A DNA stretch of 64,000 nt from Effrenium voratum (lineage: Eukaryota > Sar > Dinophyceae > Suessiales > Symbiodiniaceae). Shown piece after piece: positions 1 through 64,000 of the stretch; position 1 is the stretch's first letter; the number at the start of each line of letters is the position of its first letter. The translations under genes were made by a program, and so were the position numbers. The stretch covers positions 978,338 through 1,042,337 of the forward strand of contig CAUJNA010000513.1 of assembly GCA_963377175.1 (NCBI GenBank). Reading direction: 5' to 3'. The notes under the pieces were generated by a model. That model did not search any database and was not told the DNA's origin. It was given only the letters and a program-made list of their open reading frames with translations.

Positions 1-810
1 AAAAGGCGCTGCGCAAGTCCTGGTTTTTTCCAGACCTATTTGCCAGACCCTTCTGTTTCCCAGACCCCCCAGGCTTAATCCTACTTTCCCTTACCCCGTG
101 TCCCCTGTTGACCTGACTGTACATCCCGATAGGAGCAGGCGCCAATGCAAGCAGGGCCAATTGACTTCCTGTGGCCTGGCGTTCGCTAGCTGGATGCGTC
201 TTTTATGGGAGGTGGCCCCCCAAAATGGATGGTTTTCCTGGTAGCTTCGCTTTAAACTCGCAAAAATAGCAACTCCACAGAATCAGAAAGCCATTTATGG
301 CCGGAGTACCGGCCAAGTTTGCTTGGGCTTGGAGATGCCGGAAATTATTCGACGCAGGTATGGCTACAGAGCTTTGAAAGGTTCCGGTGATTTGCTGAGC
401 GGCCCTCCCAGATCTGAAGTTACCCCTGAGCCACAGACAAACAGAGGCGTCTTTGTTGGTTGCTTTGGTTGAATATCCATGGCGATTCCTGGCTGACCTG
501 GTTGTTTCAATCATCTACCAGGGCCATCTTTTTTCCAACAAGGACGATGCACGGCAATGTGACTGGCGAATCTAGTGATCCTGGTTGCGCGCAGGGGTGT
601 TCGGTTTGAAAACCATCCAGGGCAGGTCCCTTGGTCCCGCAAGCGTTTGGGCAAGGGTCGAACATGTCAACAAGCCACTTCAGACAGAGCATGTTGAACG
701 TAACAAGTGCCAGCGGATCAGTGGTTTGCTGGGCCTGCAAAACCTTGTGCCCCAAATCGCGTCCAATGTGTTTGACAAAACCGCAAGTGGGGTCGCTATC
801 AATCTATTAA
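1..810. other. Left flank, no gene recognised
   Basis: This is sequence outside the retrotransposon. Open frames are short, mutually overlapping and without recognisable motifs. It ends in an A-rich stretch that supplies the 5-bp target duplicated by the LTR element. Confidence 0.5.
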
Positions 811-815
811 AAAAC
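811..815. repeat. Target-site duplication, left copy (aaaac)
   Basis: The 5-bp sequence aaaac lies directly before the left LTR and recurs directly after the right LTR at 58584-58588. Five base pairs is the usual Ty1/copia target-duplication length, and this shows that 816-58583 integrated as one unit. Confidence 0.9.
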
Positions 816-1198
816 TGTGATTAGCCATGGTTTATTTCATCACCAGGGATGTCGCGGTAGTGACTGACCTGTGGTGTTTGGCTCAAGATTTTGGGTTCCG
901 TCGCGCCTCGAATGGGCGTCGCCGAACCCCTGCGTCGACCGACGGCATCTCGGGGGAGAAAGAGACCTCGGGCCGCCGCCAGGTTGGTAGGGACCAGTCG
1001 TGCGGCCTGTTGTCGACCAAGGTTGCGGGTTAACCCTTTTCTTGTTTGGTTTGTTTTCCTTTGGTTGTTGTTCTCTGGTGTGTGGGAAACCCTGATCTTT
1101 GGGACCGGGGATTGGTTTGCTTTTGGGGAACCTTTCTTTTGTGGCTTGTTTACCCCAACTTACCCATTGCCTGGGCACAGGCTCGTGCCCGAATCACA
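816..1198 (+). repeat. 5' LTR
   Basis: This 383-bp direct repeat is identical to 58201-58583 except at 1161. It begins TGTGATTAGCC and ends GCCCGAATCACA, giving the short terminal inverted repeat TGTGAT/ATCACA typical of LTRs. A candidate primer-binding site follows directly. It contains TTTGGCTCAAG at 877-887. Confidence 0.95.
877..887 (+). other. Match to 3' end of dinoflagellate spliced leader
   Basis: TTTGGCTCAAG matches the last 11 bases of the conserved dinoflagellate trans-spliced leader, which ends ATTTTGGCTCAAG. The same match is in the right LTR at 58262-58272. The upstream half of the leader is not matched, so it may be a worn relict or chance. Confidence 0.35.
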
Positions 1199-1209
1199 GG
1201 TTATCAGCC
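1199..1209 (+). promoter_or_regulatory. Candidate primer-binding site
   Basis: GGTTATCAGCC starts directly after the 5' LTR. It does not begin with TGG, so it would not pair with a tRNA 3' CCA end. It resembles the internal, anticodon-loop type PBS of Drosophila copia and Ty5, which begin similarly and use a half-tRNA primer. A 6-bp hairpin (1209-1214 with 1220-1225) follows. Confidence 0.45.
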
Positions 1210-1252
1210 GTAGGACTTTCCTACGCGCTTGAGACCATCAACTACAAGCTCA

Positions 1253-1672
1253 ATGACGTCGACCCCACGTTCGCACAGGAGCGTCGTGGATGAGGAGGCC
1301 ATCCTAGGTGGCCTCCGCTCAAGTGAGGACCTACCGGACTATGACTACGAGGAATTCGAGACAGGTTCAGCAGGTCAGGACCGCAGGGGTGATGATCCCG
1401 GTAGGGACACACCCAGAAGCCGTGGCAGGTACACTGACGATGGAGACGACCGCATTTTCCGTCAGGCCACCGATGATGAACAAGGACGAGGAGCTCGCTC
1501 CGGTAGGAGCGGCTCCGAATCAGGTTTCGGACAAGGTCATTTGGACTTCATCAGCGTGGCGATGAACATGGCTCGTCCTCACACGGACGATCAGGAGGCT
1601 CTGCCTAATCGACCCCCTAGGTCTCTTTTTCCAGGTGAAACGCCTCGGATCAGGTTGAGGACAGACCGTTAG
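1253..1672 (+). CDS. Gag-like protein, N-terminal part
   Basis: This is an acidic and Arg/Ser/Gly-rich, low-complexity reading frame just after the PBS, so by position it is the start of Gag. The first ATG is at 1253; the open frame extends upstream to a TTG at 1229. It stops at TAG 1670-1672, which lies in the loop of a GTTA mini-hairpin, and coding continues in another frame from 1684. No domain is recognised. It could be one segment of a longer Gag broken by a frameshift. Confidence 0.5.
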   Translation: MTSTPRSHRSVVDEEAILGGLRSSEDLPDYDYEEFETGSAGQDRRGDDPGRDTPRSRGRYTDDGDDRIFRQATDDEQGRGARSGRSGSESGFGQGHLDFISVAMNMARPHTDDQEALPNRPPRSLFPGETPRIRLRTDR

Positions 1673-1683
1673 GTCCGGGAACC

Positions 1684-2475
1684 ATGGTTTTGGCTCCGAG
1701 AGATATCTCGGGTCGATCAACAGGTTCTCAAAATCCAGGTCAGTTTGATGAGCAAGAGGAGAGGGCGTTTGCGGGCATCGGATACGATGCCCTGCTGGCG
1801 TCGACCGCAGGTTGGGGCAGTAGCGTGAAGCAAGAGTCTGATACTAATAGGCCCAACCCGGTTTCGACGACCAATTTTGAGTTCAATGATGATGAAGATT
1901 ATGCCGCATTTGCGGATCGTCGTGAAGAGGAAGAAAGTTTGTCGTATCGGAGTGCAAGGAGCCGTGCTGCTGCGAAGGCTAGGAGTCTCTCTCGTGGAGC
2001 TGCTAGGGACCTTCGTGTGGACACGGATACTCGGAGTGCAAGAGAGCGGATCGGGGACAGTCGGGGCACCCTTAGGGGTTTGGAGGCCATCCATGACGGA
2101 AGAGGACCGGTAGGTCCTCCCGTCATTGATCCCGTCCCAAATGTTCCCCCTTTTCCCAACATCCAGTTTGGAGGACCGCTGCATCAGAGAGTCGGGGATA
2201 TGAACCGGGGTACTGGTTCATCCAGGATTACTCAGCGAGCCGCCGATGTGGTTGAGGCAGGCGCGAGGGACGGAAGACTTGCTAGTGCGCTTGGAATCGA
2301 GGATCGTCCGCCGATCGCTAGCCCGTTAGGGCGGGATCTCAGCGACCTCGAGCCACTAAGGTCTAGCAATGAGTTCACTCCCCAATGGGGATCAGCAAGC
2401 AGGGAACGAAGTGCCTCTGCGAAGAGGCCGTCATCCGTAGCCGGAGGGACCGATAGGCTAGCCCTGGACCGATAG
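1684..2475 (+). CDS. Gag-like protein, second segment
   Basis: A 263-codon frame opens at ATG 1684 (accATGg context). The product is charged, Ser/Arg/Asp-rich and mostly disordered in appearance, in line with the preceding segment. It ends at TAG 2473-2475, again inside a GATA mini-hairpin. No domain is identified. The frame differs from 1253-1672 and from 2499-2744, so Gag is either interrupted or read with shifts. Confidence 0.5.
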   Translation: MVLAPRDISGRSTGSQNPGQFDEQEERAFAGIGYDALLASTAGWGSSVKQESDTNRPNPVSTTNFEFNDDEDYAAFADRREEEESLSYRSARSRAAAKARSLSRGAARDLRVDTDTRSARERIGDSRGTLRGLEAIHDGRGPVGPPVIDPVPNVPPFPNIQFGGPLHQRVGDMNRGTGSSRITQRAADVVEAGARDGRLASALGIEDRPPIASPLGRDLSDLEPLRSSNEFTPQWGSASRERSASAKRPSSVAGGTDRLALDR

Positions 2476-2498
2476 GTTCAACGCCGCAGGATGAAGAC

Positions 2499-2744
2499 AT
2501 GTTTGATCCTGCTGATGTTCATATTCATTCCACTCCTGAATCTCATGGGTCGAATGTCAATCCCAGATCCGGCGATAGCCGGGGAAGGGGTATCAGTCCA
2601 ATCAGGCCGCCCAGGATCGCTGATGCTCCTGTTTCCGACCCCAGGGGACGTAACAGAGTTGAAAGGGTTCCTGAGAGGATCGAGATATCGACTCATTTTG
2701 CCATTCCTTTTGCATGGAACTCACCTGACCGTTCAGTAACCTGA
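2499..2744 (+). CDS. Gag-like protein fragment
   Basis: An 81-codon frame is rich in Pro, Arg, Asp and Ser and resembles the compositional style of the neighbouring Gag segments; the competing frame from 2491 is hydrophobic and looks like a shadow. It includes the 2569-2582 hairpin. It ends at 2744, after which the likely coding frame moves again before the coiled-coil part. Confidence 0.35.
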   Translation: MFDPADVHIHSTPESHGSNVNPRSGDSRGRGISPIRPPRIADAPVSDPRGRNRVERVPERIEISTHFAIPFAWNSPDRSVT

Positions 2745-2900
2745 TCTGATTAGCAAAAGCATTGAGAGTGTTTGCAACGGAACCGGATGCCTCGCCTCGT
2801 TCAAACAGCTCCTGGATATGCAGGTCAAATACTTCCTTGACCCTAGCATCTCCAGATTCAGCAGAAGAATGGGATCTCAGAGCTGGAGGAGAATCGGCTC

Positions 2901-3956
2901 ATGAAGGACAAGGTCGGCCGTCTAGCTACCGAGGTTGCGACCCAAGCGGATGCTGATCGTATGCGAATGATTGTTCAACGGTTTGCCGGTGAGGTCATTC
3001 CCGATAGCAGGGCCATTGTCAGGCAGGCTATCGATGAGCAAAGTGAGGTTGTGGATCAGAGGATCAACTCGTTATCCGACGAGGTTCGGGAATCCGTTAG
3101 GGACCTCGAAGGCGGTATGAGTCAACTTCAAAAGCTCGTTGAGGACAAGCAGTATGCTATGTTCAAGAGCCAAGGTGCCTTTCAGGATGAGATCTACACT
3201 GAGATCGGGAATTTCGAGAAGCAGCTCCATTCGGTTGAGAAGGCCGTTAGGCTGCTCTCATCCTCGGGTGTTCCCGCTGCATCAGGGCCCGATAGGGCTG
3301 CTAGCAGTGGAGATGACGCAAGCTTTCGGGACTTGGTCGCAAGAGTCGATAGACTCCAAGGTGAGAGCGATCGGCATGGGGAATGGGCCACTTCGGCCAT
3401 TGACGAGCTCCGCGCTGAGTATAGGTCCTTTGCGGACCGAATGCTGGAGTCCCGGAGTGACGGGGGATCTCTTCTGGCCGATAGGCCTAGGGATCTGGAA
3501 TCACCTCAGGATTGGCGCGGGGCAGTCGAGGAGATCAATCGGAAGATTCAAGATCTCGCGAACAGAGTCCGTCGTCAAGCTCGGAATTATGACACCGTCG
3601 TCGAGGATGTTAGGGCTGTGAATGGCCAAATTGTAGTGTTCAATGCGAACACGCAGAGACTCCAGCAGGCTATGGAGGAGATAAGGACAAGATTGGTTGA
3701 TCTACCTTCGACCACGGATGAGATGCAGGCCGTCGGTAGACGGGAGCTCGTCTACTATCGTAACATGTTAGATGCGTGTATGCGAAGGCTTGGGGCTACC
3801 GAGAACAACATCCGAACTCTGAACGAGATGAACACTCGAGTTATGTCTCAGTTTGCCGATCTCGAGGGGAGTATCGAAGATGCTGCTGGCTTGGTCCAAC
3901 TTCCTAAAGGGCCAAGAGGCTCCGTTTTCAAGCCTTCGGAGCTTTGTCGGACATGA
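2901..3956 (+). CDS. Gag-like coiled-coil protein
   Basis: The 351 residues have strong heptad character (many Glu/Arg/Leu/Gln) over most of the length, with Ala/Ser/Gly links in the middle. The same frame is open upstream from about 2850, so ATG 2901 may be internal. The position between the LTR and the zinc-binding and protease parts fits a structural Gag segment. The last about 15 codons may already be foreign sequence, because the nested block begins near here. No catalytic motif is visible. Confidence 0.55.
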   Translation: MKDKVGRLATEVATQADADRMRMIVQRFAGEVIPDSRAIVRQAIDEQSEVVDQRINSLSDEVRESVRDLEGGMSQLQKLVEDKQYAMFKSQGAFQDEIYTEIGNFEKQLHSVEKAVRLLSSSGVPAASGPDRAASSGDDASFRDLVARVDRLQGESDRHGEWATSAIDELRAEYRSFADRMLESRSDGGSLLADRPRDLESPQDWRGAVEEINRKIQDLANRVRRQARNYDTVVEDVRAVNGQIVVFNANTQRLQQAMEEIRTRLVDLPSTTDEMQAVGRRELVYYRNMLDACMRRLGATENNIRTLNEMNTRVMSQFADLEGSIEDAAGLVQLPKGPRGSVFKPSELCRT

Positions 3957-4294
3957 AGGCTTCAAAAAGAAGCACACGCGGTTTGTCGTACATCCGCGTA
4001 AACTTGGGAAGCGCCCAAACGTCATCCCGCGCCGGGCGCGCCGGTTTGGCCACACACGCGCGCCAGGCGCGCGCGCTTGAGCCAGATAGTGGAAACTTGG
4101 TGGCACTCGTAGCACGCGCCACGTAGGCGTAGTGTACAGGGGCGCGCGCCCGGCGCGCACGCAGACGCGTCGGGGCGCGCTCTCAGCGCGCGCCGGGCGC
4201 GCGCAAACGTGACTCGAGCCAAAAAGAGCGAGGAAAAATCAACAACTCAACGCAAATTCTGAAAAGCTTCCCCCCTCCCCCCCCCCCTCCCCGC
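3957..4294. other. Extremely GC-rich palindromic stretch before the PLV
   Basis: No gene is seen. From about 4020 to 4210 the sequence is dominated by overlapping GCGCGC and CGCGCC palindromes able to form strong hairpins. It is the left remnant of the DNA into which the PLV inserted and ends in a C-rich tract. The boundary with copia sequence is not resolved. Confidence 0.5.
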
Positions 4295-4307
4295 CCCCTG
4301 CCCCCCC
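4295..4307. repeat. Direct repeat flanking the PLV, left copy
   Basis: CCCCTGCCCCCCC lies 3 bases outside the left terminal inverted repeat and recurs at 26917-26929 directly outside the right one, in the same orientation. It is a candidate target duplication, but the target is a C-rich tract, so its true length cannot be read. Confidence 0.5.
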
Positions 4308-4310
4308 CTA

Positions 4311-4505
4311 AAAAAATGGTTATAAGGTTGGTTCTAGGGTAGGGAATTTTCAGTTCAGGGTTTCAGGGTTCAACACTACTTTTAAACAAGCAAACCATTT
4401 TGTTCAAAACCTAAAGGTTGATTGTGGGGAATTTTCCTAAATTTTCTCAACATTTTTTTGCAATTTTTTCATTATGAAACAGTCTAAGATATTGACATTT
4501 TCAAG
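4311..4505 (+). repeat. PLV left terminal inverted repeat
   Basis: These 195 bp match the reverse complement of 26724-26916 almost perfectly, with differences only in A/T homopolymers. The outer edge reads AAAAAATGGTTATAAGG. Confidence 0.95.
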
Positions 4506-4744
4506 TCTCTGTCATTGCCTATTGTTATGGTTTAGGGTTGGGTTTCCTCCGTCGTGCCCCGCCGGCTTCGTCTTCTTCTTCTACATCTTCAATCAGCGTG
4601 GATGCCCAGCAGTCATCAGGGGTCGTGTCAACTGTTTCTATCAAGTGATGTCATTGTCTGACAGCGCCTTTCAAATGACAACTCTTTGTTCAAGCTGCTC
4701 ACAGTGCCCAAGCGAGTTCTCACCTGACCCCTGCATCTATCATA

Positions 4745-5527
4745 ATGGCTTCCAAGCAGGGATATGATGTCCCCTCATCATCTGGCGCTGGTGACGCTCC
4801 TGCTTCATCCACTCAGAGCGTCATCACGATGCCAGTGGCCTTGGACTACATCTACAACCACTATGGTGAGATGTCCTCTGATGACATTAAGAAGCTGTCC
4901 ATGTTGCTGAAAGATGAGAAGAAGAAGAACACAACTCAGAACCTTGAGGTGCGCAGAGAAACCAACAAGGTAGAGCGAGAGCAACGCATCTCGTTGTCAA
5001 TCACCACGAACCTCTACAAGGGCAAAGCTTTCGAGCCGCAGCACCAGGTGAAGGCCAACATCACAGTCCCCCGCAACAAGACGGTCGCCTTCGTGGTCGA
5101 TGAGACATTCAGGGCAATCAACAAGAGCCGCCCTAAGGGTTCAGAAAAGCTCAGTGTGAAATACTTGGGTGAGGAGATATATGACTATGGAGAGGGGAAG
5201 CGTGGTCTTAAACGACTCAACACGCTTGGAATCCAGGACAAGGATACTCTGGTGCTCAACATCAAGGGCTTTGGTCCTCCTCAACCTGTTCAAGAAACCG
5301 AGGTCAAGTCCGATGCCAAGGACAAGTCCGATGCCAAGTCCGATGCCAAGGACAAGTCCGATGCCAAGTCCGATGCCGATGCCAAGTCCGATGCCGAGGA
5401 CAAGTCCGATGCCGAGGACAAGTCCGATGCCAAGGACAAGTCCGATGCCGAGGACAAGTCCGATGCCAAGGACAAGTCCGATGCCGAGGACACTTCTTCG
5501 TCCGATGTGAGCATGCCTGTCAACTAG
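4745..5527 (+). CDS. Beta-grasp (ubiquitin-like) protein with KSDA repeats
   Basis: This 260-residue protein starts at ATG 4745. Residues about 80-180 resemble a ubiquitin-like fold in pattern, with a KLSVKYLGEEI strand and a later TLGIQDKDTLVLNI segment; this is an inference. Residues about 190-250 are tandem SDAKDK/SDAEDK repeats made of an 18-bp DNA repeat. GC content is near 50%, unlike the AT-rich viral genes, although the gene lies inside the terminal repeats. It may be captured host or cargo DNA. Neither viral promoter motif is seen before it. Confidence 0.6.
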   Translation: MASKQGYDVPSSSGAGDAPASSTQSVITMPVALDYIYNHYGEMSSDDIKKLSMLLKDEKKKNTTQNLEVRRETNKVEREQRISLSITTNLYKGKAFEPQHQVKANITVPRNKTVAFVVDETFRAINKSRPKGSEKLSVKYLGEEIYDYGEGKRGLKRLNTLGIQDKDTLVLNIKGFGPPQPVQETEVKSDAKDKSDAKSDAKDKSDAKSDADAKSDAEDKSDAEDKSDAKDKSDAEDKSDAKDKSDAEDTSSSDVSMPVN

Positions 5528-5844
5528 TTGTTGTCCTGTATTGCTTCACAAGTCCAGTGAAAAAAACACTTCACCAACATGTGTCATATCTACACAATTC
5601 ACAGCTGTTTGAGTTGAAGTTTGGACTGAAGCAAGGCATGGGTTCTCTGACCATCGCTGACATCTATCCGTCGGATTGAGAAAGGGGTTAGTGCTTTGAA
5701 GCATTGTTTCATGTCAAGTGAAGACATTGAGCCAAGCGATGCCTTTGTGCTACATTTATCAGTTTGAACATTGACTCCAACTGTCCGCAGGCGTTTGTGC
5801 TGAGCATTTTTGGTTTCCATCTGTGTGCATCATCTCTTGTAGCA

Positions 5845-6300
5845 ATGGGTGGAAAGGTGAAGAAGGACTTGCTAAAGATTAAGAAGAAGCAGCCGATGCC
5901 ATCAAAACAGGATTTTGACCCTGCACAATCTTCATCTTCAAAGATGGCAAAGGGTGAGCAGTTTGTCCAGACCTTTGACCAAATCCTTGCCGACATCTCC
6001 AACGAGAAGCTTGACGAGTTGAGCGACTACGCCCACAAAGACAAGACTAACAGCCTGAAAAAACTCCCACGATTTGCTCACTTCACAAAGACCATCAACA
6101 ATATGGTTAAGGTGAAGGAGTTTTTGGAGGAGCAAATCAAATATGCAGAGGACGCTTTGTCCGATGTCATAGTGGAGCAGTGCTGCAGAGATGATGACAC
6201 CTTTGACTGGGAACAGGTGAAATCCATAATTGACAAGACCGTTGGTGCTAGACAAAGTCAATCGCAGCGAACAGATGTTGTCATGAAACCAGCGGCCTAA
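5845..6300 (+). CDS. Hypothetical basic/helical protein
   Basis: A 151-residue protein starts with MGGKVKKDLL at ATG 5845 in a good agcaATGG context; an upstream in-frame TTG at 5764 is less likely. The N-terminus is Lys-rich, followed by Glu/Lys/Asp-rich helices. MGGK is not a strong myristoylation signal. Composition matches the previous gene (higher GC), so both may belong to one captured cargo segment. No family is recognised. Confidence 0.5.
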   Translation: MGGKVKKDLLKIKKKQPMPSKQDFDPAQSSSSKMAKGEQFVQTFDQILADISNEKLDELSDYAHKDKTNSLKKLPRFAHFTKTINNMVKVKEFLEEQIKYAEDALSDVIVEQCCRDDDTFDWEQVKSIIDKTVGARQSQSQRTDVVMKPAA

Positions 6301-6439
6301 TTAGATTTAAATCACAGTTGTTTAATCACAAGTTGTTTAATGTCAATGAAAAGACCCTCTGAAATCTGAGGGCAACGGGGAATACATTCATCAACATTTG
6401 ATGTGTCAATCACATACCTATCGGGGTCAGAAAAAAAGG

Positions 6440-6690
6440 CTGTCTCACGTGGCTCGCTTGCTGGGCTTAGGCATGCTCAGAAATCCCATATGCTCCCTAC
6501 AGCATCCCAAAACACTATGCTAAAAGAGCATACCCTGATGCTCTCGGAGCATCACAAAAGCTAATCCCCACCTAATTTAGGGCGTTTTTGTATGCTCTCG
6601 GAGCATCCTCCTATGCTCCCCAAAAAGGTATGCTCCTGACAGCATCTCCCCAAGAGCATAGTTTTAGAGCATATGAGGGTTCAAAATAGG
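6440..6690. repeat. Cluster of ATGCTC/GAGCAT inverted motifs
   Basis: More than ten copies of ATGCTC or GAGCAT occur here, several paired as palindromes such as GATGCTCTCGGAGCATC (two near copies near 6539 and 6595). No gene is seen. A very similar palindrome occurs inside the polymerase gene at 8978-8997. Confidence 0.7.
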
Positions 6691-6884
6691 GTCAAATGAG
6701 CCACTGCAAGGGTTCAAATCCTGCCCCTACATCTGTCCTTTTTAGTTTGTTCAGTTTCTTTGCTCCCCCACTCTGAGGCCGAGAAGACATCCACTTCACC
6801 ATCTACAAGACTGTCCTTTTCAAGGTGTCGGCGGCTTCCCCCTGACTGCTTTTTTCGGGCGAACCACCTAAATATATTTTGGGT

Positions 6885-6990
6885 TTTCCCACCTAAAATA
6901 TTTGTTTGGGGATGCCCACCTAAATATTTGTTTGGGGATGCCCACCTAAATATTAATTTTTGGGGACTGACCACCTAAATATTTAGGGGT
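6885..6990. repeat. Tandem repeat (CCCACCTAAATATTTGTTTGGGGATG)
   Basis: About 26-bp units containing CACCTAAATATT are repeated four to five times with decay. This lies in the gene-free 6301-7190 stretch between the cargo genes and the polymerase gene. Confidence 0.7.
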
Positions 6991-7007
6991 ATATATAATA
7001 TATACAT

Positions 7008-7049
7008 CAAAGTTCCAGTTTCAGATGTTGTATTGAAACTGGAACTTTG
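7008..7049. other. 16-bp perfect hairpin upstream of polB
   Basis: caaagttccagtttca (7008-7023) pairs perfectly with 7034-7049 around a 10-nt loop. It may be a terminator for upstream transcription or a replication/regulatory structure; the sequence does not decide. Confidence 0.6.
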
Positions 7050-7154
7050 GTGAGATACATATTCAACGACAGTTTCAAACTCATCCCCAAACCCATTTGT
7101 TTTTCAATGTTGAACCCAACCCCAATCCCATAACCACCAAACACAAACAAAAAT

Positions 7155-7163
7155 ACTTAAAGA
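7155..7163 (+). promoter_or_regulatory. Early-type PLV promoter motif, polB
   Basis: ACTTAAAGA ends 27 nt before ATG 7191. The same motif at nearly the same distance precedes four other PLV genes (11112, 12826 minus, 25147, 26013). Confidence 0.7.
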
Positions 7164-7190
7164 GAAAATACCTTATATAGTATAGATAAA

Positions 7191-8207
7191 ATGGCAGGGG
7201 AATACGAAGCAGGTTATGTTATAGATTATCTTTTATCAAGTAAAGAAGCATCCATAAAAACAGGGAAGAATAACAAACCATTGAAAAAACTAATCATCAA
7301 CAACAAAGAATACTATTACAACAAAGACAAACCATTATCCTCATCACTTCAAAACAAACTCAATCAAGTCAGCAACGCACAAGGTTTCAAACGATTTCAT
7401 CTTCTAAAAAAAGCATCAAACACAATGAGAGGCATTAAAACAATCCAGAAATACAGATTCAAAATAGGAGCAAAAACATCAGATACATTTTCGGCATTGA
7501 AAGGAGATGCCAACACATATGCAATATCCAACATACCATTCAAGGGATACAAAGGATTAACATATCTTTTATGGCAAGAAAAGAAACTAACAGAGTTTTT
7601 ACAACAAGCAAAGTCAATGAAACTACTGATTGATGTTGAGGTTATTTTTGATAAACTTAGACAGCGAGAAGAGGATGATGGAGAAGACGAACCAACTGAG
7701 GAAAATATACAAATAAAACACAATATGAGAAGCAGGAGATATAACATTCTAAATGTAGGAGACTTGAAAAAAGCATTGGAAAATATACCTAAAGATATTG
7801 AACTACAAATTGAAAACTCACCTTTGAAACATTCAGGATTGAAGATTAATAAGATTAACAAAATCACCATCCACTACGATAAATACAATCCGAACAGAGC
7901 AGGTAAATATATGGAACTACCAGAATGGATTTCAAAGAAAAAAGCATGTATCAACATTCAAAATGATGATGAATTATGTTTTAAATATTGTGTTTTATGT
8001 AAATTTTATGAAGTCTTCAAGAAAGACCATCCACAACATATGAGACACTACAAGAAATTAATAACTACTGAAAGTCTAATTAAATGGGATGGTGTTTTCC
8101 AGCATCCAACGATGACATTGACACATTTGAAACAATTAACCAAAATTCTATATCAGTTAATGTTTATGTTGAAGATGAGAACCAAACCATCAGAGCAGAC
8201 AGAATAA
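7191..8207 (+). CDS. PolB N-terminal fragment
   Basis: 338 codons from ATG 7191 (aaaATGG) behind an early-type promoter. The Lys-rich N-terminal region is of unknown function, as in other PLV polymerases, with an acidic patch near residue 165. The true coding sequence leaves this frame near codon 300, where the 8084-8386 frame takes over; the remaining codons here are probably out of frame. Confidence 0.7.
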   Translation: MAGEYEAGYVIDYLLSSKEASIKTGKNNKPLKKLIINNKEYYYNKDKPLSSSLQNKLNQVSNAQGFKRFHLLKKASNTMRGIKTIQKYRFKIGAKTSDTFSALKGDANTYAISNIPFKGYKGLTYLLWQEKKLTEFLQQAKSMKLLIDVEVIFDKLRQREEDDGEDEPTEENIQIKHNMRSRRYNILNVGDLKKALENIPKDIELQIENSPLKHSGLKINKINKITIHYDKYNPNRAGKYMELPEWISKKKACINIQNDDELCFKYCVLCKFYEVFKKDHPQHMRHYKKLITTESLIKWDGVFQHPTMTLTHLKQLTKILYQLMFMLKMRTKPSEQTE

Positions 8208-8386
8208 CGAAGATTGAAAGACCATCTTGTCATATCAATCTATTACGAATTGAAAAAGATGATAATGAACATTATGTTTTAATAAAAGATTTTAGTAGAT
8301 TAGCAGGAAGACAAACAAACAAAACAACTAATAAAATGTTTTTTGTAGTTTTTGTCAGCACGGTTTCAAGTCAGAAAAACTTTTAA
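8084..8386 (+). CDS. PolB fragment, linker before exonuclease
   Basis: A 100-codon frame continues the polymerase after the first shift. It ends in a Phe/Val-rich run at 8386 that appears out of frame; a neighbouring frame there encodes Cys and His in zinc-finger spacing, suggesting another shift just before 8386. No start codon of its own is expected. Confidence 0.6.
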   Translation: MGWCFPASNDDIDTFETINQNSISVNVYVEDENQTIRADRITKIERPSCHINLLRIEKDDNEHYVLIKDFSRLAGRQTNKTTNKMFFVVFVSTVSSQKNF

Positions 8387-8409
8387 ATTCTCACTTAATA
8401 AAAGGTTGT

Positions 8410-9012
8410 ATGGCAAATGACATTCAACAAACAAAAATGCCAGAAGAAGGAACATCAATGAAGTTTGAAAAGCATTTTAAGAAACTGAAAGCACCATTTG
8501 TTATTTACGGTGATTTTGAATGTTTAACAACAGAAACATCAGATGGAATAAAGGGAACCTACGGCGAAGCCCTAGGTTGCGCGCCTCGCGGAACCTACCA
8601 AAATCATAAACCCAGCGGTTATATGCTTAACCTTGTTAATGCTTACAGTGGAGAAATGAAACCATTTTTATATAGAGGTGATGATTGTATGGATAAATTT
8701 TGTGATACATTAAACAAAATTAGAGACGATGTAATGAAACAAATGAAAAATCCAAAAGATATGATTATGTCAGATTTAGATGAAATTAAACATTTAGAAG
8801 CTAAAAAGTGTTTCTTATGCAATGGCACTTTTGACAACAGAGTAGAAGCGAAAAAGAAAGTTGCTGACCATTGCCACTTCACAGGATTATACAGAGGCGC
8901 GGCACATATGAAATGCAATATAGACTATTGCTTTAAAAAGTATCATATACCAGTATTCTTTCATAATCTTAAAAACTATGATGCTCATGAGCATCATAAT
9001 ATCAAATCTTGA
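8410..9012 (+). CDS. PolB fragment: exonuclease with endonuclease VII-like motif
   Basis: The frame contains the Exo I motif (IYGDFECL, about 8500-8523), a C-x2-C then DHCHFTG...KCN zinc/endonuclease VII-like segment (8815-8925) and the Exo II motif FHNLKNYDAH (8958-8990). A GC-rich 36-bp in-frame insert sits at about 8559-8603 between direct copies of GGAACCTAC. The frame is lost in the palindrome 8978-8997 and coding resumes in the 8978-11020 frame. Confidence 0.75.
   Translation: MANDIQQTKMPEEGTSMKFEKHFKKLKAPFVIYGDFECLTTETSDGIKGTYGEALGCAPRGTYQNHKPSGYMLNLVNAYSGEMKPFLYRGDDCMDKFCDTLNKIRDDVMKQMKNPKDMIMSDLDEIKHLEAKKCFLCNGTFDNRVEAKKKVADHCHFTGLYRGAAHMKCNIDYCFKKYHIPVFFHNLKNYDAHEHHNIKS
8978..8997. 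repeat. Perfect 20-bp palindrome at polB frameshift
   Basis: ATGATGCTCATGAGCATCAT equals its own reverse complement. Its core GATGCTC..GAGCATC matches the palindromes at 6440-6690. The polymerase reading frame shifts here. Confidence 0.75.
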
Positions 9013-11020
9013 AAAGTTAAACACAAAGAAAGAACAAATATCAGTAATAGCACAGAACAGTGAGAAGTTTATTACATTTTCATTAAACAGACTTGAATTT
9101 AAGGATAGTTTCAGTTTCTTGTCATCATCATTAGATAAACTTGTTAAATTAACAAAATATGAAGATAATAAATTAAGGGACAACTGGCAGGAACATTTTA
9201 AATATAGTGTCAAAGGCAAATACATTAAAAACGAAAAAGATTTATTTTTACTGACAGAAAAGGGAGTTTATCCTTATGATTATTGTAATGACTTCAATAA
9301 ATTTAATGACACTGAACTACCAGAAAAGAAACATTTTTATAGTAGATTAAGTGAAGAAGATATAAGCGATGCTGACTATGAAAGAGCAAAACTAATATGG
9401 AAGCACTTTAACATCAAAAACCTTGGTGAATATCACGATTTATATTTAGAAACCGATGTATTATTATTAACCGATGTATATGAGAATTTCAGAAAACAAT
9501 GTCTAACAGATTATGAATTAGACCCAGCTCATTATTACTCATTGCCTAACTTTGCTTGGGACGCGATGCTATTAAAAGCAGGAATTGAACTTGAACTTTT
9601 ACATGATGAAGAAGTTTATAAAATGATAGAGCAAGGACTAAGAGGCGGTATGTGTCAGGTTTCAATGAGAAAAGCAACTGCTAATAATAAGTATATGGGA
9701 GATGCTTATGATGAAACAAAGCCGTCGTCCTATATCAATTATTTAGACGCTAATAATCTTTATGGTCTGGCAATGTGTAAGAAACTACCATATAAGAATA
9801 TTAAGTTTGTAAAAGATAATTTCTCAGAAGAAGACATTAAATATTACAATAGTGATTACAGTAGCAAAGGATATATTTTAGATGTTGATTTAGAATATCC
9901 GAAAGAATGCCACGACAAACATACTGATTACCCATTAGCACCAGAAATTATGAGTGTATCAGCAGATATGCTTAGTGATTATCAGAAAGAAACCTACAAA
10001 GCATATCATTTTAATCATGCTCCAAAAGATGAGAAAACAAACAAGTTGATACTAAATGTTATGGATAAACAAAATTATGTTTTACATATTGACATTTTAA
10101 AATTCTATTTGAAACAAGGACTTAAAATCAAGAAAATAAACAGAGTAATAGAATTTAGACACAAGCAATGGTTGAAACCGTGGATTGACTTTAACACAGA
10201 GAAACGAAAGAACGCTACAAGCGACTTTTCAAAAGATATGTACAAATTAATGAACAACGCTGTATACGGCAAGACTATGGAAAATGTGAGAGAACACATT
10301 GACTTTGAGCTGGTTGATACACCTGAACGATACCAAAAATGCGTTAATAATCCAAATTTCAAATACAGGCATATCATCAATGAAAATCTTATAGGAGTTG
10401 AAAAAGCAAAAAGTGTAGTTAAATTGAATAAACCAATATATGTAGGAATGAGTATTTTAGATTTATCAAAACAACATATGTATTCATTTTACTATGACAT
10501 TATGAAGCCGAAATATAAAAATAATATCAGAATGTTATATACTGATACTGACAGTTTTGTATTACATATTAAAACCGAAGATGTATATGATGACTTTAAT
10601 GACATTAAGGATTATATGGATTTCAGTGGTTATGACCCTAAACACAAATGTTATGATAAAACAAACAAGAAAGTTTTAGGAAAATTCAAGGATGAAGCAG
10701 ATGGAAAGATTATAACAAACTTTATAGCATTGAAACCTAAATCATACTGTTTCAAGATACATAACGAAGAGAAAGAAGAAAAGAAGAGCAAAGGAATAGT
10801 TAAACATAAAGTGAAGAAGGAACTGTCATATAATTCTTATGATGACACACTCAAAAACAATAATTGTGACACTTTAACATTCAACAGCATAAGAAGTAAA
10901 GCCCATCAAATATACAGCATCCAACAAACAAAACAATCGCTTAGCGCCTATGAGAATAAACGCCTTTACATAGACAGTATTAATTCATTGCCATACGGAC
11001 ACTACGCTATTACGAAGTAA
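8978..11020 (+). CDS. polB: PolB catalytic palm and thumb fragment
   Basis: This 680-codon frame carries the type B palm motifs: DANNLYG (motif A region, about 9750), NNAVYGKTMEN (motif B, about 10254), YTDTDS (motif C, about 10540) and a KPKSY motif (about 10735). The catalytic residues look intact. The ATG at 8978 is within the palindrome and is probably not a native start; the domain belongs to the larger polymerase. A hairpin covers the stop codon. Confidence 0.85.
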   Translation: MMLMSIIISNLEKLNTKKEQISVIAQNSEKFITFSLNRLEFKDSFSFLSSSLDKLVKLTKYEDNKLRDNWQEHFKYSVKGKYIKNEKDLFLLTEKGVYPYDYCNDFNKFNDTELPEKKHFYSRLSEEDISDADYERAKLIWKHFNIKNLGEYHDLYLETDVLLLTDVYENFRKQCLTDYELDPAHYYSLPNFAWDAMLLKAGIELELLHDEEVYKMIEQGLRGGMCQVSMRKATANNKYMGDAYDETKPSSYINYLDANNLYGLAMCKKLPYKNIKFVKDNFSEEDIKYYNSDYSSKGYILDVDLEYPKECHDKHTDYPLAPEIMSVSADMLSDYQKETYKAYHFNHAPKDEKTNKLILNVMDKQNYVLHIDILKFYLKQGLKIKKINRVIEFRHKQWLKPWIDFNTEKRKNATSDFSKDMYKLMNNAVYGKTMENVREHIDFELVDTPERYQKCVNNPNFKYRHIINENLIGVEKAKSVVKLNKPIYVGMSILDLSKQHMYSFYYDIMKPKYKNNIRMLYTDTDSFVLHIKTEDVYDDFNDIKDYMDFSGYDPKHKCYDKTNKKVLGKFKDEADGKIITNFIALKPKSYCFKIHNEEKEEKKSKGIVKHKVKKELSYNSYDDTLKNNNCDTLTFNSIRSKAHQIYSIQQTKQSLSAYENKRLYIDSINSLPYGHYAITK

Positions 11021-11030
11021 TAGCCTAGTG
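11000..11030. terminator. 3'-end hairpin of polB
   Basis: A 14-nt arm (11000-11013) pairs with 11017-11030 at 13 of 14 positions with loop gaa. It spans the polymerase stop codon. Confidence 0.6.
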
Positions 11031-11076
11031 AGCTTCGCGACACTACAGCATCATAGCATAGAGAATTTACAAATAT

Positions 11077-11085
11077 ACTTAAAGA
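11077..11085 (+). promoter_or_regulatory. Early-type PLV promoter motif
   Basis: ACTTAAAGA, 26 nt before ATG 11112, same motif and spacing as before polB. Confidence 0.65.
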
Positions 11086-11111
11086 AATAATTATATTATA
11101 TATTAAGTAAA

Positions 11112-11498
11112 ATGACCTGCTTTATTGTAGATGGCAATAAAAATAAAATTTCTATGACAAATGATGAATTTGATTTGTTGTGGAATTCTATTGAGGGTGA
11201 AGTTTCAGACTTCAGCACGGATACAGAGGAAGAAATTAAGAAGGCAAAGGAAAAGGAAAGTAAGAAAAAATATAATGATGTATTAAACAAGAAATATAAA
11301 GAAGAAGGATACTTTAAAGAGTATTTTATAGAAAATGATAAGTCATTAGAATGTGAAAGATGCGGTTGTATGATTAAAAATAAGTCTAATATGGCAAAGC
11401 ATTTAAGGACTGATAAATGTAAAAGAATTCATAGAGAAAGAGCATATCAGAATGCTGTTGAGAAAGTATGTTATAAATATTTAACTAATACAAATTGA
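11112..11498 (+). CDS. Small zinc-finger protein
   Basis: 128 residues from ATG 11112. The middle is Lys/Glu-rich and helical; residues about 76-98 form CERCGCMIKNKSNMAKHLRT followed by DKC, a C2HC-type finger. By promoter class it is expressed early with the polymerase, so a DNA-binding or regulatory role is plausible but unproven. It converges on the integrase gene. Confidence 0.75.
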   Translation: MTCFIVDGNKNKISMTNDEFDLLWNSIEGEVSDFSTDTEEEIKKAKEKESKKKYNDVLNKKYKEEGYFKEYFIENDKSLECERCGCMIKNKSNMAKHLRTDKCKRIHRERAYQNAVEKVCYKYLTNTN

Positions 11499-11521
11499 TA
11501 ATATATTATATAAAAATATTG

Positions 11522-12460
11522 TCAATTTACCAATAATAACTCGTGCCTATTGTATTTTTTAGGTCTTCCTTCAATTTCATAATATTTATTAAGCATCATA
11601 TCACGACCTACATTTGAAATGGTGTATATAGTATTGTACCATTTTGAAGTGGTTTCTTTCATTGATGTGTAATTTCCTTTTCCTTTGTTATAAATTTTGA
11701 CTTTATCACCGACATTCAACTTAGGATACTTTCGTAAATACTTTTCCTTCATCAACGAGTTCGCCTTTGCTGTTACTTCGTTTTCGTCTTTGTGTGCTTC
11801 ATCAGGTGTAAGTTTTGTCGTCCCGTGTGTCATTTGTTGATTATACTTGTTTAAGACTGCTTGCAATAAACTCGTCCAAGTTCTATCAGTCGCTTTTATT
11901 CTGTCTCCCAACATCTTTTTAACTGTGCGAATGGAGCGTTCAGCAACATTAGCGTGTGTCAGTGTTATGATGCTTCTTATTGCTTCACCTTTTAAATGCT
12001 CTTGCAATTTCTTAAATGCGAATGCCCCGTCATCATCTGTATAAATACTCATCGGATGACCTAATACTTTGAAGCATTGAAGTATTGCTTTATAAACAGT
12101 CTCACCGTCTCTAACCTTCATCGGTTCAATGTGTAGTTTCTTACTGAATATATCTATACATATTAATCCATATCTTGGACTGCTTAAATCTGATGTGCCC
12201 GTTGCCTTCATCAGTGAAATCATATCCATTATGTCTAACTGATATTCATACCTTGCGAAAGGTGCTGAAAAACTGTTGTATTTGCTATATCCTTTCTCCT
12301 GCTTGATAGGTTGCTTTTTCATAAATGTCCTAGCTTCATCTAATGTTATACCCAGTCCTTCTTTATTTGCTTGTTTGTATAACTCATTGACTGAACCGAA
12401 CCCAGTTTCAACATTGTAATAAAGTTTATGTAAAACCTCATCTTTTGATAATTTAATCAT
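11522..12460 (-). CDS. int: Retroviral-type (rve) integrase
   Basis: This 312-residue protein starts at ATG 12460. The RNase H-like core has the D,D-x-E set: QLDIMDM (first Asp), YTDDDGAF (second) and HANVAERSIRTVKK (Glu). The C-terminal about 70 residues (NVGDKVKIYNKG) form an SH3-like tail, as in polinton and PLV integrases. It would join the linear viral DNA into the host genome using the terminal repeats, consistent with the TIR-bounded integration seen here. The frame is intact. TCTA lies 13 nt upstream. Confidence 0.92.
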   Translation of the reverse strand: MIKLSKDEVLHKLYYNVETGFGSVNELYKQANKEGLGITLDEARTFMKKQPIKQEKGYSKYNSFSAPFARYEYQLDIMDMISLMKATGTSDLSSPRYGLICIDIFSKKLHIEPMKVRDGETVYKAILQCFKVLGHPMSIYTDDDGAFAFKKLQEHLKGEAIRSIITLTHANVAERSIRTVKKMLGDRIKATDRTWTSLLQAVLNKYNQQMTHGTTKLTPDEAHKDENEVTAKANSLMKEKYLRKYPKLNVGDKVKIYNKGKGNYTSMKETTSKWYNTIYTISNVGRDMMLNKYYEIEGRPKKYNRHELLLVN

Positions 12461-12473
12461 TATTTAAAAAGAA

Positions 12474-12477
12474 TAGA
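12474..12477 (-). promoter_or_regulatory. TCTA motif, integrase
   Basis: TCTA on the minus strand, 13 nt before ATG 12460, in AT-rich DNA. Confidence 0.5.
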
Positions 12478-12486
12478 ATAAAATAA

Positions 12487-12515
12487 TTCTTAATATTTAT
12501 GAATAATATTAAGAA
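12487..12515. terminator. 3'-end hairpin
   Basis: A perfect 11-bp stem with a 7-nt loop lies 8 nt past the stop of the 12524-12826 gene and just upstream of the integrase promoter. Confidence 0.6.
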
Positions 12516-12523
12516 GTATTGAT

Positions 12524-12826
12524 TTAACTTACTCCATTTGGAAGTAAAATTCCCGCTTCTACCATTTCTTCAAAACTCATCCCTTCATCTATTTCAGGTT
12601 CTTTACATATTATTTTAAACTGTTCTTTTTCAATGTCTATCTTCTTTTTCTCCATATCATTAAATATATTTGCTTTCTTTTCACACTCTCCACAAATATT
12701 AATATAATGTTTATGATAATAACTCATTCTATGTATTTTTTCAATTAATCCTCTATCATTTTTAACTTCTTTTTCAAAATCCAAATTGTTTCCTGTAATT
12801 TTACAACCGCATTTTAATGTAGTCAT
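12524..12826 (-). CDS. Small Cys-rich zinc-binding protein
   Basis: I chose ATG 12826 over the longer frame from 12853 because the ACTTAAAGA motif at 12855-12863 then lies 28 nt upstream, as in the other early genes; the upstream ATG would overlap the promoter. Residues KCGCK and ICGECE give two Cys pairs, a likely zinc ribbon. The rest is charged and helical. No family is recognised. Confidence 0.7.
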   Translation of the reverse strand: MTTLKCGCKITGNNLDFEKEVKNDRGLIEKIHRMSYYHKHYINICGECEKKANIFNDMEKKKIDIEKEQFKIICKEPEIDEGMSFEEMVEAGILLPNGVS

Positions 12827-12854
12827 TAGTTCTCTATTATATATAGGGGTCATT

Positions 12855-12863
12855 TCTTTAAGT
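12855..12863 (-). promoter_or_regulatory. Early-type PLV promoter motif
   Basis: ACTTAAAGA on the minus strand; the surrounding CTACTTAAAGAAATGACCCC is identical to the sequence before the 25147 gene. Confidence 0.7.
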
Positions 12864-12871
12864 AGTTTTTT

Positions 12872-13522
12872 TTAATATAAACTAACCAGTATCTCACTAA
12901 TCAATTCAGCAGGGATTTTGTATAAATCTTCTTGCTTATGCTTTACATAATTTTCACCCCAATTTTCCTTACGACCGGATGGTGCCCGTTGCGCAGTTTC
13001 AATATGTTTGTTATTAACAACTTTACCACAGTCTTTTTTACATAATGGTCTCGCTTTCCAGTTTGTTAGATTGTTCCACAACCTAGTTCGCTTCCTGTAA
13101 TTAAATCCATATTTGCAATAGTCAATGTCATTAAACCTTAACCCATTCATAAAAGACTGACTTTTCAATAATCCTGTCTGCGGATTTTCAATAACAAAAT
13201 ACGGCCATCCGAAATATTCAATAATCTCTATTGTTTTTAATACAATGCTATTAGCATATTCAATGTTTCTTATTCCTGTTGTTTTTGCAATACTGTATTC
13301 TATGCAAGGTGGTGATGCCCAAATAAAATCAAAATGGTTTCTGTCAAATTGTTTATAATCCCATTCAAGTATATCACAATTAATATCAGCATTTTTCAAA
13401 TCCAACGATATTACATTAAAACCGAGCGACTTTGCAATAAGTCCAACACTGCCTGTTCCGCTGAATAATTCTAATAAATTCATATTATTAGAATGATTTA
13501 GATATTTATTATATTGTTTCAT
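12872..13522 (-). CDS. C5 cytosine DNA methyltransferase
   Basis: The protein has SAM-binding motif I (LELFSGTGSVG), catalytic motif IV (WASPPC, nucleophilic Cys) and motif VI (VIENP). About 217 residues is short for the family, and the target-recognition part is compact. ATG 13522 is chosen; ATG 13483, directly before the SAM motif, is possible, and an upstream TTG is not credible. It overlaps the end of 13509-13830. A role in methylating viral DNA is inferred. The frame appears intact. Confidence 0.85.
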   Translation of the reverse strand: MKQYNKYLNHSNNMNLLELFSGTGSVGLIAKSLGFNVISLDLKNADINCDILEWDYKQFDRNHFDFIWASPPCIEYSIAKTTGIRNIEYANSIVLKTIEIIEYFGWPYFVIENPQTGLLKSQSFMNGLRFNDIDYCKYGFNYRKRTRLWNNLTNWKARPLCKKDCGKVVNNKHIETAQRAPSGRKENWGENYVKHKQEDLYKIPAELISEILVSLY

Positions 13523-13830
13523 ATTTACCCTCTTCGTTCTTAAACAGTTTGTAAAATTCAATAGTTTGTTGCTTCGGACTCTTAATTTTGTTCTTATTTA
13601 ACATATCCATATATTGTTTCTGCTTATCTTCAAACGAACCTGCAGGACGTCCTATTTGTTTCTTTTCCAAGATTTTATTCATCTTCTCTTTATCGTCTTC
13701 GTTATTGCTTTTAGGTTGGTTTATTTTTTCATCGATATTCTTAATAAGTTCAGTTAATGTTTTAATATTCTTACTAATAATTATATTTTTTCATTAAATC
13801 GTTAATTGTAGAATCACCATTTTCTGACAT
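13509..13830 (-). pseudogene. Small AT-hook-like protein, frameshifted
   Basis: ATG 13830 opens MSENGDST... but reaches TAG at 13774-13776 after 18 codons. An indel in the A6 run near 13787-13792 would join it to a downstream open frame ending at TAA 13509-13511. That frame is Lys/Glu/Asn-rich and contains GRPAGS, similar to an AT-hook core. It overlaps the methyltransferase start. It may be a decayed gene or a homopolymer error. Confidence 0.55.
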
Positions 13831-13909
13831 TTCTATATATAAATATTTATATAAATATTTATATATTTATTTATGCGTTTGAAGTGGTGTTAAATCTACT
13901 CCTTAAATG

Positions 13910-14432
13910 CTAATTTTTCATCATTTGTTTAATAGTTTCTTGTGTTTCGTTATCGCCATTTTCCGAGTGTGTAGCTTCATTTCCAAATTTGATAGAAATA
14001 TTATGTGCATCTGTTTCTAAGTTGATGCCGTCTTTAGTTTTATCAATGTTCATTTTTTTATCTGTTTTACTTATTTTAAAACCAACTGGTATACAACTGC
14101 ATTTGCAGTTTCCTTTCTTTTCTATTGATAATTCATTCTTCGTCTGTAATTTTTTTACACATCGGGCAAGCGAACTCAATAACTGATGTTTCTTTAACAA
14201 TTTCTTCTTTATCTTCATCTGTTGAAGATACAGCTGGTTCTGTATTATTCTTTTTGATTTTTTCCTTCCCATCTATATTAATATTTATATTTTTAATATA
14301 TTGCATCACAAACTTAATTAATTCTAAAACAAAATAGCATACTCTTTTAAATCTATTATCGGTTATAACAACATCTTCTATATGTTGTACTTCATTTATT
14401 ATATCAATATAATCTGAATAACTCCTATTCAT
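13910..14432 (-). pseudogene. Zinc-ribbon protein, frameshifted
   Basis: ATG 14432 starts a frame with a hydrophobic helix (VCYFVLELIKFVMQYI), an acidic linker and CPMC, ending at 14133. The overlapping 13910-14272 frame supplies the second pair, CKCSC, and the remaining C-terminal part. The change falls in the A7 run near 14147-14153. Together they would form a CxxC...CxC zinc ribbon. Function is unknown. Confidence 0.6.
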
Positions 14433-14714
14433 ATAAATAATAAGATGAAATAATTATTTAATCTTATTATTTCATGCATAATAGAATATTGATGGGGGGC
14501 ACAGCACTTGGAGTTTTCATTGCACTGGACAACGCAAGCGAGGTTCAAACTAATTCAAACTAATTAGCTTCAATGCTTACGAATTTGAAGCAATGGAAAG
14601 CTGTTCCGTTTTTATGATATTCACTACCAGCATATCATAAAAAAGATGTTCCATTCAATAATAATTACAAGTTATTTTTTTAATATAATTTTCTATACAT
14701 CTTTAATATCAATT
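14433..14714. other. Divergent intergenic region with hairpin
   Basis: This region lies between a minus-strand and a plus-strand gene. A 12-bp perfect hairpin (14609-14620 with 14632-14643) precedes the ATPase. It is a plausible regulatory or replication structure. Confidence 0.4.
14692..14695 (+). promoter_or_regulatory. TCTA motif, packaging ATPase
   Basis: TCTA, 19 nt before ATG 14715. Confidence 0.5.
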
Positions 14715-15470
14715 ATGACAAACGTTCCAATAATAAAACCAATAAATATAACTGATTACGATTTCAAACAATCTAAATATGAACATGTACCAAAACTACC
14801 TTTTCGCTCAATTGTTGTTGCTTCATCAACGGGTGGCAAAACAGTTTTAATTCAAAACCTTATCCTAAATGTCTATAGGGGCTGCTTCGCCCGTATATTC
14901 ATTTTTAGCCCGTCGGTTCATAATGACCCTACCTTCGTTGAAGTCAAGAAATATCAAAAAGATAATATGAAGGTTGATGATGAAAAAGAAAAGTTATATT
15001 ATGACACCTACCAACCTGAAGAACTGGAAGAAATAATTAACACACAAAGAAAGATAATTCATTATATGAAAGAACAGAAGATGAAGAAACTACATTCAAT
15101 TTTAATCATAGTTGATGATTTTGCAGACGACCCTAGATTTGTTAGATACAGCAAGTTATTACATGGACTGGCAACGAGAGGCAGACACGACGCCATTAGT
15201 TTTTGTTTAAGCGTTCAAAAATATCGTGTCCTAGCTCCAATCATTAGGTTGAATTCTAGTTCGTTGTATATCTTCAAGTTAAAGAATGTATCAGAGTTAA
15301 TGTCATTCATTGAGGAAAACTCGGCCATCGTTGATAAAGAGCAACTGTTAAATATGTATCATAAAGCAGTAGATGATAAGCCCTACTCCTTCTTTTATGT
15401 CAATATGAATTCCAAAGATGTTAATAATATGTTTTATGTTAGATTTGAGAAAGCTTTTAAAATAAAATAA
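14715..15470 (+). CDS. FtsK/HerA-type genome packaging ATPase
   Basis: About 251 residues. The Walker A region is ASSTGGKT, Walker B is ILIIVDDF, and a following TRGRHDAIS segment fits the sensor region of the A32-like packaging family. It would drive viral DNA into the capsid. I prefer ATG 14715, which places TCTA 19 nt upstream; the longer start at 14646 adds a hydrophobic, non-conserved leader. The frame is intact. Confidence 0.9.
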   Translation: MTNVPIIKPINITDYDFKQSKYEHVPKLPFRSIVVASSTGGKTVLIQNLILNVYRGCFARIFIFSPSVHNDPTFVEVKKYQKDNMKVDDEKEKLYYDTYQPEELEEIINTQRKIIHYMKEQKMKKLHSILIIVDDFADDPRFVRYSKLLHGLATRGRHDAISFCLSVQKYRVLAPIIRLNSSSLYIFKLKNVSELMSFIEENSAIVDKEQLLNMYHKAVDDKPYSFFYVNMNSKDVNNMFYVRFEKAFKIK

Positions 15471-15471
15471 A

Positions 15472-15475
15472 TCTA
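15472..15475 (+). promoter_or_regulatory. TCTA motif
   Basis: TCTA, 14 nt before ATG 15490, directly after the ATPase stop. Confidence 0.5.
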
Positions 15476-15489
15476 TTATATATTATAGA

Positions 15490-15792
15490 ATGTTAAAAAT
15501 GTTTCAAGAAAGAATATATGAAGAACCAGTAAGGTTTTTCGGCGACGATATACCAAAACAAATTCAAGAATACCGGAAGCAACGACTGCAACAAGTAGTA
15601 AAGTGTGAATGTGGTGAAACTTTTTTAATGAAGGATGCTGTTAACCATATTGAAAGTGATTGTCATATTACTTTTAAGGAAGCAGAAAAAATGAGGAAAG
15701 AATTAGAAGAACATATTCGTATAGAAAATGATACTGATAGTGATAGTGATAATTATAGTGATGGTGGTTCAACAAGAGTGCCAGATGATTAA
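15490..15792 (+). CDS. Small zinc-binding protein
   Basis: 100 residues with CECGETF then HIESDCH, a possible C-x-C...H...C zinc site, followed by a charged helix and an Asp/Ser-rich tail. It is 20 nt downstream of the ATPase on the same strand. Just after it, 15806-15841 repeats the last about 35 bp of the ATPase gene with changes, suggesting a local duplication. Confidence 0.7.
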   Translation: MLKMFQERIYEEPVRFFGDDIPKQIQEYRKQRLQQVVKCECGETFLMKDAVNHIESDCHITFKEAEKMRKELEEHIRIENDTDSDSDNYSDGGSTRVPDD

Positions 15793-15926
15793 AAAATAAC
15801 TAAATATGTTAGATTTGAAAAATCATTTAAAATAAAATAAATATTCAAATATATTATGTTAACTATTAAAGTCATCAATGATGGTGAACAAAGTATTATT
15901 AATGATTTTTATTTTTATCTTTGCAA

Positions 15927-15961
15927 TTAATAGCATTAAGCCAAAGGCTTAATGTTATTAA
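15927..15961. terminator. Hairpin between convergent genes
   Basis: A 16-bp stem with one G-T pair and loop aaa lies just outside the 3' end of the minus-strand gene at 15963 and may serve both converging genes. Confidence 0.65.
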
Positions 15962-15962
15962 T

Positions 15963-16175
15963 TCAGAACAAACTATAACTACACAAATTCAACGCTGGTA
16001 ATTTATATATTAGTTTGTCACATTTCATTTTCTCCAGTTTTTCTAATCTTTCACTGATTTGCTTAATTGCTTTCAACTGTAATTTATCAATATTATTTAA
16101 ATCTAATTGTTCTACATCAATATCATTGATTTTATCAATACTTGAAGTTTCAACATTACTATTTGAATTACCCAT
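15963..16175 (-). CDS. Small protein with candidate N-myristoylation signal
   Basis: 70 residues starting MGNSNSN, which fits the eukaryotic myristoylation consensus (Gly2, Ser6). The middle is a Leu/Ile/Lys/Glu heptad helix. TCTA lies 14 nt upstream, which suggests late expression, so a membrane-linked virion role is possible but only inferred. Confidence 0.6.
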   Translation of the reverse strand: MGNSNSNVETSSIDKINDIDVEQLDLNNIDKLQLKAIKQISERLEKLEKMKCDKLIYKLPALNLCSYSLF

Positions 16176-16189
16176 TATATTTTATTATT

Positions 16190-16193
16190 TAGA
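16190..16193 (-). promoter_or_regulatory. TCTA motif
   Basis: TCTA on the minus strand, 14 nt before ATG 16175. Confidence 0.5.
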
Positions 16194-16212
16194 TTTTTCT
16201 TTTGACATTTTG

Positions 16213-16239
16213 CTTATTTTAATCTTAGATTGAAATAAG
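16213..16239. terminator. 3'-end hairpin of fibre gene
   Basis: Near-perfect inverted repeat (13-nt arms, one T-G pair) starting 8 nt past the fibre stop codon. Confidence 0.5.
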
Positions 16240-16246
16240 GAAAATT

Positions 16247-17731
16247 CTAAAAATCTTTTGATTTTTTCAATTCCTTAATTTCTTTTTCAAGTTTATCTAC
16301 TTTATCATTTAACTCTAATACTGCTTTATGAACTAACACCGGTAAAACTAAATAATTTAATCCTAAATACTCTCTATCTTGACTAACAACATTTTCAAAT
16401 TCTTTAGGAATTGCTTTTAATACTTCGTCTGCTAAATAACCTATATGAGTTTTACCGTCATCATTTCTATCGTGTCTCTTAAACTTCTTCGGTTCAAATT
16501 TCTTAATAACATTCATACAATTAGATTTGATATTGTCTATATCATATTTCAATCTTGAGTCAGATGAATCAACAAACGTTCCATTTATGGTTACTGTTGT
16601 TGCTGTTAAATCTATATTAGTTCCTGTTGATGGTTCAATTAAATTACATAACATTTTTTTCGTTCCCGCAACTGTTACATTTTCATTAAAAGTTGATGGA
16701 GCATTATTTGTAAAACTTTCAGTATTTATTGTTGTCCCAAATGTTTTATCAATAGATAATAAAACTGATGGAGTACTTGAGCTATCAGCAATTCTAAAAG
16801 CTGTGTTTGATGTTCTGAATATTACATCAATTGTAGATAAATTAGTTCCATCATAATAAGTTGATATTTCACTCGTACCAAGCTTTATGTCTGTTCCAGT
16901 AGTCATGGAAATATCATTTAAAAATGAAACTGTTGTTAAATCAAAAGATTGTATTGTATTTGTTGCTAGATATGCATTTTGAACTGCTAAGTTAGTATCA
17001 ACGGTCACTAATGTTCCTCCATTAGGCGCTATATGATTACTTCTTAATGCTCCATTAGTTTTAACGTACACATCATCAGCAAATAAATTACCCATAAAAT
17101 CAGCAGTAGCAGTATTAAAAGTCCATCCGCTAGTAATATTAACTGCTCCAACTATATTAGATTGAACAGCCGGGTCTCCAATAATAAATCTAATTGAAGA
17201 ATTAACATCAGTATTCCTCATATCAAAAGATGAAAAAGAACTAACGAATCTATATAATTGACAATTTGTATCAATTGTTAATTTACCATCAGTAGCAATA
17301 TTAACATTATCACAATTAATATCAGCATTCGTATAAATGTTACCTAACACATCTATAGGTTTACTAAAAATAGTTTTATTAACTAATCCATCACACATCA
17401 TATATTGATTAGAAGCATTTGTAACATCGCCAACAGAAAGAGCAACAAAATCATTATGAGACATATATAGACCTTCTATTGAATCGGGTGTATATCTTCG
17501 TATTGAACCATTATTATTAAAATTCAAATATGAACCATTGTTAAGATTTACTGCCTTGTCAGCTCCTATAAAATCAACTGCATCAGTAAATCTCGATTTT
17601 CCAGCACAGTTTAAAACATAACCATTAACACCAACAGCGCCTAAACCAAACCTATCCTTTACCCAAACGCGACCAACATTAGCCTCTCCTATTTGAGTTT
17701 CCCATTGACCTCCTGCGCTACTCATCCACAT
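16247..17731 (-). CDS. Fibre C-terminal part with peptidase S74 chaperone
   Basis: 494 codons. The last about 105 residues match the S74/ICA pattern: DSRLKYDI at the start (the Ser-containing autocleavage site), then KKFEPKKFKR, IGYLADEV and a final coiled coil ending in ELKKSKDF. In phages this domain trimerises the fibre and then cleaves itself off. The upstream residues are repetitive, Asn/Thr/Ser-rich and beta-prone. The native start is in the upstream frames. Confidence 0.8.
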   Translation of the reverse strand: MWMSSAGGQWETQIGEANVGRVWVKDRFGLGAVGVNGYVLNCAGKSRFTDAVDFIGADKAVNLNNGSYLNFNNNGSIRRYTPDSIEGLYMSHNDFVALSVGDVTNASNQYMMCDGLVNKTIFSKPIDVLGNIYTNADINCDNVNIATDGKLTIDTNCQLYRFVSSFSSFDMRNTDVNSSIRFIIGDPAVQSNIVGAVNITSGWTFNTATADFMGNLFADDVYVKTNGALRSNHIAPNGGTLVTVDTNLAVQNAYLATNTIQSFDLTTVSFLNDISMTTGTDIKLGTSEISTYYDGTNLSTIDVIFRTSNTAFRIADSSSTPSVLLSIDKTFGTTINTESFTNNAPSTFNENVTVAGTKKMLCNLIEPSTGTNIDLTATTVTINGTFVDSSDSRLKYDIDNIKSNCMNVIKKFEPKKFKRHDRNDDGKTHIGYLADEVLKAIPKEFENVVSQDREYLGLNYLVLPVLVHKAVLELNDKVDKLEKEIKELKKSKDF

Positions 17732-18252
17732 TCTACCATCTCCTCTCTATTAAACATTTGAAAAGTCATTTGCAATCCTAAATTAGGTGATGGTGTAGTA
17801 CTAAACTTATTACATATTATAGAACCAGTAGTAAGCATATTTAAATTACTGTGTAAAGTTGTATTATCACTAAAATTAATAGCACCTGCTACCGATTGAA
17901 CATTAGTATCTATTTTATGCAACTTTTGTCCTAATGATGTATCCTGTGAATTATTGCTAGTAATTATTGAGTTGATTGTGTTTGTATTTCCTGTTATTAA
18001 TGAATTTAATCCATCCGATTGTAAAACATATCTAGCATCTGAACCTGCAACATCTAAAATAGATGAACAAGAAAATAAACCTGATACTTGTAAATTACTT
18101 AATATTGTAGTATTATGATTTAATATTATTTTATCATTTTGAAAATTAGCACTGTTGTTAATTTCTACATCACCGAATCCTCGTTGATTTAAAAACATTG
18201 TCGCGCCTGTTAAACTTCCATAAACATAAGTATCAAAATAATTATTATACAT
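17722..18252 (-). CDS. Fibre middle part
   Basis: 176 codons joining the repeat region to the S74 part; Asn/Ser/Thr/Leu-rich and beta-prone. The last about 8 codons are probably out of frame, since the 17731 frame overlaps here with a continuing product. Confidence 0.6.
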   Translation of the reverse strand: MYNNYFDTYVYGSLTGATMFLNQRGFGDVEINNSANFQNDKIILNHNTTILSNLQVSGLFSCSSILDVAGSDARYVLQSDGLNSLITGNTNTINSIITSNNSQDTSLGQKLHKIDTNVQSVAGAINFSDNTTLHSNLNMLTTGSIICNKFSTTPSPNLGLQMTFQMFNREEMVECG

Positions 18253-18429
18253 TTCATAAAAATTATTATAATTTCCAAAATTCGCTATTTTGAAAGTTGA
18301 AGTAGTTGTTATATTTTGAATTATTGTATTATTTAATATTGATGTATTTAACTTATCTGATAATAAATTATTAGTTGTTATTTTATTGTAATATAAATTA
18401 CTATCAAATGAACCTGTTTGTAATTGAGA

Positions 18430-18779
18430 TATTAAATGAGAGTTTGATGAAATATTATTAAAATGTGTTGTTGATGTTGCATTTAAATTATTTATTAAAT
18501 TTGTATTTGATGAAATATTATTAAAATTTGTATTAATTAAGTTAGAATTGGAACTGATGCTATTAAAATGTGTTGTTGATGTTGCATTTAAATTATTTAT
18601 TAAAAATGTGTATTTGATGAAATATTATTAAAATTTGTATTAATTAAGTTAGAATTGGAACTGATGCTATTAAAATGTGTTGTTGATGTTGCATTTAAAT
18701 TATTTATTAAATGTGTATTTGATGAAATATTATTAAAATTTGTATTTGAAGTTATTGTCAGATTACCTATTAAAAATGT
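18430..18779. repeat. 105-bp tandem repeats in fibre gene
   Basis: Successive units start at 18461, 18566 and 18673 (spacing 105 and 107 bp), coding for 35-residue coiled-coil units. The 107-bp spacing contains the 2-bp frameshift. Confidence 0.75.
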
Positions 18780-19031
18780 ATTTGAACTAATATTATTTGA
18801 TAATACATTAATTTCTGTTTTGTCATATGTTTCAGTTATATCATAAAAATTAGCGTCAATCTGTGCTTTTGTGTAAGTATCTACTTGGTCTGCTTTGTTG
18901 TTGAGTAAATCAATTATATCTGATTGATTAGCGTATATGTTTCTAATGTTTGTTACCCCGCTTGTAGAATTGATTTCGCTAATTGTGTGCGCTACAACAT
19001 TCTCAAAGTTTGTTAAATTTATTGAAGGCAT
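18600..19031 (-). CDS. Fibre N-terminal part
   Basis: 143 codons from ATG 19031. After a short N-terminal domain, the frame becomes tandem NNISSN/THLINNLN/ATSTTHF units. It breaks where two extra A residues disturb the repeat near 18601-18606; the same repeat continues in another frame to about 18430. Confidence 0.7.
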   Translation of the reverse strand: MPSINLTNFENVVAHTISEINSTSGVTNIRNIYANQSDIIDLLNNKADQVDTYTKAQIDANFYDITETYDKTEINVLSNNISSNTFLIGNLTITSNTNFNNISSNTHLINNLNATSTTHFNSISSNSNLINTNFNNISSNTHF

Positions 19032-19044
19032 TATATATTAATAG

Positions 19045-19048
19045 TAGA
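19045..19048 (-). promoter_or_regulatory. TCTA motif, fibre
   Basis: TCTA on the minus strand, 13 nt before ATG 19031. Confidence 0.5.
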
Positions 19049-19086
19049 AAATGATAATATTTATTTATTTTTAATATTATCATTTT
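19048..19086. terminator. 3'-end hairpin of major capsid gene
   Basis: A perfect 14-bp stem (19048-19061 with 19073-19086), 9 nt past the capsid gene stop. Confidence 0.65.
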
Positions 19087-19095
19087 TACTTATTT

Positions 19096-20478
19096 TTAAT
19101 CTAAAATCTGCACTCCGGCGTCTCTAATGGATAATATTTGTTCTGATACTAATGTTATATATATTGTATCTGGCATATTTGCTGTTACCATACTTCCAAT
19201 AGGTTTCACACGAATTAAAAGTTGTTGCCCTGCTTTTGTGTTAATTCCAGTATATGAACTATCGGGAACCTTTTCGAAATCCATAGCAAAGATAAACTTA
19301 TCAACACGATAAGCAGAATATTCAATTGATAAATGGTGTTGATGGAACAATGGTAAATTTGCGGCTTTTCGTAAATAATAGAATGCTTGTGTTAATGAAC
19401 GGCAAGGATACTCAGGATATAGTTTTGACCCTAATTGAAGTTGAAATTCTAAATCAAGGTCGGAATTGTAGTATCCACTGTCTTGATAATTAAAATTTAA
19501 CATAGGATGATAGAAATTGTTGTATTCTTTCATAACGTGAGTATCGCCTACTCCGCTTTTGTTAAAACTGATGAACGCGGCAGCGAGTTTAGACACTGAA
19601 CGAACAACAGTAGTGTTAATTGACGACGATCCATCGGGAACTTGATTAGATTGACAAATATAAGTATTATAAGTAATAGGTAATTCTTTCCCATCAAGTA
19701 GGTGTGCAACATATTTATTATGAAGGTCATTGTCCAAGCTTACCAAATCAGTTTGAAGGAATGCGTTACTAATTGAGAACTGCTCATTTGTATGAAGGCT
19801 TGTGTCTGTGTTGCCACTTGCTGGAAACCTCGACCCACCCGCTGTAACAACACAATCGGTAAAATTTGAAACTAGTTCAAGCTCTAAAACAAGTGGACAC
19901 GCTTTTAACGGAATATACTTAAATTGATTGAATAAACCAAGCATCGGTTTAAATCCCACAACCATTTTTCTTCTAAAGCCTGGAATTGTGTAAGCGTCAT
20001 ATGCAGGACCAATATGACCCGATGCAGGAACTGCACGACGTGTGTTTAAATCATCATCGTACCTATAACCAAAACTCTGGGCGTCTTCATTGTCTCTTGC
20101 TCCTTTTGACATCAAGCAACTCATCATGTGATGATTTCGGTTGTAATAATCAATGTCTTCAACAAGTTGATTACCAGCAATTAGTCTTGCTCTTCTAAAA
20201 AAGGAATAAGCAGGAGACAGAGGACGTAAGCGTTTATTGTCTGACGGGTCAGTGTTTTCAACGGTGAAATAAACCATTACACTCTGCGGGTCAAGCCAAG
20301 TATTATCTTCAGCATTTAAAGCTATTTTCAACACACGTTGACCAGATGAAGGGGTGTAGATATTACTTCCAGAAGGGAAAAACGAGACTGAACGTCGGTC
20401 GTTGATATAACTTGCACCTTTATTTAACTTGAATGAGAGGTTGTCAATTAGAATATCTTCAGCACTAAAAGTTTCCAT
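19096..20478 (-). CDS. mcp: Double-jelly-roll major capsid protein
   Basis: 460 residues from ATG 20478; the longer open frame begins at a TTG and is not used. The arrangement and motifs fit PLV/polinton capsid proteins: an N-terminal FKLNKGASYINDRRSVSFFPSG segment followed by PSSGQRVLKIALN, a DIDYYNRNHHMMSCL region in the first barrel and a long second barrel. It forms the hexon-like trimers of the icosahedral shell. TCTA lies 19 nt upstream and a strong hairpin follows the stop. The frame is intact. Confidence 0.88.
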   Translation of the reverse strand: METFSAEDILIDNLSFKLNKGASYINDRRSVSFFPSGSNIYTPSSGQRVLKIALNAEDNTWLDPQSVMVYFTVENTDPSDNKRLRPLSPAYSFFRRARLIAGNQLVEDIDYYNRNHHMMSCLMSKGARDNEDAQSFGYRYDDDLNTRRAVPASGHIGPAYDAYTIPGFRRKMVVGFKPMLGLFNQFKYIPLKACPLVLELELVSNFTDCVVTAGGSRFPASGNTDTSLHTNEQFSISNAFLQTDLVSLDNDLHNKYVAHLLDGKELPITYNTYICQSNQVPDGSSSINTTVVRSVSKLAAAFISFNKSGVGDTHVMKEYNNFYHPMLNFNYQDSGYYNSDLDLEFQLQLGSKLYPEYPCRSLTQAFYYLRKAANLPLFHQHHLSIEYSAYRVDKFIFAMDFEKVPDSSYTGINTKAGQQLLIRVKPIGSMVTANMPDTIYITLVSEQILSIRDAGVQILD

Positions 20479-20497
20479 TGCTATATACAATTTAATT

Positions 20498-20501
20498 TAG
20501 A
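20498..20501 (-). promoter_or_regulatory. TCTA motif, major capsid protein
   Basis: TCTA on the minus strand, 19 nt before ATG 20478. Confidence 0.55.
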
Positions 20502-20512
20502 AATAATTTAAA

Positions 20513-20737
20513 CTAAACTAAATTAAATAATTTAGTGTAATCCTTTTGATTAGAGTTATTATTTTTAAATATTTTCGTTTTCTTTTTCTTAATCTTATCT
20601 TCAACTGGATTATTCCCTTTTTCTTTCTCCATTACTAATTCTCTAATTTCTTCATATGTACTTTTCTTATACTTTTTATTTTCATTCTTAATCATATCAT
20701 CCGTTGTTTCATTGTCATATTTCTTATGTTGTATCAT
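20513..20737 (-). CDS. Small Lys-rich protein
   Basis: 74 residues, strongly basic (KKKKTK tract) with Asn/Glu. It lies between the capsid and lipase genes on the same strand with 18-35 nt gaps, and TCTA lies 10 nt upstream (20748-20751). A DNA-condensing or capsid-associated role is possible; no family is recognised. Confidence 0.6.
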   Translation of the reverse strand: MIQHKKYDNETTDDMIKNENKKYKKSTYEEIRELVMEKEKGNNPVEDKIKKKKTKIFKNNNSNQKDYTKLFNLV

Positions 20738-20747
20738 TAATATAATT

Positions 20748-20751
20748 TAGA
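20748..20751 (-). promoter_or_regulatory. TCTA motif
   Basis: TCTA on the minus strand, 10 nt before ATG 20737. Confidence 0.45.
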
Positions 20752-20755
20752 TGAT

Positions 20756-21415
20756 TTATAATATCTCCTTTACTGGCTCAATGCTTCTTGAAACATCACG
20801 ACCCGTATCTCCGTATCCAGTTATGTAATCATGATTAGTAAAGGGATTTAATGAACCAGTATAAACAGTTACAGCAGACCTATCTAAAATACTGACAGGG
20901 TCTAAGACACTTCTAAAATTAATGTAATCATCGGTAATTTTAGACCTTCGTGATATAAACGGCGCTCCATAACTGGTTAAAGTTAATTCTCTTTCAGGAT
21001 AATCTTTTGTTATTTGTGCCCCTACACTTGAACCGAGACTATGTGTTATAAGGTGTTTAACTTCATTGTTTTCATCCAGTGCTTTTGATGTGTCTTTATA
21101 TCTTTGTGAGTATCGTGTCATTTTAAAGGGAAGTCCTACATCTGCCAGAATGTCATTAACCGCTCCGCCAAACGTTCCTTTTCCAAATGTTCCTGCTACA
21201 TACATTTTATCACCATCAATATAAAAACCTTTACCATTACCATATGCTCTACTTAACCCTTGTGCATCAGTTAAATTTGAATTAGGATAATAACTATTTA
21301 ATATTTTGTCAGTTTGTTTCATGACATCAGTTATTTTAGTTGTTTTCTTATAAGGTTGATAATGTTTAATTTTCCCATGCTTCATTTCATAAATTAACTT
21401 TTTATTTTTAATCAT
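20756..21415 (-). CDS. Class 3 lipase-like hydrolase
   Basis: 219 residues from ATG 21415. An alpha/beta-hydrolase nucleophile elbow is seen at LITHSLGSSVG (Ser in xHSLG), with a later RSVLDPVS (candidate Asp) and NHDYITG (candidate His). This matches fungal-type lipase_3 enzymes. Lipases occur in some PLVs and virophages and may help cross host membranes; the role here is inferred. No TCTA is found upstream. Confidence 0.75.
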   Translation of the reverse strand: MIKNKKLIYEMKHGKIKHYQPYKKTTKITDVMKQTDKILNSYYPNSNLTDAQGLSRAYGNGKGFYIDGDKMYVAGTFGKGTFGGAVNDILADVGLPFKMTRYSQRYKDTSKALDENNEVKHLITHSLGSSVGAQITKDYPERELTLTSYGAPFISRRSKITDDYINFRSVLDPVSILDRSAVTVYTGSLNPFTNHDYITGYGDTGRDVSRSIEPVKEIL

Positions 21416-21454
21416 ATAAATAAAGATATAAATTAATTTCTCAATGAATTAATA

Positions 21455-22309
21455 ATGCTTACATATAAGAAGGTCTATATTGACAGCGCTCATAGAATTA
21501 GTGGTACATCATCAAATTTCAAAGTTGAGTTGCCAGAAACATTACAAACAGACAACGGAGTTCATTGCTACATTCACGAAGTAACATTGCCTAACTCTTG
21601 GTATTCAATTCAGTCAGGATTAAATAATATATTATACTTTTATTCTTCTCCGCTAGTTCCAGATGAAGATAACACAAATGTCCATTATTTAGCGTTACAA
21701 TTGGACGAAGGAGTATATACTGGCACAGAACTAGCGACAGAATTAAAGGCAAAAATAAATGGTATTGTTGATAATGCTAATTTCTCAAATACTTATGAAA
21801 TTTCTTACAGTGTAAAAACTAATAAAATAACAATTTATTCAAACTATGCTGATAGAAAGTTCGCTGTATTAACTGATGAACAAATGAAACTAACATATGC
21901 AGATTATATATGGAATGGAAGTTTTAATGTTAATAACTTACAGTCTGTTAATGAAGTTTTAGGAAATTATCAAGTTGCAGTTTATCAATACAATAATCCT
22001 TATGTGTCTGAGTTTATTAATCTTCAACCTATTAGAAATATTTATATTCATTCTTCTCAATTGTCTAATTATAATCAAGTAAATTTAAGAACGGGCGATA
22101 GCACAGTTGTTAAGAAAGTACCAGTCACAGCACCACACGCGGGAATTGTCTTTGATAATGAAATGAACCCTCTCGATTATTTGGATGTGTCAAATAGAAG
22201 CTTTAAACAGTTAGACTTCTGGTTGTCTAATTCATTAGGTAATGAAATTAATTTGAATGGTGTTAATGTTAGTCTGAGTCTCCTTTTCGTAAAAAGTGAT
22301 ATTATTTAA
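21455..22309 (+). CDS. Minor capsid (penton-like) protein
   Basis: 284 residues from ATG 21455, starting LTYKKVYIDSAHR, the typical opening of PLV/virophage penton proteins, followed by beta-rich sequence. It would occupy the fivefold vertices. It diverges from the lipase gene across about 39 nt. No TCTA is seen. A 15-bp hairpin begins at its stop codon. The frame is intact. Confidence 0.8.
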   Translation: MLTYKKVYIDSAHRISGTSSNFKVELPETLQTDNGVHCYIHEVTLPNSWYSIQSGLNNILYFYSSPLVPDEDNTNVHYLALQLDEGVYTGTELATELKAKINGIVDNANFSNTYEISYSVKTNKITIYSNYADRKFAVLTDEQMKLTYADYIWNGSFNVNNLQSVNEVLGNYQVAVYQYNNPYVSEFINLQPIRNIYIHSSQLSNYNQVNLRTGDSTVVKKVPVTAPHAGIVFDNEMNPLDYLDVSNRSFKQLDFWLSNSLGNEINLNGVNVSLSLLFVKSDII

Positions 22310-22354
22310 ATATATTCTATATAGAAATTTAATAGAAAATATATAGAATATATT
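22309..22354. terminator. 3'-end hairpin of penton gene
   Basis: A perfect 15-bp stem (22309-22323 with 22340-22354) fills the gap between the penton gene and the next ATG, so it may serve as terminator, promoter or both. Confidence 0.6.
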
Positions 22355-22356
22355 AT

Positions 22357-22866
22357 ATGACAAGTATTGAGGTAGTAGATGTTAATAATGAAACTAAAAC
22401 AGACGAAGCACCTATTAATAATGAGGTTGTTGAACAAAATGAAACAGTTAATGAAGAACCAACGCCAGAAGAACCAACTGAAGAACCAACAAAAGAAACC
22501 ATAGACAAACCAAAAGCAAAAGCAAAAGCAAAAGCATTACCAAGAACAAAGAAAGAAATTGAAGTAGTCCAATGTGAAAAATGTTGTAAATCTATGAATG
22601 CTAAATCACTTCGTTTTTCACATCCTAAGAACTGTAAGGGTGTTCCTACTGAATTATTACCAGTCAATCCACAAAAGAATATTAGAAAGATTCAACCAGA
22701 ATTGAAAGAAGAAATTAAGAATGAGATTAAGCAAGAAGTGATTAAAGAAACCATTAAGAAACCCACAGCAACAGAACTATTAAACCAACATTATGAAGAA
22801 CTTAAACAAAAGAAAAAACAAGATAAACAAGAAAAAATAAACAAATTATCTTCATCAATGTTTTAA
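22357..22866 (+). CDS. Zinc-finger protein with acidic and Lys-rich tails
   Basis: 169 residues. The N-terminal half is Glu/Pro/Thr-rich with EEPTEEPTKE repeats and KAKAKAKA, the centre has CEKCCKSMNAKS...HPKNC (C2HC-like finger), and the C-terminal third is a Lys/Glu helix. It starts a four-gene co-directional run. Function unknown. Confidence 0.7.
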   Translation: MTSIEVVDVNNETKTDEAPINNEVVEQNETVNEEPTPEEPTEEPTKETIDKPKAKAKAKALPRTKKEIEVVQCEKCCKSMNAKSLRFSHPKNCKGVPTELLPVNPQKNIRKIQPELKEEIKNEIKQEVIKETIKKPTATELLNQHYEELKQKKKQDKQEKINKLSSSMF

Positions 22867-22873
22867 ATAATAA

Positions 22874-22877
22874 TCTA
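22874..22877 (+). promoter_or_regulatory. TCTA motif
   Basis: TCTA, 19 nt before ATG 22897. Confidence 0.5.
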
Positions 22878-22896
22878 ATTATAATATATATACATC

Positions 22897-23229
22897 ATGC
22901 TTATGAGAAGTCATAGAAATGTAGAATTCAAAAGAGCACCACAAGTAGAACGTCATTATGACGTTTCAGATTTATGGGGAGTTGCCTCGCGTATGAATTA
23001 CTTTAGACAGTTGAAGGACACACTGGAAGCGAAACAATCACAAGGAGCATTAATAAAGTATAGAAACGATTTAGCTGAAAGCAACAGAACCGAAAGTTAC
23101 AGAAAGGAATTAGACAGAATAAGAAACATATTAGACAACACACGGTCACCAGACGGAATACAAACAAAGGAACAACTAACAGTAAGAAAGAAACATTTAG
23201 AAGAAATGATTAAGAATATCTCTGATTAA
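22897..23229 (+). CDS. Small coiled-coil protein
   Basis: 110 residues, basic N-terminus, then long Arg/Lys/Glu/Leu heptads. It is preceded by TCTA and followed closely by the next gene. It is probably a virion or scaffold protein by context; no family is recognised. Confidence 0.65.
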   Translation: MLMRSHRNVEFKRAPQVERHYDVSDLWGVASRMNYFRQLKDTLEAKQSQGALIKYRNDLAESNRTESYRKELDRIRNILDNTRSPDGIQTKEQLTVRKKHLEEMIKNISD

Positions 23230-23237
23230 TTTATTTT

Positions 23238-23241
23238 TCTA
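23238..23241 (+). promoter_or_regulatory. TCTA motif
   Basis: TCTA, 15 nt before ATG 23257. Confidence 0.5.
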
Positions 23242-23256
23242 AATAATTAATATACT

Positions 23257-24222
23257 ATGATTACATCAATGAATAGATTGAATACAGTAGGACCGGTAAA
23301 AGTAGGGTCATTGAAATCACAATTACATTTGAGACCTTCTTATGATGAATTATTGAAAGAAACATTAGTAGGAGATGAGAACCGTCCATCAATTGAAAAT
23401 GTAATAGACAGAAAAGCAACCAGATACAGATTAAATCAATACGGTAGCCAGTTTGATAATAAAGATGCTTTGGATATTCAGAAGAAACAAGAACTGAACA
23501 GAAGAGAAGAAGTTATGAAAGAAGCGTCGTCGGACGGTGGTAGTGTAAGATCTAAACTTGATGACACACTGAAACAACAGCAGTCTTTCATTAATGAAAG
23601 ATTGGCGGAAGCAAACAAACAGAAAGAAGAACTTGCTGAAAAAATGAGACTTTGGAGAGAACAACACGAAGAAATGGCAAGTGCTGTTTCAAAACAATCA
23701 ATACCAGAAGGTGTAGAAATTCATTCAATGGTGTCCGCTGATGAAATGCCAGAATTAGAACCATTAGAGGAAGGGGAAGAAGAAGATGAACGTGAAAACG
23801 ACCCTGTAGTTGAAGTAGAAGCATTGAAAAAAGGTAAGGATGATGACGATGACGCGCAAACAACCATTACTAATGCTGAGATAATGGAAATGCAAGAACA
23901 AGCAAACGAAATGGAATTACAAAATGTTGAAAATGAAGATGTTGATGATGAACGAATTTTCAAAAATTATTTAAGTGGTATAAAGTGGATGTGGCCGGTA
24001 TATTTAGCGAAAAATCCAAGAAGTTTAATGGATAGTATAATTTCAAAACTACATCAGTTCAATGTAATTAACGCTGTTAAATATGATGAGTTCAAAGAAT
24101 TATTAGATGAATATATCAATACAACAGGAGTAGATAGAAACGCAGTGAAGGTTAAACTACAAAAATATTATGAGGACAATGTTTATAATAAATACTTCGT
24201 CCATAAAGCAACCCAACAATAA
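23257..24222 (+). CDS. Acidic coiled-coil protein, paralogue of 24242 gene
   Basis: 321 residues. An N-terminal motif LRPSYDELLKE resembles RRPTFDEMLKE in the next gene, so the two share an N-terminal module. The middle is a Gln/Glu/Lys coiled coil followed by an acidic stretch, and the C-terminal about 80 residues are helical and globular-looking. Late-class promoter context. Function unknown. Confidence 0.7.
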   Translation: MITSMNRLNTVGPVKVGSLKSQLHLRPSYDELLKETLVGDENRPSIENVIDRKATRYRLNQYGSQFDNKDALDIQKKQELNRREEVMKEASSDGGSVRSKLDDTLKQQQSFINERLAEANKQKEELAEKMRLWREQHEEMASAVSKQSIPEGVEIHSMVSADEMPELEPLEEGEEEDERENDPVVEVEALKKGKDDDDDAQTTITNAEIMEMQEQANEMELQNVENEDVDDERIFKNYLSGIKWMWPVYLAKNPRSLMDSIISKLHQFNVINAVKYDEFKELLDEYINTTGVDRNAVKVKLQKYYEDNVYNKYFVHKATQQ

Positions 24223-24226
24223 ATAA

Positions 24227-24230
24227 TCTA
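24227..24230 (+). promoter_or_regulatory. TCTA motif
   Basis: TCTA, 11 nt before ATG 24242. Confidence 0.5.
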
Positions 24231-24241
24231 TAATATTTAAT

Positions 24242-25102
24242 ATGACTGATAAATATTATGGATTAAGACGACGCCCTACATTTGATGAAATGCTGAAAGA
24301 AGCGATGACACACAGATTAAAAATTGAAATTATCCCTGAAAGACAGACATTTGACAAATCAATTAATAATATAGACTTTGATTATTTTGATCTTTCAACA
24401 TACGATAGGAGACTACGATTGAATGCTAGGGTTCAAACTGATAAACAAGTTCTTCAACATGAATTGTTCCCTGATATGTTTGATGAAGTAGCACCAACAT
24501 CACAGTTATATGAAAACAACGAGGCAGACGCACAAACAACACGATATGTAGCAAAAGGTTTTGCTGGTGAAATTTATAGCAATGCAATTTCAGGACCAAA
24601 AGATGAACCAAAAGATGAACCAAAAGATGAACCAAAAGATGAACCAAAAGATGAAAAGCAGGAAGATTTACAAAGTCTTCATTTAACATCATCATCGTCA
24701 TCAGCATCAACCGAAAAAGATAAGAAAGAGGAAAGCCGAGAAATAAAATCGTTAAGAAACATATTTTTAGGTGGAGAAGACAAGAGCGTATTTGAACTAT
24801 TCAAACGTGACAAGAAGACATCCACACCGTCCATTCAATCCGAAGAACAAGAAGAACAACCAAGGGCATCATTCTGGACAAGACGACAGGTAGAAGCAAG
24901 AAGCAGAAGTCACTCACCAGAAGAAAGAGCAAGAGGCAGACAATGGGGTATAAGACAAATGGAAACGAGAAGCAGAAGTCGGTCACCTGAAGAAATAGCA
25001 AGAGGTAGTGAATGGACGAGGGAACAAATGGAAACAAGAAGCAGGAGCAGAAGCCCAGAAAGCGCTGACACAAAAAGTAGCAGAGGCAAGAAGAAAAAAT
25101 AA
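24242..25102 (+). CDS. Protein with PKDE repeats and RS-type C-terminus
   Basis: 286 residues. After the shared N-terminal module come five tandem PKDE units (12-bp DNA repeat near 24598-24655), a Ser-rich linker, and a C-terminal region with three near-repeats of METRSRSRSPEE type about 40 residues apart, resembling SR-protein tails. It may bind nucleic acid or be phosphorylated; this is an inference. Confidence 0.7.
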   Translation: MTDKYYGLRRRPTFDEMLKEAMTHRLKIEIIPERQTFDKSINNIDFDYFDLSTYDRRLRLNARVQTDKQVLQHELFPDMFDEVAPTSQLYENNEADAQTTRYVAKGFAGEIYSNAISGPKDEPKDEPKDEPKDEPKDEKQEDLQSLHLTSSSSSASTEKDKKEESREIKSLRNIFLGGEDKSVFELFKRDKKTSTPSIQSEEQEEQPRASFWTRRQVEARSRSHSPEERARGRQWGIRQMETRSRSRSPEEIARGSEWTREQMETRSRSRSPESADTKSSRGKKKK

Positions 25103-25106
25103 AACT

Positions 25107-25115
25107 ACTTAAAGA
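25107..25115 (+). promoter_or_regulatory. Early-type PLV promoter motif
   Basis: ACTTAAAGA, 31 nt before ATG 25147, within a 20-bp stretch identical to the one before the 12826 gene. Confidence 0.7.
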
Positions 25116-25146
25116 AATGACCCCTTAATATATTAAGAAGAAAAAA

Positions 25147-25725
25147 ATGAATAAGTTTATCAGAGAAGAATTGACAAAAGAAATTGTAAAATGCCGTGGT
25201 TGTAAGATATTCAACAACAAAGTCAAAAAAGCAAATGACATATTTCCTGACTGTATCATTGATATTATTTTGAGTTTTGTATGTTGCAAAAGATGCACCA
25301 TTACAAAACATTTAATGAAAAACGAACCTGACAATTTAAAAGAAATGGATAAGTGGATTTGGTATATGACGAGGTTAAATAAATGTCCAACGAAAAAATC
25401 ATTACGGACAATATTTACAACTGGTTTAGACAAAACATTAAAAGAGTATGGATATGACAATAGGCTAATCTTGTATTATGAAACCGCTACTCAATTTCAT
25501 TAGAATTTACTTTTTCATAATAATGATGGTTATGTATCTTGTAAAAATTTTAGCGTTTCAATGTGTAGAGATTTTCTTAAAATGTTGAAATGGCAATATA
25601 TAGAAAACAAAGACAAAGTCGTTTATAAAAACATTTTTGATAATGAGTTTTACCATAAATTCGTTTGTCATTTGTTAGAAAAGAAAAGGTTGATTATAGA
25701 CTGGTTTAATTATAGAGATTTATGA
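25147..25725 (+). pseudogene. Cys-rich early protein with in-frame stop
   Basis: ATG 25147 opens 118 codons with KCRGC, a short hydrophobic FPDCIIDIILSF segment and CCKRC. TAG at 25501-25503 interrupts, but the same frame stays open for 73 more codons to TGA 25723-25725 with similar composition, so the stop looks premature or read through. It resembles the 26013 gene (same Cys pairs around an LPxxI..II segment), which makes the two paralogues. Confidence 0.6.
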
Positions 25726-25773
25726 TCAAGTTTATTCATATTATTTAACTATAATATGGTTAAACACTTGTAT

Positions 25774-25958
25774 CCCCCAGAAAGCCGTAAAATTGTCTGA
25801 AACCCGAAACTTAAAAATGTCAATATGTTAGACTGTTATTAAATGAAAAATTGTAAAAAAATGTTGAGAAAATTTAGGAAAATTCCCCACAATCCCCCTT
25901 GGTGTTTTGAACAAAATGGTTTGCTTGTTTAAAAGTAGTGTTGAACCCTGAAACCCTA
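25774..25958. repeat. Internal copy of right-end sequence and TIR
   Basis: It corresponds to 26688-26871 in the same orientation with scattered differences and lacks the outer about 45 bp of the terminal repeat. With the paralogous genes on its left, it shows a roughly 0.9-kb tandem duplication at the right end of the PLV. Confidence 0.8.
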
Positions 25959-25976
25959 CACGCCCTAGCCAAAACT

Positions 25977-25985
25977 ACTTAAAGA
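25977..25985 (+). promoter_or_regulatory. Early-type PLV promoter motif
   Basis: ACTTAAAGA, 27 nt before ATG 26013. Confidence 0.7.
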
Positions 25986-26012
25986 AATATTATCTTATAT
26001 ATTAAGAGGAAA

Positions 26013-26549
26013 ATGAACGGTGATAAAATCAATAATTATATCAATAAAAAATGCTATGATTGTTGTCACTTCAAAAAAGAAAATATGGAATTGTATAAAT
26101 TAAATTTACCTAATGGAATAGTGAATAATATTATTAATTATTCAATGGATGAAGAAGACGAATGTGAAAATTGTAAAGATTGGAGAGATAATCAATTTTT
26201 AATCAAATGTCTGTTGAGAATAAAAGCGAGACATAATAGAAATGTAGAAGATGAGATTTTAATATTTCTAACTATAAATAAAATACCACCTTACGATTAT
26301 ATTAAACAGTTTCTTAAAATCAGTAAGAAAAAATATGACATGATTTACGATATATTATGGATGTTGGGTTATAGTCAAGAGAAAGAAGAAGATGTTAAAG
26401 AAAATATCAAATTATTTATTGAAAGTAAAAAGTTTAATATTCAAAATACATTGAGAGATATTAATATTATTTTTAAAATGATGTATGAAATAAGTAATAA
26501 TTGTCAATTAAATTATTATCCTGTACTGAAAATTATGATCATAATATAA
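26013..26549 (+). CDS. Cys-rich early protein, paralogue of 25147 gene
   Basis: 178 residues. KCYDCC, an F-box-like LPNGIVNNIINY segment and CENC come in the same order as in the 25147 gene, then a Lys/Ile-rich helical region. The F-box resemblance is only a pattern. The early promoter and position next to the terminal repeat suggest a host-interaction or regulatory role, which is not proven. Confidence 0.65.
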   Translation: MNGDKINNYINKKCYDCCHFKKENMELYKLNLPNGIVNNIINYSMDEEDECENCKDWRDNQFLIKCLLRIKARHNRNVEDEILIFLTINKIPPYDYIKQFLKISKKKYDMIYDILWMLGYSQEKEEDVKENIKLFIESKKFNIQNTLRDINIIFKMMYEISNNCQLNYYPVLKIMIII

Positions 26550-26723
26550 TAATAACATGTAAAATCTTATATGTTATAATTATACTGAACTTTTAACCTA
26601 AAAGAAAATTAGTGAGTGTTATGTAAAAAATAGAATTCAGTCAGTTTATTTATATTATTATCTTATAATACGATTAAATTCTTCAATCCCCCAGAAAGCC
26701 TTAAAATTGTCTGAAACCCGAAC

Positions 26724-26916
26724 CTTGAAAATGTCAATATCTTAGACTGTTTCATAATGAAAAAATTGCAAAAAATGTTGAGAAAATTTAGGAAAATTCC
26801 CCACAATCAACCTTTAGGTTTTGAACAAAATGGTTTGCTTGTTTAAAAGTAGTGTTGAACCCTGAAACCCTGAACTGAAAATTCCCTACCCTAGAACCAA
26901 CCTTATAACCATTTTT
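26724..26916 (-). repeat. PLV right terminal inverted repeat
   Basis: 193 bp, the inverted match of 4311-4505. Outside it lies CCCCTGCCCCCCC (26917-26929), the direct repeat of 4295-4307. Confidence 0.95.
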
Positions 26917-26929
26917 CCCCTGCCCCCCC

Positions 26930-27412
26930 TTCCCCCCCCCCCCTACGCGCACTTTCCTGGCTCGGTTTCGGGGCCAAAGTTGTTCCTTGGGGACTTGACA
27001 GGGTTTGTTCTTAAAACTACACCACGCAGGCTGAAAGAGAACAAGGGGAAACATGCAACGGTTGGAATTCCCTATGCAGAAAAAGCTGAGATTGTCAAAA
27101 AACAGGCGTTTGTTTGATGCACGGGTGAGCATCCCCAAATAGCAAGTGGCGCCCTGCGAAACACAGCTTGCAGCTCAAACTCCACTGATGGGTTTCTTGT
27201 TTGGGCACGTTGCCGCTTGTCAGCTGGAACACGCACCTGTCCAGCTGCGCAGTCTCCGTTGTGTTTTCCTCGCCTCTGGACTGCCGTGCCATATTGAATT
27301 ATGTCATGTCACTGAATTGGAGACCAGCCATGGCCACAAGGGCAACCTTGTTTGCGCTTGGAAATCCAAAAAAGCTTTTTTGGGGGCACAATGCTTTGCA
27401 AGGGCTCATGGT
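26930..27412. other. Right flank of the PLV, no gene recognised
   Basis: GC-rich sequence after the C-rich tract. Short overlapping frames only; it leads into the minus-strand transposase-like remnant. Confidence 0.4.
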
Positions 27413-28126
27413 CTAAGACTCCCTTCCGAACAAGTCGGTTAGCTCCAAGAAAGCTTTGTACCGGATGAAACTGGTGTGTTCCAAAGTCAGAGCGTGCGTC
27501 TTTGACGCGATGGCGGATATCTTGCCCATCAAACACTCATCCGTGTATGTGTGTTCGTAGCGAACGTTGCGCCCTGTGCGGGCTATTGAAATGAGCATGT
27601 GACAGAAGTAATGGAATTTAGGGGTTACCTTAAATTTTTTGCGGTAAGCCCCTTGAAACTGGGTTGCGAAACTTTGGTAGAATAAGAGAAAGGTGCGTCC
27701 GTACTTGCAAACATCCTTGCGGGTAGGCTCATCAAACCATGGACCGTTCGAATCGAGCAAATGCTGAAATTTTGCCAGCGCGAAAGAGCAGCATGCTCTT
27801 TCAACACCGCCTGGTGACTTGTCTTTCTCATCATCCAAGAATGCATGGAGCCAATACTGCATCATCTTCACAACGTTTGCTTTGTAGCAGGAAGCCAGTT
27901 CGGGATACGCGTTCCATGACTCACGTCCAAAGCGAATCAAAGAAAAACGATGTGGGCAGGCAGGGGTCTTCTGCTGTAAGCACCAGCACCGATAATGCTC
28001 GTACACATGCCCTTGAAGTAGGTCATCCAGTTGCTGCAGGGTCAAAGCTGGGTGCTGCTTTTCTAAATGGTCGCAAATCAGGGATGCGATGGCGCAGCAT
28101 GAGACACCTTGATGAACAGTGTGCAA
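27413..28126 (-). CDS. Putative DDE-like transposase, C-terminal exon
   Basis: 237 codons. It opens with HTVHQGVSCCAIASLICDHL, which in position and pattern resembles the region around the second acidic residue of CACTA-type transposases, and later has PKFHYFCHM and DECLMGK. It follows the 28181-29281 frame with a short probable intron or shift between. I recall similar long proteins as common in dinoflagellate gene sets, usually unnamed; the transposase call is an inference. Confidence 0.5.
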   Translation of the reverse strand: MHTVHQGVSCCAIASLICDHLEKQHPALTLQQLDDLLQGHVYEHYRCWCLQQKTPACPHRFSLIRFGRESWNAYPELASCYKANVVKMMQYWLHAFLDDEKDKSPGGVERACCSFALAKFQHLLDSNGPWFDEPTRKDVCKYGRTFLLFYQSFATQFQGAYRKKFKVTPKFHYFCHMLISIARTGRNVRYEHTYTDECLMGKISAIASKTHALTLEHTSFIRYKAFLELTDLFGRES

Positions 28127-28180
28127 TAGGTCCTTGGAAGCGGCAGTGCGCCGAGTAAACAGTATCTATGTTCTCACCCT

Positions 28181-29281
28181 TCAAAACAAGTAAGGGAGCC
28201 AAGGTTCATGGAGGTTGCGATCTTTTGTCCATCCGGGCACATTCAGCCAAGCTGACTGTTTCTGGGGAGGGTTAATCATCAGGAACTGGTCGTGGGTCAA
28301 CTCGGTGTCCATCCAAGCAGCATTGTCTGTAAAGTCACCGTATGGCAGAAGCTTTCCAGCAAAGCAATGTTCGCAGATGAGGTTTGACATCCAATTCCGA
28401 GTAAGCTTATGTACAATCACACGAGCTTCCAGGTCTGATTTGAATGCTGCAAACTCAGCCCGCCAACCGTTTGCAAACCATCGCCCTGCACGCCGTGCGG
28501 CTAAGGAGTCACGCGGCCACGGGTTACCCCAAAAGTCAGCCGTGGGAAATTTACCCGTTGTCAGCACGCGCATAATCCAGCCAATGACTTGGCCCACCAT
28601 GTCATTGGTCTTTTCCTTCACCATCAAAGGCTCCCGCAAAGTGAAGCTGATCATCTTGGTTGTCAAACTGGGCCCCTTTCGAACCGCCGATGAGAAACTG
28701 TAAATCCAAGCCTTCTGTTGCTTGTAAACCCGAACACCGTCGCAATGCCAAACAATAGGGACTGTGTAGTCGGGCACTGCTAGGTCAAGTTGTTCCACAA
28801 AACCTTCTCCACAATCAGCAAGCCGTTGCCAGTACTCCTTAGATGCCAGCTTTTGAGAAACCTTTGGGGTTGGGGACAAATAAAGACAGACAGGTATAGA
28901 CAGACAGAGCCAAGTATCTTTGCTGGTGCTGGAAGCGCTGGCGGGGCAATCAGCAGCCCACTCAAGGAATAAATTGTTCTCGGACAGAAAATGTAGGACA
29001 TCCCACGGCCACAGACACGGGGTTTCCACATTCTTTTCTTGCACAGCCCCATGTTCGTCAGGGATTTTCGAAGGTAAGTGGATGCTGCCCAAGGGGAGTT
29101 GCGAGTGCTGATCGTACCACCTGGAGGGGGGGCGTAGTAGGGTGAAAAGACAGCGCCCTAAAAAAGACGATTTGAAAACTGATGACCAATGGGGCCTCTC
29201 AAAGTTGCGTTCCTCGTGCCCATTGCCAGCCCAACTGGCCAAGAGCTCCGCTAACTGACACTTGGATCCATCCTTCAGCAA
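28181..29281 (-). CDS. Putative DDE-like transposase, N-terminal/central exon
   Basis: 366 codons. WHCDGVRVYKQQ, PTADFWGNPWP and a Trp/Arg-rich GWRAEFAAFKSDLEARV stretch precede ICEHCFAGK, a possible zinc pair. A segment near 28860-28910 with a dubious repeated composition may be an unspliced intron. It reads directly into the 27413-28126 exon, so both are treated as one gene of unknown exact structure. Confidence 0.5.
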   Translation of the reverse strand: MLKDGSKCQLAELLASWAGNGHEERNFERPHWSSVFKSSFLGRCLFTLLRPPSRWYDQHSQLPLGSIHLPSKIPDEHGAVQEKNVETPCLWPWDVLHFLSENNLFLEWAADCPASASSTSKDTWLCLSIPVCLYLSPTPKVSQKLASKEYWQRLADCGEGFVEQLDLAVPDYTVPIVWHCDGVRVYKQQKAWIYSFSSAVRKGPSLTTKMISFTLREPLMVKEKTNDMVGQVIGWIMRVLTTGKFPTADFWGNPWPRDSLAARRAGRWFANGWRAEFAAFKSDLEARVIVHKLTRNWMSNLICEHCFAGKLLPYGDFTDNAAWMDTELTHDQFLMINPPQKQSAWLNVPGWTKDRNLHEPWLPYLF

Positions 29282-30125
29282 GTCAGATGCCGCCGAGCAT
29301 GCATCAGCAGCCGAAGTTTTCTACAGGGTTAAGCGAATGGATTGACCTTCAAAACTCTGCTTATTTCACCTTGCGGCGGCAACCCTGATTGAAAGCAAAA
29401 TGAAAGACGACTTGTTCGACAGTGGCCATGATTCAAACAGGTGTGAGCCTTTTATAGGTTTGAACGAAAGTTGAAAAAGAGATACCTCACTGTTCGGGCT
29501 GGGTCTCTCAAAAAAGTGGTGTGAGCGGCGGGTCCCCATTTATGGGTTTGAGCGAAAGTTGAAAATTTAATGTTGCCCAATCCGAGAAATTTGTTCCTCC
29601 CCGCCCCGGAGCAGAGCTTCTTCAGCTGCCGCTGCGCAGACCAGCAGCCCTGGCGCACCACGGCGAGGCCGGGCTCCGACAGCAGCCGCTTCCGCCGACC
29701 TTCAAGGTTTACGTGGTCAAAACATAGGATTTGTTTCTATATTAAAAAACGCACCACGCTTTGCTTTCTTTTCTGTGACGAGACACGATGTTGGCCCGCT
29801 AGAGGATCTTCCGGCTGCAGCCTCCCAGCAAATTAGAAAACTGCCCGGCCACACTATCGCGCCACATGTTTCATAGTTGCGTGCTGCGACAATGTGATTC
29901 TGATGGATGTCACAGCAATGTTTTCAGCCCAAGCTTTGCCCCATCTCGCGATATAGCTCAAAAGAGTTCGTCTCTGAAGTTGCATAGCCCCCATTAGCTG
30001 CACTACGTGTCTGGCTTTCTGTCAAGACTATTCGAGACACCTCATGTTCATCTGAATGGTTGAGCTAGTACAGCCCGCCAACGCCAGCCAACATATGGCA
30101 GCTCACCCCGTCGCAACTACAGATT
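29282..30125. other. No gene recognised
   Basis: Separates the transposase-like remnant from the next minus-strand frames. Only short unsupported frames are seen. Confidence 0.4.
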
Positions 30126-30326
30126 CTACTTGGGAGAATCTTTGGAACTTTTGTTAGACTCTTTGGTCGCGCTAGCACTGCTAGCCGGGGATTCATCGGT
30201 CTTCGAGGTAGCGCCTTTAGCGCTCTTTCCAGATCCACTACTTTTCTCACTTGCGCGGATCAAGGCCTTTGCCAAGTCACCACGCTCCTTTGACATTGCC
30301 AGCAAGTTGAGAACCTGGGCAAACAA
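30126..30326 (-). CDS. Ser/Lys-rich C-terminal exon
   Basis: 66 codons with a KSSGSGKSAKG-type Ser/Lys-rich tail. It lies directly beyond the 30345-32825 frame and may be its last exon. No function can be given. Confidence 0.35.
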   Translation of the reverse strand: MFAQVLNLLAMSKERGDLAKALIRASEKSSGSGKSAKGATSKTDESPASSASATKESNKSSKDSPK

Positions 30327-30344
30327 TGCGCTGTTCGGACTAGT

Positions 30345-32825
30345 TCAACAAAGCGACCAAAGGGCCTCCTTCACATGGGTGGCATAGTGCTTGTTCTTGT
30401 TCTTCCTCATGGAAACCAACTTCTGAATGGCATCGGCTTCAGATTTCAGCTTGGTCTCCAGGGCTTTGAGTTGCCGGATTAAGTCAGTGGACAACTCCAA
30501 AGGCTTGAGGCGGAAGGCGTGGTCCCTGGCGTGGAAACAAGTGGGCACTGAGAAAAAACCAAATTGCAAAAAAAAACGGGCCAGGCTCACCTGCACTGAT
30601 TGCACTCTTTGAGAATGCGGTTCACCAGAACTGTTGCTCGCTGAAGAGGCGTTTCGGGCTGAACCTACCACGCAAACCCCCCCCCCAACTTGGTTTCGAG
30701 TAAACCCACAAGTTTGAACAAGGGTTTTGAGTTGGGTTCCTTGTAGGCAGATTGCGCCCAGTTTTTTACAAACCCATGCACAAGCCTGGTTCACCCCGTC
30801 ATCGTTGCCATCCTTGCTCTCCTTGAGGGCTTTTTTGCGGTTGGCTTTTTTCTCCTTCGCAGGGTTCTGCTCCAGGCCAGTCATAGAGATGGCTGTCTTT
30901 ATGTTCATCTTGCCCAAATCTACGCCCCCCGCTTTGATTTTGCTTGCGTCAAGCACTCCCCCAGCTTGGGTAAATGCTTTCAGCAGTTCATCATCACATT
31001 GGCCCCGCATTTCTAAGGCTGTTACTTGCTTCAACTGGTTCACATTCTCAATGTTCAGATCGGTAAGCACGAAAAACAAGTAGTCTTCATCAAGGTCTTC
31101 ACCTTCACCTTCCCCCCCCTCCGGGTCATTGATGACCAGACCCAGCTTGCGCTTTTTGGCAGCAATGCGGTCTGCCTTGCTTTGGCCGTATGTGTCAACC
31201 AAGAACTTCTTGGATTTGAAGCCGTATCTGACCCGGGAAGCGGTGGATTCTTCTTTTGAGCGCGAGTGTAGGGCCACGATTTTGGACGCGTCACCTTTGG
31301 AATCAAGAAAGTCCTCAAACAAGCTCTGGCGCCCTTGTTCGGACTGTAAACGGGTGGCCAAGGTGGACGGGAATCTTTTCTTTGACTTGATCCAGCGTTG
31401 GAACCGCATGTACTCTTTTCGGTTGGTGGTGGAATTCCGCTTCAACTTTGTCTCGGCCTTCTTGAGCTTCGGCTCGTCCTCTGCTGGGCTGGCTTCTGCT
31501 GAGCTGCTGCTGTCCTTGGTCTCTTTTCCTTTGTGCTCTGCTTCCTCCTGCTGCACGTCGCTCGTCTTCGTTTGCTTCTTGCTTTTCTTCGGGCTCTGCT
31601 TCCTGTCTTTCTTTGCGTCCTCCTTTGGCTTCTTCTCCTCGTTCTTGTCTTGAATTGAGCCCTTCTCTTCTTTTTCCTTATCTCTTCGCTTTCCGGGCTC
31701 TTCCTCCTCCTTTCTTTGCCTCTTGTCTCTTCGCGAGTCCTCTGTTGGCTTCTTCTCTTCTTTCTCCTCATGCTTCTTGTCTCTCTTTGCTCCCCCCTTC
31801 AGCTGCTGCATCTCGTGCTTCTCTTCTGCGTCTTCCTTGTTCTCCTCTCCTTGCTTCTCCTCTTTCTCCTCCTTCCTTCTCTTCTTGTCTTTCTTGAAGT
31901 CCTCCTTTGGCTGCCGCTTCTCTTCTTTCTCCTTCTCTCTTCGCCTCTTGTCTTTCTGCAAGTCCTCCTTTGGCTGCTGCTTCTCCTCGTTGTCTTCATC
32001 TCTTCGCTTCTTGTTTTTCTTGGGGTCCTCCTTTGGCTGCTGCTCCTCTCTTCGCTTCTTGTCTTTCTGCAAGTCCTCGTGTGGCTGCTGCTTCTCCTCG
32101 TTGTCCTCCTCTCTTCGCTTCTTGTCTTTCTTGAAGCCCTCCTTTGGCTGCTGCTTCTCCTCTTTCTCCTTCTCTCTTCGCTTCTTGTCTTTCTGCAAGT
32201 CCTCCTTTGGCTGCTGCTTCTCCTCGTTGTCTTCATCTCTTCGCGTCTTGTCTTTCTTCCGGTCCTCCTTTGGCTGCTGCTTCTCCTCCTTGTCCTCCTC
32301 TCTTCGCTTCTTGTCCTTCTTGGGGTCCTCCTTTGGATGCTGCTTCTCCTCCTGCTCCTCATCTCTTCGACTCTCGTCGTTCTTTGAGCCCTTCTCCTCT
32401 CTTCGCCTCTTGTTCTCCTTCGGCTTCTCCTCCTCTCTCTCCGGCTCCTTTCTTTGCGTCTTCTCCTTTTCTTGCTTCTTGTCCTTCGCGGAGTCTTGCG
32501 TCGGCTTCTTTTCCTCGCTTTCCTTCTCCTTCGTCTTGGTGCGGCTCGCCTCAGTTTCTTCCTCGCTTGAGTCTTGCAATTCTGCTTCTGCGCTGCTGCT
32601 GCTGCTGGCTGGCTCTTGCTGGTCGTTGTCCTGCTCGTCAGAGTCACTGCCCTCGCTGGAGTCCGAGCACCTGCCGAAATCGTCGAAGGCTTTTGGATTT
32701 GGGGAGCCGTTTGGAAGGGTTTTGTTGGACTCGCACGGCTGAAACTTTCTCCAGAATGCGAGTGTGCTTTGCTTGTATTTGCGCGGTTTGTGATTGATGC
32801 GCCTGCCAAGTGAGCCATTTTCCAT
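30345..32825 (-). CDS. K/E-rich tandem-repeat protein
   Basis: 826 codons. Roughly residues 110-430 are Lys/Glu/Arg/Asp-rich units of about 18-22 residues around QQPKED and KDKKRREE, a decayed 54-66 bp tandem repeat. The following part (YMRFQRWIKSKKRFP, then a Lys-rich helical region) looks like folded sequence and is compatible with a dinoflagellate nuclear or element-borne protein. A stretch near 30540-30720 contains frame noise and probable intron. Function unknown. The complementary plus-strand frames are shadows. Confidence 0.5.
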   Translation of the reverse strand: MENGSLGRRINHKPRKYKQSTLAFWRKFQPCESNKTLPNGSPNPKAFDDFGRCSDSSEGSDSDEQDNDQQEPASSSSSAEAELQDSSEEETEASRTKTKEKESEEKKPTQDSAKDKKQEKEKTQRKEPEREEEKPKENKRRREEKGSKNDESRRDEEQEEKQHPKEDPKKDKKRREEDKEEKQQPKEDRKKDKTRRDEDNEEKQQPKEDLQKDKKRREKEKEEKQQPKEGFKKDKKRREEDNEEKQQPHEDLQKDKKRREEQQPKEDPKKNKKRRDEDNEEKQQPKEDLQKDKRRREKEKEEKRQPKEDFKKDKKRRKEEKEEKQGEENKEDAEEKHEMQQLKGGAKRDKKHEEKEEKKPTEDSRRDKRQRKEEEEPGKRRDKEKEEKGSIQDKNEEKKPKEDAKKDRKQSPKKSKKQTKTSDVQQEEAEHKGKETKDSSSSAEASPAEDEPKLKKAETKLKRNSTTNRKEYMRFQRWIKSKKRFPSTLATRLQSEQGRQSLFEDFLDSKGDASKIVALHSRSKEESTASRVRYGFKSKKFLVDTYGQSKADRIAAKKRKLGLVINDPEGGEGEGEDLDEDYLFFVLTDLNIENVNQLKQVTALEMRGQCDDELLKAFTQAGGVLDASKIKAGGVDLGKMNIKTAISMTGLEQNPAKEKKANRKKALKESKDGNDDGVNQACAWVCKKLGAICLQGTQLKTLVQTCGFTRNQVGGGVCVVGSARNASSASNSSGEPHSQRVQSVQVSLARFFLQFGFFSVPTCFHARDHAFRLKPLELSTDLIRQLKALETKLKSEADAIQKLVSMRKNKNKHYATHVKEALWSLC

Positions 32826-33412
32826 TCTTTTGCCTGTTTCAAACCGTTGCCAGAAGTTGTTCCCCGGCCTTTGTTTTTCGTCGTGTGACGCTTCTGCCTC
32901 TTCGTCCGACGCCGTTGCCTTTTCTGTGTTGCTCTTGTCAGCCGCCGCTACTTCTGTTTCCTCATCGCTGGTCTGATCTTCTGCTGCTGACTCTGCCTGC
33001 TCTGACCCCTCTTCCTTCTCATCCTCGCCCTTTGGCTCTTGATCATCTTCGCTTTCACTGCTCGAAGGCGCTCCGCTGGCTGCTGAGCTGGTCTCGGTGT
33101 CCTAGCGGAGCAGGACTGACGCCGCGGTGGGCAATGGGGCTTGCCGTGGGTGTGGCAAAGGGTTCGCACCACCGAGAACTAATTTCAGAAGCTTTGCTTT
33201 GCAAGAAGCTTCATGGGACAGGATCTCCAAGACGGCCACCCAACACAAATTTCAGAAACCTTTGGCGGAGCCTAGTGCCTTTTTTGTTCCTGATAACCAC
33301 CCCAAACAAGACACAAAAAGTCACTACCGCAAAAGCCGATTGATTTCTATCCCGTGGGCCTTTGCAGGGAGCTTTCTGGCCACTCTGAGACTGTGGAAAG
33401 GGCCACCCAAAA

Positions 33413-33769
33413 CTAAGTTCTGAGTCGAGGCACTGAAGTCTTTGCACTCTTAGTGCTCAACGTTGATAAGATTGACGTGGCCTCATCTGCGGTCATGTCT
33501 TTGTCATCAACGGGGGATGCAAAGTTCAGCTTCCTCTTGCTCTTTTTTCCGGAGAGCTCAGCACCTTCCTTCGACAGCAAAATTGACTTTGGAGGTGGTG
33601 TGGTTGAGTCGCTCTTCGGCACCTTAAGCAAAGAAGCTGCTTGTTTCAGCTTCCTTGGGTCAGGGCTGCGCCCTCGGCAAGGGCTTGGCGGTCTAGACTT
33701 TTCCCGGATTCGCCGTGGGGGTGCCATGGCAGAGATAGCAGTGGTTCCTTCCAAGCTAAGTAAGTCCAC
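33413..33769 (-). CDS. Putative exon, basic Ser/Pro-rich
   Basis: 118 codons containing APPRRIREKSRPPSP and KKSKRKLNF; it resembles the low-complexity N-terminal exons of the neighbouring minus-strand frames. It may belong to the same gene as 30345-32825. Low certainty. Confidence 0.3.
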   Translation of the reverse strand: MDLLSLEGTTAISAMAPPRRIREKSRPPSPCRGRSPDPRKLKQAASLLKVPKSDSTTPPPKSILLSKEGAELSGKKSKRKLNFASPVDDKDMTADEATSILSTLSTKSAKTSVPRLRT

Positions 33770-33957
33770 TTCCGAGCAAGACCCTTCTCAAAAACAAGAA
33801 CTCCAACCCTGTCAACTGATGCAGCGCGTTGATGCCATGGTGCTAGAGTCAGACGCCTTTTCGCAATTCACAATTTCACGAGCGCCCATTCAAAGAATCA
33901 AGTCCTAATTGGCTGTGGGCACTGAGACATTGTCCTAATCAGACCTGTCCCAGAAAG

Positions 33958-34020
33958 TGTGAATTTTCACGGCTTTTTCACGGTTTTTCACGGTTTTTCA
34001 CGGATTCACGGTTTTTCAAG
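33958..34020. repeat. Tandem TTTTTCACGG repeat
   Basis: About six units. The reverse complement (CCGTGAAAAC) recurs in tandem at about 34554-34670, so the two clusters form an inverted pair about 600 bp apart. Confidence 0.7.
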
Positions 34021-34518
34021 ACTGTCCCAACTCCCACAGAAATGCATCAAATTGAGTGAAAGCGCCTTGCCTCGAAAAAGCTCACGGCTTGCAGAGCTCA
34101 AGCACGACCTTTCGAAGACCCGCGTAGCGGGTGAACCCTGGGTCCTGCACACTTTCTCGCGAGAACTCGTGCGCGTGAACAAGGAGGGCTAGCTTTACGG
34201 GTGTGTCTTTGTTCAAGGGCGCCATTCTGTGGCTGGTTCCTAGGCGAATCAAGGAGGAGGATTGAAACCGAATCTCAAAGGTCAAAAGAGTTCTTGGAGT
34301 TGAAGTTAAAGGGGAACATGAAAAGCCTTTGCGAGGGTGAGGCCTCGACTTGGGGAAGAAAGAACTCCATTTTTTTGAGTTTGTTCTTTCTTCAGCACGC
34401 ACGCTGCCTCAAAAAGGTCGTTTCACAAAAGCCCGCTTTTGAAACGAGAAGAATCTGGGTGTGTCTGTTTAGGGGTACTCTTGTTCTGTGAAGGGGATTA
34501 ACCACTTTGGAGGGTTCC

Positions 34519-34980
34519 CTATTTTGAGACAAGTCTCCACAGAAAGTCGCGAAACCGTGAAAACCGTGAATCCGTGAAACACACAAGTCGTGAAGCCGTG
34601 AAAACCGTGAATCCGTGAAACCCGAAACTCGTGACCGTGAAAACCGTGAATCCGTGAAATCCGTGAAGCCGGCGATCGGCAAACGCGTCAAGTGAACGGT
34701 CCTTGAGCTCAGGGAGAGGCCCATGCTTTTTTAGATACTCCCTTAGCTGGATGCACATTGTGACACCATCACTCTCAACTGTTTGCCGGGTGCTGCCAAG
34801 ACTCTCTCGAGCCTTCACAGCGGATTTGATTTCTTTGTGGTGCTGGAGGAAGAGCTCCACCACTGATCGTCCGAAAAGCACGGGATAGTTCTCAGAGGAT
34901 TTTAGGTCCACACCTCCTTTGACAGCCATCTCCCCCCGCCCATTCAAATACCTGAGATTCAAGCAAAGCGCGTGAAGCAT
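34519..34980 (-). CDS. Putative exon of minus-strand gene
   Basis: Starts at ATG 34980. The first about 105 residues (LNLRYLNGRGEMAVKGG, VLFGRSVVELFLQHHKEIKSAV) look like genuine globular coding sequence; after about 34670 the frame runs into the CCGTGAAAAC repeat and is not credible. No family is recognised. Confidence 0.4.
   Translation of the reverse strand: MLHALCLNLRYLNGRGEMAVKGGVDLKSSENYPVLFGRSVVELFLQHHKEIKSAVKARESLGSTRQTVESDGVTMCIQLREYLKKHGPLPELKDRSLDAFADRRLHGFHGFTVFTVTSFGFHGFTVFTASRLVCFTDSRFSRFRDFLWRLVSK
34554..34670. repeat. Tandem CCGTGAAAAC/CCGTGAATCC repeat
   Basis: Inverted counterpart of 33958-34020. Confidence 0.65.
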
Positions 34981-35229
34981 TTTGTTTCAATCTTCGCCAA
35001 GTGTCTTCTCAGACATCTGCGATGTCCACACTTTGTTCCGGGGAAGTGGGGTGCACAGCTTCCCGATGAAGTCATAGTTAGAGTACAGGTGTGTGGGTTT
35101 TGGACCTAGGGTGAGTCACACACTCGCCTCGATCCCAAAAAAATTGCAGGCTAGGCGCTGCCACCGCCAAAAGCCCCAATCCATATGAACGCCTGGCGCG
35201 GGCAGTTTGTTTGTTGCTACAATATGTCT

Positions 35230-35625
35230 TTCTTTTCTTGGGTGCCCCGTAGCAGGCTTTGGGGAGGTCAAACCAGGATTTTAGGCTCTTTTTTGGGTGC
35301 CCCAAAGCAGGGTTTGGGGAGGTCAAACCAGTGGGGCACCCAAAAAAGAGGTGCCCCAAACCAGGATTTTAGGCTCTTTTTTGGGTGCCCCAAAGCAGGG
35401 TTTGGGGGGGGTCAAACCAGGGTTTGGGGCACCAAAAAAAGAGGTGGTTCAAAGCAGGGTTTGGGGAAGTCAAACCAGGATTTGGGGCTTTTTTTTTTGG
35501 TGCCGCAAAGCAGGGTTTGGGGGGGGTCAAATCAGGGCTTGGGGCACCCAAAATCCAGCTTTATTTTTCCTTTATTTCTGGTCCCTGAAAGCAAGGTTTG
35601 GGGGGGGTCAATCCACGGTTTCGAG
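35230..35625. repeat. Degenerate GGGTGCCCCAAAGCAGGGTT tandem repeat
   Basis: About eight decayed units of roughly 40-65 bp sharing CAAAGCAGGGTTTGGGG and GGTCAAACCAGG. Overlapping frames on both strands are repeat by-products. Confidence 0.75.
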
Positions 35626-35857
35626 CATTCAAGCCAAAGCCCCGTTTCTTAGCCATATGGTTTGGAGAATGCTGGTTCAATCCAGTTTGTTCGGCCCAAA
35701 CTCCTTTAATCCAAGGCACTCTGTGGATTTTGAAGTGGCTGCATAGCCACACAAACAGCGGGTGTTTCTCCATAAGGCTGCTGGCTGGCTGTTCTATAAT
35801 CCAGCACAGGTGAAGCAGGCTCATCACCAGTAGGTAAACGATGGTTCGGCTGACCAT
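35561..35857 (-). CDS. Putative exon with EQPASS motif
   Basis: The first about 50 residues (MSLLHLCWIIEQPASSLM, HPLFVWLCSHF) look coding; the motif xxEQPxSSL resembles the ENP-type motif of methyltransferase-like dinoflagellate proteins. The rest enters the tandem repeat. Low certainty. Confidence 0.3.
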   Translation of the reverse strand: MVSRTIVYLLVMSLLHLCWIIEQPASSLMEKHPLFVWLCSHFKIHRVPWIKGVWAEQTGLNQHSPNHMAKKRGFGLNARNRGLTPPKPCFQGPEIKEK

Positions 35858-36113
35858 CTCGTTCCTTAGCAGTCAAACACATGACTTCCAAACGCTTAGC
35901 GCGATTGCATGAGAAGACTCATTGCTCACATAGCATGTCACCCTTTTCCCGTGTGTCTGGGAATCCCCATGGAAAGCCATGAAGGGGTTGGCGCAAGGAG
36001 TCAATCGCAACAAGCTTTGTTGGTCCAGCCACATGTTACAGTTTGTTGGCCACCCTCTTCAAAGCTTTCACTGCTAGCGCCCCACACCTACAATGAGATC
36101 ACATTTGGATCGA

Positions 36114-36539
36114 TCAATCAGAACCGTGGCAGGCCTTGAGTGTGGCCTCCCAGGCGGCCACAATATCATTCCGCCAAGAAATTTGGCCCGTTTTGATTGG
36201 CTTGTTCTTCGAGCACTTCTTAGGCTTAAATGCACGGTGCTTCAAAAGCACTTCCACTTTGGAGACACCATCAGCTAGGACTATGGTGTAGCTGTGGCCC
36301 CCATGCTGTGAGCTGACCGGAGCTGCATCCTTTGGAAGCAGCGGCAAAACACTTTTGTACTGCGGTAGGAAGCTGTCAAAGATCTTGTCCGGGCAACCCT
36401 CGTTCTGGCAACCTTGGCAAAACACGGTCAAGTGGCAACACGGTTCAGTTATCATTGGCCCAAGTAAAAACTTCAATATAGGCATATTGGTAGAAGCAAA
36501 CGCTGTCGCGCAGCTGGCGTTGCCCACGCCGTTGTCCAT
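36114..36539 (-). CDS. Putative terminal exon, Cys-rich
   Basis: 141 codons with ITEPCCHLTVFCQGCQNEGC, a possible zinc site, and a basic C-terminus. The same frame upstream of the first Met is Lys/Arg/Ser-rich (36540-36690) and preceded by a plausible AG splice acceptor. It is likely the last exon of a minus-strand gene including 36754-37509. Confidence 0.4.
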   Translation of the reverse strand: MDNGVGNASCATAFASTNMPILKFLLGPMITEPCCHLTVFCQGCQNEGCPDKIFDSFLPQYKSVLPLLPKDAAPVSSQHGGHSYTIVLADGVSKVEVLLKHRAFKPKKCSKNKPIKTGQISWRNDIVAAWEATLKACHGSD

Positions 36540-36753
36540 GCTCTTGTCCTCTTCCTTGTCCTGGCCCTTGTCCTCACCGTCGGCCCGATCGCGCTTAGCT
36601 CGCTTGCTGCTTGCCGGCTTGCTGCTAGCCCGCTTGCTGCCAGCCTGCTTGCTGCTGCGCCTGCGCTTCTTCTTCGTGTCCCGAGCCTGGCCTGCGCGAG
36701 CGTGCTAAAAGTACGTCCCCAGCACCAAGCCCAACACCTGAAGCATCCTAGCC

Positions 36754-37014
36754 TCACACAGGAAAACAACAATTCGCATTTTCGGGCGTGCCTCGCAAAA
36801 AACACACCTGCCACGTTTGCTTCCTGCCTTCTACCCGCACAGGAGACGGCGGTTTCTCCCAGATGCCCTTTTCCTCCTCTGGGTACTCCGGAGGCATGTT
36901 GGGGCTGAAGCGCGCGAATGACTCTTTGTGCTTCTTGGCAAGAACGCACTCTTCTGGATCCTGCAGCACGCTCGCGAAACTCTGTAAAGCAACGTCTGTT
37001 TCTCTAACCTTCAT
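36754..37014 (-). CDS. Putative exon
   Basis: Residues 1-70 (MKVRETDVALQSFASVL, EKGIWEKPPSPVR, GRKQTWQVCF) look like real coding sequence ending near a GTGTG donor-like site at about 36805. It lies between 37018-37509 and 36114-36690 in one direction. Confidence 0.35.
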   Translation of the reverse strand: MKVRETDVALQSFASVLQDPEECVLAKKHKESFARFSPNMPPEYPEEEKGIWEKPPSPVRVEGRKQTWQVCFLRGTPENANCCFPV

Positions 37015-37017
37015 GTT

Positions 37018-37509
37018 CTATTGCGTTGCCACGGTAGCAGACTTTGCCCCGCCCAAGTCCTGGTCTACTGACACAGCCCAAACCTCCGAGTCCACGTCAG
37101 ACGAAGACTCAGCCGCAGCAAAGTCGCCGAAGGTCAGGGTGGTCTGAGTGTCGTCGGTTGAGTCCTCGTCTTGAAAGGCCACAAGCTGGTCGCAGTCTTT
37201 GCAACTGTCTGCTGGTGCATCGAGCTCGGGGCTGTCGTCTCTAGGCTGCGCATCCGTGTAGAATGGGTCCATGAGCAAGCTGTCCTCAATCTTGATAACG
37301 TCGTCCGGGTCGGAGCTGGAGTCGTCGTCCTGTATAGCGTGTCCCTCAGCGTGTTCGGAAGCTCCCGCTCGTCGCAATCGCAGTCCGACTCTGCGTCGCT
37401 GTCGCACGCCTCTCCCCCGGCAAGGGATTTTGGAGGTAGCAGCTCGCGTTGGTTCTTGACCATCAGGTTCTTGAGTTCCTGGATCTGCTTCGTCTAGAAT
37501 GCAGTTCAA
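37018..37509 (-). CDS. Putative acidic exon
   Basis: From about codon 60 the frame is Asp/Ser/Glu-rich (DDDSSSDPDDVIKIED); before that the overlapping frame 37134-37463 reads better, suggesting a shift near 37330. Function unknown. Confidence 0.3.
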   Translation of the reverse strand: MNCILDEADPGTQEPDGQEPTRAATSKIPCRGRGVRQRRRVGLRLRRAGASEHAEGHAIQDDDSSSDPDDVIKIEDSLLMDPFYTDAQPRDDSPELDAPADSCKDCDQLVAFQDEDSTDDTQTTLTFGDFAAAESSSDVDSEVWAVSVDQDLGGAKSATVATQ

Positions 37510-37769
37510 ACATAGCGACGCTTGGGACTTGACCGAGTTGGTTCTCGAATTCTATATCTATGATTAATTATTCAATGTCCTTTTCTTCAGCCCACCAGTC
37601 CCCCGAACAGGTTTGGGAAAATGGGGCCAGAAGACTTCATACTTTCTTTACATAAGCAAGCCACCCCAAAACAACATCATGTTCCAGCCTGCTCATGTGC
37701 TGAGAATTCCTCCACATTTTCCGCAGCTTAGCCCAAAGGAGTTGGGACAAGTAGATCAGTGAAGCCATC

Positions 37770-37982
37770 TCAGTTGCGTGGTCCTGAGGGAAAAGAAACA
37801 AAGCGCGCTAATTTTATTGGAACCCTTTGAGTAAGGAGGCTGTGCAACTGAGCGGCTGCAAGCTCGGAGTCTCGTATGGCCAGGTTTTTGCAGCTCTCGT
37901 TGAGGGAGGTTAAGACCATCTTCATCTCTAGCTTGGAGGGTCGCCGTGCTCTAAAGGGCTCGAAAGCCAAGAGGCCTTTCAC
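37770..37982 (-). CDS. Putative exon
   Basis: 70 codons, globular-looking (LEMKMVLTSLNESCKNLAIR), directed like the neighbouring exons. Its end at about 37800 runs into a probable intron; coding character resumes around 37650-37760. Confidence 0.3.
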   Translation of the reverse strand: MKGLLAFEPFRARRPSKLEMKMVLTSLNESCKNLAIRDSELAAAQLHSLLTQRVPIKLARFVSFPSGPRN

Positions 37983-38110
37983 GTACCAGGCGTTCGCTGT
38001 CCTTAGGAGCTTTGGTTACTTGGCGTTTCCCAAGAAATTGTCATCCACAATACTTCAGGCACTCAAACACTAAGATGGTGTCAGGCTTTGCTCCGGCCCG
38101 CGAAACTTGT

Positions 38111-38356
38111 TCACGTTAACCACTTTGGCCAGCTGCGGCTCCCCCAAAGATGTGCAGATCTTGTCCTGCGAGGAAGGTAAACCTCAAGCGTGGCCCGTGC
38201 GTTCCATTTTTGTTTACGAACAGGCCTGTCCTGCAAGTCCGTTGGCATTTCTTTGAACAAGTGACAGCCCAGATTTTGAAGAGCTTGGGCGTGCTCCACG
38301 TGACATTCCATCTCTTCATCGTTCTCCCAAGCGATGTCCCCAGAAGCCATGATCAA
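38111..38356 (-). CDS. Putative first exon
   Basis: Begins MASGDIAWENDEEMECHVEH at about 38350 and is acidic then basic. The last about 15 codons are probably intron. It could start the minus-strand gene running to 36114. Confidence 0.3.
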   Translation of the reverse strand: MIMASGDIAWENDEEMECHVEHAQALQNLGCHLFKEMPTDLQDRPVRKQKWNARATLEVYLPRRTRSAHLWGSRSWPKWLT

Positions 38357-39888
38357 ACCGGAGGAGGGATCGAAACAGGGCCCAGCGTTCTAGGGCCAGT
38401 CAATGATTTCAGACACAAGCCGCATCAAGCACCCAAGTAGCCAACCAAATTTAGACGTTGCATCAAAGCATCGATCGAACCACTTGGTCTTTGGTCAAAT
38501 CTCCCAATGGCCGTGTAGCTGACCGACCGCTGGTAAACCTGTCGCAGGACGGCTTGGCGGCAGCGGCGAGCAGCCGCCAAACGGCGCTAAACGAAACACC
38601 CTGAAGGTAACCCTCACCCGCTTTGAAACGAGAACCCAAAAACAAAGGGCATGCCCCCAAGGGGGCTTTCGCTTTGGGACAACGTAACACAAAGGCTTGA
38701 GACACAAAAAAAGAAGGCCAAAAGGGCGCTTGTTTAGGTTTGTGATGAGTTGGGCTGCCCAAAGAGAGTTTATTGAAAAAGGGGCTGCAACCCAAAGACA
38801 CTGTAACAAGGGGACACCTCCAAAGAGCTAAGTCCCAACCAAATGTTTGTTTAGATTTGAATAGACCGACGCCAATCAGGCAAGTTTGGCTGCCACCCAA
38901 ACAAGGGCGTTGAGATTGACTTGGGCCTGTTTTGGTTCTGAAGAGCGCCCGAAACTGAGAGTGGAAGAAACAAAGGTTAAGCGATTGCAAAACTGTTTTC
39001 CACAAGTGACATATTTCTATTCGTGTTTTCTATACGGCTTCCACTGAAAGCAAGCAACTTGCTGAAAAAGGGGGAAGCTCGGAGAAGACCAACGCAATTC
39101 AAATAGTTCAGCAAGTGACTTTCTATGTTTCGCGCGGGTTTCCATTCCAAAAACGACTTGTGAAAACGGCCCGCAAAAAGGGGTCTTAGGGGAGTGGCCC
39201 CCAGTTAAGTGGACGACATTAACACAAAATAAAGGTTTGGGTCTGCGGACATGGGGAAACCACAAGAATGAAAGAGGGGGCCCAGACCTGAACAAAGGCC
39301 AGGCAAAGGGCTAAGATTTGAACACCACTGATTTTGACAGCTTTGACCCAACCCCTGCACCCCGGATCGCCTATTCACCCAGACCCAAGTCGAGCACACC
39401 GGCGCTTCAAAATTGAGCCCTGCCTTAGTTGAAGGTAGGCCGTTTGTCTCAGAACTGTTTGAGATTGCTGGCGGGAAACACATCTGAAGAGCCTCAACGT
39501 CATTGCGAGGCCAAAAGAAAACCCAAGGCCGCCCAAGATGTTCTCATAAATGGGGTCGTCTTTGACCTCCATGCTCCCAGCTCGGTAGCCAAAGTACCTG
39601 ACGGGAATAAATAAAAATCATCATGCGTACTTTGGGGTATGCGTGTGTGCCCCCATTCGCACCCAAACAGCTTTTGCCTGAATCCTCCAGCTATTGTCTT
39701 CACACCGGCATACTTCTCCACGCCATACAGGCCCTTAGGCGCAAAATTTAGGGGAGACACCAGTTTTGATCACTCTCTCCAGTGTGTGCGCAAGAGCAGT
39801 TGAACCCTTCCACTGTTGATCCAACACCCTCCCGTAGAAAGAAACCCTCCGTAGAGCCACACAGTAATGGTTGCCTTCAGGTTCCTTT
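38357..39888. other. No gene recognised
   Basis: Frames of 60-180 codons occur on both strands but overlap heavily and lack motifs. Confidence 0.4.
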
Positions 39889-40766
39889 TTAGGGTGTCCA
39901 AACAAACAAGCGCTTGCTGAAGACAACGTTCAACATGTTCGGAGAACAAACCAAACAAGCAAACAAAAGAAACACAAAAACCAAACAAACAAAGCGAAAC
40001 AAGCAATGCCCAACAGTCCCCAACAACCGTAGAATTTGAACTCCCACTATGGAGTTTAGGCTCAAGCGTTGGCTCTGACATGTGCCGCATGACCAGCTCC
40101 GTGATGGACAGGACGGCAAAGGGAGCGCCTGCCAGGCACAGCAGCTGAAGCCTGAGATTGCGCAAGGATGCGTTTTCAGAATCAAGCCGACAGTGCTGCA
40201 CAAAACCAAGCTGGGCAACAGATGGGCCAGCGGGTCGGGCAAGGAAGTGCAGGGTTTGAAAGGGACCTTCCTGGGCAGCTGGCACTTGGCGGCCTTCTTA
40301 ACCTTGTTCTTCTTGCAAGCGTTGCGCTCTGCCTCAGAAGGCTTGGCCAGCTTGACCACTCCCATAGCTGCTGGGCTGACAAAGCTGTGTTGAGCCGAAG
40401 CAGGCTCGTGCGCAACGCTTGCAAGAGGCGCGTGCACCCAGCGCAAGCACTTGGCAAATGCAAGGCGCGCCTGCTCGACTGCAGGAATGCTGCGGCGCCA
40501 GCCAGCGCTGACATCGATCAGCCCCAACTGCGTGGAGGGGGCCGCACAACTATTGGCCGAAGCTCAAACTCCCTGTCAATTTGCGTGGCTTTGTCAGCTT
40601 TGGCCTGGCTCTCCCGCACAGAAGCGCCCTTGCCTGTTTGAGAGCCCTGCTCTTTGGTTTCAGTGGGTGTCTGCGTTGCGGCGTCAGCCTTTGACTTGCA
40701 CCTCCAGCGAGCCCACCCACTAGGACCACTGCGTGCTGCGGGCCTCTTGCATGCTGGTCGCTTCAT
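39889..40766 (-). CDS. Putative exon(s), Lys/Arg/Ala-rich
   Basis: ATG 40766 opens MKRPACKRPAARSG, a basic opening that I associate with dinoflagellate predicted proteins. The frame stops at 40518, and coding character continues in another frame from about 40527 to 40290 (KKNKVKKAAKCQ). A frameshift or small intron lies near 40520. Function unknown. Confidence 0.35.
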
Positions 40767-40946
40767 GGCCGGCGCAGCGTGAGCCAAGCTGAGCCGGGCC
40801 CAGGCGGCTAAACAATGCCAAATGGCAGGAACGTCAACGCCAAGTGTGCAACTTTTCCTTTTTTCCAACAGTTTCACAAACCAGCTGAACAAAGTGCGGC
40901 AATGCTGAAAATCACAAACAAAACCTTGAGAAGGGCGCGCAAACAA

Positions 40947-41340
40947 ACCCTAACAGGAACTTCTCCCTGCAAACGTGTCGCTTTCAGTTTGAGTTTCCAT
41001 GTGTTGAACACCCAAGAAGATTTTCGAACCCCGTACAAACAAATTGACACCGCTTGTTTCCTGCACAGGGGAACATAGGTGCCATATAAGTTCGTTGAAG
41101 CTTGCTGCGGTGACCTCAGGATGCTGAGTCTGATCAACCCAGTGTACCGGCGTGCGCCAACTTCGAACTTGCTAATCCGTTGGATGGATCGCGCAGTGTG
41201 TAACACTCACACGCGAAGCAAAGTCGCCGTTTGCAGACTTCGGACTGCTGCTCAAGCTGAAGGCTCCGTTCATCATCGCACTCAAGACATTGTGAGCCTC
41301 ACGGCTCCAAGGGCCCGAAAAGGAGGCATCTCGGCGCTTT
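40947..41340. other. Junction region between nested block and copia sequence
   Basis: No gene seen. Copia-like coding in the 41514 frame opens at about 41340 after a stop, so the right edge of the nested block is within or near this stretch. No clear terminal repeat or duplication was found. Confidence 0.4.
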
Positions 41341-41513
41341 AGGTTGCTCATGACCATCCTCGTGGACACGGGGGTAGGCCTAACGGGGGATACCACGCTT
41401 TCGCCGGACAGGGGCACAGGATCAGGTCGCCGACGCCCACGCCTGGAGATGGAAATGCACGAGACTCTGTACCACCGAATAGGCCGGGTGGAGGCGTTAG
41501 CCTAACTGATCAT

Positions 41514-42773
41514 GTGCTGCCGAATGCGCCTGGAAGGGTTGACGCGGCTCCTCGTGCGGCTAGGCGCCCAGTTTCTCCCGTTAGGGATAGGGCGGATAGC
41601 CGGAGCAGAAGAGCTCTGCAGATGCAGGACAGGTCGCACTCTCCACCGAGGCGGACGCACTCTCCACCGAGGCGGACGAGGGAAGAATCACTGGCTCGCG
41701 CCAGAGCAAATAGAGCAAATGTTTCGATCTCACCGGATAGGGGTGAGGCCAGGAACAGGAGCCCGAGAGTTGCTGCGGTCCCCGATAGGGTGTCTGAGGT
41801 TAGGGCTCGACAATCGAGGAACGATAGGCCGGTCCGCGATAGCGGAAACGCCTCTAGGGATTTGAACCACCCACCTAGGAACGACCGGAACAATAGGGTC
41901 GGAGACAATGCCCCGAGTCCTGGCGGTAGCCGAGGGACCCCGGGGGCTCCGCCTGATCGCAGGCAGGCTGCTGGACCAACAGCAAGCGGTGAGCCAGGTG
42001 GCAATGGACCTGATCTCTCAAGGATGTGTGCTCGAGACAACCCCTACAGACGAGAGCATCCATGTGCAAGTTTCGTTTGTGTCACGTGTGAGGGTGACTT
42101 CTGCGAATTGTGCAGGGGTGATGACGGGGACTGTTGCAACTGTCAGTTCTTGAAAATGAAATGCTGGGCATGTCGAAGGAATGCTCTGGAGGTATCCATG
42201 TATTCCTGTCACGACTGTGACAAGAACATTTGCAATGAGCATACGTATCGTCGGGAAGATTGTTTTGAGCGATGCTCGCGCTGTCATGCGGCACATGAAC
42301 GCGCTAACCGTGGGGCACCGCCTCCCCCTCCCGGGGATGGTGGTGGTCACGGGGGACCATCAGGTCGTGGTGGAGGCAGCGGTCATGGATCAAGTCCGCG
42401 TCCACCTCCTAACCCTGGGCCTCCCGGCGAAGGACAAGGGCCCCCTGGACCACCTGGTGGTCCGACTGGAGGCGGTGGAGCACCTTCCGGGGGCTACCCT
42501 GGAGGAGGTGGTGCGCCAGCTTTCAGTGGTGTTGCCGTTGACTCTCACGGGATTGGGAACAATCAGTGTGGTTCCAGTTTTTATGGTCCTGCCTACGGGG
42601 GTGGCGTTAGCCACTACGGGGTTGGAGCTGGCGTTAGTCAGCCCAACACTGCCGCAGGTTACCCCCATCGAGTGTCGCAAGTGGTGGTAATCTTGGGCCA
42701 GGTCTTAGCCCTGGCTACAGCGTTAATGGAGCCGTTAGGCAGGGAGATGGCGGTCTTCTTCCTGAAGCGTTGA
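41514..42773 (+). CDS. Copia Gag-like Cys-rich zinc protein
   Basis: 419 codons; the frame is open from about 41340 and the GTG at 41514 is not a convincing start. Residues about 1-165 are Arg/Ser/Pro-rich; about 170-265 hold some 17 cysteines in pairs (CVTCEGDFCELC, CWACRR, CHDCDKNICNEH, CSRCHAAH), a RING- or B-box-like multi-zinc array; then comes a Gly/Pro-rich region. The true frame probably shifts near 42590-42680 to that of the next CDS. A likely nucleic-acid-binding part of Gag. Confidence 0.55.
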   Translation: MLPNAPGRVDAAPRAARRPVSPVRDRADSRSRRALQMQDRSHSPPRRTHSPPRRTREESLARARANRANVSISPDRGEARNRSPRVAAVPDRVSEVRARQSRNDRPVRDSGNASRDLNHPPRNDRNNRVGDNAPSPGGSRGTPGAPPDRRQAAGPTASGEPGGNGPDLSRMCARDNPYRREHPCASFVCVTCEGDFCELCRGDDGDCCNCQFLKMKCWACRRNALEVSMYSCHDCDKNICNEHTYRREDCFERCSRCHAAHERANRGAPPPPPGDGGGHGGPSGRGGGSGHGSSPRPPPNPGPPGEGQGPPGPPGGPTGGGGAPSGGYPGGGGAPAFSGVAVDSHGIGNNQCGSSFYGPAYGGGVSHYGVGAGVSQPNTAAGYPHRVSQVVVILGQVLALATALMEPLGREMAVFFLKR

Positions 42774-43300
42774 GGGGAGATGATGGACGGGACAAGTGCA
42801 CTAAGTGTAGCAGGATTCCCGAGCCTGGTTTCCCTCTTGTTCCTTGCGTTGGCTGTGGAATGAGGGCGTGTGAGGTTTGCTGTCCTTTGCCTGCTAGGCT
42901 GTGTGAAAGTTGCAGGATTACCTCATGTACCCCGATAGGGGCTCTGATTTCCACCGTTGTCGAAAAGGATCGATTCCATCATAAGTGCAACACGATCGTG
43001 CTGCCTGCTGAGCCGACAGCTGATAAGCTGCGGGAGTGGCTCTCCGAGATAAAGGAAAGGGTCAGGAATGCTTTCAGTTTTGACTCTGACTACGCGTTAG
43101 CGTGGATTTCAGAGACTGAGAGGCTTGACTATGACGCTCTTGGCGGACCCTGCAAGTACCCGGTTTTGGATTCCAACTTCACGAGCGCTATCAGGGAGTG
43201 TATCAAGACGAGGGCCGTTAGGGACAAGATGAATCGCCTGACCGAGGCCGCTCAGAATATGGATCCTTTGCAGGGTATCAAGGGGAGACAGATCTTGTGA
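42770..43300 (+). CDS. Copia Gag-like segment with zinc motif
   Basis: 176 codons; the frame is open upstream of the TTG at 42770, so it is a continuation rather than a separate gene. CTKC, CVGCGMRACEVC and CESC form another multi-Cys zinc site, followed by a helical region. The product passes into the next frame near 43290 by a shift. Confidence 0.5.
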   Translation: MRGDDGRDKCTKCSRIPEPGFPLVPCVGCGMRACEVCCPLPARLCESCRITSCTPIGALISTVVEKDRFHHKCNTIVLPAEPTADKLREWLSEIKERVRNAFSFDSDYALAWISETERLDYDALGGPCKYPVLDSNFTSAIRECIKTRAVRDKMNRLTEAAQNMDPLQGIKGRQIL

Positions 43301-44289
43301 ACCATCTGCAGACCGGAGTCGAGGACGACCAGACCTTCAAGATTGCCGAGCTGACTAGTCTCAAGTGTCGGCAAACAGGTCACTCCGACGATGAGGCCAG
43401 GCTCCGGAGTTATCTGAGCACCTGGGACAATCTCATTTCTGGGATCAGGAGGAAGATCGACGATGGGGTACTACTAGCTGTGTTCATTGAGAACGTTCGT
43501 CATCTACGCTGTATGCGGCCTGACATTGAGAGGTGGGATCGCGATGTGACCGTTAGGTCTTTCGCGTGGCTTTATAAGGCTTGTCAGGACTGTGTCGAGC
43601 GGTGGCAGAAGCGTCAGAACACGCTTCAGATGTACCAGACCTTTCATGAGCAGAGGTCACGTTCAGGCTCTCACTCCCGTGAGAGGGATCGGAATCCTGG
43701 TGCTCCTGGTGTTGTGCGGAGGTATGACCCACTTGCCAGGAAGAGTGATACGAGCCCCTCGAGGTCCATTATGTCCGGGAGGGACGGAAAGCCGAGATTA
43801 TCTTCGCCCGGAAAGAGCAGCCAGCGAGACAGAGCGTCTCCTGGAAGAACCAGCCAAAGGGACAAGCGGACTCCGTCTCCCAAGTCGCCGAGAAGGCAGT
43901 CGCCTGCTGGGCCTGCTGACCGATCCTGCTGGGAGTATGCCAAGACAGGTAAATGTCAACATGGCCGAGACTGCAGGTTCGAGCATGATAAGAGCCCGAG
44001 GAATCCTGCCGCACCCTCTACCCCAAGGACTGGCGATAGGCCCGTTAGGGACAAGCCAATGTACTTTGGGTACTGCTACGACTGGATGTACGGCAAGTGC
44101 ACTGCCCAGCAATGCAAATACTTGCATCAGAAGCCGCCCCCGGGTACGAAGCCTATTACGCCTCGTACCACTGCTGGTCCTGTTGTTGAAGATGAGGAGG
44201 AGGAGGCCCCTAGGTCGCCCACGCCCAGTCCTCCCGATAGGGAGGCAAGGCGTCTTGACAGCCCTGCTCAAGGATTGACGGATTTTTAG
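43297..44289 (+). CDS. Copia nucleocapsid-like protein with two CCCH fingers
   Basis: 330 codons. The N-terminal part is helical and Gag-like; the middle is Ser/Arg/Pro-rich; two CCCH fingers follow, CWEYAKTGKCQHGRDCRFEH (about 43927-43986) and CYDWMYGKCTAQQCKYLH (about 44073-44128). CCCH fingers usually bind RNA and stand where retroelements carry a CCHC knuckle. It starts at GTG in the track frame, so it is likely expressed by readthrough or shift from the preceding frame. Confidence 0.65.
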   Translation: MNHLQTGVEDDQTFKIAELTSLKCRQTGHSDDEARLRSYLSTWDNLISGIRRKIDDGVLLAVFIENVRHLRCMRPDIERWDRDVTVRSFAWLYKACQDCVERWQKRQNTLQMYQTFHEQRSRSGSHSRERDRNPGAPGVVRRYDPLARKSDTSPSRSIMSGRDGKPRLSSPGKSSQRDRASPGRTSQRDKRTPSPKSPRRQSPAGPADRSCWEYAKTGKCQHGRDCRFEHDKSPRNPAAPSTPRTGDRPVRDKPMYFGYCYDWMYGKCTAQQCKYLHQKPPPGTKPITPRTTAGPVVEDEEEEAPRSPTPSPPDREARRLDSPAQGLTDF

Positions 44290-44327
44290 GTGGGGCGGGC
44301 CGTTACCCTAAGGCCGACTGTGTTGTT

Positions 44328-46976
44328 GTGGCGTGTCCCGTGATGTGGGCTGCTGCCCCAGCTATCGGTGGGTTTGCACCGGGGTGTCTCCCGCCTGGCG
44401 TTAGCCGTTGGGAGAAAAGTGAGTGCGGCGCGTTGTTTTTCGCTGGCACTACGGGCGGAGGTCCCAGGTGGGACCAGGTCGTTTGGAGAAGGACCACTGA
44501 TGCCTATGGGACAGTCATCGAGGATGTCGGCGTGGATTCCGGTGATCGTCGATCAGTCCTATTCAGGAGGCTTCCCAAAAGGACTAACATACAGACAGTG
44601 TTTTGGTACTGTGATGAGCCGGAGGCGGCGTTTTCTTGGAGGAGCAAGTATTTTCAGCGTGGTCCCGATAGGGAGCCTCTGAAAGTCAAGATTCCTGATC
44701 TCCCTGACGTGTTTGTTGTGTCCATTGAGAACGAGAACACAGGCAGAATCGTTAGTCGCAGTAGAGAGGCTGGATACAGCCATCCTAACGCGATCAAGTT
44801 TCCGTCTCGCAAGAGAATTGCTAGGGAGGTTCAGAGTGCTCTGATAAGAGCTGCGGCTGTTCACGCACAAGTGCTCTTGGACAACGATGAGGACATCGAC
44901 ACGAACCCTGGAGATATACGGGGTCATCGTGTTGTCCGAAAGCCGAAGTACACCCGGAAGGTTGCTGCACCTGTTGGATACAGCGGGGTGAGATGGCTGG
45001 TTGATACTGGATGCCCAATGGATTTGGTCGGCCTTGGCGATCTGAAAGGACCCGATAGGGCCCTGATTGCCAAAGGCGGGCATACGCATGCGTTGCATAC
45101 TGCGAACGGGGCAACCCGTACTGCTGGTCGTGTTGATGCCGATGTTGGCAATCTGGACGAGGTGATTGAGGCACACGTCCTTGAGTCTACACCATCCATC
45201 ATTTCAGTTGGAAAGCGCTGTATGGATATGGGCTACTCCTTTGCTTGGGCTGCAGGGTGTAAGCCCACCCTTACGTGTCCTTCGGGCCGTACAGTGACAC
45301 TGGATGTCATCAACAATGTGCCGTACCTTCCTCATGGGGACACCCAATTTGTGTCCCCTACTCCTGATGACAGTGAGCCGCTTCCCGCTATGCCAGCTCC
45401 TGGCGTTGCATATCATGGAGTCGAAGCCCGTGAGGCGCCGACCTGCAAGCCTGCAGTGACGATAGAGAATCGCTCGCAGGACACCTGGAGAACTGAGCGG
45501 TCAGGTCATGTCGTGAAGGAGCACCGAATTCCGCGCAGGGCGAAGTTTTTGCCCACTGATGGTGATTGTCCCGTTAGGGTCGATCAGCTCAGCAATTACA
45601 GGAAGACGATCATTCACCGAAATGGGGTTACCCATGAGGTGCTCGTTGATGCTCTGTGGGAGTTATCTGAAAGGGATCAGCATGCGATAGCATCTGATGT
45701 CCCTTGGACGGGCGAGACGTGGTTTCAGGTTAAATGCGAGACCGTTGCTCTTCCCGGGGAGGCCAAGCAGGGGGGTGAGGGCGTTAGCCGTTCACCACCC
45801 ATTCCTGGCCCTGGGGAGGGAGACGATGGCGACATCGTTGAGATTAACTTCCTCTCCGGGCTGCGCACCGAAGCGGAATGGCGTGCAGATGCTAAGACGC
45901 TCCGCCATATGCTTACGCATCTTCCGAAGAACCCGTATTGCCCGCACTGTCAGCGAGCGAAGATGGAGAATGTCAAACTTCGCCGCAAAGGTGGTGCTGC
46001 TGCGCATGACGTGGCCAACTTCGGGGACCTAGCCACAGCTGACACTATGGTGCTGAGGGGACTGAAGGATCGAGGATTTCACGGCGAAGCGGACGCGATA
46101 GTGTTCTATGACCTCGCTACTGACTACCTCGATGTCCTTCCTGTGCAATCCAGATCTCGTAGCAATACGCTGGAGGCCTTTCGAAGGTTCGCAGGGGGGC
46201 AAACTCTGAAGTTGGTGTACAGCGATCAAACCCCAGAGCTGAAGAACGCTGTTACAACACTTGGCGCTATACACCAGCTCTCCACACCGGGCATGCCCAA
46301 GACCAACGGCTTGATAGAGAACAAGGTCAAGCTGGTTCTCCACGGAGCACGTGTGCTTCTGCGTCAAGCCGGGTTTGAACCTCGATGGTGGCCATTTGCC
46401 GTTAGGCATTTTGCAATGGCAAGAAACATTGAGAATCGAGGTGACGGATCACCCTGGACGCGGCGTCACGGTGACGGAAACTTCAGCGGAGTCATTCTGC
46501 CGTTTGGTTGTCTGATCGACTTCTACCCCATCGCTCCCAAAATTCGCAGGGATAGAAAGGGGGGGGTTCAAAACGCCCAAAACGCCATCAGACACGCTAA
46601 CAAGATTGACTCAGAGGACGCCGATGAAGGAGGAGACCACTGGATCGTGAATGAAGATGAGAAAGTTGTCACTCGCGTCCATGTTGAAGTGCGAACTAAG
46701 CTGTTTGTCCCGATAGGGGCTAACTGCCCGGTCAGGATTAAGGATCTTGGCAGAAGACGAAGCACAGTCATCAACTATCTTGATGGGTCAACGGAGTTTG
46801 TCGTTGATGAGAACTGGCTTCAGGCTGAGCATGACCGAGGAGGCGATCATGAATGGACTGGAGAGACCCATTTTGACTGTGATTTCGATCAGATCGATGA
46901 GGATGAGGCTGAGATTTACGAGAACGAGGAGTACGAGCCAGAGGGAGGACGAACCGGACTTTGTTCCTGCAGATGA
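44328..46976 (+). CDS. pol: Copia pol: aspartic protease and integrase
   Basis: 882 codons (the first ATG is 44343; GTG 44328 is unlikely). A retropepsin active site WLVDTGC is at about 45000. The integrase has the zinc-binding H...H...CPHC region (about 45903-45955), then catalytic DTM (about 46044), YSDQTPE (about 46220) and NGLIENK (about 46305). Two copies of a module of about 70 residues ending WTGETxF flank the integrase (about 45525-45730 and 46675-46880). The frame shifts near 46945. Confidence 0.8.
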   Translation: MACPVMWAAAPAIGGFAPGCLPPGVSRWEKSECGALFFAGTTGGGPRWDQVVWRRTTDAYGTVIEDVGVDSGDRRSVLFRRLPKRTNIQTVFWYCDEPEAAFSWRSKYFQRGPDREPLKVKIPDLPDVFVVSIENENTGRIVSRSREAGYSHPNAIKFPSRKRIAREVQSALIRAAAVHAQVLLDNDEDIDTNPGDIRGHRVVRKPKYTRKVAAPVGYSGVRWLVDTGCPMDLVGLGDLKGPDRALIAKGGHTHALHTANGATRTAGRVDADVGNLDEVIEAHVLESTPSIISVGKRCMDMGYSFAWAAGCKPTLTCPSGRTVTLDVINNVPYLPHGDTQFVSPTPDDSEPLPAMPAPGVAYHGVEAREAPTCKPAVTIENRSQDTWRTERSGHVVKEHRIPRRAKFLPTDGDCPVRVDQLSNYRKTIIHRNGVTHEVLVDALWELSERDQHAIASDVPWTGETWFQVKCETVALPGEAKQGGEGVSRSPPIPGPGEGDDGDIVEINFLSGLRTEAEWRADAKTLRHMLTHLPKNPYCPHCQRAKMENVKLRRKGGAAAHDVANFGDLATADTMVLRGLKDRGFHGEADAIVFYDLATDYLDVLPVQSRSRSNTLEAFRRFAGGQTLKLVYSDQTPELKNAVTTLGAIHQLSTPGMPKTNGLIENKVKLVLHGARVLLRQAGFEPRWWPFAVRHFAMARNIENRGDGSPWTRRHGDGNFSGVILPFGCLIDFYPIAPKIRRDRKGGVQNAQNAIRHANKIDSEDADEGGDHWIVNEDEKVVTRVHVEVRTKLFVPIGANCPVRIKDLGRRRSTVINYLDGSTEFVVDENWLQAEHDRGGDHEWTGETHFDCDFDQIDEDEAEIYENEEYEPEGGRTGLCSCR

Positions 46977-47595
46977 AGTAGAGGTCGAAGAGACTAGTGT
47001 CACTACAGCCCTGCCAGCCGAGAAGAAGGGGCGGGACTTCATCAAGATCGAAGAAGATCCGAAGTTTGCTCCATCGTCCAAACCAGGCCTGTTCTTAGGC
47101 TATCGCCTAGAACCAGGGGGGCTATGGAAGGGTGACTATCTCGTTGCTGATCTCGAGCACATCCAAAGAGGTCTCAGGAAGCCAAGTGTTCACCAGGTCA
47201 AGCGCATCTGGAAGAACCCTGAGGAGCCCTATGTGTTCCCAATGTTGGCATCCTACGATGCTAGGACTCGGACCATTCGGGAGGCGTTAGCTGACCGAAG
47301 GGCCGAAGTGAAGCCGAGCAAGAAGGTCAGGGATGAATTCGACTTCGATGAAGGTCGGTTTGATGACCCTGATGAGGACGATGATGATGACCATCGGGAC
47401 GAGGGGGGCGGTAGCTCATCCAAGTCCGATGGAATCAATCAGAACCAAGCCGCCCTAGACGGTGGTGACGCATGTGTCTCAGATTACTGGGAGCGGCATG
47501 ACGAGGACAGCGCTTGGTACCGCATCCACGTCGAAGTGCGGAAGAAGTTCTTCGGGGCAACCGATGAAGACCTTCCCCCAGGTGGTCCTTCGCCT
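46930..47595 (+). CDS. Copia pol segment, interrupted by insertion
   Basis: Coding continues in the frame of the open region 46747-47622 from about 46930, with a KPGLFLGYRLEPGGLWKGDY segment typical of the copia integrase C-terminal/GKGY-like region, an acidic Asp-rich run (47375-47400), and the start of a third WTG-type module (YRIHVEVRKKFF). It is cut by the foldback element at 47596. Codons before 46930 in this frame are shadow. Confidence 0.6.
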
Positions 47596-47628
47596 GGGGT
47601 CTTGTTAGCGCAATTAATTTAATTTGGG

Positions 47629-50103
47629 TCTTGTTAGCGCAATCAATCGCGTCGAGCCCTTGTGTTTGTCTCGTGGGTCTTTGCGCTAGGCAAGAACAGC
47701 CGCAACGGTTGTAGAAAAGCCTGGGGAACGCAGCCCACGCAGTCTTGGGCCCGCAAACTTTGCTCGCAGAACGGCGGCGCTGGCTCAGAATGTCGCAGCA
47801 ATCCGTGGCGCGCCTGAAAGCCCGCAGAACCCACTTTGAGCTTCCATGGAACTCCCTGCAGAGATGCGGGCTTGCCAAGCTGGCGCGTCTGCTCAGATCA
47901 GTGTTGGAGCTAGTGAGCTATTCTACATTATAATGGCTACGAATGCGACGGCAGGCTGATCAGCAAGTTGGAACTGCTCGGCAAGGGCTTGGCAAGTGCT
48001 GCTGAACCAGCGCAATTTTCGTGCCTCCTACGAACAGCCACAAGTTTGCCCGTTTTCCAAGTTTTGTAGCAATGGGTTCAGAAGTTTGGAGAGTCCAACA
48101 CTGGTGTCAGTCCGGGTTTTCTTGAACTTCTGACTGAACACGAAGTTTGAGTTAAAACCTCGCTGGAAGCAGCGAGTTGGGAAAGTGCATTCGATCATTT
48201 TGGGCGCATTTGTGTGGCACGTCCACGTGTCCAGCAAAATGCAAAGGAGTAGCCAAAGATGTCCTCCGCCCGCTGGTCGGCGCAACGACAAGTCTTCGTG
48301 CCCAAAAACGGGGATTGCTTGTCACAGGGTTGCGCCCAGGAGCTTGCAAAGTTAGCGCTTGCGACCTTGTGCGGGGAGAAATTCAATGTTGAAAAGCGTG
48401 CGTGAACGCATGTCAAAAGACATCGCAACTGACCCGGCTGAGAGCGCAGCTGCCTGCCGCTACTTTGCGGGGATTGGGCGACGACGAAGAGGGCCAAGGC
48501 CTGTTCCGTCCACAGGCCCAGCAAGCGCCGATGGAGGGCACGACGAGCGCTGCTCAGCGTCAGGGCTGGCGAACAAGCGCGCAAAGCTTCTTTGACCGGC
48601 GCGCCGTTGACCGCCAGGGCTGCGAAGCATTTGCGCTTCTTACAGGGCGCGGAAGGATTTGACGCTAGGCATCGAGCTTACAACCCTGAGACAGATTGAA
48701 GCTGAAGCACACAATTAAATCAGGGCAGGGCTTCCCCTCACAGTGTTCCCAACTGGCAGGGGCTGTTTCCTGACTCTTTCTGTAAATTAAATTAATTGCG
48801 CCTATCTCATGCTAGCGCTGAGAACCCGAGTTTGGCCAGGGCTTCCCCTCACAGTTCCGGACCGGTCCGGAGGTGTGAGGGGCTGTCGCTGACCCTTTCC
48901 GGCGTGTCTGAGACAACAAACAAACGCCGGAGAGTTTCTCAGACATGCCAGAAAGGGTTCAGGAACAGCCCCTCACACTTCCGGACCGGTCCGGAACTGT
49001 GAGGGGCAGCCCTGGCCGAACTCGGGTCCTCAGCGCTAGCGTGAGATAGGCGCAATTAATTTAATTTAGACAAAGAGTCAGGAAACAGCCCTGCCAGTTG
49101 GGAACAATGTGAAGGGAAGCCCTGCCCTGATTTAATTGTGTGCTTCAGCTTCAATCTGTCTCAGGGCTGTAAGCTCGATGCCTAGCGTTAAATCCTTCCG
49201 CGCCCTGTAAGAAGCGCAGATCTTCACAGCCCCCAATTTGTCAGGCGCAACGCCTCCCACGCCCCGACTTGCAGCGCAACAATGAAGGGCCAGGGTCTGG
49301 TGCGCGCGCACAAGCCCAGCAAGCGCCGAGCGAGGGCGCAGCGGGCGCTGCGCAAGCAGCATCAGGACCGGTGAACAAGCGTGGCAGGGGCAAGCCTCTT
49401 TGCCCACGGCGCCACTGGCCAACCCAATCTCCGCAAAGTCGCAGCGGGCAGCGGCGCTCTTAGCCGGATCAGTTGTGATTTTTCCTTGCGCAAGGACGCA
49501 AGCTCTCGAACTGCGCAAGTCCGAGCACAGATCTCGACCGCAGCCCTGTGACACGCAAACCCTCTTTCAGGGTAATTATGAAGACCCATCGTTGCGCCGA
49601 GCAGCGGACGGAGTCGTTTGGTCAGTGTTACAGAACTGCTCAACCTGCCGCAGCGCCCAAAACAAGAGAACTAAAGCATTTTCGCAATTTACTGCTTCCA
49701 ACGAGCTGCGTCAGCCTAAAACAGTCAGAGCACACAATTTGCTTGACTTAGCGGTCAGAAGTTCAAAAGAAATTCACGCTGAAGTCTGATTTGCTTTGTT
49801 GGGCCTGCCAAACTTCTGAACCCGCCGCTACTTGAGTCTACGGGGGCTTGGGAAGTTAGCCAGCGGAGTCAGCGCCAAACTTGTGCTGGTTCAGGTCGCG
49901 CTTGCCGAGCCCTTGCCGAGCTGCTTGGACACGCGTTTAGTAGCCATGATAACTTTTACACATGCTCGCTAACTCTTACTGCGCCTGTTCTGAGCAGCGC
50001 AGATGCACCGGTTTGGCAAGCCCTACGCGTCTGCGTAGGCCCCCACGCTCTGCTGCGAATTCCAGTGACCAAAGAGCAAGCGCCGCCGCGCTGCGAGCGA
50101 AGT
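47629..50103. repeat. Long inverted arms, with inner 286-bp palindromic element
   Basis: About 48440-48720 matches the reverse complement of about 49126-49470 with gaps. 48783-49068 is an inner element with its own inverted ends (TAAATTAAATTAATTGCGCC) and two CCGGACCGGTCCGG palindromes. Many small frames here are by-products; no gene is supported. Confidence 0.65.
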
Positions 50104-50744
50104 TTATTCCCCAGGCTTCCACTTTAAAGCCTGTGCTCCCGTGATGGCCTGTGCCTCTTTCACTTCCTCCGGAGTGCCATCCTCACATTCTTCATCTGGC
50201 AACTTGTAGGTCAAGGTCTCCGTGCCGTCCTCTATCCCCCACTTGGCCGTGAGATCCTCCGCGAAGCCCTTCTGATTGATTAGGTACCCACCGTCCTTCT
50301 GGTAGATCTCGAGCCCGCAGAATCGCAACGGCACCTTGCTTGTGGCTCGTTCTGCCGGCGATAACCTCCAGTTTTCTCCACGAAGCCAATGATCCCCTGC
50401 ACGCTTTTGTCCTGGCCTCCCGAAGCATAGGATATATCCGTAAAGACCTCCACCATGTTCTGCTGTCTCCGCATCCCCAATCCTTGCTTGGACGCCCATC
50501 CCTCAGCTACCCCATAGTTCAGGCCTCGGTCTGCTGTGGCCTTCACATACTTCAGCACGTCCTTGCCCATCTTCACCACATGTTTTCCTTTCTTCGTCCA
50601 CCTCGACATTGCTGCCACCGCCACGTTGATGTCTGGCCTTGTCTTCGCCGCCAGCCACACAATCGTGCTTGTTAATCGAGAAGCGCTTGGTGGCAGTTGC
50701 TGCCCAGCCCAAAGATCTTGGAGGTAAAAAGAAGGGCCCGACAC
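50104..50744 (-). pseudogene. Captured fragments of another copia RT/RNase H
   Basis: On the minus strand, AAKTRPDINVAVAAMSRW, a YVKATADRGLNYG segment and EVFTDISYASGG (RNase H start) come first. Then FCGLEIYQKDGGYLINQ follows, although in intact copia RT this part precedes the TRPDI segment. The order shows rearrangement or two captures. No full domain remains. Confidence 0.6.
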
Positions 50745-50783
50745 GATTGCCCCAAATTAAATTAATTGCGTTAACAAGACCCC

Positions 50784-51853
50784 AGTCGCAGGAGGAGCTC
50801 GACACCGTTAGGGTCACGCATATGCGGGGACTTGATGCCGTTGGCAATTGGGTAAGGGATGATCGTCATCATGACGCTCCAAATCATCGGCATTTTACAC
50901 GTGGATTTTGGACAGGTGTGACCATTCTCTTTGACAAGGGATGCGCTCCCCACGGTAGGTTCAGGCCGAAGGAAGAAGCGAAGCCTGCCGGTGACTCGAA
51001 GAAGGGTCACAAGCTGCACGGAGATAGGATCGACTATGACCAATCCGCCGATAGGCGTGAGAGGCCATATGCCGGCACCGGGAAGCCCAACTCTATTGAC
51101 GCTGATAGTTGGAGACAGATGTCTGCCCGATCACGGGAGATATACGTTCAGGCCGAACGGGAGATATCCCTGAGGGAAGAACGGCGTCGAGAACATCCTG
51201 AGAGGGACCCGGCTGCCCCAGCGCCAGGCCGCAAGCTTCTCATTGAGTTTGCTTGCGAGCCCGACTCACGCTTGTCTGCTGTGATGATGGAGTGTGGCGG
51301 CGAAGCAATTCGCGTACACATTGGCTCTTTTGACATCACGAAGGCTAAGGACGTTAGTCGGCTCATTGCGATCATCGAGGATAATCCTGGGTGTGATCTC
51401 TGGGCATCAATTCCGTGTGGACCATGGAGTACGTGGCAATATGTGAATCTTTCACTTCACGGTGCCGAATTTGCATCACATTTAAATGACCTGAGAAGGA
51501 ACTCTCAGGTGATGTTTGCAGCATTCCTGCGAGCCTCCCGAGCCGTGAGGCGAGGAGGGGGCAGGGTTGCATTTGAGTGGCCTAGACACTGCCTTGGGTG
51601 GAAGCAGCCGTTCATGCAGAGGTTTCTTGCTGATCCTGATGTCAAGACCGTTGATTTTGACGGCTGTGATTTCGGAATGCAGGACAAGGACGGTGTGCCG
51701 ATCAGAAAGCAGTGGAAGGTTGCGACGACCTCCAAGGAGCTCATTGAGGAACTCTCGGGTCGTAAATGCAAGCACGAGAAGGGTTACCTTCATGCGCGCA
51801 TTGAGGGGTCGGTGACACCGACGACTGCCCTCTATCCGAGTGTATATGTGTGA
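50784..51853 (+). CDS. Copia pol: methyltransferase-like module
   Basis: The open frame starts inside the foldback element (50639), but copia coding resumes at 50784, finishing the third WTG-type module (FWTGVT). From about 51230 a Rossmann-like domain shows LLIEFACEPDS, a WASIPCGPWS motif (about 51403-51430, like the Pro-Cys motif of C5 methyltransferases) and FEWPRHCLGW. Similar modules recur in dinoflagellate copia-type proteins from memory. Activity is unproven. Confidence 0.6.
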
Positions 51854-52643
51854 GGCGATCGTTGGAGCTTGGTATCCGAACGGCACATTCAAGAAGGTCG
51901 CGAGTGCTATGCCGGTTGAAGTTGATCCGGTTGAGCAGCGATGGAAGAAGCCCAACACATTGTACGTCAGTCTTGACAGCGAGAATGCCAAGATCCCGAC
52001 GCGGGCTACTTCGGGAAGTGCGGGTTTGGACACCTATGCCTCTGAGGGAGTGTGTATTCCCGCAGGGGGGTCAGGTATAGTTAGCGCCGGGATCTCGATA
52101 GAGATGCCTGCGGGAGTGTATGCCAGGATCGCCCCTAGATCAGGTTTGGCTGTAAAGAACGGGATCGCTGTAGGCGGTGGAGTTATCGACCCTGATTATG
52201 ACGGTGAAGTCAAGGTCATCCTCTGCAACCATGGGGATGAGGAGTTCATCGTAAGGCCTGGGGACCGCATTGCGCAGATTGTGCTGGAGCGTGTCATGCT
52301 CATTGATGCATCGATCGTTCCCAGGAAGGTCAGGCGGAAAACCGATAGGGGATCCGCTGGCTTCGGAAGCACAGGTATAGCCGCTGCCGCTCCAGTAATA
52401 GGATCTGATGGAAAAAGTTTCGAGTTCTCTATGCCCAGGGGGGAGATATCCCTCTCGCATCGATCGAAGAACTCAGGAGCCTTTCCTCCCTTGTACGCTT
52501 GCGTCGCTAGACCAGTCAACAAGAAGGAGCAGGCTGGAAATGCCAAGGCAAAGGCTGCTCTGCAGAAGGAGTGGGACAAGTTGACCTCGCAGGGATGCTG
52601 GGACCTGTCCACCGTCCAGGGGGTGGTTCGATGTTGCGGCTAG
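51840..52643 (+). CDS. dUTPase domain in copia pol
   Basis: All five trimeric-dUTPase motifs are present: SAGLDTYA, PRSGLAVKNGI, GVIDPDYDGEV, RIAQIVLER and RGSAGFGSTG (about 52015-52380). It is therefore probably active and would lower dUTP during reverse transcription. dUTPase is known in several retroviruses and a few retroelements but is unusual in Ty1/copia. The track start is GTG; ATG 51846 exists, but the domain is probably part of the polyprotein. The frame shifts in the G5 run near 52620 into RT. Confidence 0.85.
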   Translation: MYMCEAIVGAWYPNGTFKKVASAMPVEVDPVEQRWKKPNTLYVSLDSENAKIPTRATSGSAGLDTYASEGVCIPAGGSGIVSAGISIEMPAGVYARIAPRSGLAVKNGIAVGGGVIDPDYDGEVKVILCNHGDEEFIVRPGDRIAQIVLERVMLIDASIVPRKVRRKTDRGSAGFGSTGIAAAAPVIGSDGKSFEFSMPRGEISLSHRSKNSGAFPPLYACVARPVNKKEQAGNAKAKAALQKEWDKLTSQGCWDLSTVQGVVRCCG

Positions 52644-52833
52644 GGCCCGGAAGGAAGGGGAGAAGATCCATGTTGGTAGGATTTTCGACATCTGCGTCGA
52701 GAAGAATCACGAACTTCCTGAAGACGATCCGAATCGCAAGTATAAGGGTCGAGTCGTTTTTGAGGGATGTTTTGTCCGTGATGAGATCGGGCATTGGGCC
52801 TTATTCTCCGAAAACACCTCCTGTCCCGCCACT

Positions 52834-55062
52834 ATGGCAGCGGGAAAGATGGGTGATGCTCACGGGCTGCTTCCCGGAAATCTTCTGGAAGTGAGTGATG
52901 GGGAATCGGCGTACACTCAGGCTCGTCTGAAGGGAAAGAAGACCTGGGTGAGGATTCCTCGTGATCAGTGGCCTCCTGAGTGGTTCGACGGTAGTGGGAA
53001 TCCCAAATATAAGGATCCAGTCGTTGTCCTCGTGCTCGCACTTTACGGACATCCTGATGCTGGTACCTTTTGGGAGCAACACTGTGAGGCTATGCTGAAG
53101 AAGGTCGGATACGTCAAAGTGAAGGATTGGGCCAGCGTGTTTAGGCATGAGGAGCTTGACCTTTTCCTTGTCGTGTACGTGGATGACTTCAAGATGAGTG
53201 GGCCGGCTAAGAATATCGCAGCCGGATGGGCCCTGATATCGAAGGTCATCAAGATGGAGGAACCTAGACAGCTCAAGAGATATCTTGGCTGTGAGCATGA
53301 GTTCACACAACAATTGGTCAAAGGTCATTTTGATCCGAGGCTGGCGTGGACAGTGGGCAATCCTCCTGATAAGGAGCAGCCCGACTTGAGGTTTGGTCCG
53401 GAGGGGTTACTCTCTAAGGACATTCACAAGCCGGAGACTACCATAAGGTTCATCAAGTACAGCGAGAGTAGCTTCATGCAGGCGTGTGTCGATAGATACA
53501 TAGAACTGTGTCAAGGGAAGTATCCGAAGAAGCTGCAAAAGGTTGAAACGCCATTCCTGGATGAGAGCAAGCCGGAGTTCGACGAGAACCCTGTCAACCC
53601 TGAGTTTGACAAGCTCTTCAACCAGGCGATGGACGTGGAGACCCTCAACGCACAGCCTGGATGCCTCGGTAACGACGCGGCGGCAGTGCTGATGAAGGTT
53701 CTCTACGGAGCTAGGATGGGCAGGTACGACCTTATTCGTCCTGTGCAGGCGTTAGCCAGCCGGGTTACGAAGTGGAATCACCTGTGTGACCGCAAGCTCC
53801 ACAGGCTAATTTCGTATGTGAACTCCACACTTGACCTCCATTTGTATGGTTGGGTGGGCGATAGCCCAGAGTTCATCGAGTTAGTCGCTTACTGTGATGC
53901 GGATCTGGCTGGGGATCGTACCGATGCCAAAAGTACATCGGGAGTGCTTATTTGCCTTGAAGCTGAGATCGTTGCCCTTGACCATGGAGTGTCTAAGGAG
54001 GGGATGGCGTTAGCTACCCTCTGGCAGCACGCCATCGGGAAAGGGAAGGAGACCCAGCCGTTTATCATCAACGTGCTGGAGGATAACGAATCGGCATGCC
54101 GAATCGTTATTACTGGGAATAATCCCAACATGCGCTATATGTCAAGGACACAGCGCATTGACATCTCCTGGCTCAACGAGCGTTTCAATGATGGTATTTT
54201 TCGGCTCGTTGCATGCCCGTCGCACTATCAAGGTGCGGACATTTTCACTAAGGCTTGCATCGACATGGTCGTATGGAACCGAAATTTGCATACCCTTGGT
54301 ATGTTCCTGCCGGGATACCTGCAGGAATATTTGTCCCAACCCACCCAACCCTGTATTAAGCCCCCTGCCGCTCCTGGGCTGCCCCCGCTTAGGGGGGTAC
54401 GCATGGAATCAGGTGCAAAATCCGGTTTCAATCGGCTCATAGAGAGGTTACTCTCTGAGTACGAGGGAATCGTGATCGACGAGGAAAAAGGAGGGAAAAG
54501 ATGTGAGAAAACCATTGTCGCGGATCAGGCGTTAGCCAATGCTCTCGCGTATAGTGAGTTTTGCAGGGTGGTTACGCTTCAAGTTGCTCCTGGGTACAGG
54601 AATCACATTGTTCGTTCTGGTAGGGTTGAAGGCGATAGCCTTTGTTACGTTGTTCTTGCTCTTAATGATCTTGCACCCGATAGGGTTGATTCCAGGACTG
54701 GGAAGTGGGGACAGACCAGAAAGCTTAGGGATAGGACCGAGAGTGCCGTTAGGCAAAGGTTCAAGAAAGCTTGTGATGCTCGGACGTGCGGATGTACTCC
54801 TATCATTCTCTACCGACCTCAATGTAATATTGTGAGGGAAGGCGAGGTAGAAGGAATCGCTACTACGCATGGATTCAACTGCAGGTCTGTTTGCGCATGT
54901 CAGTGTGGTCTCAAGAGACATGGTGTCGTATTCAGGTGTTTCTCTTCTAAGTCATTCAATTCGATTTGGAGCACTTGCAAGATGCGAGGAGGGGATACCC
55001 TCTCTCAGCATGACCGGTCACTTGCCGTTAGGAAGTGGTTGAATAACTTCATTGCCGCGTAG
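52834..55062 (+). CDS. pol: Copia pol: reverse transcriptase and RNase H
   Basis: 742 codons; the same frame is open from about 52624 and carries the RT start (KGRVVFEGCFV), so ATG 52834 is internal. The RT catalytic box is VVYVDDFKMSG (about 53170). RNase H follows with AYCDADLAGD (about 53890), EDNESA (about 54080), a RIDISWLNERF segment and ADIFTKAC. Downstream of about 54330 the sequence has no known domain and is Cys-rich near the end. Confidence 0.88.
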   Translation: MAAGKMGDAHGLLPGNLLEVSDGESAYTQARLKGKKTWVRIPRDQWPPEWFDGSGNPKYKDPVVVLVLALYGHPDAGTFWEQHCEAMLKKVGYVKVKDWASVFRHEELDLFLVVYVDDFKMSGPAKNIAAGWALISKVIKMEEPRQLKRYLGCEHEFTQQLVKGHFDPRLAWTVGNPPDKEQPDLRFGPEGLLSKDIHKPETTIRFIKYSESSFMQACVDRYIELCQGKYPKKLQKVETPFLDESKPEFDENPVNPEFDKLFNQAMDVETLNAQPGCLGNDAAAVLMKVLYGARMGRYDLIRPVQALASRVTKWNHLCDRKLHRLISYVNSTLDLHLYGWVGDSPEFIELVAYCDADLAGDRTDAKSTSGVLICLEAEIVALDHGVSKEGMALATLWQHAIGKGKETQPFIINVLEDNESACRIVITGNNPNMRYMSRTQRIDISWLNERFNDGIFRLVACPSHYQGADIFTKACIDMVVWNRNLHTLGMFLPGYLQEYLSQPTQPCIKPPAAPGLPPLRGVRMESGAKSGFNRLIERLLSEYEGIVIDEEKGGKRCEKTIVADQALANALAYSEFCRVVTLQVAPGYRNHIVRSGRVEGDSLCYVVLALNDLAPDRVDSRTGKWGQTRKLRDRTESAVRQRFKKACDARTCGCTPIILYRPQCNIVREGEVEGIATTHGFNCRSVCACQCGLKRHGVVFRCFSSKSFNSIWSTCKMRGGDTLSQHDRSLAVRKWLNNFIAA

Positions 55063-55378
55063 CATTTCGCTTGATCAAGCTGGCTCACACGCGGGTAACC
55101 GCACCACACCCACAGGCAGTTCAGGACACAGACAGGTCAGAATGCGAGGATGAAGCAGATATGCTTGTCACCAAGGTTTATCCTCTGCTTCTTGAAGGAC
55201 TGATTTGATTGATTTCTCAGTTTTTTGTCACAGTTTTGAGGGAGAAGGTCTCTGGCCGGTAGGCTGAGCCTTCTGGGTCGACTAGGGAATTCCGGCCGGT
55301 AGGCTGGGTTCCTGGATCGCTCGCGCCCGCGCGCTGCTGTCTTGGGTTCCGTGGCCGGTGGCCCGAACCTGCCGACGC

Positions 55379-55912
55379 ATGGCGGCCGCTGATGGGATGG
55401 GCATGGGGCGCTGCATGAGAACGCCCCCACGACCGTCCTGGGACTTGGCGATGGGGCTGAACATGGACAAGCCAAAGGCTGTGGCCCAGTGTCTGATTGC
55501 GGGATACCGCGATTGGACGGTAAAGAGTTATAAGGGACAGGAGCCGAAATGGACTACGATCGACCCAGGTATGGGAAAGATCGACCAGCTGATCCAGGAT
55601 GACGCCAACGGAAGGTTCGACGAGTTGGTTGGTCGGGTGTCTCCCATCAGCAAGGAGAAGCTCGACAAGTCCCTCGTTCCGTGGCCGGACCAGGAGAAGG
55701 TGATTCACTACCGGGCGATCAGGACTGCCGCGATAGTGGCGGAAATGAAGCACCAGGGAGTGGAGGTCACGGAGATGAACGCCGTGCATTTGGCGGCCAT
55801 CCTGTGCGCTGCGGTTCCGACGGATCCTGCTTTCTTGGTTCCCTATAATGACGCCTTCGCGTATGAGGAGTGTGTTTGGGGTTACCGGGAATGCTCTACC
55901 CGTGGACAATAG
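55379..55912 (+). CDS. Copia downstream protein, unknown
   Basis: 178 codons from ATG 55379 (upstream GTG ignored). Helical and charged, with no recognised domain. It overlaps the start of the next CDS by 65 nt in another frame, so the two may be one product joined by a shift. Confidence 0.45.
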   Translation: MAAADGMGMGRCMRTPPRPSWDLAMGLNMDKPKAVAQCLIAGYRDWTVKSYKGQEPKWTTIDPGMGKIDQLIQDDANGRFDELVGRVSPISKEKLDKSLVPWPDQEKVIHYRAIRTAAIVAEMKHQGVEVTEMNAVHLAAILCAAVPTDPAFLVPYNDAFAYEECVWGYRECSTRGQ

Positions 55913-57080
55913 TGTTGAGCCGGCTGCTCAGCCGTGTGGCGAAATGTGGGTTCGTGACCCGAAATCCTGGCCTGAGTGGAAGACGGCTCATCCCCAGACG
56001 ACCTTGGTCACGACGGTTGCCGACCAAGCAGAGGTGGCGTTTGGAGAGCATCCTCTATATAAGGGAGATGACTTTGGTGATGCGGATCACCACTGGACGG
56101 CGATCAGGGCCTGGATGAATGATAGGCCTAATGCACTGTTCACTCCTCCGGAGGTGGTTGTTGACGCCATGATGCTGACTGAGGGTAGGAACCGGGAAGA
56201 GATCGTTAGATGCTCTACCGGGCGGCGACTGTCTTCTGCGTGGTCAGTTAGGAAGTTTGCCACGGCCGATAGGCCAGGCATGCGGGGATACCTGCATGAA
56301 ATGGGACTGATGTCAGGGCTGGTCACCTCTATGGGGGACGCGATCAACTGGGAGCGTTTTCAGGTATTGCGGATCAGGCCCAAGAACCCGGAGAGTGCCA
56401 CTGATGTTGAGATTGGACCCGAAGATGGATGGGCCTTCTTCGACTTGGCACAGAACTACCGGGCACAGATGGACACCGAGAACATCCTCATCCACGGGAC
56501 TTCGCAATCTTCATTGTGGAGCATTCTGGGTGGTATGCAGGTTACTGCATCCACCGCGAGCGAGGAATCTGTGGGTGTTTGGACCTCTGTGAAGGCTTCT
56601 GAGGCTCTGGGGTATTGCACATTGTCGCACTACGGCCAGAACACGTGGGCGAGGGTCGGGATTTGCATCAAGCAGCCCGATGAGACCGAGAACCTGTTCG
56701 GGGACCTGCCCGCGTTGAGGAGCGTCAAGAGAGGGGCACAGCGGGTGTTCCCGAACGCGAGATTGGGGATCTGTGGTATCTGCATCAAGCTCCGAGGACC
56801 GAGCCCAAGGAGAAGACGCGTGGAGACCCCAAGGTTGAGGTCAAGCAGGAGAAGGGGAGCGGAGATGATGCTCCCGGCGATAGCCGGGGCTCAGCCGATA
56901 AGCAAAGGAGAGAGAGAAAGTCTCGTTGGGATCATGAGGTGCCTGCTAAGGAATCAACGAAGCGGGAGGCATCGAAGAGACCCGATGATGTCGACAGCAG
57001 GCCAGGTGCAGCGGCGAGAGAGGCAAGTGGAGACGACCTTCACTCCGCGCTTGGTAGGTCTTCGGCAAAGGAGGCGGTAG
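55848..57080 (+). CDS. ADP-ribosyltransferase-like protein
   Basis: 410 codons from ATG 55848. About 56490-56610 encodes ILIHGTSQSSLWSILGGM and then GVWTSVKASEALGYC, a pattern like the PARP/ART fold, where His binds NAD and the second motif normally has Tyr; here Trp replaces it. The last about 90 codons are Arg-rich and probably out of frame; coding likely continues in the 57619 frame from about 56795. Activity is uncertain. An unusual partner for an LTR retroelement. Confidence 0.45.
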   Translation: MTPSRMRSVFGVTGNALPVDNSVEPAAQPCGEMWVRDPKSWPEWKTAHPQTTLVTTVADQAEVAFGEHPLYKGDDFGDADHHWTAIRAWMNDRPNALFTPPEVVVDAMMLTEGRNREEIVRCSTGRRLSSAWSVRKFATADRPGMRGYLHEMGLMSGLVTSMGDAINWERFQVLRIRPKNPESATDVEIGPEDGWAFFDLAQNYRAQMDTENILIHGTSQSSLWSILGGMQVTASTASEESVGVWTSVKASEALGYCTLSHYGQNTWARVGICIKQPDETENLFGDLPALRSVKRGAQRVFPNARLGICGICIKLRGPSPRRRRVETPRLRSSRRRGAEMMLPAIAGAQPISKGERESLVGIMRCLLRNQRSGRHRRDPMMSTAGQVQRRERQVETTFTPRLVGLRQRRR

Positions 57081-57619
57081 CGCCCCTGACGGCTTCCAAG
57101 GCAATGGCGAAGAAGCCAGAGGGGAGCGAAGTCAGGCTGCACTCGGCGGGGCGAGCTGCCGCAAGCCCGGTGGAAGGTCATTTCAAGACGCTACCGGATG
57201 CTTCTATGGTGGATGCGTTCCTGGGGATGTCATCCGATAGGGCGCTCAACAGACAGGTGAGAGACTTCATCAGGAACGGCGAAACAAGTTCGGCTTTGGA
57301 AGCTCTCAACCAGATCGTGGCGAACTCCCACGCGGGGCGGATACGTCGGGGTACCGATGTTTCCCGAACGCCGTCTAGGAGGTCCGATAGGACACAGGAC
57401 ACTAGGGATTCCCGAGAGTCGAGAAGGCGAAGATATCGACCACGGAGGGACGAGGATCGAGATCGTCGGAGAGACGATCGTCGGGATCATCGGGATGATG
57501 ATTCGCTGGAACGCGACAGAGATCGACGGAGAGATGATCGCAGGAGATCCGAGAGGGATCGCGACAGGGACCGTGCGCGGGGCGGACGTGACCGGAGGAG
57601 GCGTGATGATAGCCGGTAG
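56939..57619 (+). CDS. Arg/Asp-rich C-terminal region
   Basis: 226 codons; GTG at 56939 is not a real start, and the frame is open back to about 56795 as the continuation of the ART-like protein. A short helical domain (ASMVDAFLGM, RQVRDFIRNG) is followed by about 80 residues of RRRD/DRDR repeats, like spliceosomal RD tails. It probably binds RNA or splicing factors. Confidence 0.5.
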   Translation: MPAKESTKREASKRPDDVDSRPGAAAREASGDDLHSALGRSSAKEAVAPLTASKAMAKKPEGSEVRLHSAGRAAASPVEGHFKTLPDASMVDAFLGMSSDRALNRQVRDFIRNGETSSALEALNQIVANSHAGRIRRGTDVSRTPSRRSDRTQDTRDSRESRRRRYRPRRDEDRDRRRDDRRDHRDDDSLERDRDRRRDDRRRSERDRDRDRARGGRDRRRRDDSR

Positions 57620-58190
57620 GCTGATTCACGAGGGTTGCGGCCGGTAGGCTTGCACCCGCCCTCCAATGGTCAACGCTGCGGGGTGATGATCACGTTCATC
57701 CTGCACCGCTGAGGCGTGTTGTCCATGCCTCTCCTGTACCGCTGATCTGCTGCTGGTGATGGTCACCAAGAAGTAGTGTGAGTGAGCGGGGAAGCAAACC
57801 AGTGGAGGGTACTCCCAGGTTTGCAAAATTAGTATTCTATTTCAAGTATGCATGGTCAGGTGTACCTCTCGCCGATAGGCAAGGGTACAGATTGGACAAA
57901 TGATATCCTTTTTCATGGCTTCTGATAAGAATTAAACTTCTTGCATTTCTGATGCAAACAGTTGTGACCTATTGTCGTCATGTGGACTTTTCCACAAGGT
58001 ATGTTGGACAGCGTTACCCCGATTAATTCGGGGTGGTGGCGGGAATTTAATGCCCGGGATGTCGCGCGACTGCCTTTGTGGGTTTGCTCCACCGCTGACG
58101 GCGGTAGTGTCCAGCTGTTTGCGGACGTATGCGAGCAGTTAAATCCTATCAGTAAATGGCACGCTCCACCCGTCATATGACGGGCTCCTC
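57620..58190. other. Copia 3' untranslated region
   Basis: No gene. Three further GGTA/GATA mini-hairpin sites occur before about 57880; the rest leads to the polypurine tract. Confidence 0.5.
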
Positions 58191-58200
58191 GTGAGGGGGG
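58191..58200 (+). promoter_or_regulatory. Polypurine tract
   Basis: GTGAGGGGGG sits directly before the 3' LTR, where plus-strand DNA synthesis of LTR elements is primed. Confidence 0.75.
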
Positions 58201-58583
58201 TGTGATTAGCCATGGTTTATTTCATCACCAGGGATGTCGCGGTAGTGACTGACCTGTGGTGTTTGGCTCAAGATTTTGGGTTCCGTCGCGCCTCGAATGG
58301 GCGTCGCCGAACCCCTGCGTCGACCGACGGCATCTCGGGGGAGAAAGAGACCTCGGGCCGCCGCCAGGTTGGTAGGGACCAGTCGTGCGGCCTGTTGTCG
58401 ACCAAGGTTGCGGGTTAACCCTTTTCTTGTTTGGTTTGTTTTCCTTTGGTTGTTGTTCTCTGGTGTGTGGGAAACCCTGATCTTTGGGACCGGGGATTGG
58501 TTTGCTTTTGGGGAACCTTTCTTTTGTGGCTTGTTTACCCCAACTAACCCATTGCCTGGGCACAGGCTCGTGCCCGAATCACA
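58201..58583 (+). repeat. 3' LTR
   Basis: 383 bp, identical to 816-1198 except for one base (58546). Followed by the target duplication. Confidence 0.95.
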
Positions 58584-58588
58584 AAAAC
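58584..58588. repeat. Target-site duplication, right copy (aaaac)
   Basis: Identical to 811-815. Confidence 0.9.
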
Positions 58589-61500
58589 TAAGCCAGTGCA
58601 GCCCACCAGCAGGGGCTGGTCTCAAACAGGTTCCAACTCCGTAAAAGCTCACAGCCCGCAATAGTAGCTGACAGCAGCTAAATAATGTTTGTGTATGGTT
58701 GTTGTTTTTTTACTTCTGTGCCCGCATGGTTTGCGCATTTTCCAGCTGCCCCATTGGCCATTGAGTTGGCGCACTTTGGATAGAAGTCTTCATCGTTCTA
58801 GCTGTCCAACAAGAAGGCCGCAGACTAATCCATTGTCGACAGGGTCCACATCTTCGCTCTTTGTTGCGTGTAAGCCCTACCCGAACCGTGCACCGAGGCC
58901 GGGAAATGGTTTTTTGTTTCTGCTGTTTCAACTGGCGGTTGTATGAAAACCGATCCTGCACTGGCAATTAATGAAGAAATGATGGACAAACTTCAACCTC
59001 TTTGCCCTTTTGCACTTTCAAGAGGCTTCTTGCTGGGCGACCCGATGTTTCTCGTGCAATCTCGTGAATTCAGCCGGGTTTCCCTTCGGTCTGGCCGACA
59101 CAGTCTACTTAACTTGCAGCCATCGCCCGCCACATGGGAAGCGCGCACCGGCCCAGGCGCAGAATGGGTGCGGCGTGAAAACAGGTTAGTCTTGCTTTTG
59201 CCTTCGACATGGCCAGTTCCAGGTAGAGGGGCAGCTTTTTCCGCGTAACATGTGTTCCGATGTTCTCGAGGGCCGTCCAAAGGATCCCTTCCGCACGCAT
59301 ATTTCAAAGCAGAGATGTGTGGAGGGCGCCCCGCGGATTAGGCCCAGAGGCCCATAGGGTTTCTTTCCCCGATCCGAGGTACCCCAAGCCGAACCTGCCG
59401 ATGGATCGGAGGAAGGAGTCCTATGAAGAGCTCGTCGCCTGACTCGGAAATTGAATCGGTCGAATCGCTCCGAAGCCAAGTGGAGTTCCGGCCGGTATTC
59501 GCTTGCAGACCGTTCGACCCGGGAAACTCCTCGGAAGATTCTGCGTGATTAATATATATATATATTATATTACATGTATTTGTACATATATTGCGTTTAT
59601 ATATGTATGTTTGCGTATGTGCAAAGTGTTTTGGAAAAGTTGTTGTTACCAGCGGTCAGCCGTTTCCGCGGGTCGCTACACATCGGAGGTGCGCTGGGCA
59701 AGGGGCTTCCGCGCGAGAGCTTTCGAAGGCGTCAGGTAGACCGCGTAGCCAAAGCCGCAGAGCCCGCCGGGGGGGCTTGCCCTAGAAGTTTGGTGATGGA
59801 GCTTAGGTGTTTCTCAAAGTAAGATTCCTGAACTGGCAGTGGTGTACTTCTGCCTTCTCAAGAAAACTGCCAACCTATCTGTGGCCCCTATGTGATCAAC
59901 TGACAAAGTGATTGGTCTATTGAAAGCCAAAAGAGTATGATATGGGACTGCACCCCTTTGTTTGCACCTGAACCAACGGGTGGCGGGGGGGGGGGGGGGG
60001 GTCGGTGGGGGTGGGTGACCCAAATTAACCCAAGTCCCGAGAGAAAACAAATTCTGCAGGAAGTTCAACTTGTTTGGTCTCATGTTGGCCGGCAAGGTTT
60101 TGCTCGTGTATTTGTGTCTGGGGGGTGCGGAAATGAGGTGGTGTCTTGATAAAAGTAGCAAACACTGTGGCCAGTCAAGTCATGTCTGGGGTTTCGGGTT
60201 TTGGATTGATCTAGAGTTGGCTTGAGGCATTTGGGTTACTGTAGACACTCGGAAGGGGGTCACCCCTGGGGTTCAAGGTTTTTCGTTGCCCTGTGCGGGT
60301 TTTTATCCAGCGGGTCTGAGCAATGGTGCGGTCGAATCCCGTTTTGCGATTTCCGAAATGCAAAGCGCGCAGAGTTTTGGGAGAAGCGCGCTCCTCGAAT
60401 TCAGGTTGACCCAGGAATGAACCTGGGAGACACATGTGCCTTTGTCGAATGAAAGGAGAGGTCTTTGCTTCAACAGCGAAAGCTCGCCAATCGGTCCGTC
60501 CCCATGAATTCCTGGGTCACAACGTCCGAGATGCCTTTGGGCGTCTTTTCGGAGAGAGACGAGCCCATCGGTCGACCAAGTGGGCCCGTCTCCCTAGGCA
60601 TACGCGAGCCTTTTGCGGATCATTTTGAGAACGAAAGAGTCAAGTTGAGCATCCGGATCCGAAAACTCAAACAGAAACCTGACGAAAGAGAAGGAAACCC
60701 CTTGCTAAAAAGCACCGAGCCACGGCAACAGTTCTTTTTAGAACCTGTGGTGATTTCAATTGAACCGAGCCAAAGTCAATGGGGAATTCTTCATTGCTGG
60801 ACCTTGGCATAAAACTCATTAAACAACTCTCCATGGCTCTTTGCGTTTCTGCCCGACCCGAAAGGCGAAAGGACGGAGACCGGAGCTCGCGATCGGGGCG
60901 TGGCGCGCGCCAAGTCTACAGGTTTCTTCCGAGGAAGTGGATCGGGGGATTTGCGTATCCGCCTTCCAAGTTGGGCCTGGTGGTTTGGAGGTGTCCCCTT
61001 TACGACCCAAAAAGGGGTCTAAGTGTCTCAGTGCCTCCTCAGTGCCTCATGCACTTGGACAAGTTGGACCCGCTCGGTTGGAACCAAGGGTTCGAATCCC
61101 CAGCCAAAGCTACCTGATGTGACTTGCGATATCCGTTTGAGCAACGATCAACAGTTGCTCTCAGGATGACATGGGGCACACTCCCCAAATAAGCACTTAG
61201 GAGATGGGGGGGTTACTGCTCAAAATCCAATAAGATCCAATTACATTGGGAGAACAACATCACAACTTCATGGTATGGGGACAAGAGGCACAATGAATAC
61301 TGCCGTCTATCTCCAGTGTTTGGTTGCTTCCATGTAAGCGCTGCTCATGTTTGTTTCACGGTCGATACGACAAATGCCATGGGCGAGGTGGCTCGAATTG
61401 GATCGGGCGCACCCCGAGCACTTCCGACGTTTGCAAGGCCCTTTGGTGCCGATCCGATCTCGGCGTGGAGTGATGCCTCAAAAATCGCTACTTATTTAGC

Positions 61501-64000
61501 GGACTTTTTCTGCGGAATGCTTATGATCAGTGGCGTGAAATGAAGTCGGACACAATGCAAGTTGATTCGAGTTGATTACTTCATGATCCACTTCTTATTT
61601 GGGGGTTCTTTGCCAGTCCGTTCGGCCCCAAACGACGAGTAACAGTAGTTTTCCTGAGTGGTAGTGGCATGTAGAGGACCTTTTGTTCAACAGAAGTTTG
61701 CTTAGTCGGTGCAGTCCCAAATGTCTGTTCAGGAGTTGATGTTCACACCATGTTGGCCCAAGTGGGAAATCCCGACATCAGGATATGATGATACGATTCT
61801 ATGAGAAAACGCTTTATGTCACGTTGGTAAACTATTGTGCTTCACCCCGGTGTTGTGTTTGCATCCCTCGGAAACACTTGCAACATGCGCTCTCGCGAAA
61901 AGATCTGAGTCAGAGTGCAATTGGCAGCGAATCCAATAGCAAACCGTGCTGATGGCTGGGGCACGAATGTAGCTTGTTCCGTTGTGGAAAGACAGGGCCT
62001 CGAAGATTTGGTCAGAACCCAAAGTCCGAAGTTAGCAAAAAAGCCTTTGGCATTCTTTGCCCAACCTCTACGTGCAACCAGGAGGGGTGGTCAAGAAACA
62101 AAAAAGACTGTGAATAAAGGATCTCACTGATGGGCGGCCCAGTTGATGAAGACCCTGTTTACTACGTTTGATTCACAGGGCGGATGAACCCATTGTAATT
62201 CAATTCAGGCCCACGCAGGAAGCTATGACAAGCATAACCCACACTTTTTGCACCGGTGTCTCGTGCATGGCATGAGAAACCAGTTGTATGTCTCAAAAAA
62301 TGCGAACGTTGGTTGGTATTTAGATGGAGACCGAAAGGAGACTCGCGCCCTTTGTTGTTTTCGACGTCCGCTGCCTTTGCCTCAGCATGGGTACGGCATA
62401 ACGCGTCGCCAGTGGAACGTGCAAGACGTACGTGAGAGGCCCCTGTGCGCAACAGGCACGTCGGGGTTACCGGGGTCTCCAAAACTCTTCGATACGGGTG
62501 TGGCTCAAAATTAAACAGCTGTACGCAGGTTCTAGTCTGTGTTTCCATTTAACAAGGTGCCATTTTCAGGTACAGTTGTTTGACCCACAGCCAATCACAG
62601 CCATATACTGAGGTAGGCCAACTGTGAAAAAGAATCAGAGAATATGATGTCGGGGCAACCCGGATGTAGGCCGAGTTGAGTGTCAAGATGGCACCCGAAA
62701 CCCGAAAACAAACAAGGGTGCGGTTTTCCATCAAAGCTCCCTTGAGCCCTTGAGTCAGTGTACTTTCCGGGTAGATGGATTTGCCCGACACACAAACTCT
62801 GCAGGAGATGACACGGGATGACGTGTAAGTGATCAATCGCCTTTTTTGCATATTTTTCCTGAGAGGAGCCATGTTGAATTGCAAGTGTTTCGATGGAAGC
62901 AAAACAAGGATGGTTTTGATGCAACACTCGACCCCGAAGTCACCGACTCAGCAGCAAGAACTACTGTGTTTTGGGGAAAGGTGTGAACCTCTTCACCAGG
63001 TTCCTACAGGTTCTTTCGCCGGTCAATTGGAACCTTCGGTTTGCGGACGAGGCTTCTCAGGGGCCAAAACAACTATATAGGTGAGCTTTGACCGGTTAGT
63101 TTGGAGACAGAATAGATGGTGCCACTGGTTTGGATTGGTTTTATGCCATCCATTTACCAGGAAACCCCCATCGAGTTTTCCTAAAGGTCACCTAGGCTAG
63201 TGATCTCAAATCATCTCAACTCCCAAGTTAAGGGAAGACCATTTACAAGAGAATTGGCGTTTCGGAAGCGGTTGACGGTTTGCACCTCCGCGAAAATTGC
63301 TGAAGTACCGCGCAACAATAAATCATTCCCGACTGCCATCACTATCTGCCTTTGCTTTCCCTCTGACAACCAAACCATTAAAAGGGTTCCATCCGATTCA
63401 TGTCCCGCCGTAGAGAATGTTTAGCGCAGAACCAAAGGTCGAAATGTCGTTCCGATGTGTTTCCTGAACAAAGGTAGTTGCGACCTCAGGAAGACGAACT
63501 GTTTTCCATGATCAAAGTTCGTTTCTATGAGGATTGTCTCCTAATTGAGGGCGGTGATCTTTTTGTGTTTGAATTATCCAGAGCTGCTCTTCTTTTGTGA
63601 GATCTTTGACAATGTCCTCCCTCTCTTGAGACACCATCAACAAGCCGCAAGTACAGCTGAATGATTTCCATTCGCTGAATTGCGTCATTTGCGTTGACAA
63701 GTGTGTCCATAGGCCAAAGGAAAACTGCCACTGGAAAATGATTCCCATGTGTGACACCAAACATGCTTTTGGACCACCCCAAATTAATTGCCAGGTTTCC
63801 GCCAAGGGATTCGATCACACCAACGGAGTCACCTCTTCGTCTTGTCCATCTTTTGAGTTGTTCGACGTGTTTCTTCTTGTTTGAGAGTCTGGTTTCCCAA
63901 AATCCAGCTCGACATTGACCAAAGGGCAACAACCGTGCTCTTGGTTTGAATCGCACCATCTCCCCGACCCTCCACCTCCAAATCTTCCACAGAAAAGCCA
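58589..64000. other. Right flank, no gene recognised
   Basis: Frames up to about 145 codons occur on both strands without motifs. Noted are an AT microsatellite near 59550-59575, a poly-G run near 59984-60001, and an isolated tRNA B-box-like GGTTCGAATCC at 61089-61099 without a cloverleaf. Confidence 0.4.

Follow-up and report, generated by a model that had tools for sequence, protein, structure and literature searches.

In this work we have analysed a window of 64,000 nucleotides of Effrenium voratum DNA (the whole stretch under study) and found that the copia retrotransposon lying in it carries dozens of small sense-strand hairpins with the loop G[A/G/T]TA. These sites evolve like RNA hairpins, with loop letters 1, 3 and 4 near-fixed, letter 2 free except for C and the stems largely preserved. 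We also report a new observation: the genome contains a sister family with a hairpin code of its own.

Results

The window element is a Ty1/copia LTR retrotransposon: its LTRs have TG...CA ends and are flanked by the target duplication AAAAC at 811-815 and 58584-58588 (by eye), and its reverse transcriptase is of the RVT_2 type. The match to PF07727 (E 2.7e-5, 24.3 bits) is below the cutoff of 31.6, and many homologs carry PF07727. The span 1397-57650 given in a preliminary description of this DNA is not a single uninterrupted element, as large insertions break up the copia sequence (Table 1). The CCCH fingers of the Gag-like ORF lie at about 43918-43989 and 44074-44139, where Pfam zf-CCCH matches with scores under the curated cutoffs; a structure prediction of Gag from 11 sequences was uninformative (mean pLDDT 34) and was discarded. 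No relatives were found in viral contigs by tblastn, the LTR part 816-1180 had no match in plasmids, and no Rfam 15 RNA family matched the window above its gathering score. Prokaryote genome contigs held two short copia pieces, both in MAGs, which were used as tests.

Table 1. Positions of the copia features and of the hairpins with 4 or more Watson-Crick pairs; the LTR hairpin, with one G-U pair, is added
Feature	Position	Strand	Remarks
5' LTR (TG...CA)	816-1198	+	383 bp by eye, extending a detected 300 bp repeat
LTR hairpin GTCGC-GGTA-GTGAC	851-864	+	one G-U pair; loop at 856
Copia segment 1, with hairpins	1199-3958	+	
Copia segment 2 (gag, pol start), with hairpins	41100-47596	+	
Gag-like ORF, two CCCH zinc fingers	43297-44289	+	"Gag" from position and look
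Copia segment 3 (pol, 3' ORFs, 3' non-coding), with hairpins	50778-58200	+	
dUTPase domain of pol	51840-52643	+	PF00692, 1e-37
Reverse transcriptase (RVT_2) and following part	52834-55062	+	PF07727; homologs
3' LTR	58201-58583	+	repeat detection and by-eye extension
GGTA hairpin	1396-1407	+	
GGTA hairpin	1498-1509	+	
GTTA hairpin	1664-1675	+	
GATA hairpin	1698-1709	+	
GATA hairpin	1777-1788	+	
GGTA hairpin	2105-2116	+	GAGGACC/GGTCCTC
GTTA hairpin	2321-2332	+	
GATA hairpin	2570-2581	+	
GATA hairpin	2680-2691	+	
GATA hairpin	3287-3298	+	
GATA hairpin	3344-3355	+	
GATA hairpin	3476-3487	+	
GGTA hairpin	3731-3742	+	
GTTA hairpin	41492-41503	+	
GTTA hairpin	41576-41587	+	
GATA hairpin	41834-41845	+	
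GGTA hairpin	42187-42198	+	
GTTA hairpin	42602-42613	+	
GATA hairpin	42930-42941	+	
GATA hairpin	43018-43029	+	
GTTA hairpin	43092-43103	+	
GTTA hairpin	43548-43559	+	
GATA hairpin	44232-44243	+	CCTCCC/GGGAGG
GATA hairpin	44663-44674	+	
GATA hairpin	44769-44780	+	
GATA hairpin	44839-44850	+	
GTTA hairpin	45623-45634	+	
GATA hairpin	45682-45693	+	
GTTA hairpin	46397-46408	+	
GATA hairpin	51046-51057	+	
GATA hairpin	51159-51170	+	
GTTA hairpin	51779-51790	+	
GATA hairpin	52093-52104	+	
GATA hairpin	52441-52452	+	
GATA hairpin	53275-53286	+	
GATA hairpin	53364-53375	+	
GATA hairpin	53856-53867	+	
GTTA hairpin	54443-54454	+	
GGTA hairpin	54589-54600	+	
GATA hairpin	54630-54641	+	
GATA hairpin	54675-54686	+	
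GTTA hairpin	54744-54755	+	
GATA hairpin	54990-55001	+	
GATA hairpin	55154-55165	+	
GATA hairpin	55499-55510	+	
GGTA hairpin	55564-55575	+	
GATA hairpin	56264-56275	+	
GTTA hairpin	56537-56548	+	
GATA hairpin	56875-56886	+	
GGTA hairpin	57346-57357	+	
GATA hairpin	57382-57393	+	
GGTA hairpin	57611-57622	+	
GGTA hairpin	57804-57815	+	3' non-coding
GATA hairpin	57920-57931	+	3' non-coding

We counted as a hairpin any G[A/G/T]TA loop closed by 4 or more Watson-Crick pairs, in the copia parts 1117-3958, 41100-47596 and 50778-58200 (16.8 kb in total). These parts contain 194 G[ATG]TA sites, among which 54 have at least 4 pairs and 26 at least 5; the loops of the 54 are GATA (31), GTTA (13) and GGTA (10). 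With G-U pairs permitted, stems of 4 or more pairs occur at 75 internal sites. The many paired sites of the preliminary description are real and the signal is stronger than it had claimed, the 54 hairpins standing against a mean of 0.46 (maximum 4) in 300 dinucleotide shuffles of the copia parts and of 1.9 (maximum 9) when the 3' arms were swapped 5000 times among the 194 sites. Codon-preserving shuffles, proposed in that description as a check, gave a mean of 1.55 and a maximum of 8 in 1000 trials compared with 43 observed hairpins, for 13 ORF segments of which two were read in frame with internal stops.

The window hairpins lie on the sense strand in all three reading frames, and also in the 3' non-coding region and the LTR. 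No equally paired antisense copies had been noticed earlier; the strong sense bias stands, but each of the three copia parts has 1 antisense hairpin. Similarly, the insertions were said to be free of hairpins, which holds on either strand for 28001-41100 and 47597-50777, as well as for 58580-64000, but not for 3959-28000, where 2 sense and 1 antisense hairpins occur outside the copia parts. Nor are the LTRs empty, since each contains one hairpin; the loop of the 3' copy is at 58241, and in a relative's LTR the loop reads GTTA. The closing pair is not always C-G as had been supposed: where the inner pair is Watson-Crick (129 sites), 73 are C-G, 29 G-C and 21 A-T. The reported near absence of GCTA loops was confirmed, none of 45 such sites having 4 Watson-Crick pairs (Fisher p 4.6e-6), and with G-U pairs permitted there is a single long GCTA stem, at 42493. 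In a loop scan of three sequences only four-nucleotide G[AGT]TA loops stand out, and GCTA and pentaloop versions are absent. In a separate loop scan 28001-38000 gave a value of 6.5; this stretch contains a tandem repeat. Apparent loop codes in the control loci L021 and L023 (-log10 p 10.4 and 13.8) were rejected, as TA-repeat sequence holds 6 of 11 and 14 of 17 of their sites, respectively. Local folding gave a mean pairing probability of 0.87 for 63 G[AGT]TA hairpins versus 0.31 for 82 other tetraloop hairpins.

Related copia elements were also named as a check in the preliminary description, and five relatives (20 kb read per relative) have 28 to 63 sense hairpins each and no antisense ones; in 21.96 kb of one relative there are 67 sense versus 0 antisense. 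Several extra 3' ORFs without Pfam matches are present in one relative. The covariation put forward earlier was based on a comparison of unrelated sites, where homologous copies were needed; these, once compared, show a hairpin footprint. Over 146 site comparisons between the window and the five relatives, loop letters 1 to 4 have 0.007, 0.205, 0.007 and 0.034 substitutions per site, against a background of 0.138; values at the stem positions, eight in all, range from 0 to 0.09. All 10 two-sided changes of stem pairs (6 distinct) remain paired, while 13 one-sided changes remain paired (7 distinct) and 10 are broken (6 distinct). Broken stems thus account for 10 of 33 changed pairs here and for 14 of 29 among the relatives.

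The sister family (L030), with about 59% identity to the window family in the reverse transcriptase, has no sense-strand G[A/G/T]TA hairpin. Its code is a triloop [A/G/T]-A-N with one closing pair above a bulged C. Its ORFs contain 19 bulged-C hairpins compared with a mean of 1.15 and a maximum of 5 in 1000 codon shuffles. The locus has 25 sense and 0 antisense bulged-C hairpins, and a second copy with 97% identity has 21 and 0; the copy comparison covers 18 sites at 3% divergence. Two CCCH fingers are encoded by both the window family (Pfam) and the sister family (by eye). On the antisense strand of window-family sequences the sister's rule is matched 1 to 6 times in each stretch. We attribute this to overlap of the two rules, given that 22 of 26 matches (seven stretches) share sequence with a G[AGT]TA hairpin. 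Inheritance of hairpin positions by both families was rejected: 16 of 24 sister sites could be mapped, and 3 of these 16 lie no more than 30 nt from a G[AGT]TA site where 2.4 are expected.

Loop scans of five other copia loci (L028, L032, L034, L035 and L036) found no clear code. L032, which has 71% amino acid identity to the sister family in the reverse transcriptase part, gave as its best loop pattern 7 of 100 (-log10 p 5.4), equalled by 1 of 60 shuffles, and its bulged configurations, which shared no loop, reached z 3.6 and 3.5. In a freshwater MAG, one copia piece may carry a third code, perhaps YNMG. For L027 the YNMG rule has P below 1 in 2000, a value that is optimistic because the rule was chosen after the loops were seen; the unbiased scan gave 5.0, for another pattern, and at most 4.3 in 60 shuffles.

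Discussion

An RNA-level signal in the element's transcript, as first proposed in the preliminary description, is strongly supported. It would act on the element's own transcript RNA (or on plus-strand single-stranded DNA), because the array is specific to the sense strand, ignores the reading frame, includes non-coding and LTR sites, keeps a conserved footprint and is predicted to fold locally. The recognition element would be a 4-5 bp stem of any sequence presenting the four-nucleotide loop G-[A/G/U]-U-A, in which, as sequence evolution shows, letters 1, 3 and 4 are read and letter 2 is anything except C. The transcript has some 55-70 of these sites, roughly three in every kilobase, and a single kind of RNA-binding protein may occupy them in many copies. 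This binder would most likely be element-encoded and the hairpins would mark the RNA as the element's own, because the sister family's hairpin differs and each family carries the other's hairpins on the sense strand only as stray cases.

We consider it about an even call that the hairpins are family-specific sites bound by an RNA-binding protein which the element encodes (probably Gag) and which would pack the RNA of that same element. The likeliest use would be selective multi-site packaging and compaction of the 20-plus-kb RNA into Gag particles, with the Gag-like ORF and its two CCCH fingers as the candidate binder. Another ORF of the element or a host protein could also be the binder. Gag binding and packaging, already suggested in the preliminary description, fit the data, but CCCH fingers by themselves do not predict G[ATG]TA hairpins: the sister family differs in code, and L032 and L034, with two fingers each (by eye), have no clear code. 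Somewhat more tentatively, each related family in one genome might carry dozens of hairpins under its own loop rule, a bar code that labels its RNA for its own Gag and prevents cross-packaging. Code and binding protein would then have changed together, as the codes are wholly replaced between the sister families, at unrelated positions.

Could an element-encoded protein bind the hairpins for another purpose, such as nuclear export, a shield against decay or silencing, translation control or reverse transcription of a long template? The spread of sites across ORFs, 3' non-coding region and LTR would suit this, and the additional 3' ORFs of one relative could encode such a protein, but no evidence favours any one role and self-selection best matches the family-specific codes, so we regard this as unlikely, if the most serious of the alternatives. 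RNA-binding proteins typically act on hairpins with a loop code, and a host protein that modifies or silences transcripts might read those described here; this is improbable given that two families in one genome have different codes and other copia loci no clear one, and that the sites help the element, because it conserves them. We give still less credit to hairpins acting as plus-strand single-stranded DNA during reverse transcription or integration. Strand specificity fits RNA and plus-strand DNA alike and small GNNA hairpins are also stable in DNA, but known integration or priming sites do not resemble this dense coverage of the whole element by stems of free sequence. That the hairpins are an artefact, whether of codon usage, of base composition or of repeats, is refuted by the codon-preserving, dinucleotide and arm-swap controls, by homologous conservation and by the control regions.

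How a retroelement selects its own RNA among similar cell RNAs is largely open. Here the sequence by itself reveals the putative recognition rule, many genomic copies exist and a sister family has another rule, which opens multi-site packaging, loop-specific RNA recognition and the coevolution of code and protein to direct tests. If packaging by Gag is the true function, the idea of multi-site packaging signals would take in LTR retrotransposons as well as RNA viruses, and the signal here is a clean one. Retroviral RNA is usually selected through hairpins that Gag recognises; the packaging signal Psi is confined to a single region close to the 5' end, whereas the copia array covers the whole element. 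The MS2-type operator is a bulged-base hairpin, with one high-affinity operator plus degenerate sites; the sister family's triloop and bulged C are of similar design, but there are about 25 sites in 10 kb. MS2 and STNV are examples of packaging-signal-mediated assembly.

Dispersed packaging signals are described for HBV, with RGAG loops (PMC7612645), and for enterovirus E (PMC7793301). As in such single-stranded RNA viruses and HBV, many stem-loops in one genome RNA share a loop motif that is kept in relatives. The copia case differs in that the carrier is an LTR retrotransposon, the loop rule is in our judgement stricter and a sister family has a different code; its binding partner and assembly role are putative. 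GNYA tetraloops of the YNMG/UNCG fold are reported from enterovirus oriL domain d, where GUUA and GCUA have a UNCG-like fold, a suggested recognition feature for the viral 3C protein, and a mengovirus octaloop containing GAUA is unstructured by NMR (PMC5633025, PMC3173479). At the sequence level the copia loops GUUA, GAUA and GGUA satisfy G-N-Y-A closed by a pair, but the copia rule is narrower than this class because GCUA is excluded and position 3 is U. Those viral genomes have one or two GNYA hairpins each, whereas the copia element has dozens.

Results

At least four Watson-Crick pairs flank 54 of the 194 G[ATG]TA sites in the copia parts of the window. Dinucleotide shuffles of these parts gave a mean of 0.46 paired sites (maximum 4, n=300), and swapping the 3' arms among the sites gave 1.9 (maximum 9, n=5000). 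The hairpins reported in the preliminary description were also in excess over codon-preserving shuffles of the ORF segments (43 observed hairpins; mean 1.55, maximum 8, n=1000). In these segments the word G[ATG]TA occurs about as often as the codons predict (165 observed, 153 expected), so the surprise lies in the pairing around the words and not in the words themselves. Pairing is strong through the fourth pair; a fifth is present at 26 of the 54 sites and a further one at only 8 of those 26. In a survey of 3- to 9-nt loops in the window copia element and two relatives, the four-letter G[AGT]TA was the sole outstanding class, and in local context (ViennaRNA) the mean stem pairing probability was 0.87, compared with 0.31 for other tetraloop hairpins of the same sequence. 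The insertions, flank and antisense strand of the window are nearly free of G[ATG]TA hairpins, as had been claimed for the antisense strand and the insertions. GCTA loops, described as essentially absent, were paired at 0 of 45 sites in the window and 0 of 41 in a relative.

Relatives of the element were read from the same genome (1.156 Gb) and are mostly 80-90% identical to it in DNA (75-96% by piece); since they were picked for containing CCCGATAGGG clusters, they do not sample the family at random. The array recurs in these related copia elements, where the preliminary description had proposed to look for it: five copies hold 59, 63, 28, 46 and 63 sense-strand hairpins per 20-kb stretch and 0 on the antisense strand, the third copy carrying a large insert. 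Spacing is irregular; in the four copies that lack the insert, the means range from 312 to 330 nt. The longest relative stretch (21.96 kb) has 67 sense and 0 antisense hairpins, and six of its ORFs contain 57, spread over the three reading frames as 31, 8 and 18, against a codon-shuffle mean of 1.6 and maximum of 6 (n=500). Loci L001-L008, L019-L021, L023, L025 and L026, fetched on single CCCGATAGGG-pattern matches, have 0 to 2 hairpins with both strands summed, and no similarity to the copia element was found in them; L022 and L024, which are similar to it, have 3 and 19, on a single strand. In an unbiased scan for loop rules, copia-free control stretches were at shuffle level, except for one tandem-repeat stretch and two TA-repeat loci.

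The window copy was compared with five relatives at 146 aligned hairpins, against a background of 0.138 substitutions per site. The rates at loop letters 1 to 4 are 0.007, 0.205, 0.007 and 0.034, the second letter exchanging among A, G and T and never C, and those at stem positions are 0 to 0.09. Outside the hairpin, the rates at the eight neighbouring letters range from 0.034 to 0.151, with -8, -5 and +10 clearly below background. Changed pairs numbered 33: 10 two-sided and all paired, 13 one-sided and still paired, and 10 broken (as distinct sequence changes 6, 7 and 6). Comparison of the five relatives with one another (background 0.060) gave 29 changed pairs: 7 two-sided paired, 8 one-sided paired and 14 broken (distinct, 5, 5 and 6). 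The paired arms foreseen at homologous positions are kept in 881 of 913 ordered comparisons (96%) of G[ATG]TA hairpins versus 999 of 1405 (71%) where the hairpin has a different loop, gapped cases being left out (10 and 43, respectively). Fixed loop letters with a free stem sequence are the footprint that would be expected of an RNA hairpin read by a protein.

On the copia element, Pfam matches two CCCH fingers (scoring under the curated cutoffs), dUTPase and the RVT_2 reverse transcriptase (RT). Among the 120 protein matches listed for the RT, the named eukaryotes are Symbiodinium and Polarella, and two matches bear bacterial names, one of these from a MAG; the element's host is therefore probably a dinoflagellate. 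The family is numerous in the genome, with 4965 first-look candidates. In the 85 of them that were scored, the window copy aside, RT identity is 95-97% and many have open frames of around 2566 aa, suggesting that the family was recently active. In one relative (C26) an extra ~6.7 kb holds three ORFs, of 1468, 272 and 667 aa, none with a Pfam match (419 aa of the last were scanned), and hairpins run on through this region in relatives. The LTR of a relative contains TTTTGGCTCAAG, which we take to match the dinoflagellate spliced leader at its 3' end; the copia genomic RNA may have a spliced leader at its start or may have received one in the past.

Features of the copia element in the window and positions of two further copia loci
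Feature	Position	Strand	Remarks
LTR	816-1198	+	AAAAC flanks the element on both sides
LTR motif	877-887		TTTGGCTCAAG; also in the 3' LTR
Inverted stretch	~2701-2891		~190 bp; inverted relative to three of five aligned relatives, stretch not shown by the other two
Large insertion	~3959-41100		includes a low-G+C stretch
Large insertion	47597-50777		terminal inverted repeats (GGGTCTTGTTAGCGCAATTAATT...)
Large palindrome	48629-49221		nested in the preceding insertion
dUTPase	51840-52643		within pol, upstream of RT; likewise in the sister family
Site of extra part	~56791-56807		~6.7 kb extra in the C26 relative, lacking in the window copy
LTR	58201-58583	+	
L032	C2800:779000-787999		same genome
L034	C867:22500-31499		same genome

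A sister family in the same genome (~59% RT identity) has a dUTPase and, by eye, two CCCH fingers. No sense-strand G[ATG]TA hairpins were found in 10 kb of it. An unbiased loop scan gave a different rule, the hexaloop NNANNC, paired at 29 of 671 sites over the whole locus (-log10 p 12.7; at most 4.7 in 30 shuffles). This hexaloop consists of a triloop [A/G/T]-A-N closed by a pair X-X', with a bulged C beneath: an outer stem of 4 accompanies 25 of the 278 sites at which X-X' is paired and 3 of the 392 at which it is not, and in 24 hairpins X-X' is C-G (11), T-A (7), A-T (4) or G-C (2). The locus has 25 sense and 0 antisense code hairpins, and its ORFs contain 19 against a codon-shuffle mean of 1.15 (maximum 5, n=1000). 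Two further copies agree, one of 97% identity with 21 sense and 0 antisense in 7 kb and another (L031) with 16 and 0 in 6 kb. At 18 sites shared with the 97%-identity copy, 2 of 252 positions differ, one of them at the free loop letter, against 3.1% background. Local pairing probability is 0.69, versus 0.37 for other hexaloop hairpins. The sister sites are not at the places occupied by the first family's hairpins.

A clear loop rule was sought by scan and not found in five further copia loci: L028 (3.0 kb, hence of little power), L032, L034, L035 and L036. The best pattern of L032, a weak heptaloop reached by 1 of 60 shuffles, might be a further code; those of L034, L035 and L036 lie below their own shuffle maxima. 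L032 is closer to the sister family (71% in RT) and lacks its code, and L034 represents a high-copy family whose single open frame reaches up to ~5,560 aa. By eye, both encode two CCCH fingers, so the arrays belong to some copia families and not to every CCCH copia element. In L027, a 3.6-kb copia piece in a MAG record labelled Chitinophagia, presumably freshwater, YNMG tetraloop hairpins number 12 sense and 1 antisense (codon shuffles 2.2, maximum 7, n=2000), 8 of them with stems of at least 5 (0.89, maximum 4). Because this rule was picked after viewing the loops and the unbiased scan was only slightly above shuffles, we regard a further code there as suggestive.

Discussion

The window family carries an array of loop-coded hairpins that is conserved and lies on the sense strand; the array of its sister family is a different one. 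What could such arrays be for? We hypothesize that a protein reads the hairpins and that this protein would most likely be the element's own. The likeliest purpose of the array would be to distinguish the element's own RNA from that of very similar neighbours and to pack it. Among titles and abstract openings, with few subscription papers, on dinoflagellate copia and LTR retrotransposons, Gag packaging signals and GAUA, GUUA and GGUA loops, we found no such array described.

By sequence, the G[AGU]UA loop belongs to the GNYA class. For GUUA and GCUA of this class, one report describes a UNCG-like fold, suggested as a recognition feature for enterovirus 3C (PMC5633025); an octaloop of mengovirus containing GAUA is reported as unstructured by NMR in another (PMC3173479). 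The exclusion of GCUA from the array suggests that the loop rule was set by recognition rather than by stability. Recognition and packing of the element's own RNA would fit the nearest precedent, that of dispersed packaging signals, in which many loops with a common motif are reported to touch the coat protein (PMC7612645, PMC7793301), as with the RGAG loops of HBV (PMC7612645) and the dispersed signals of enterovirus E (PMC7793301).
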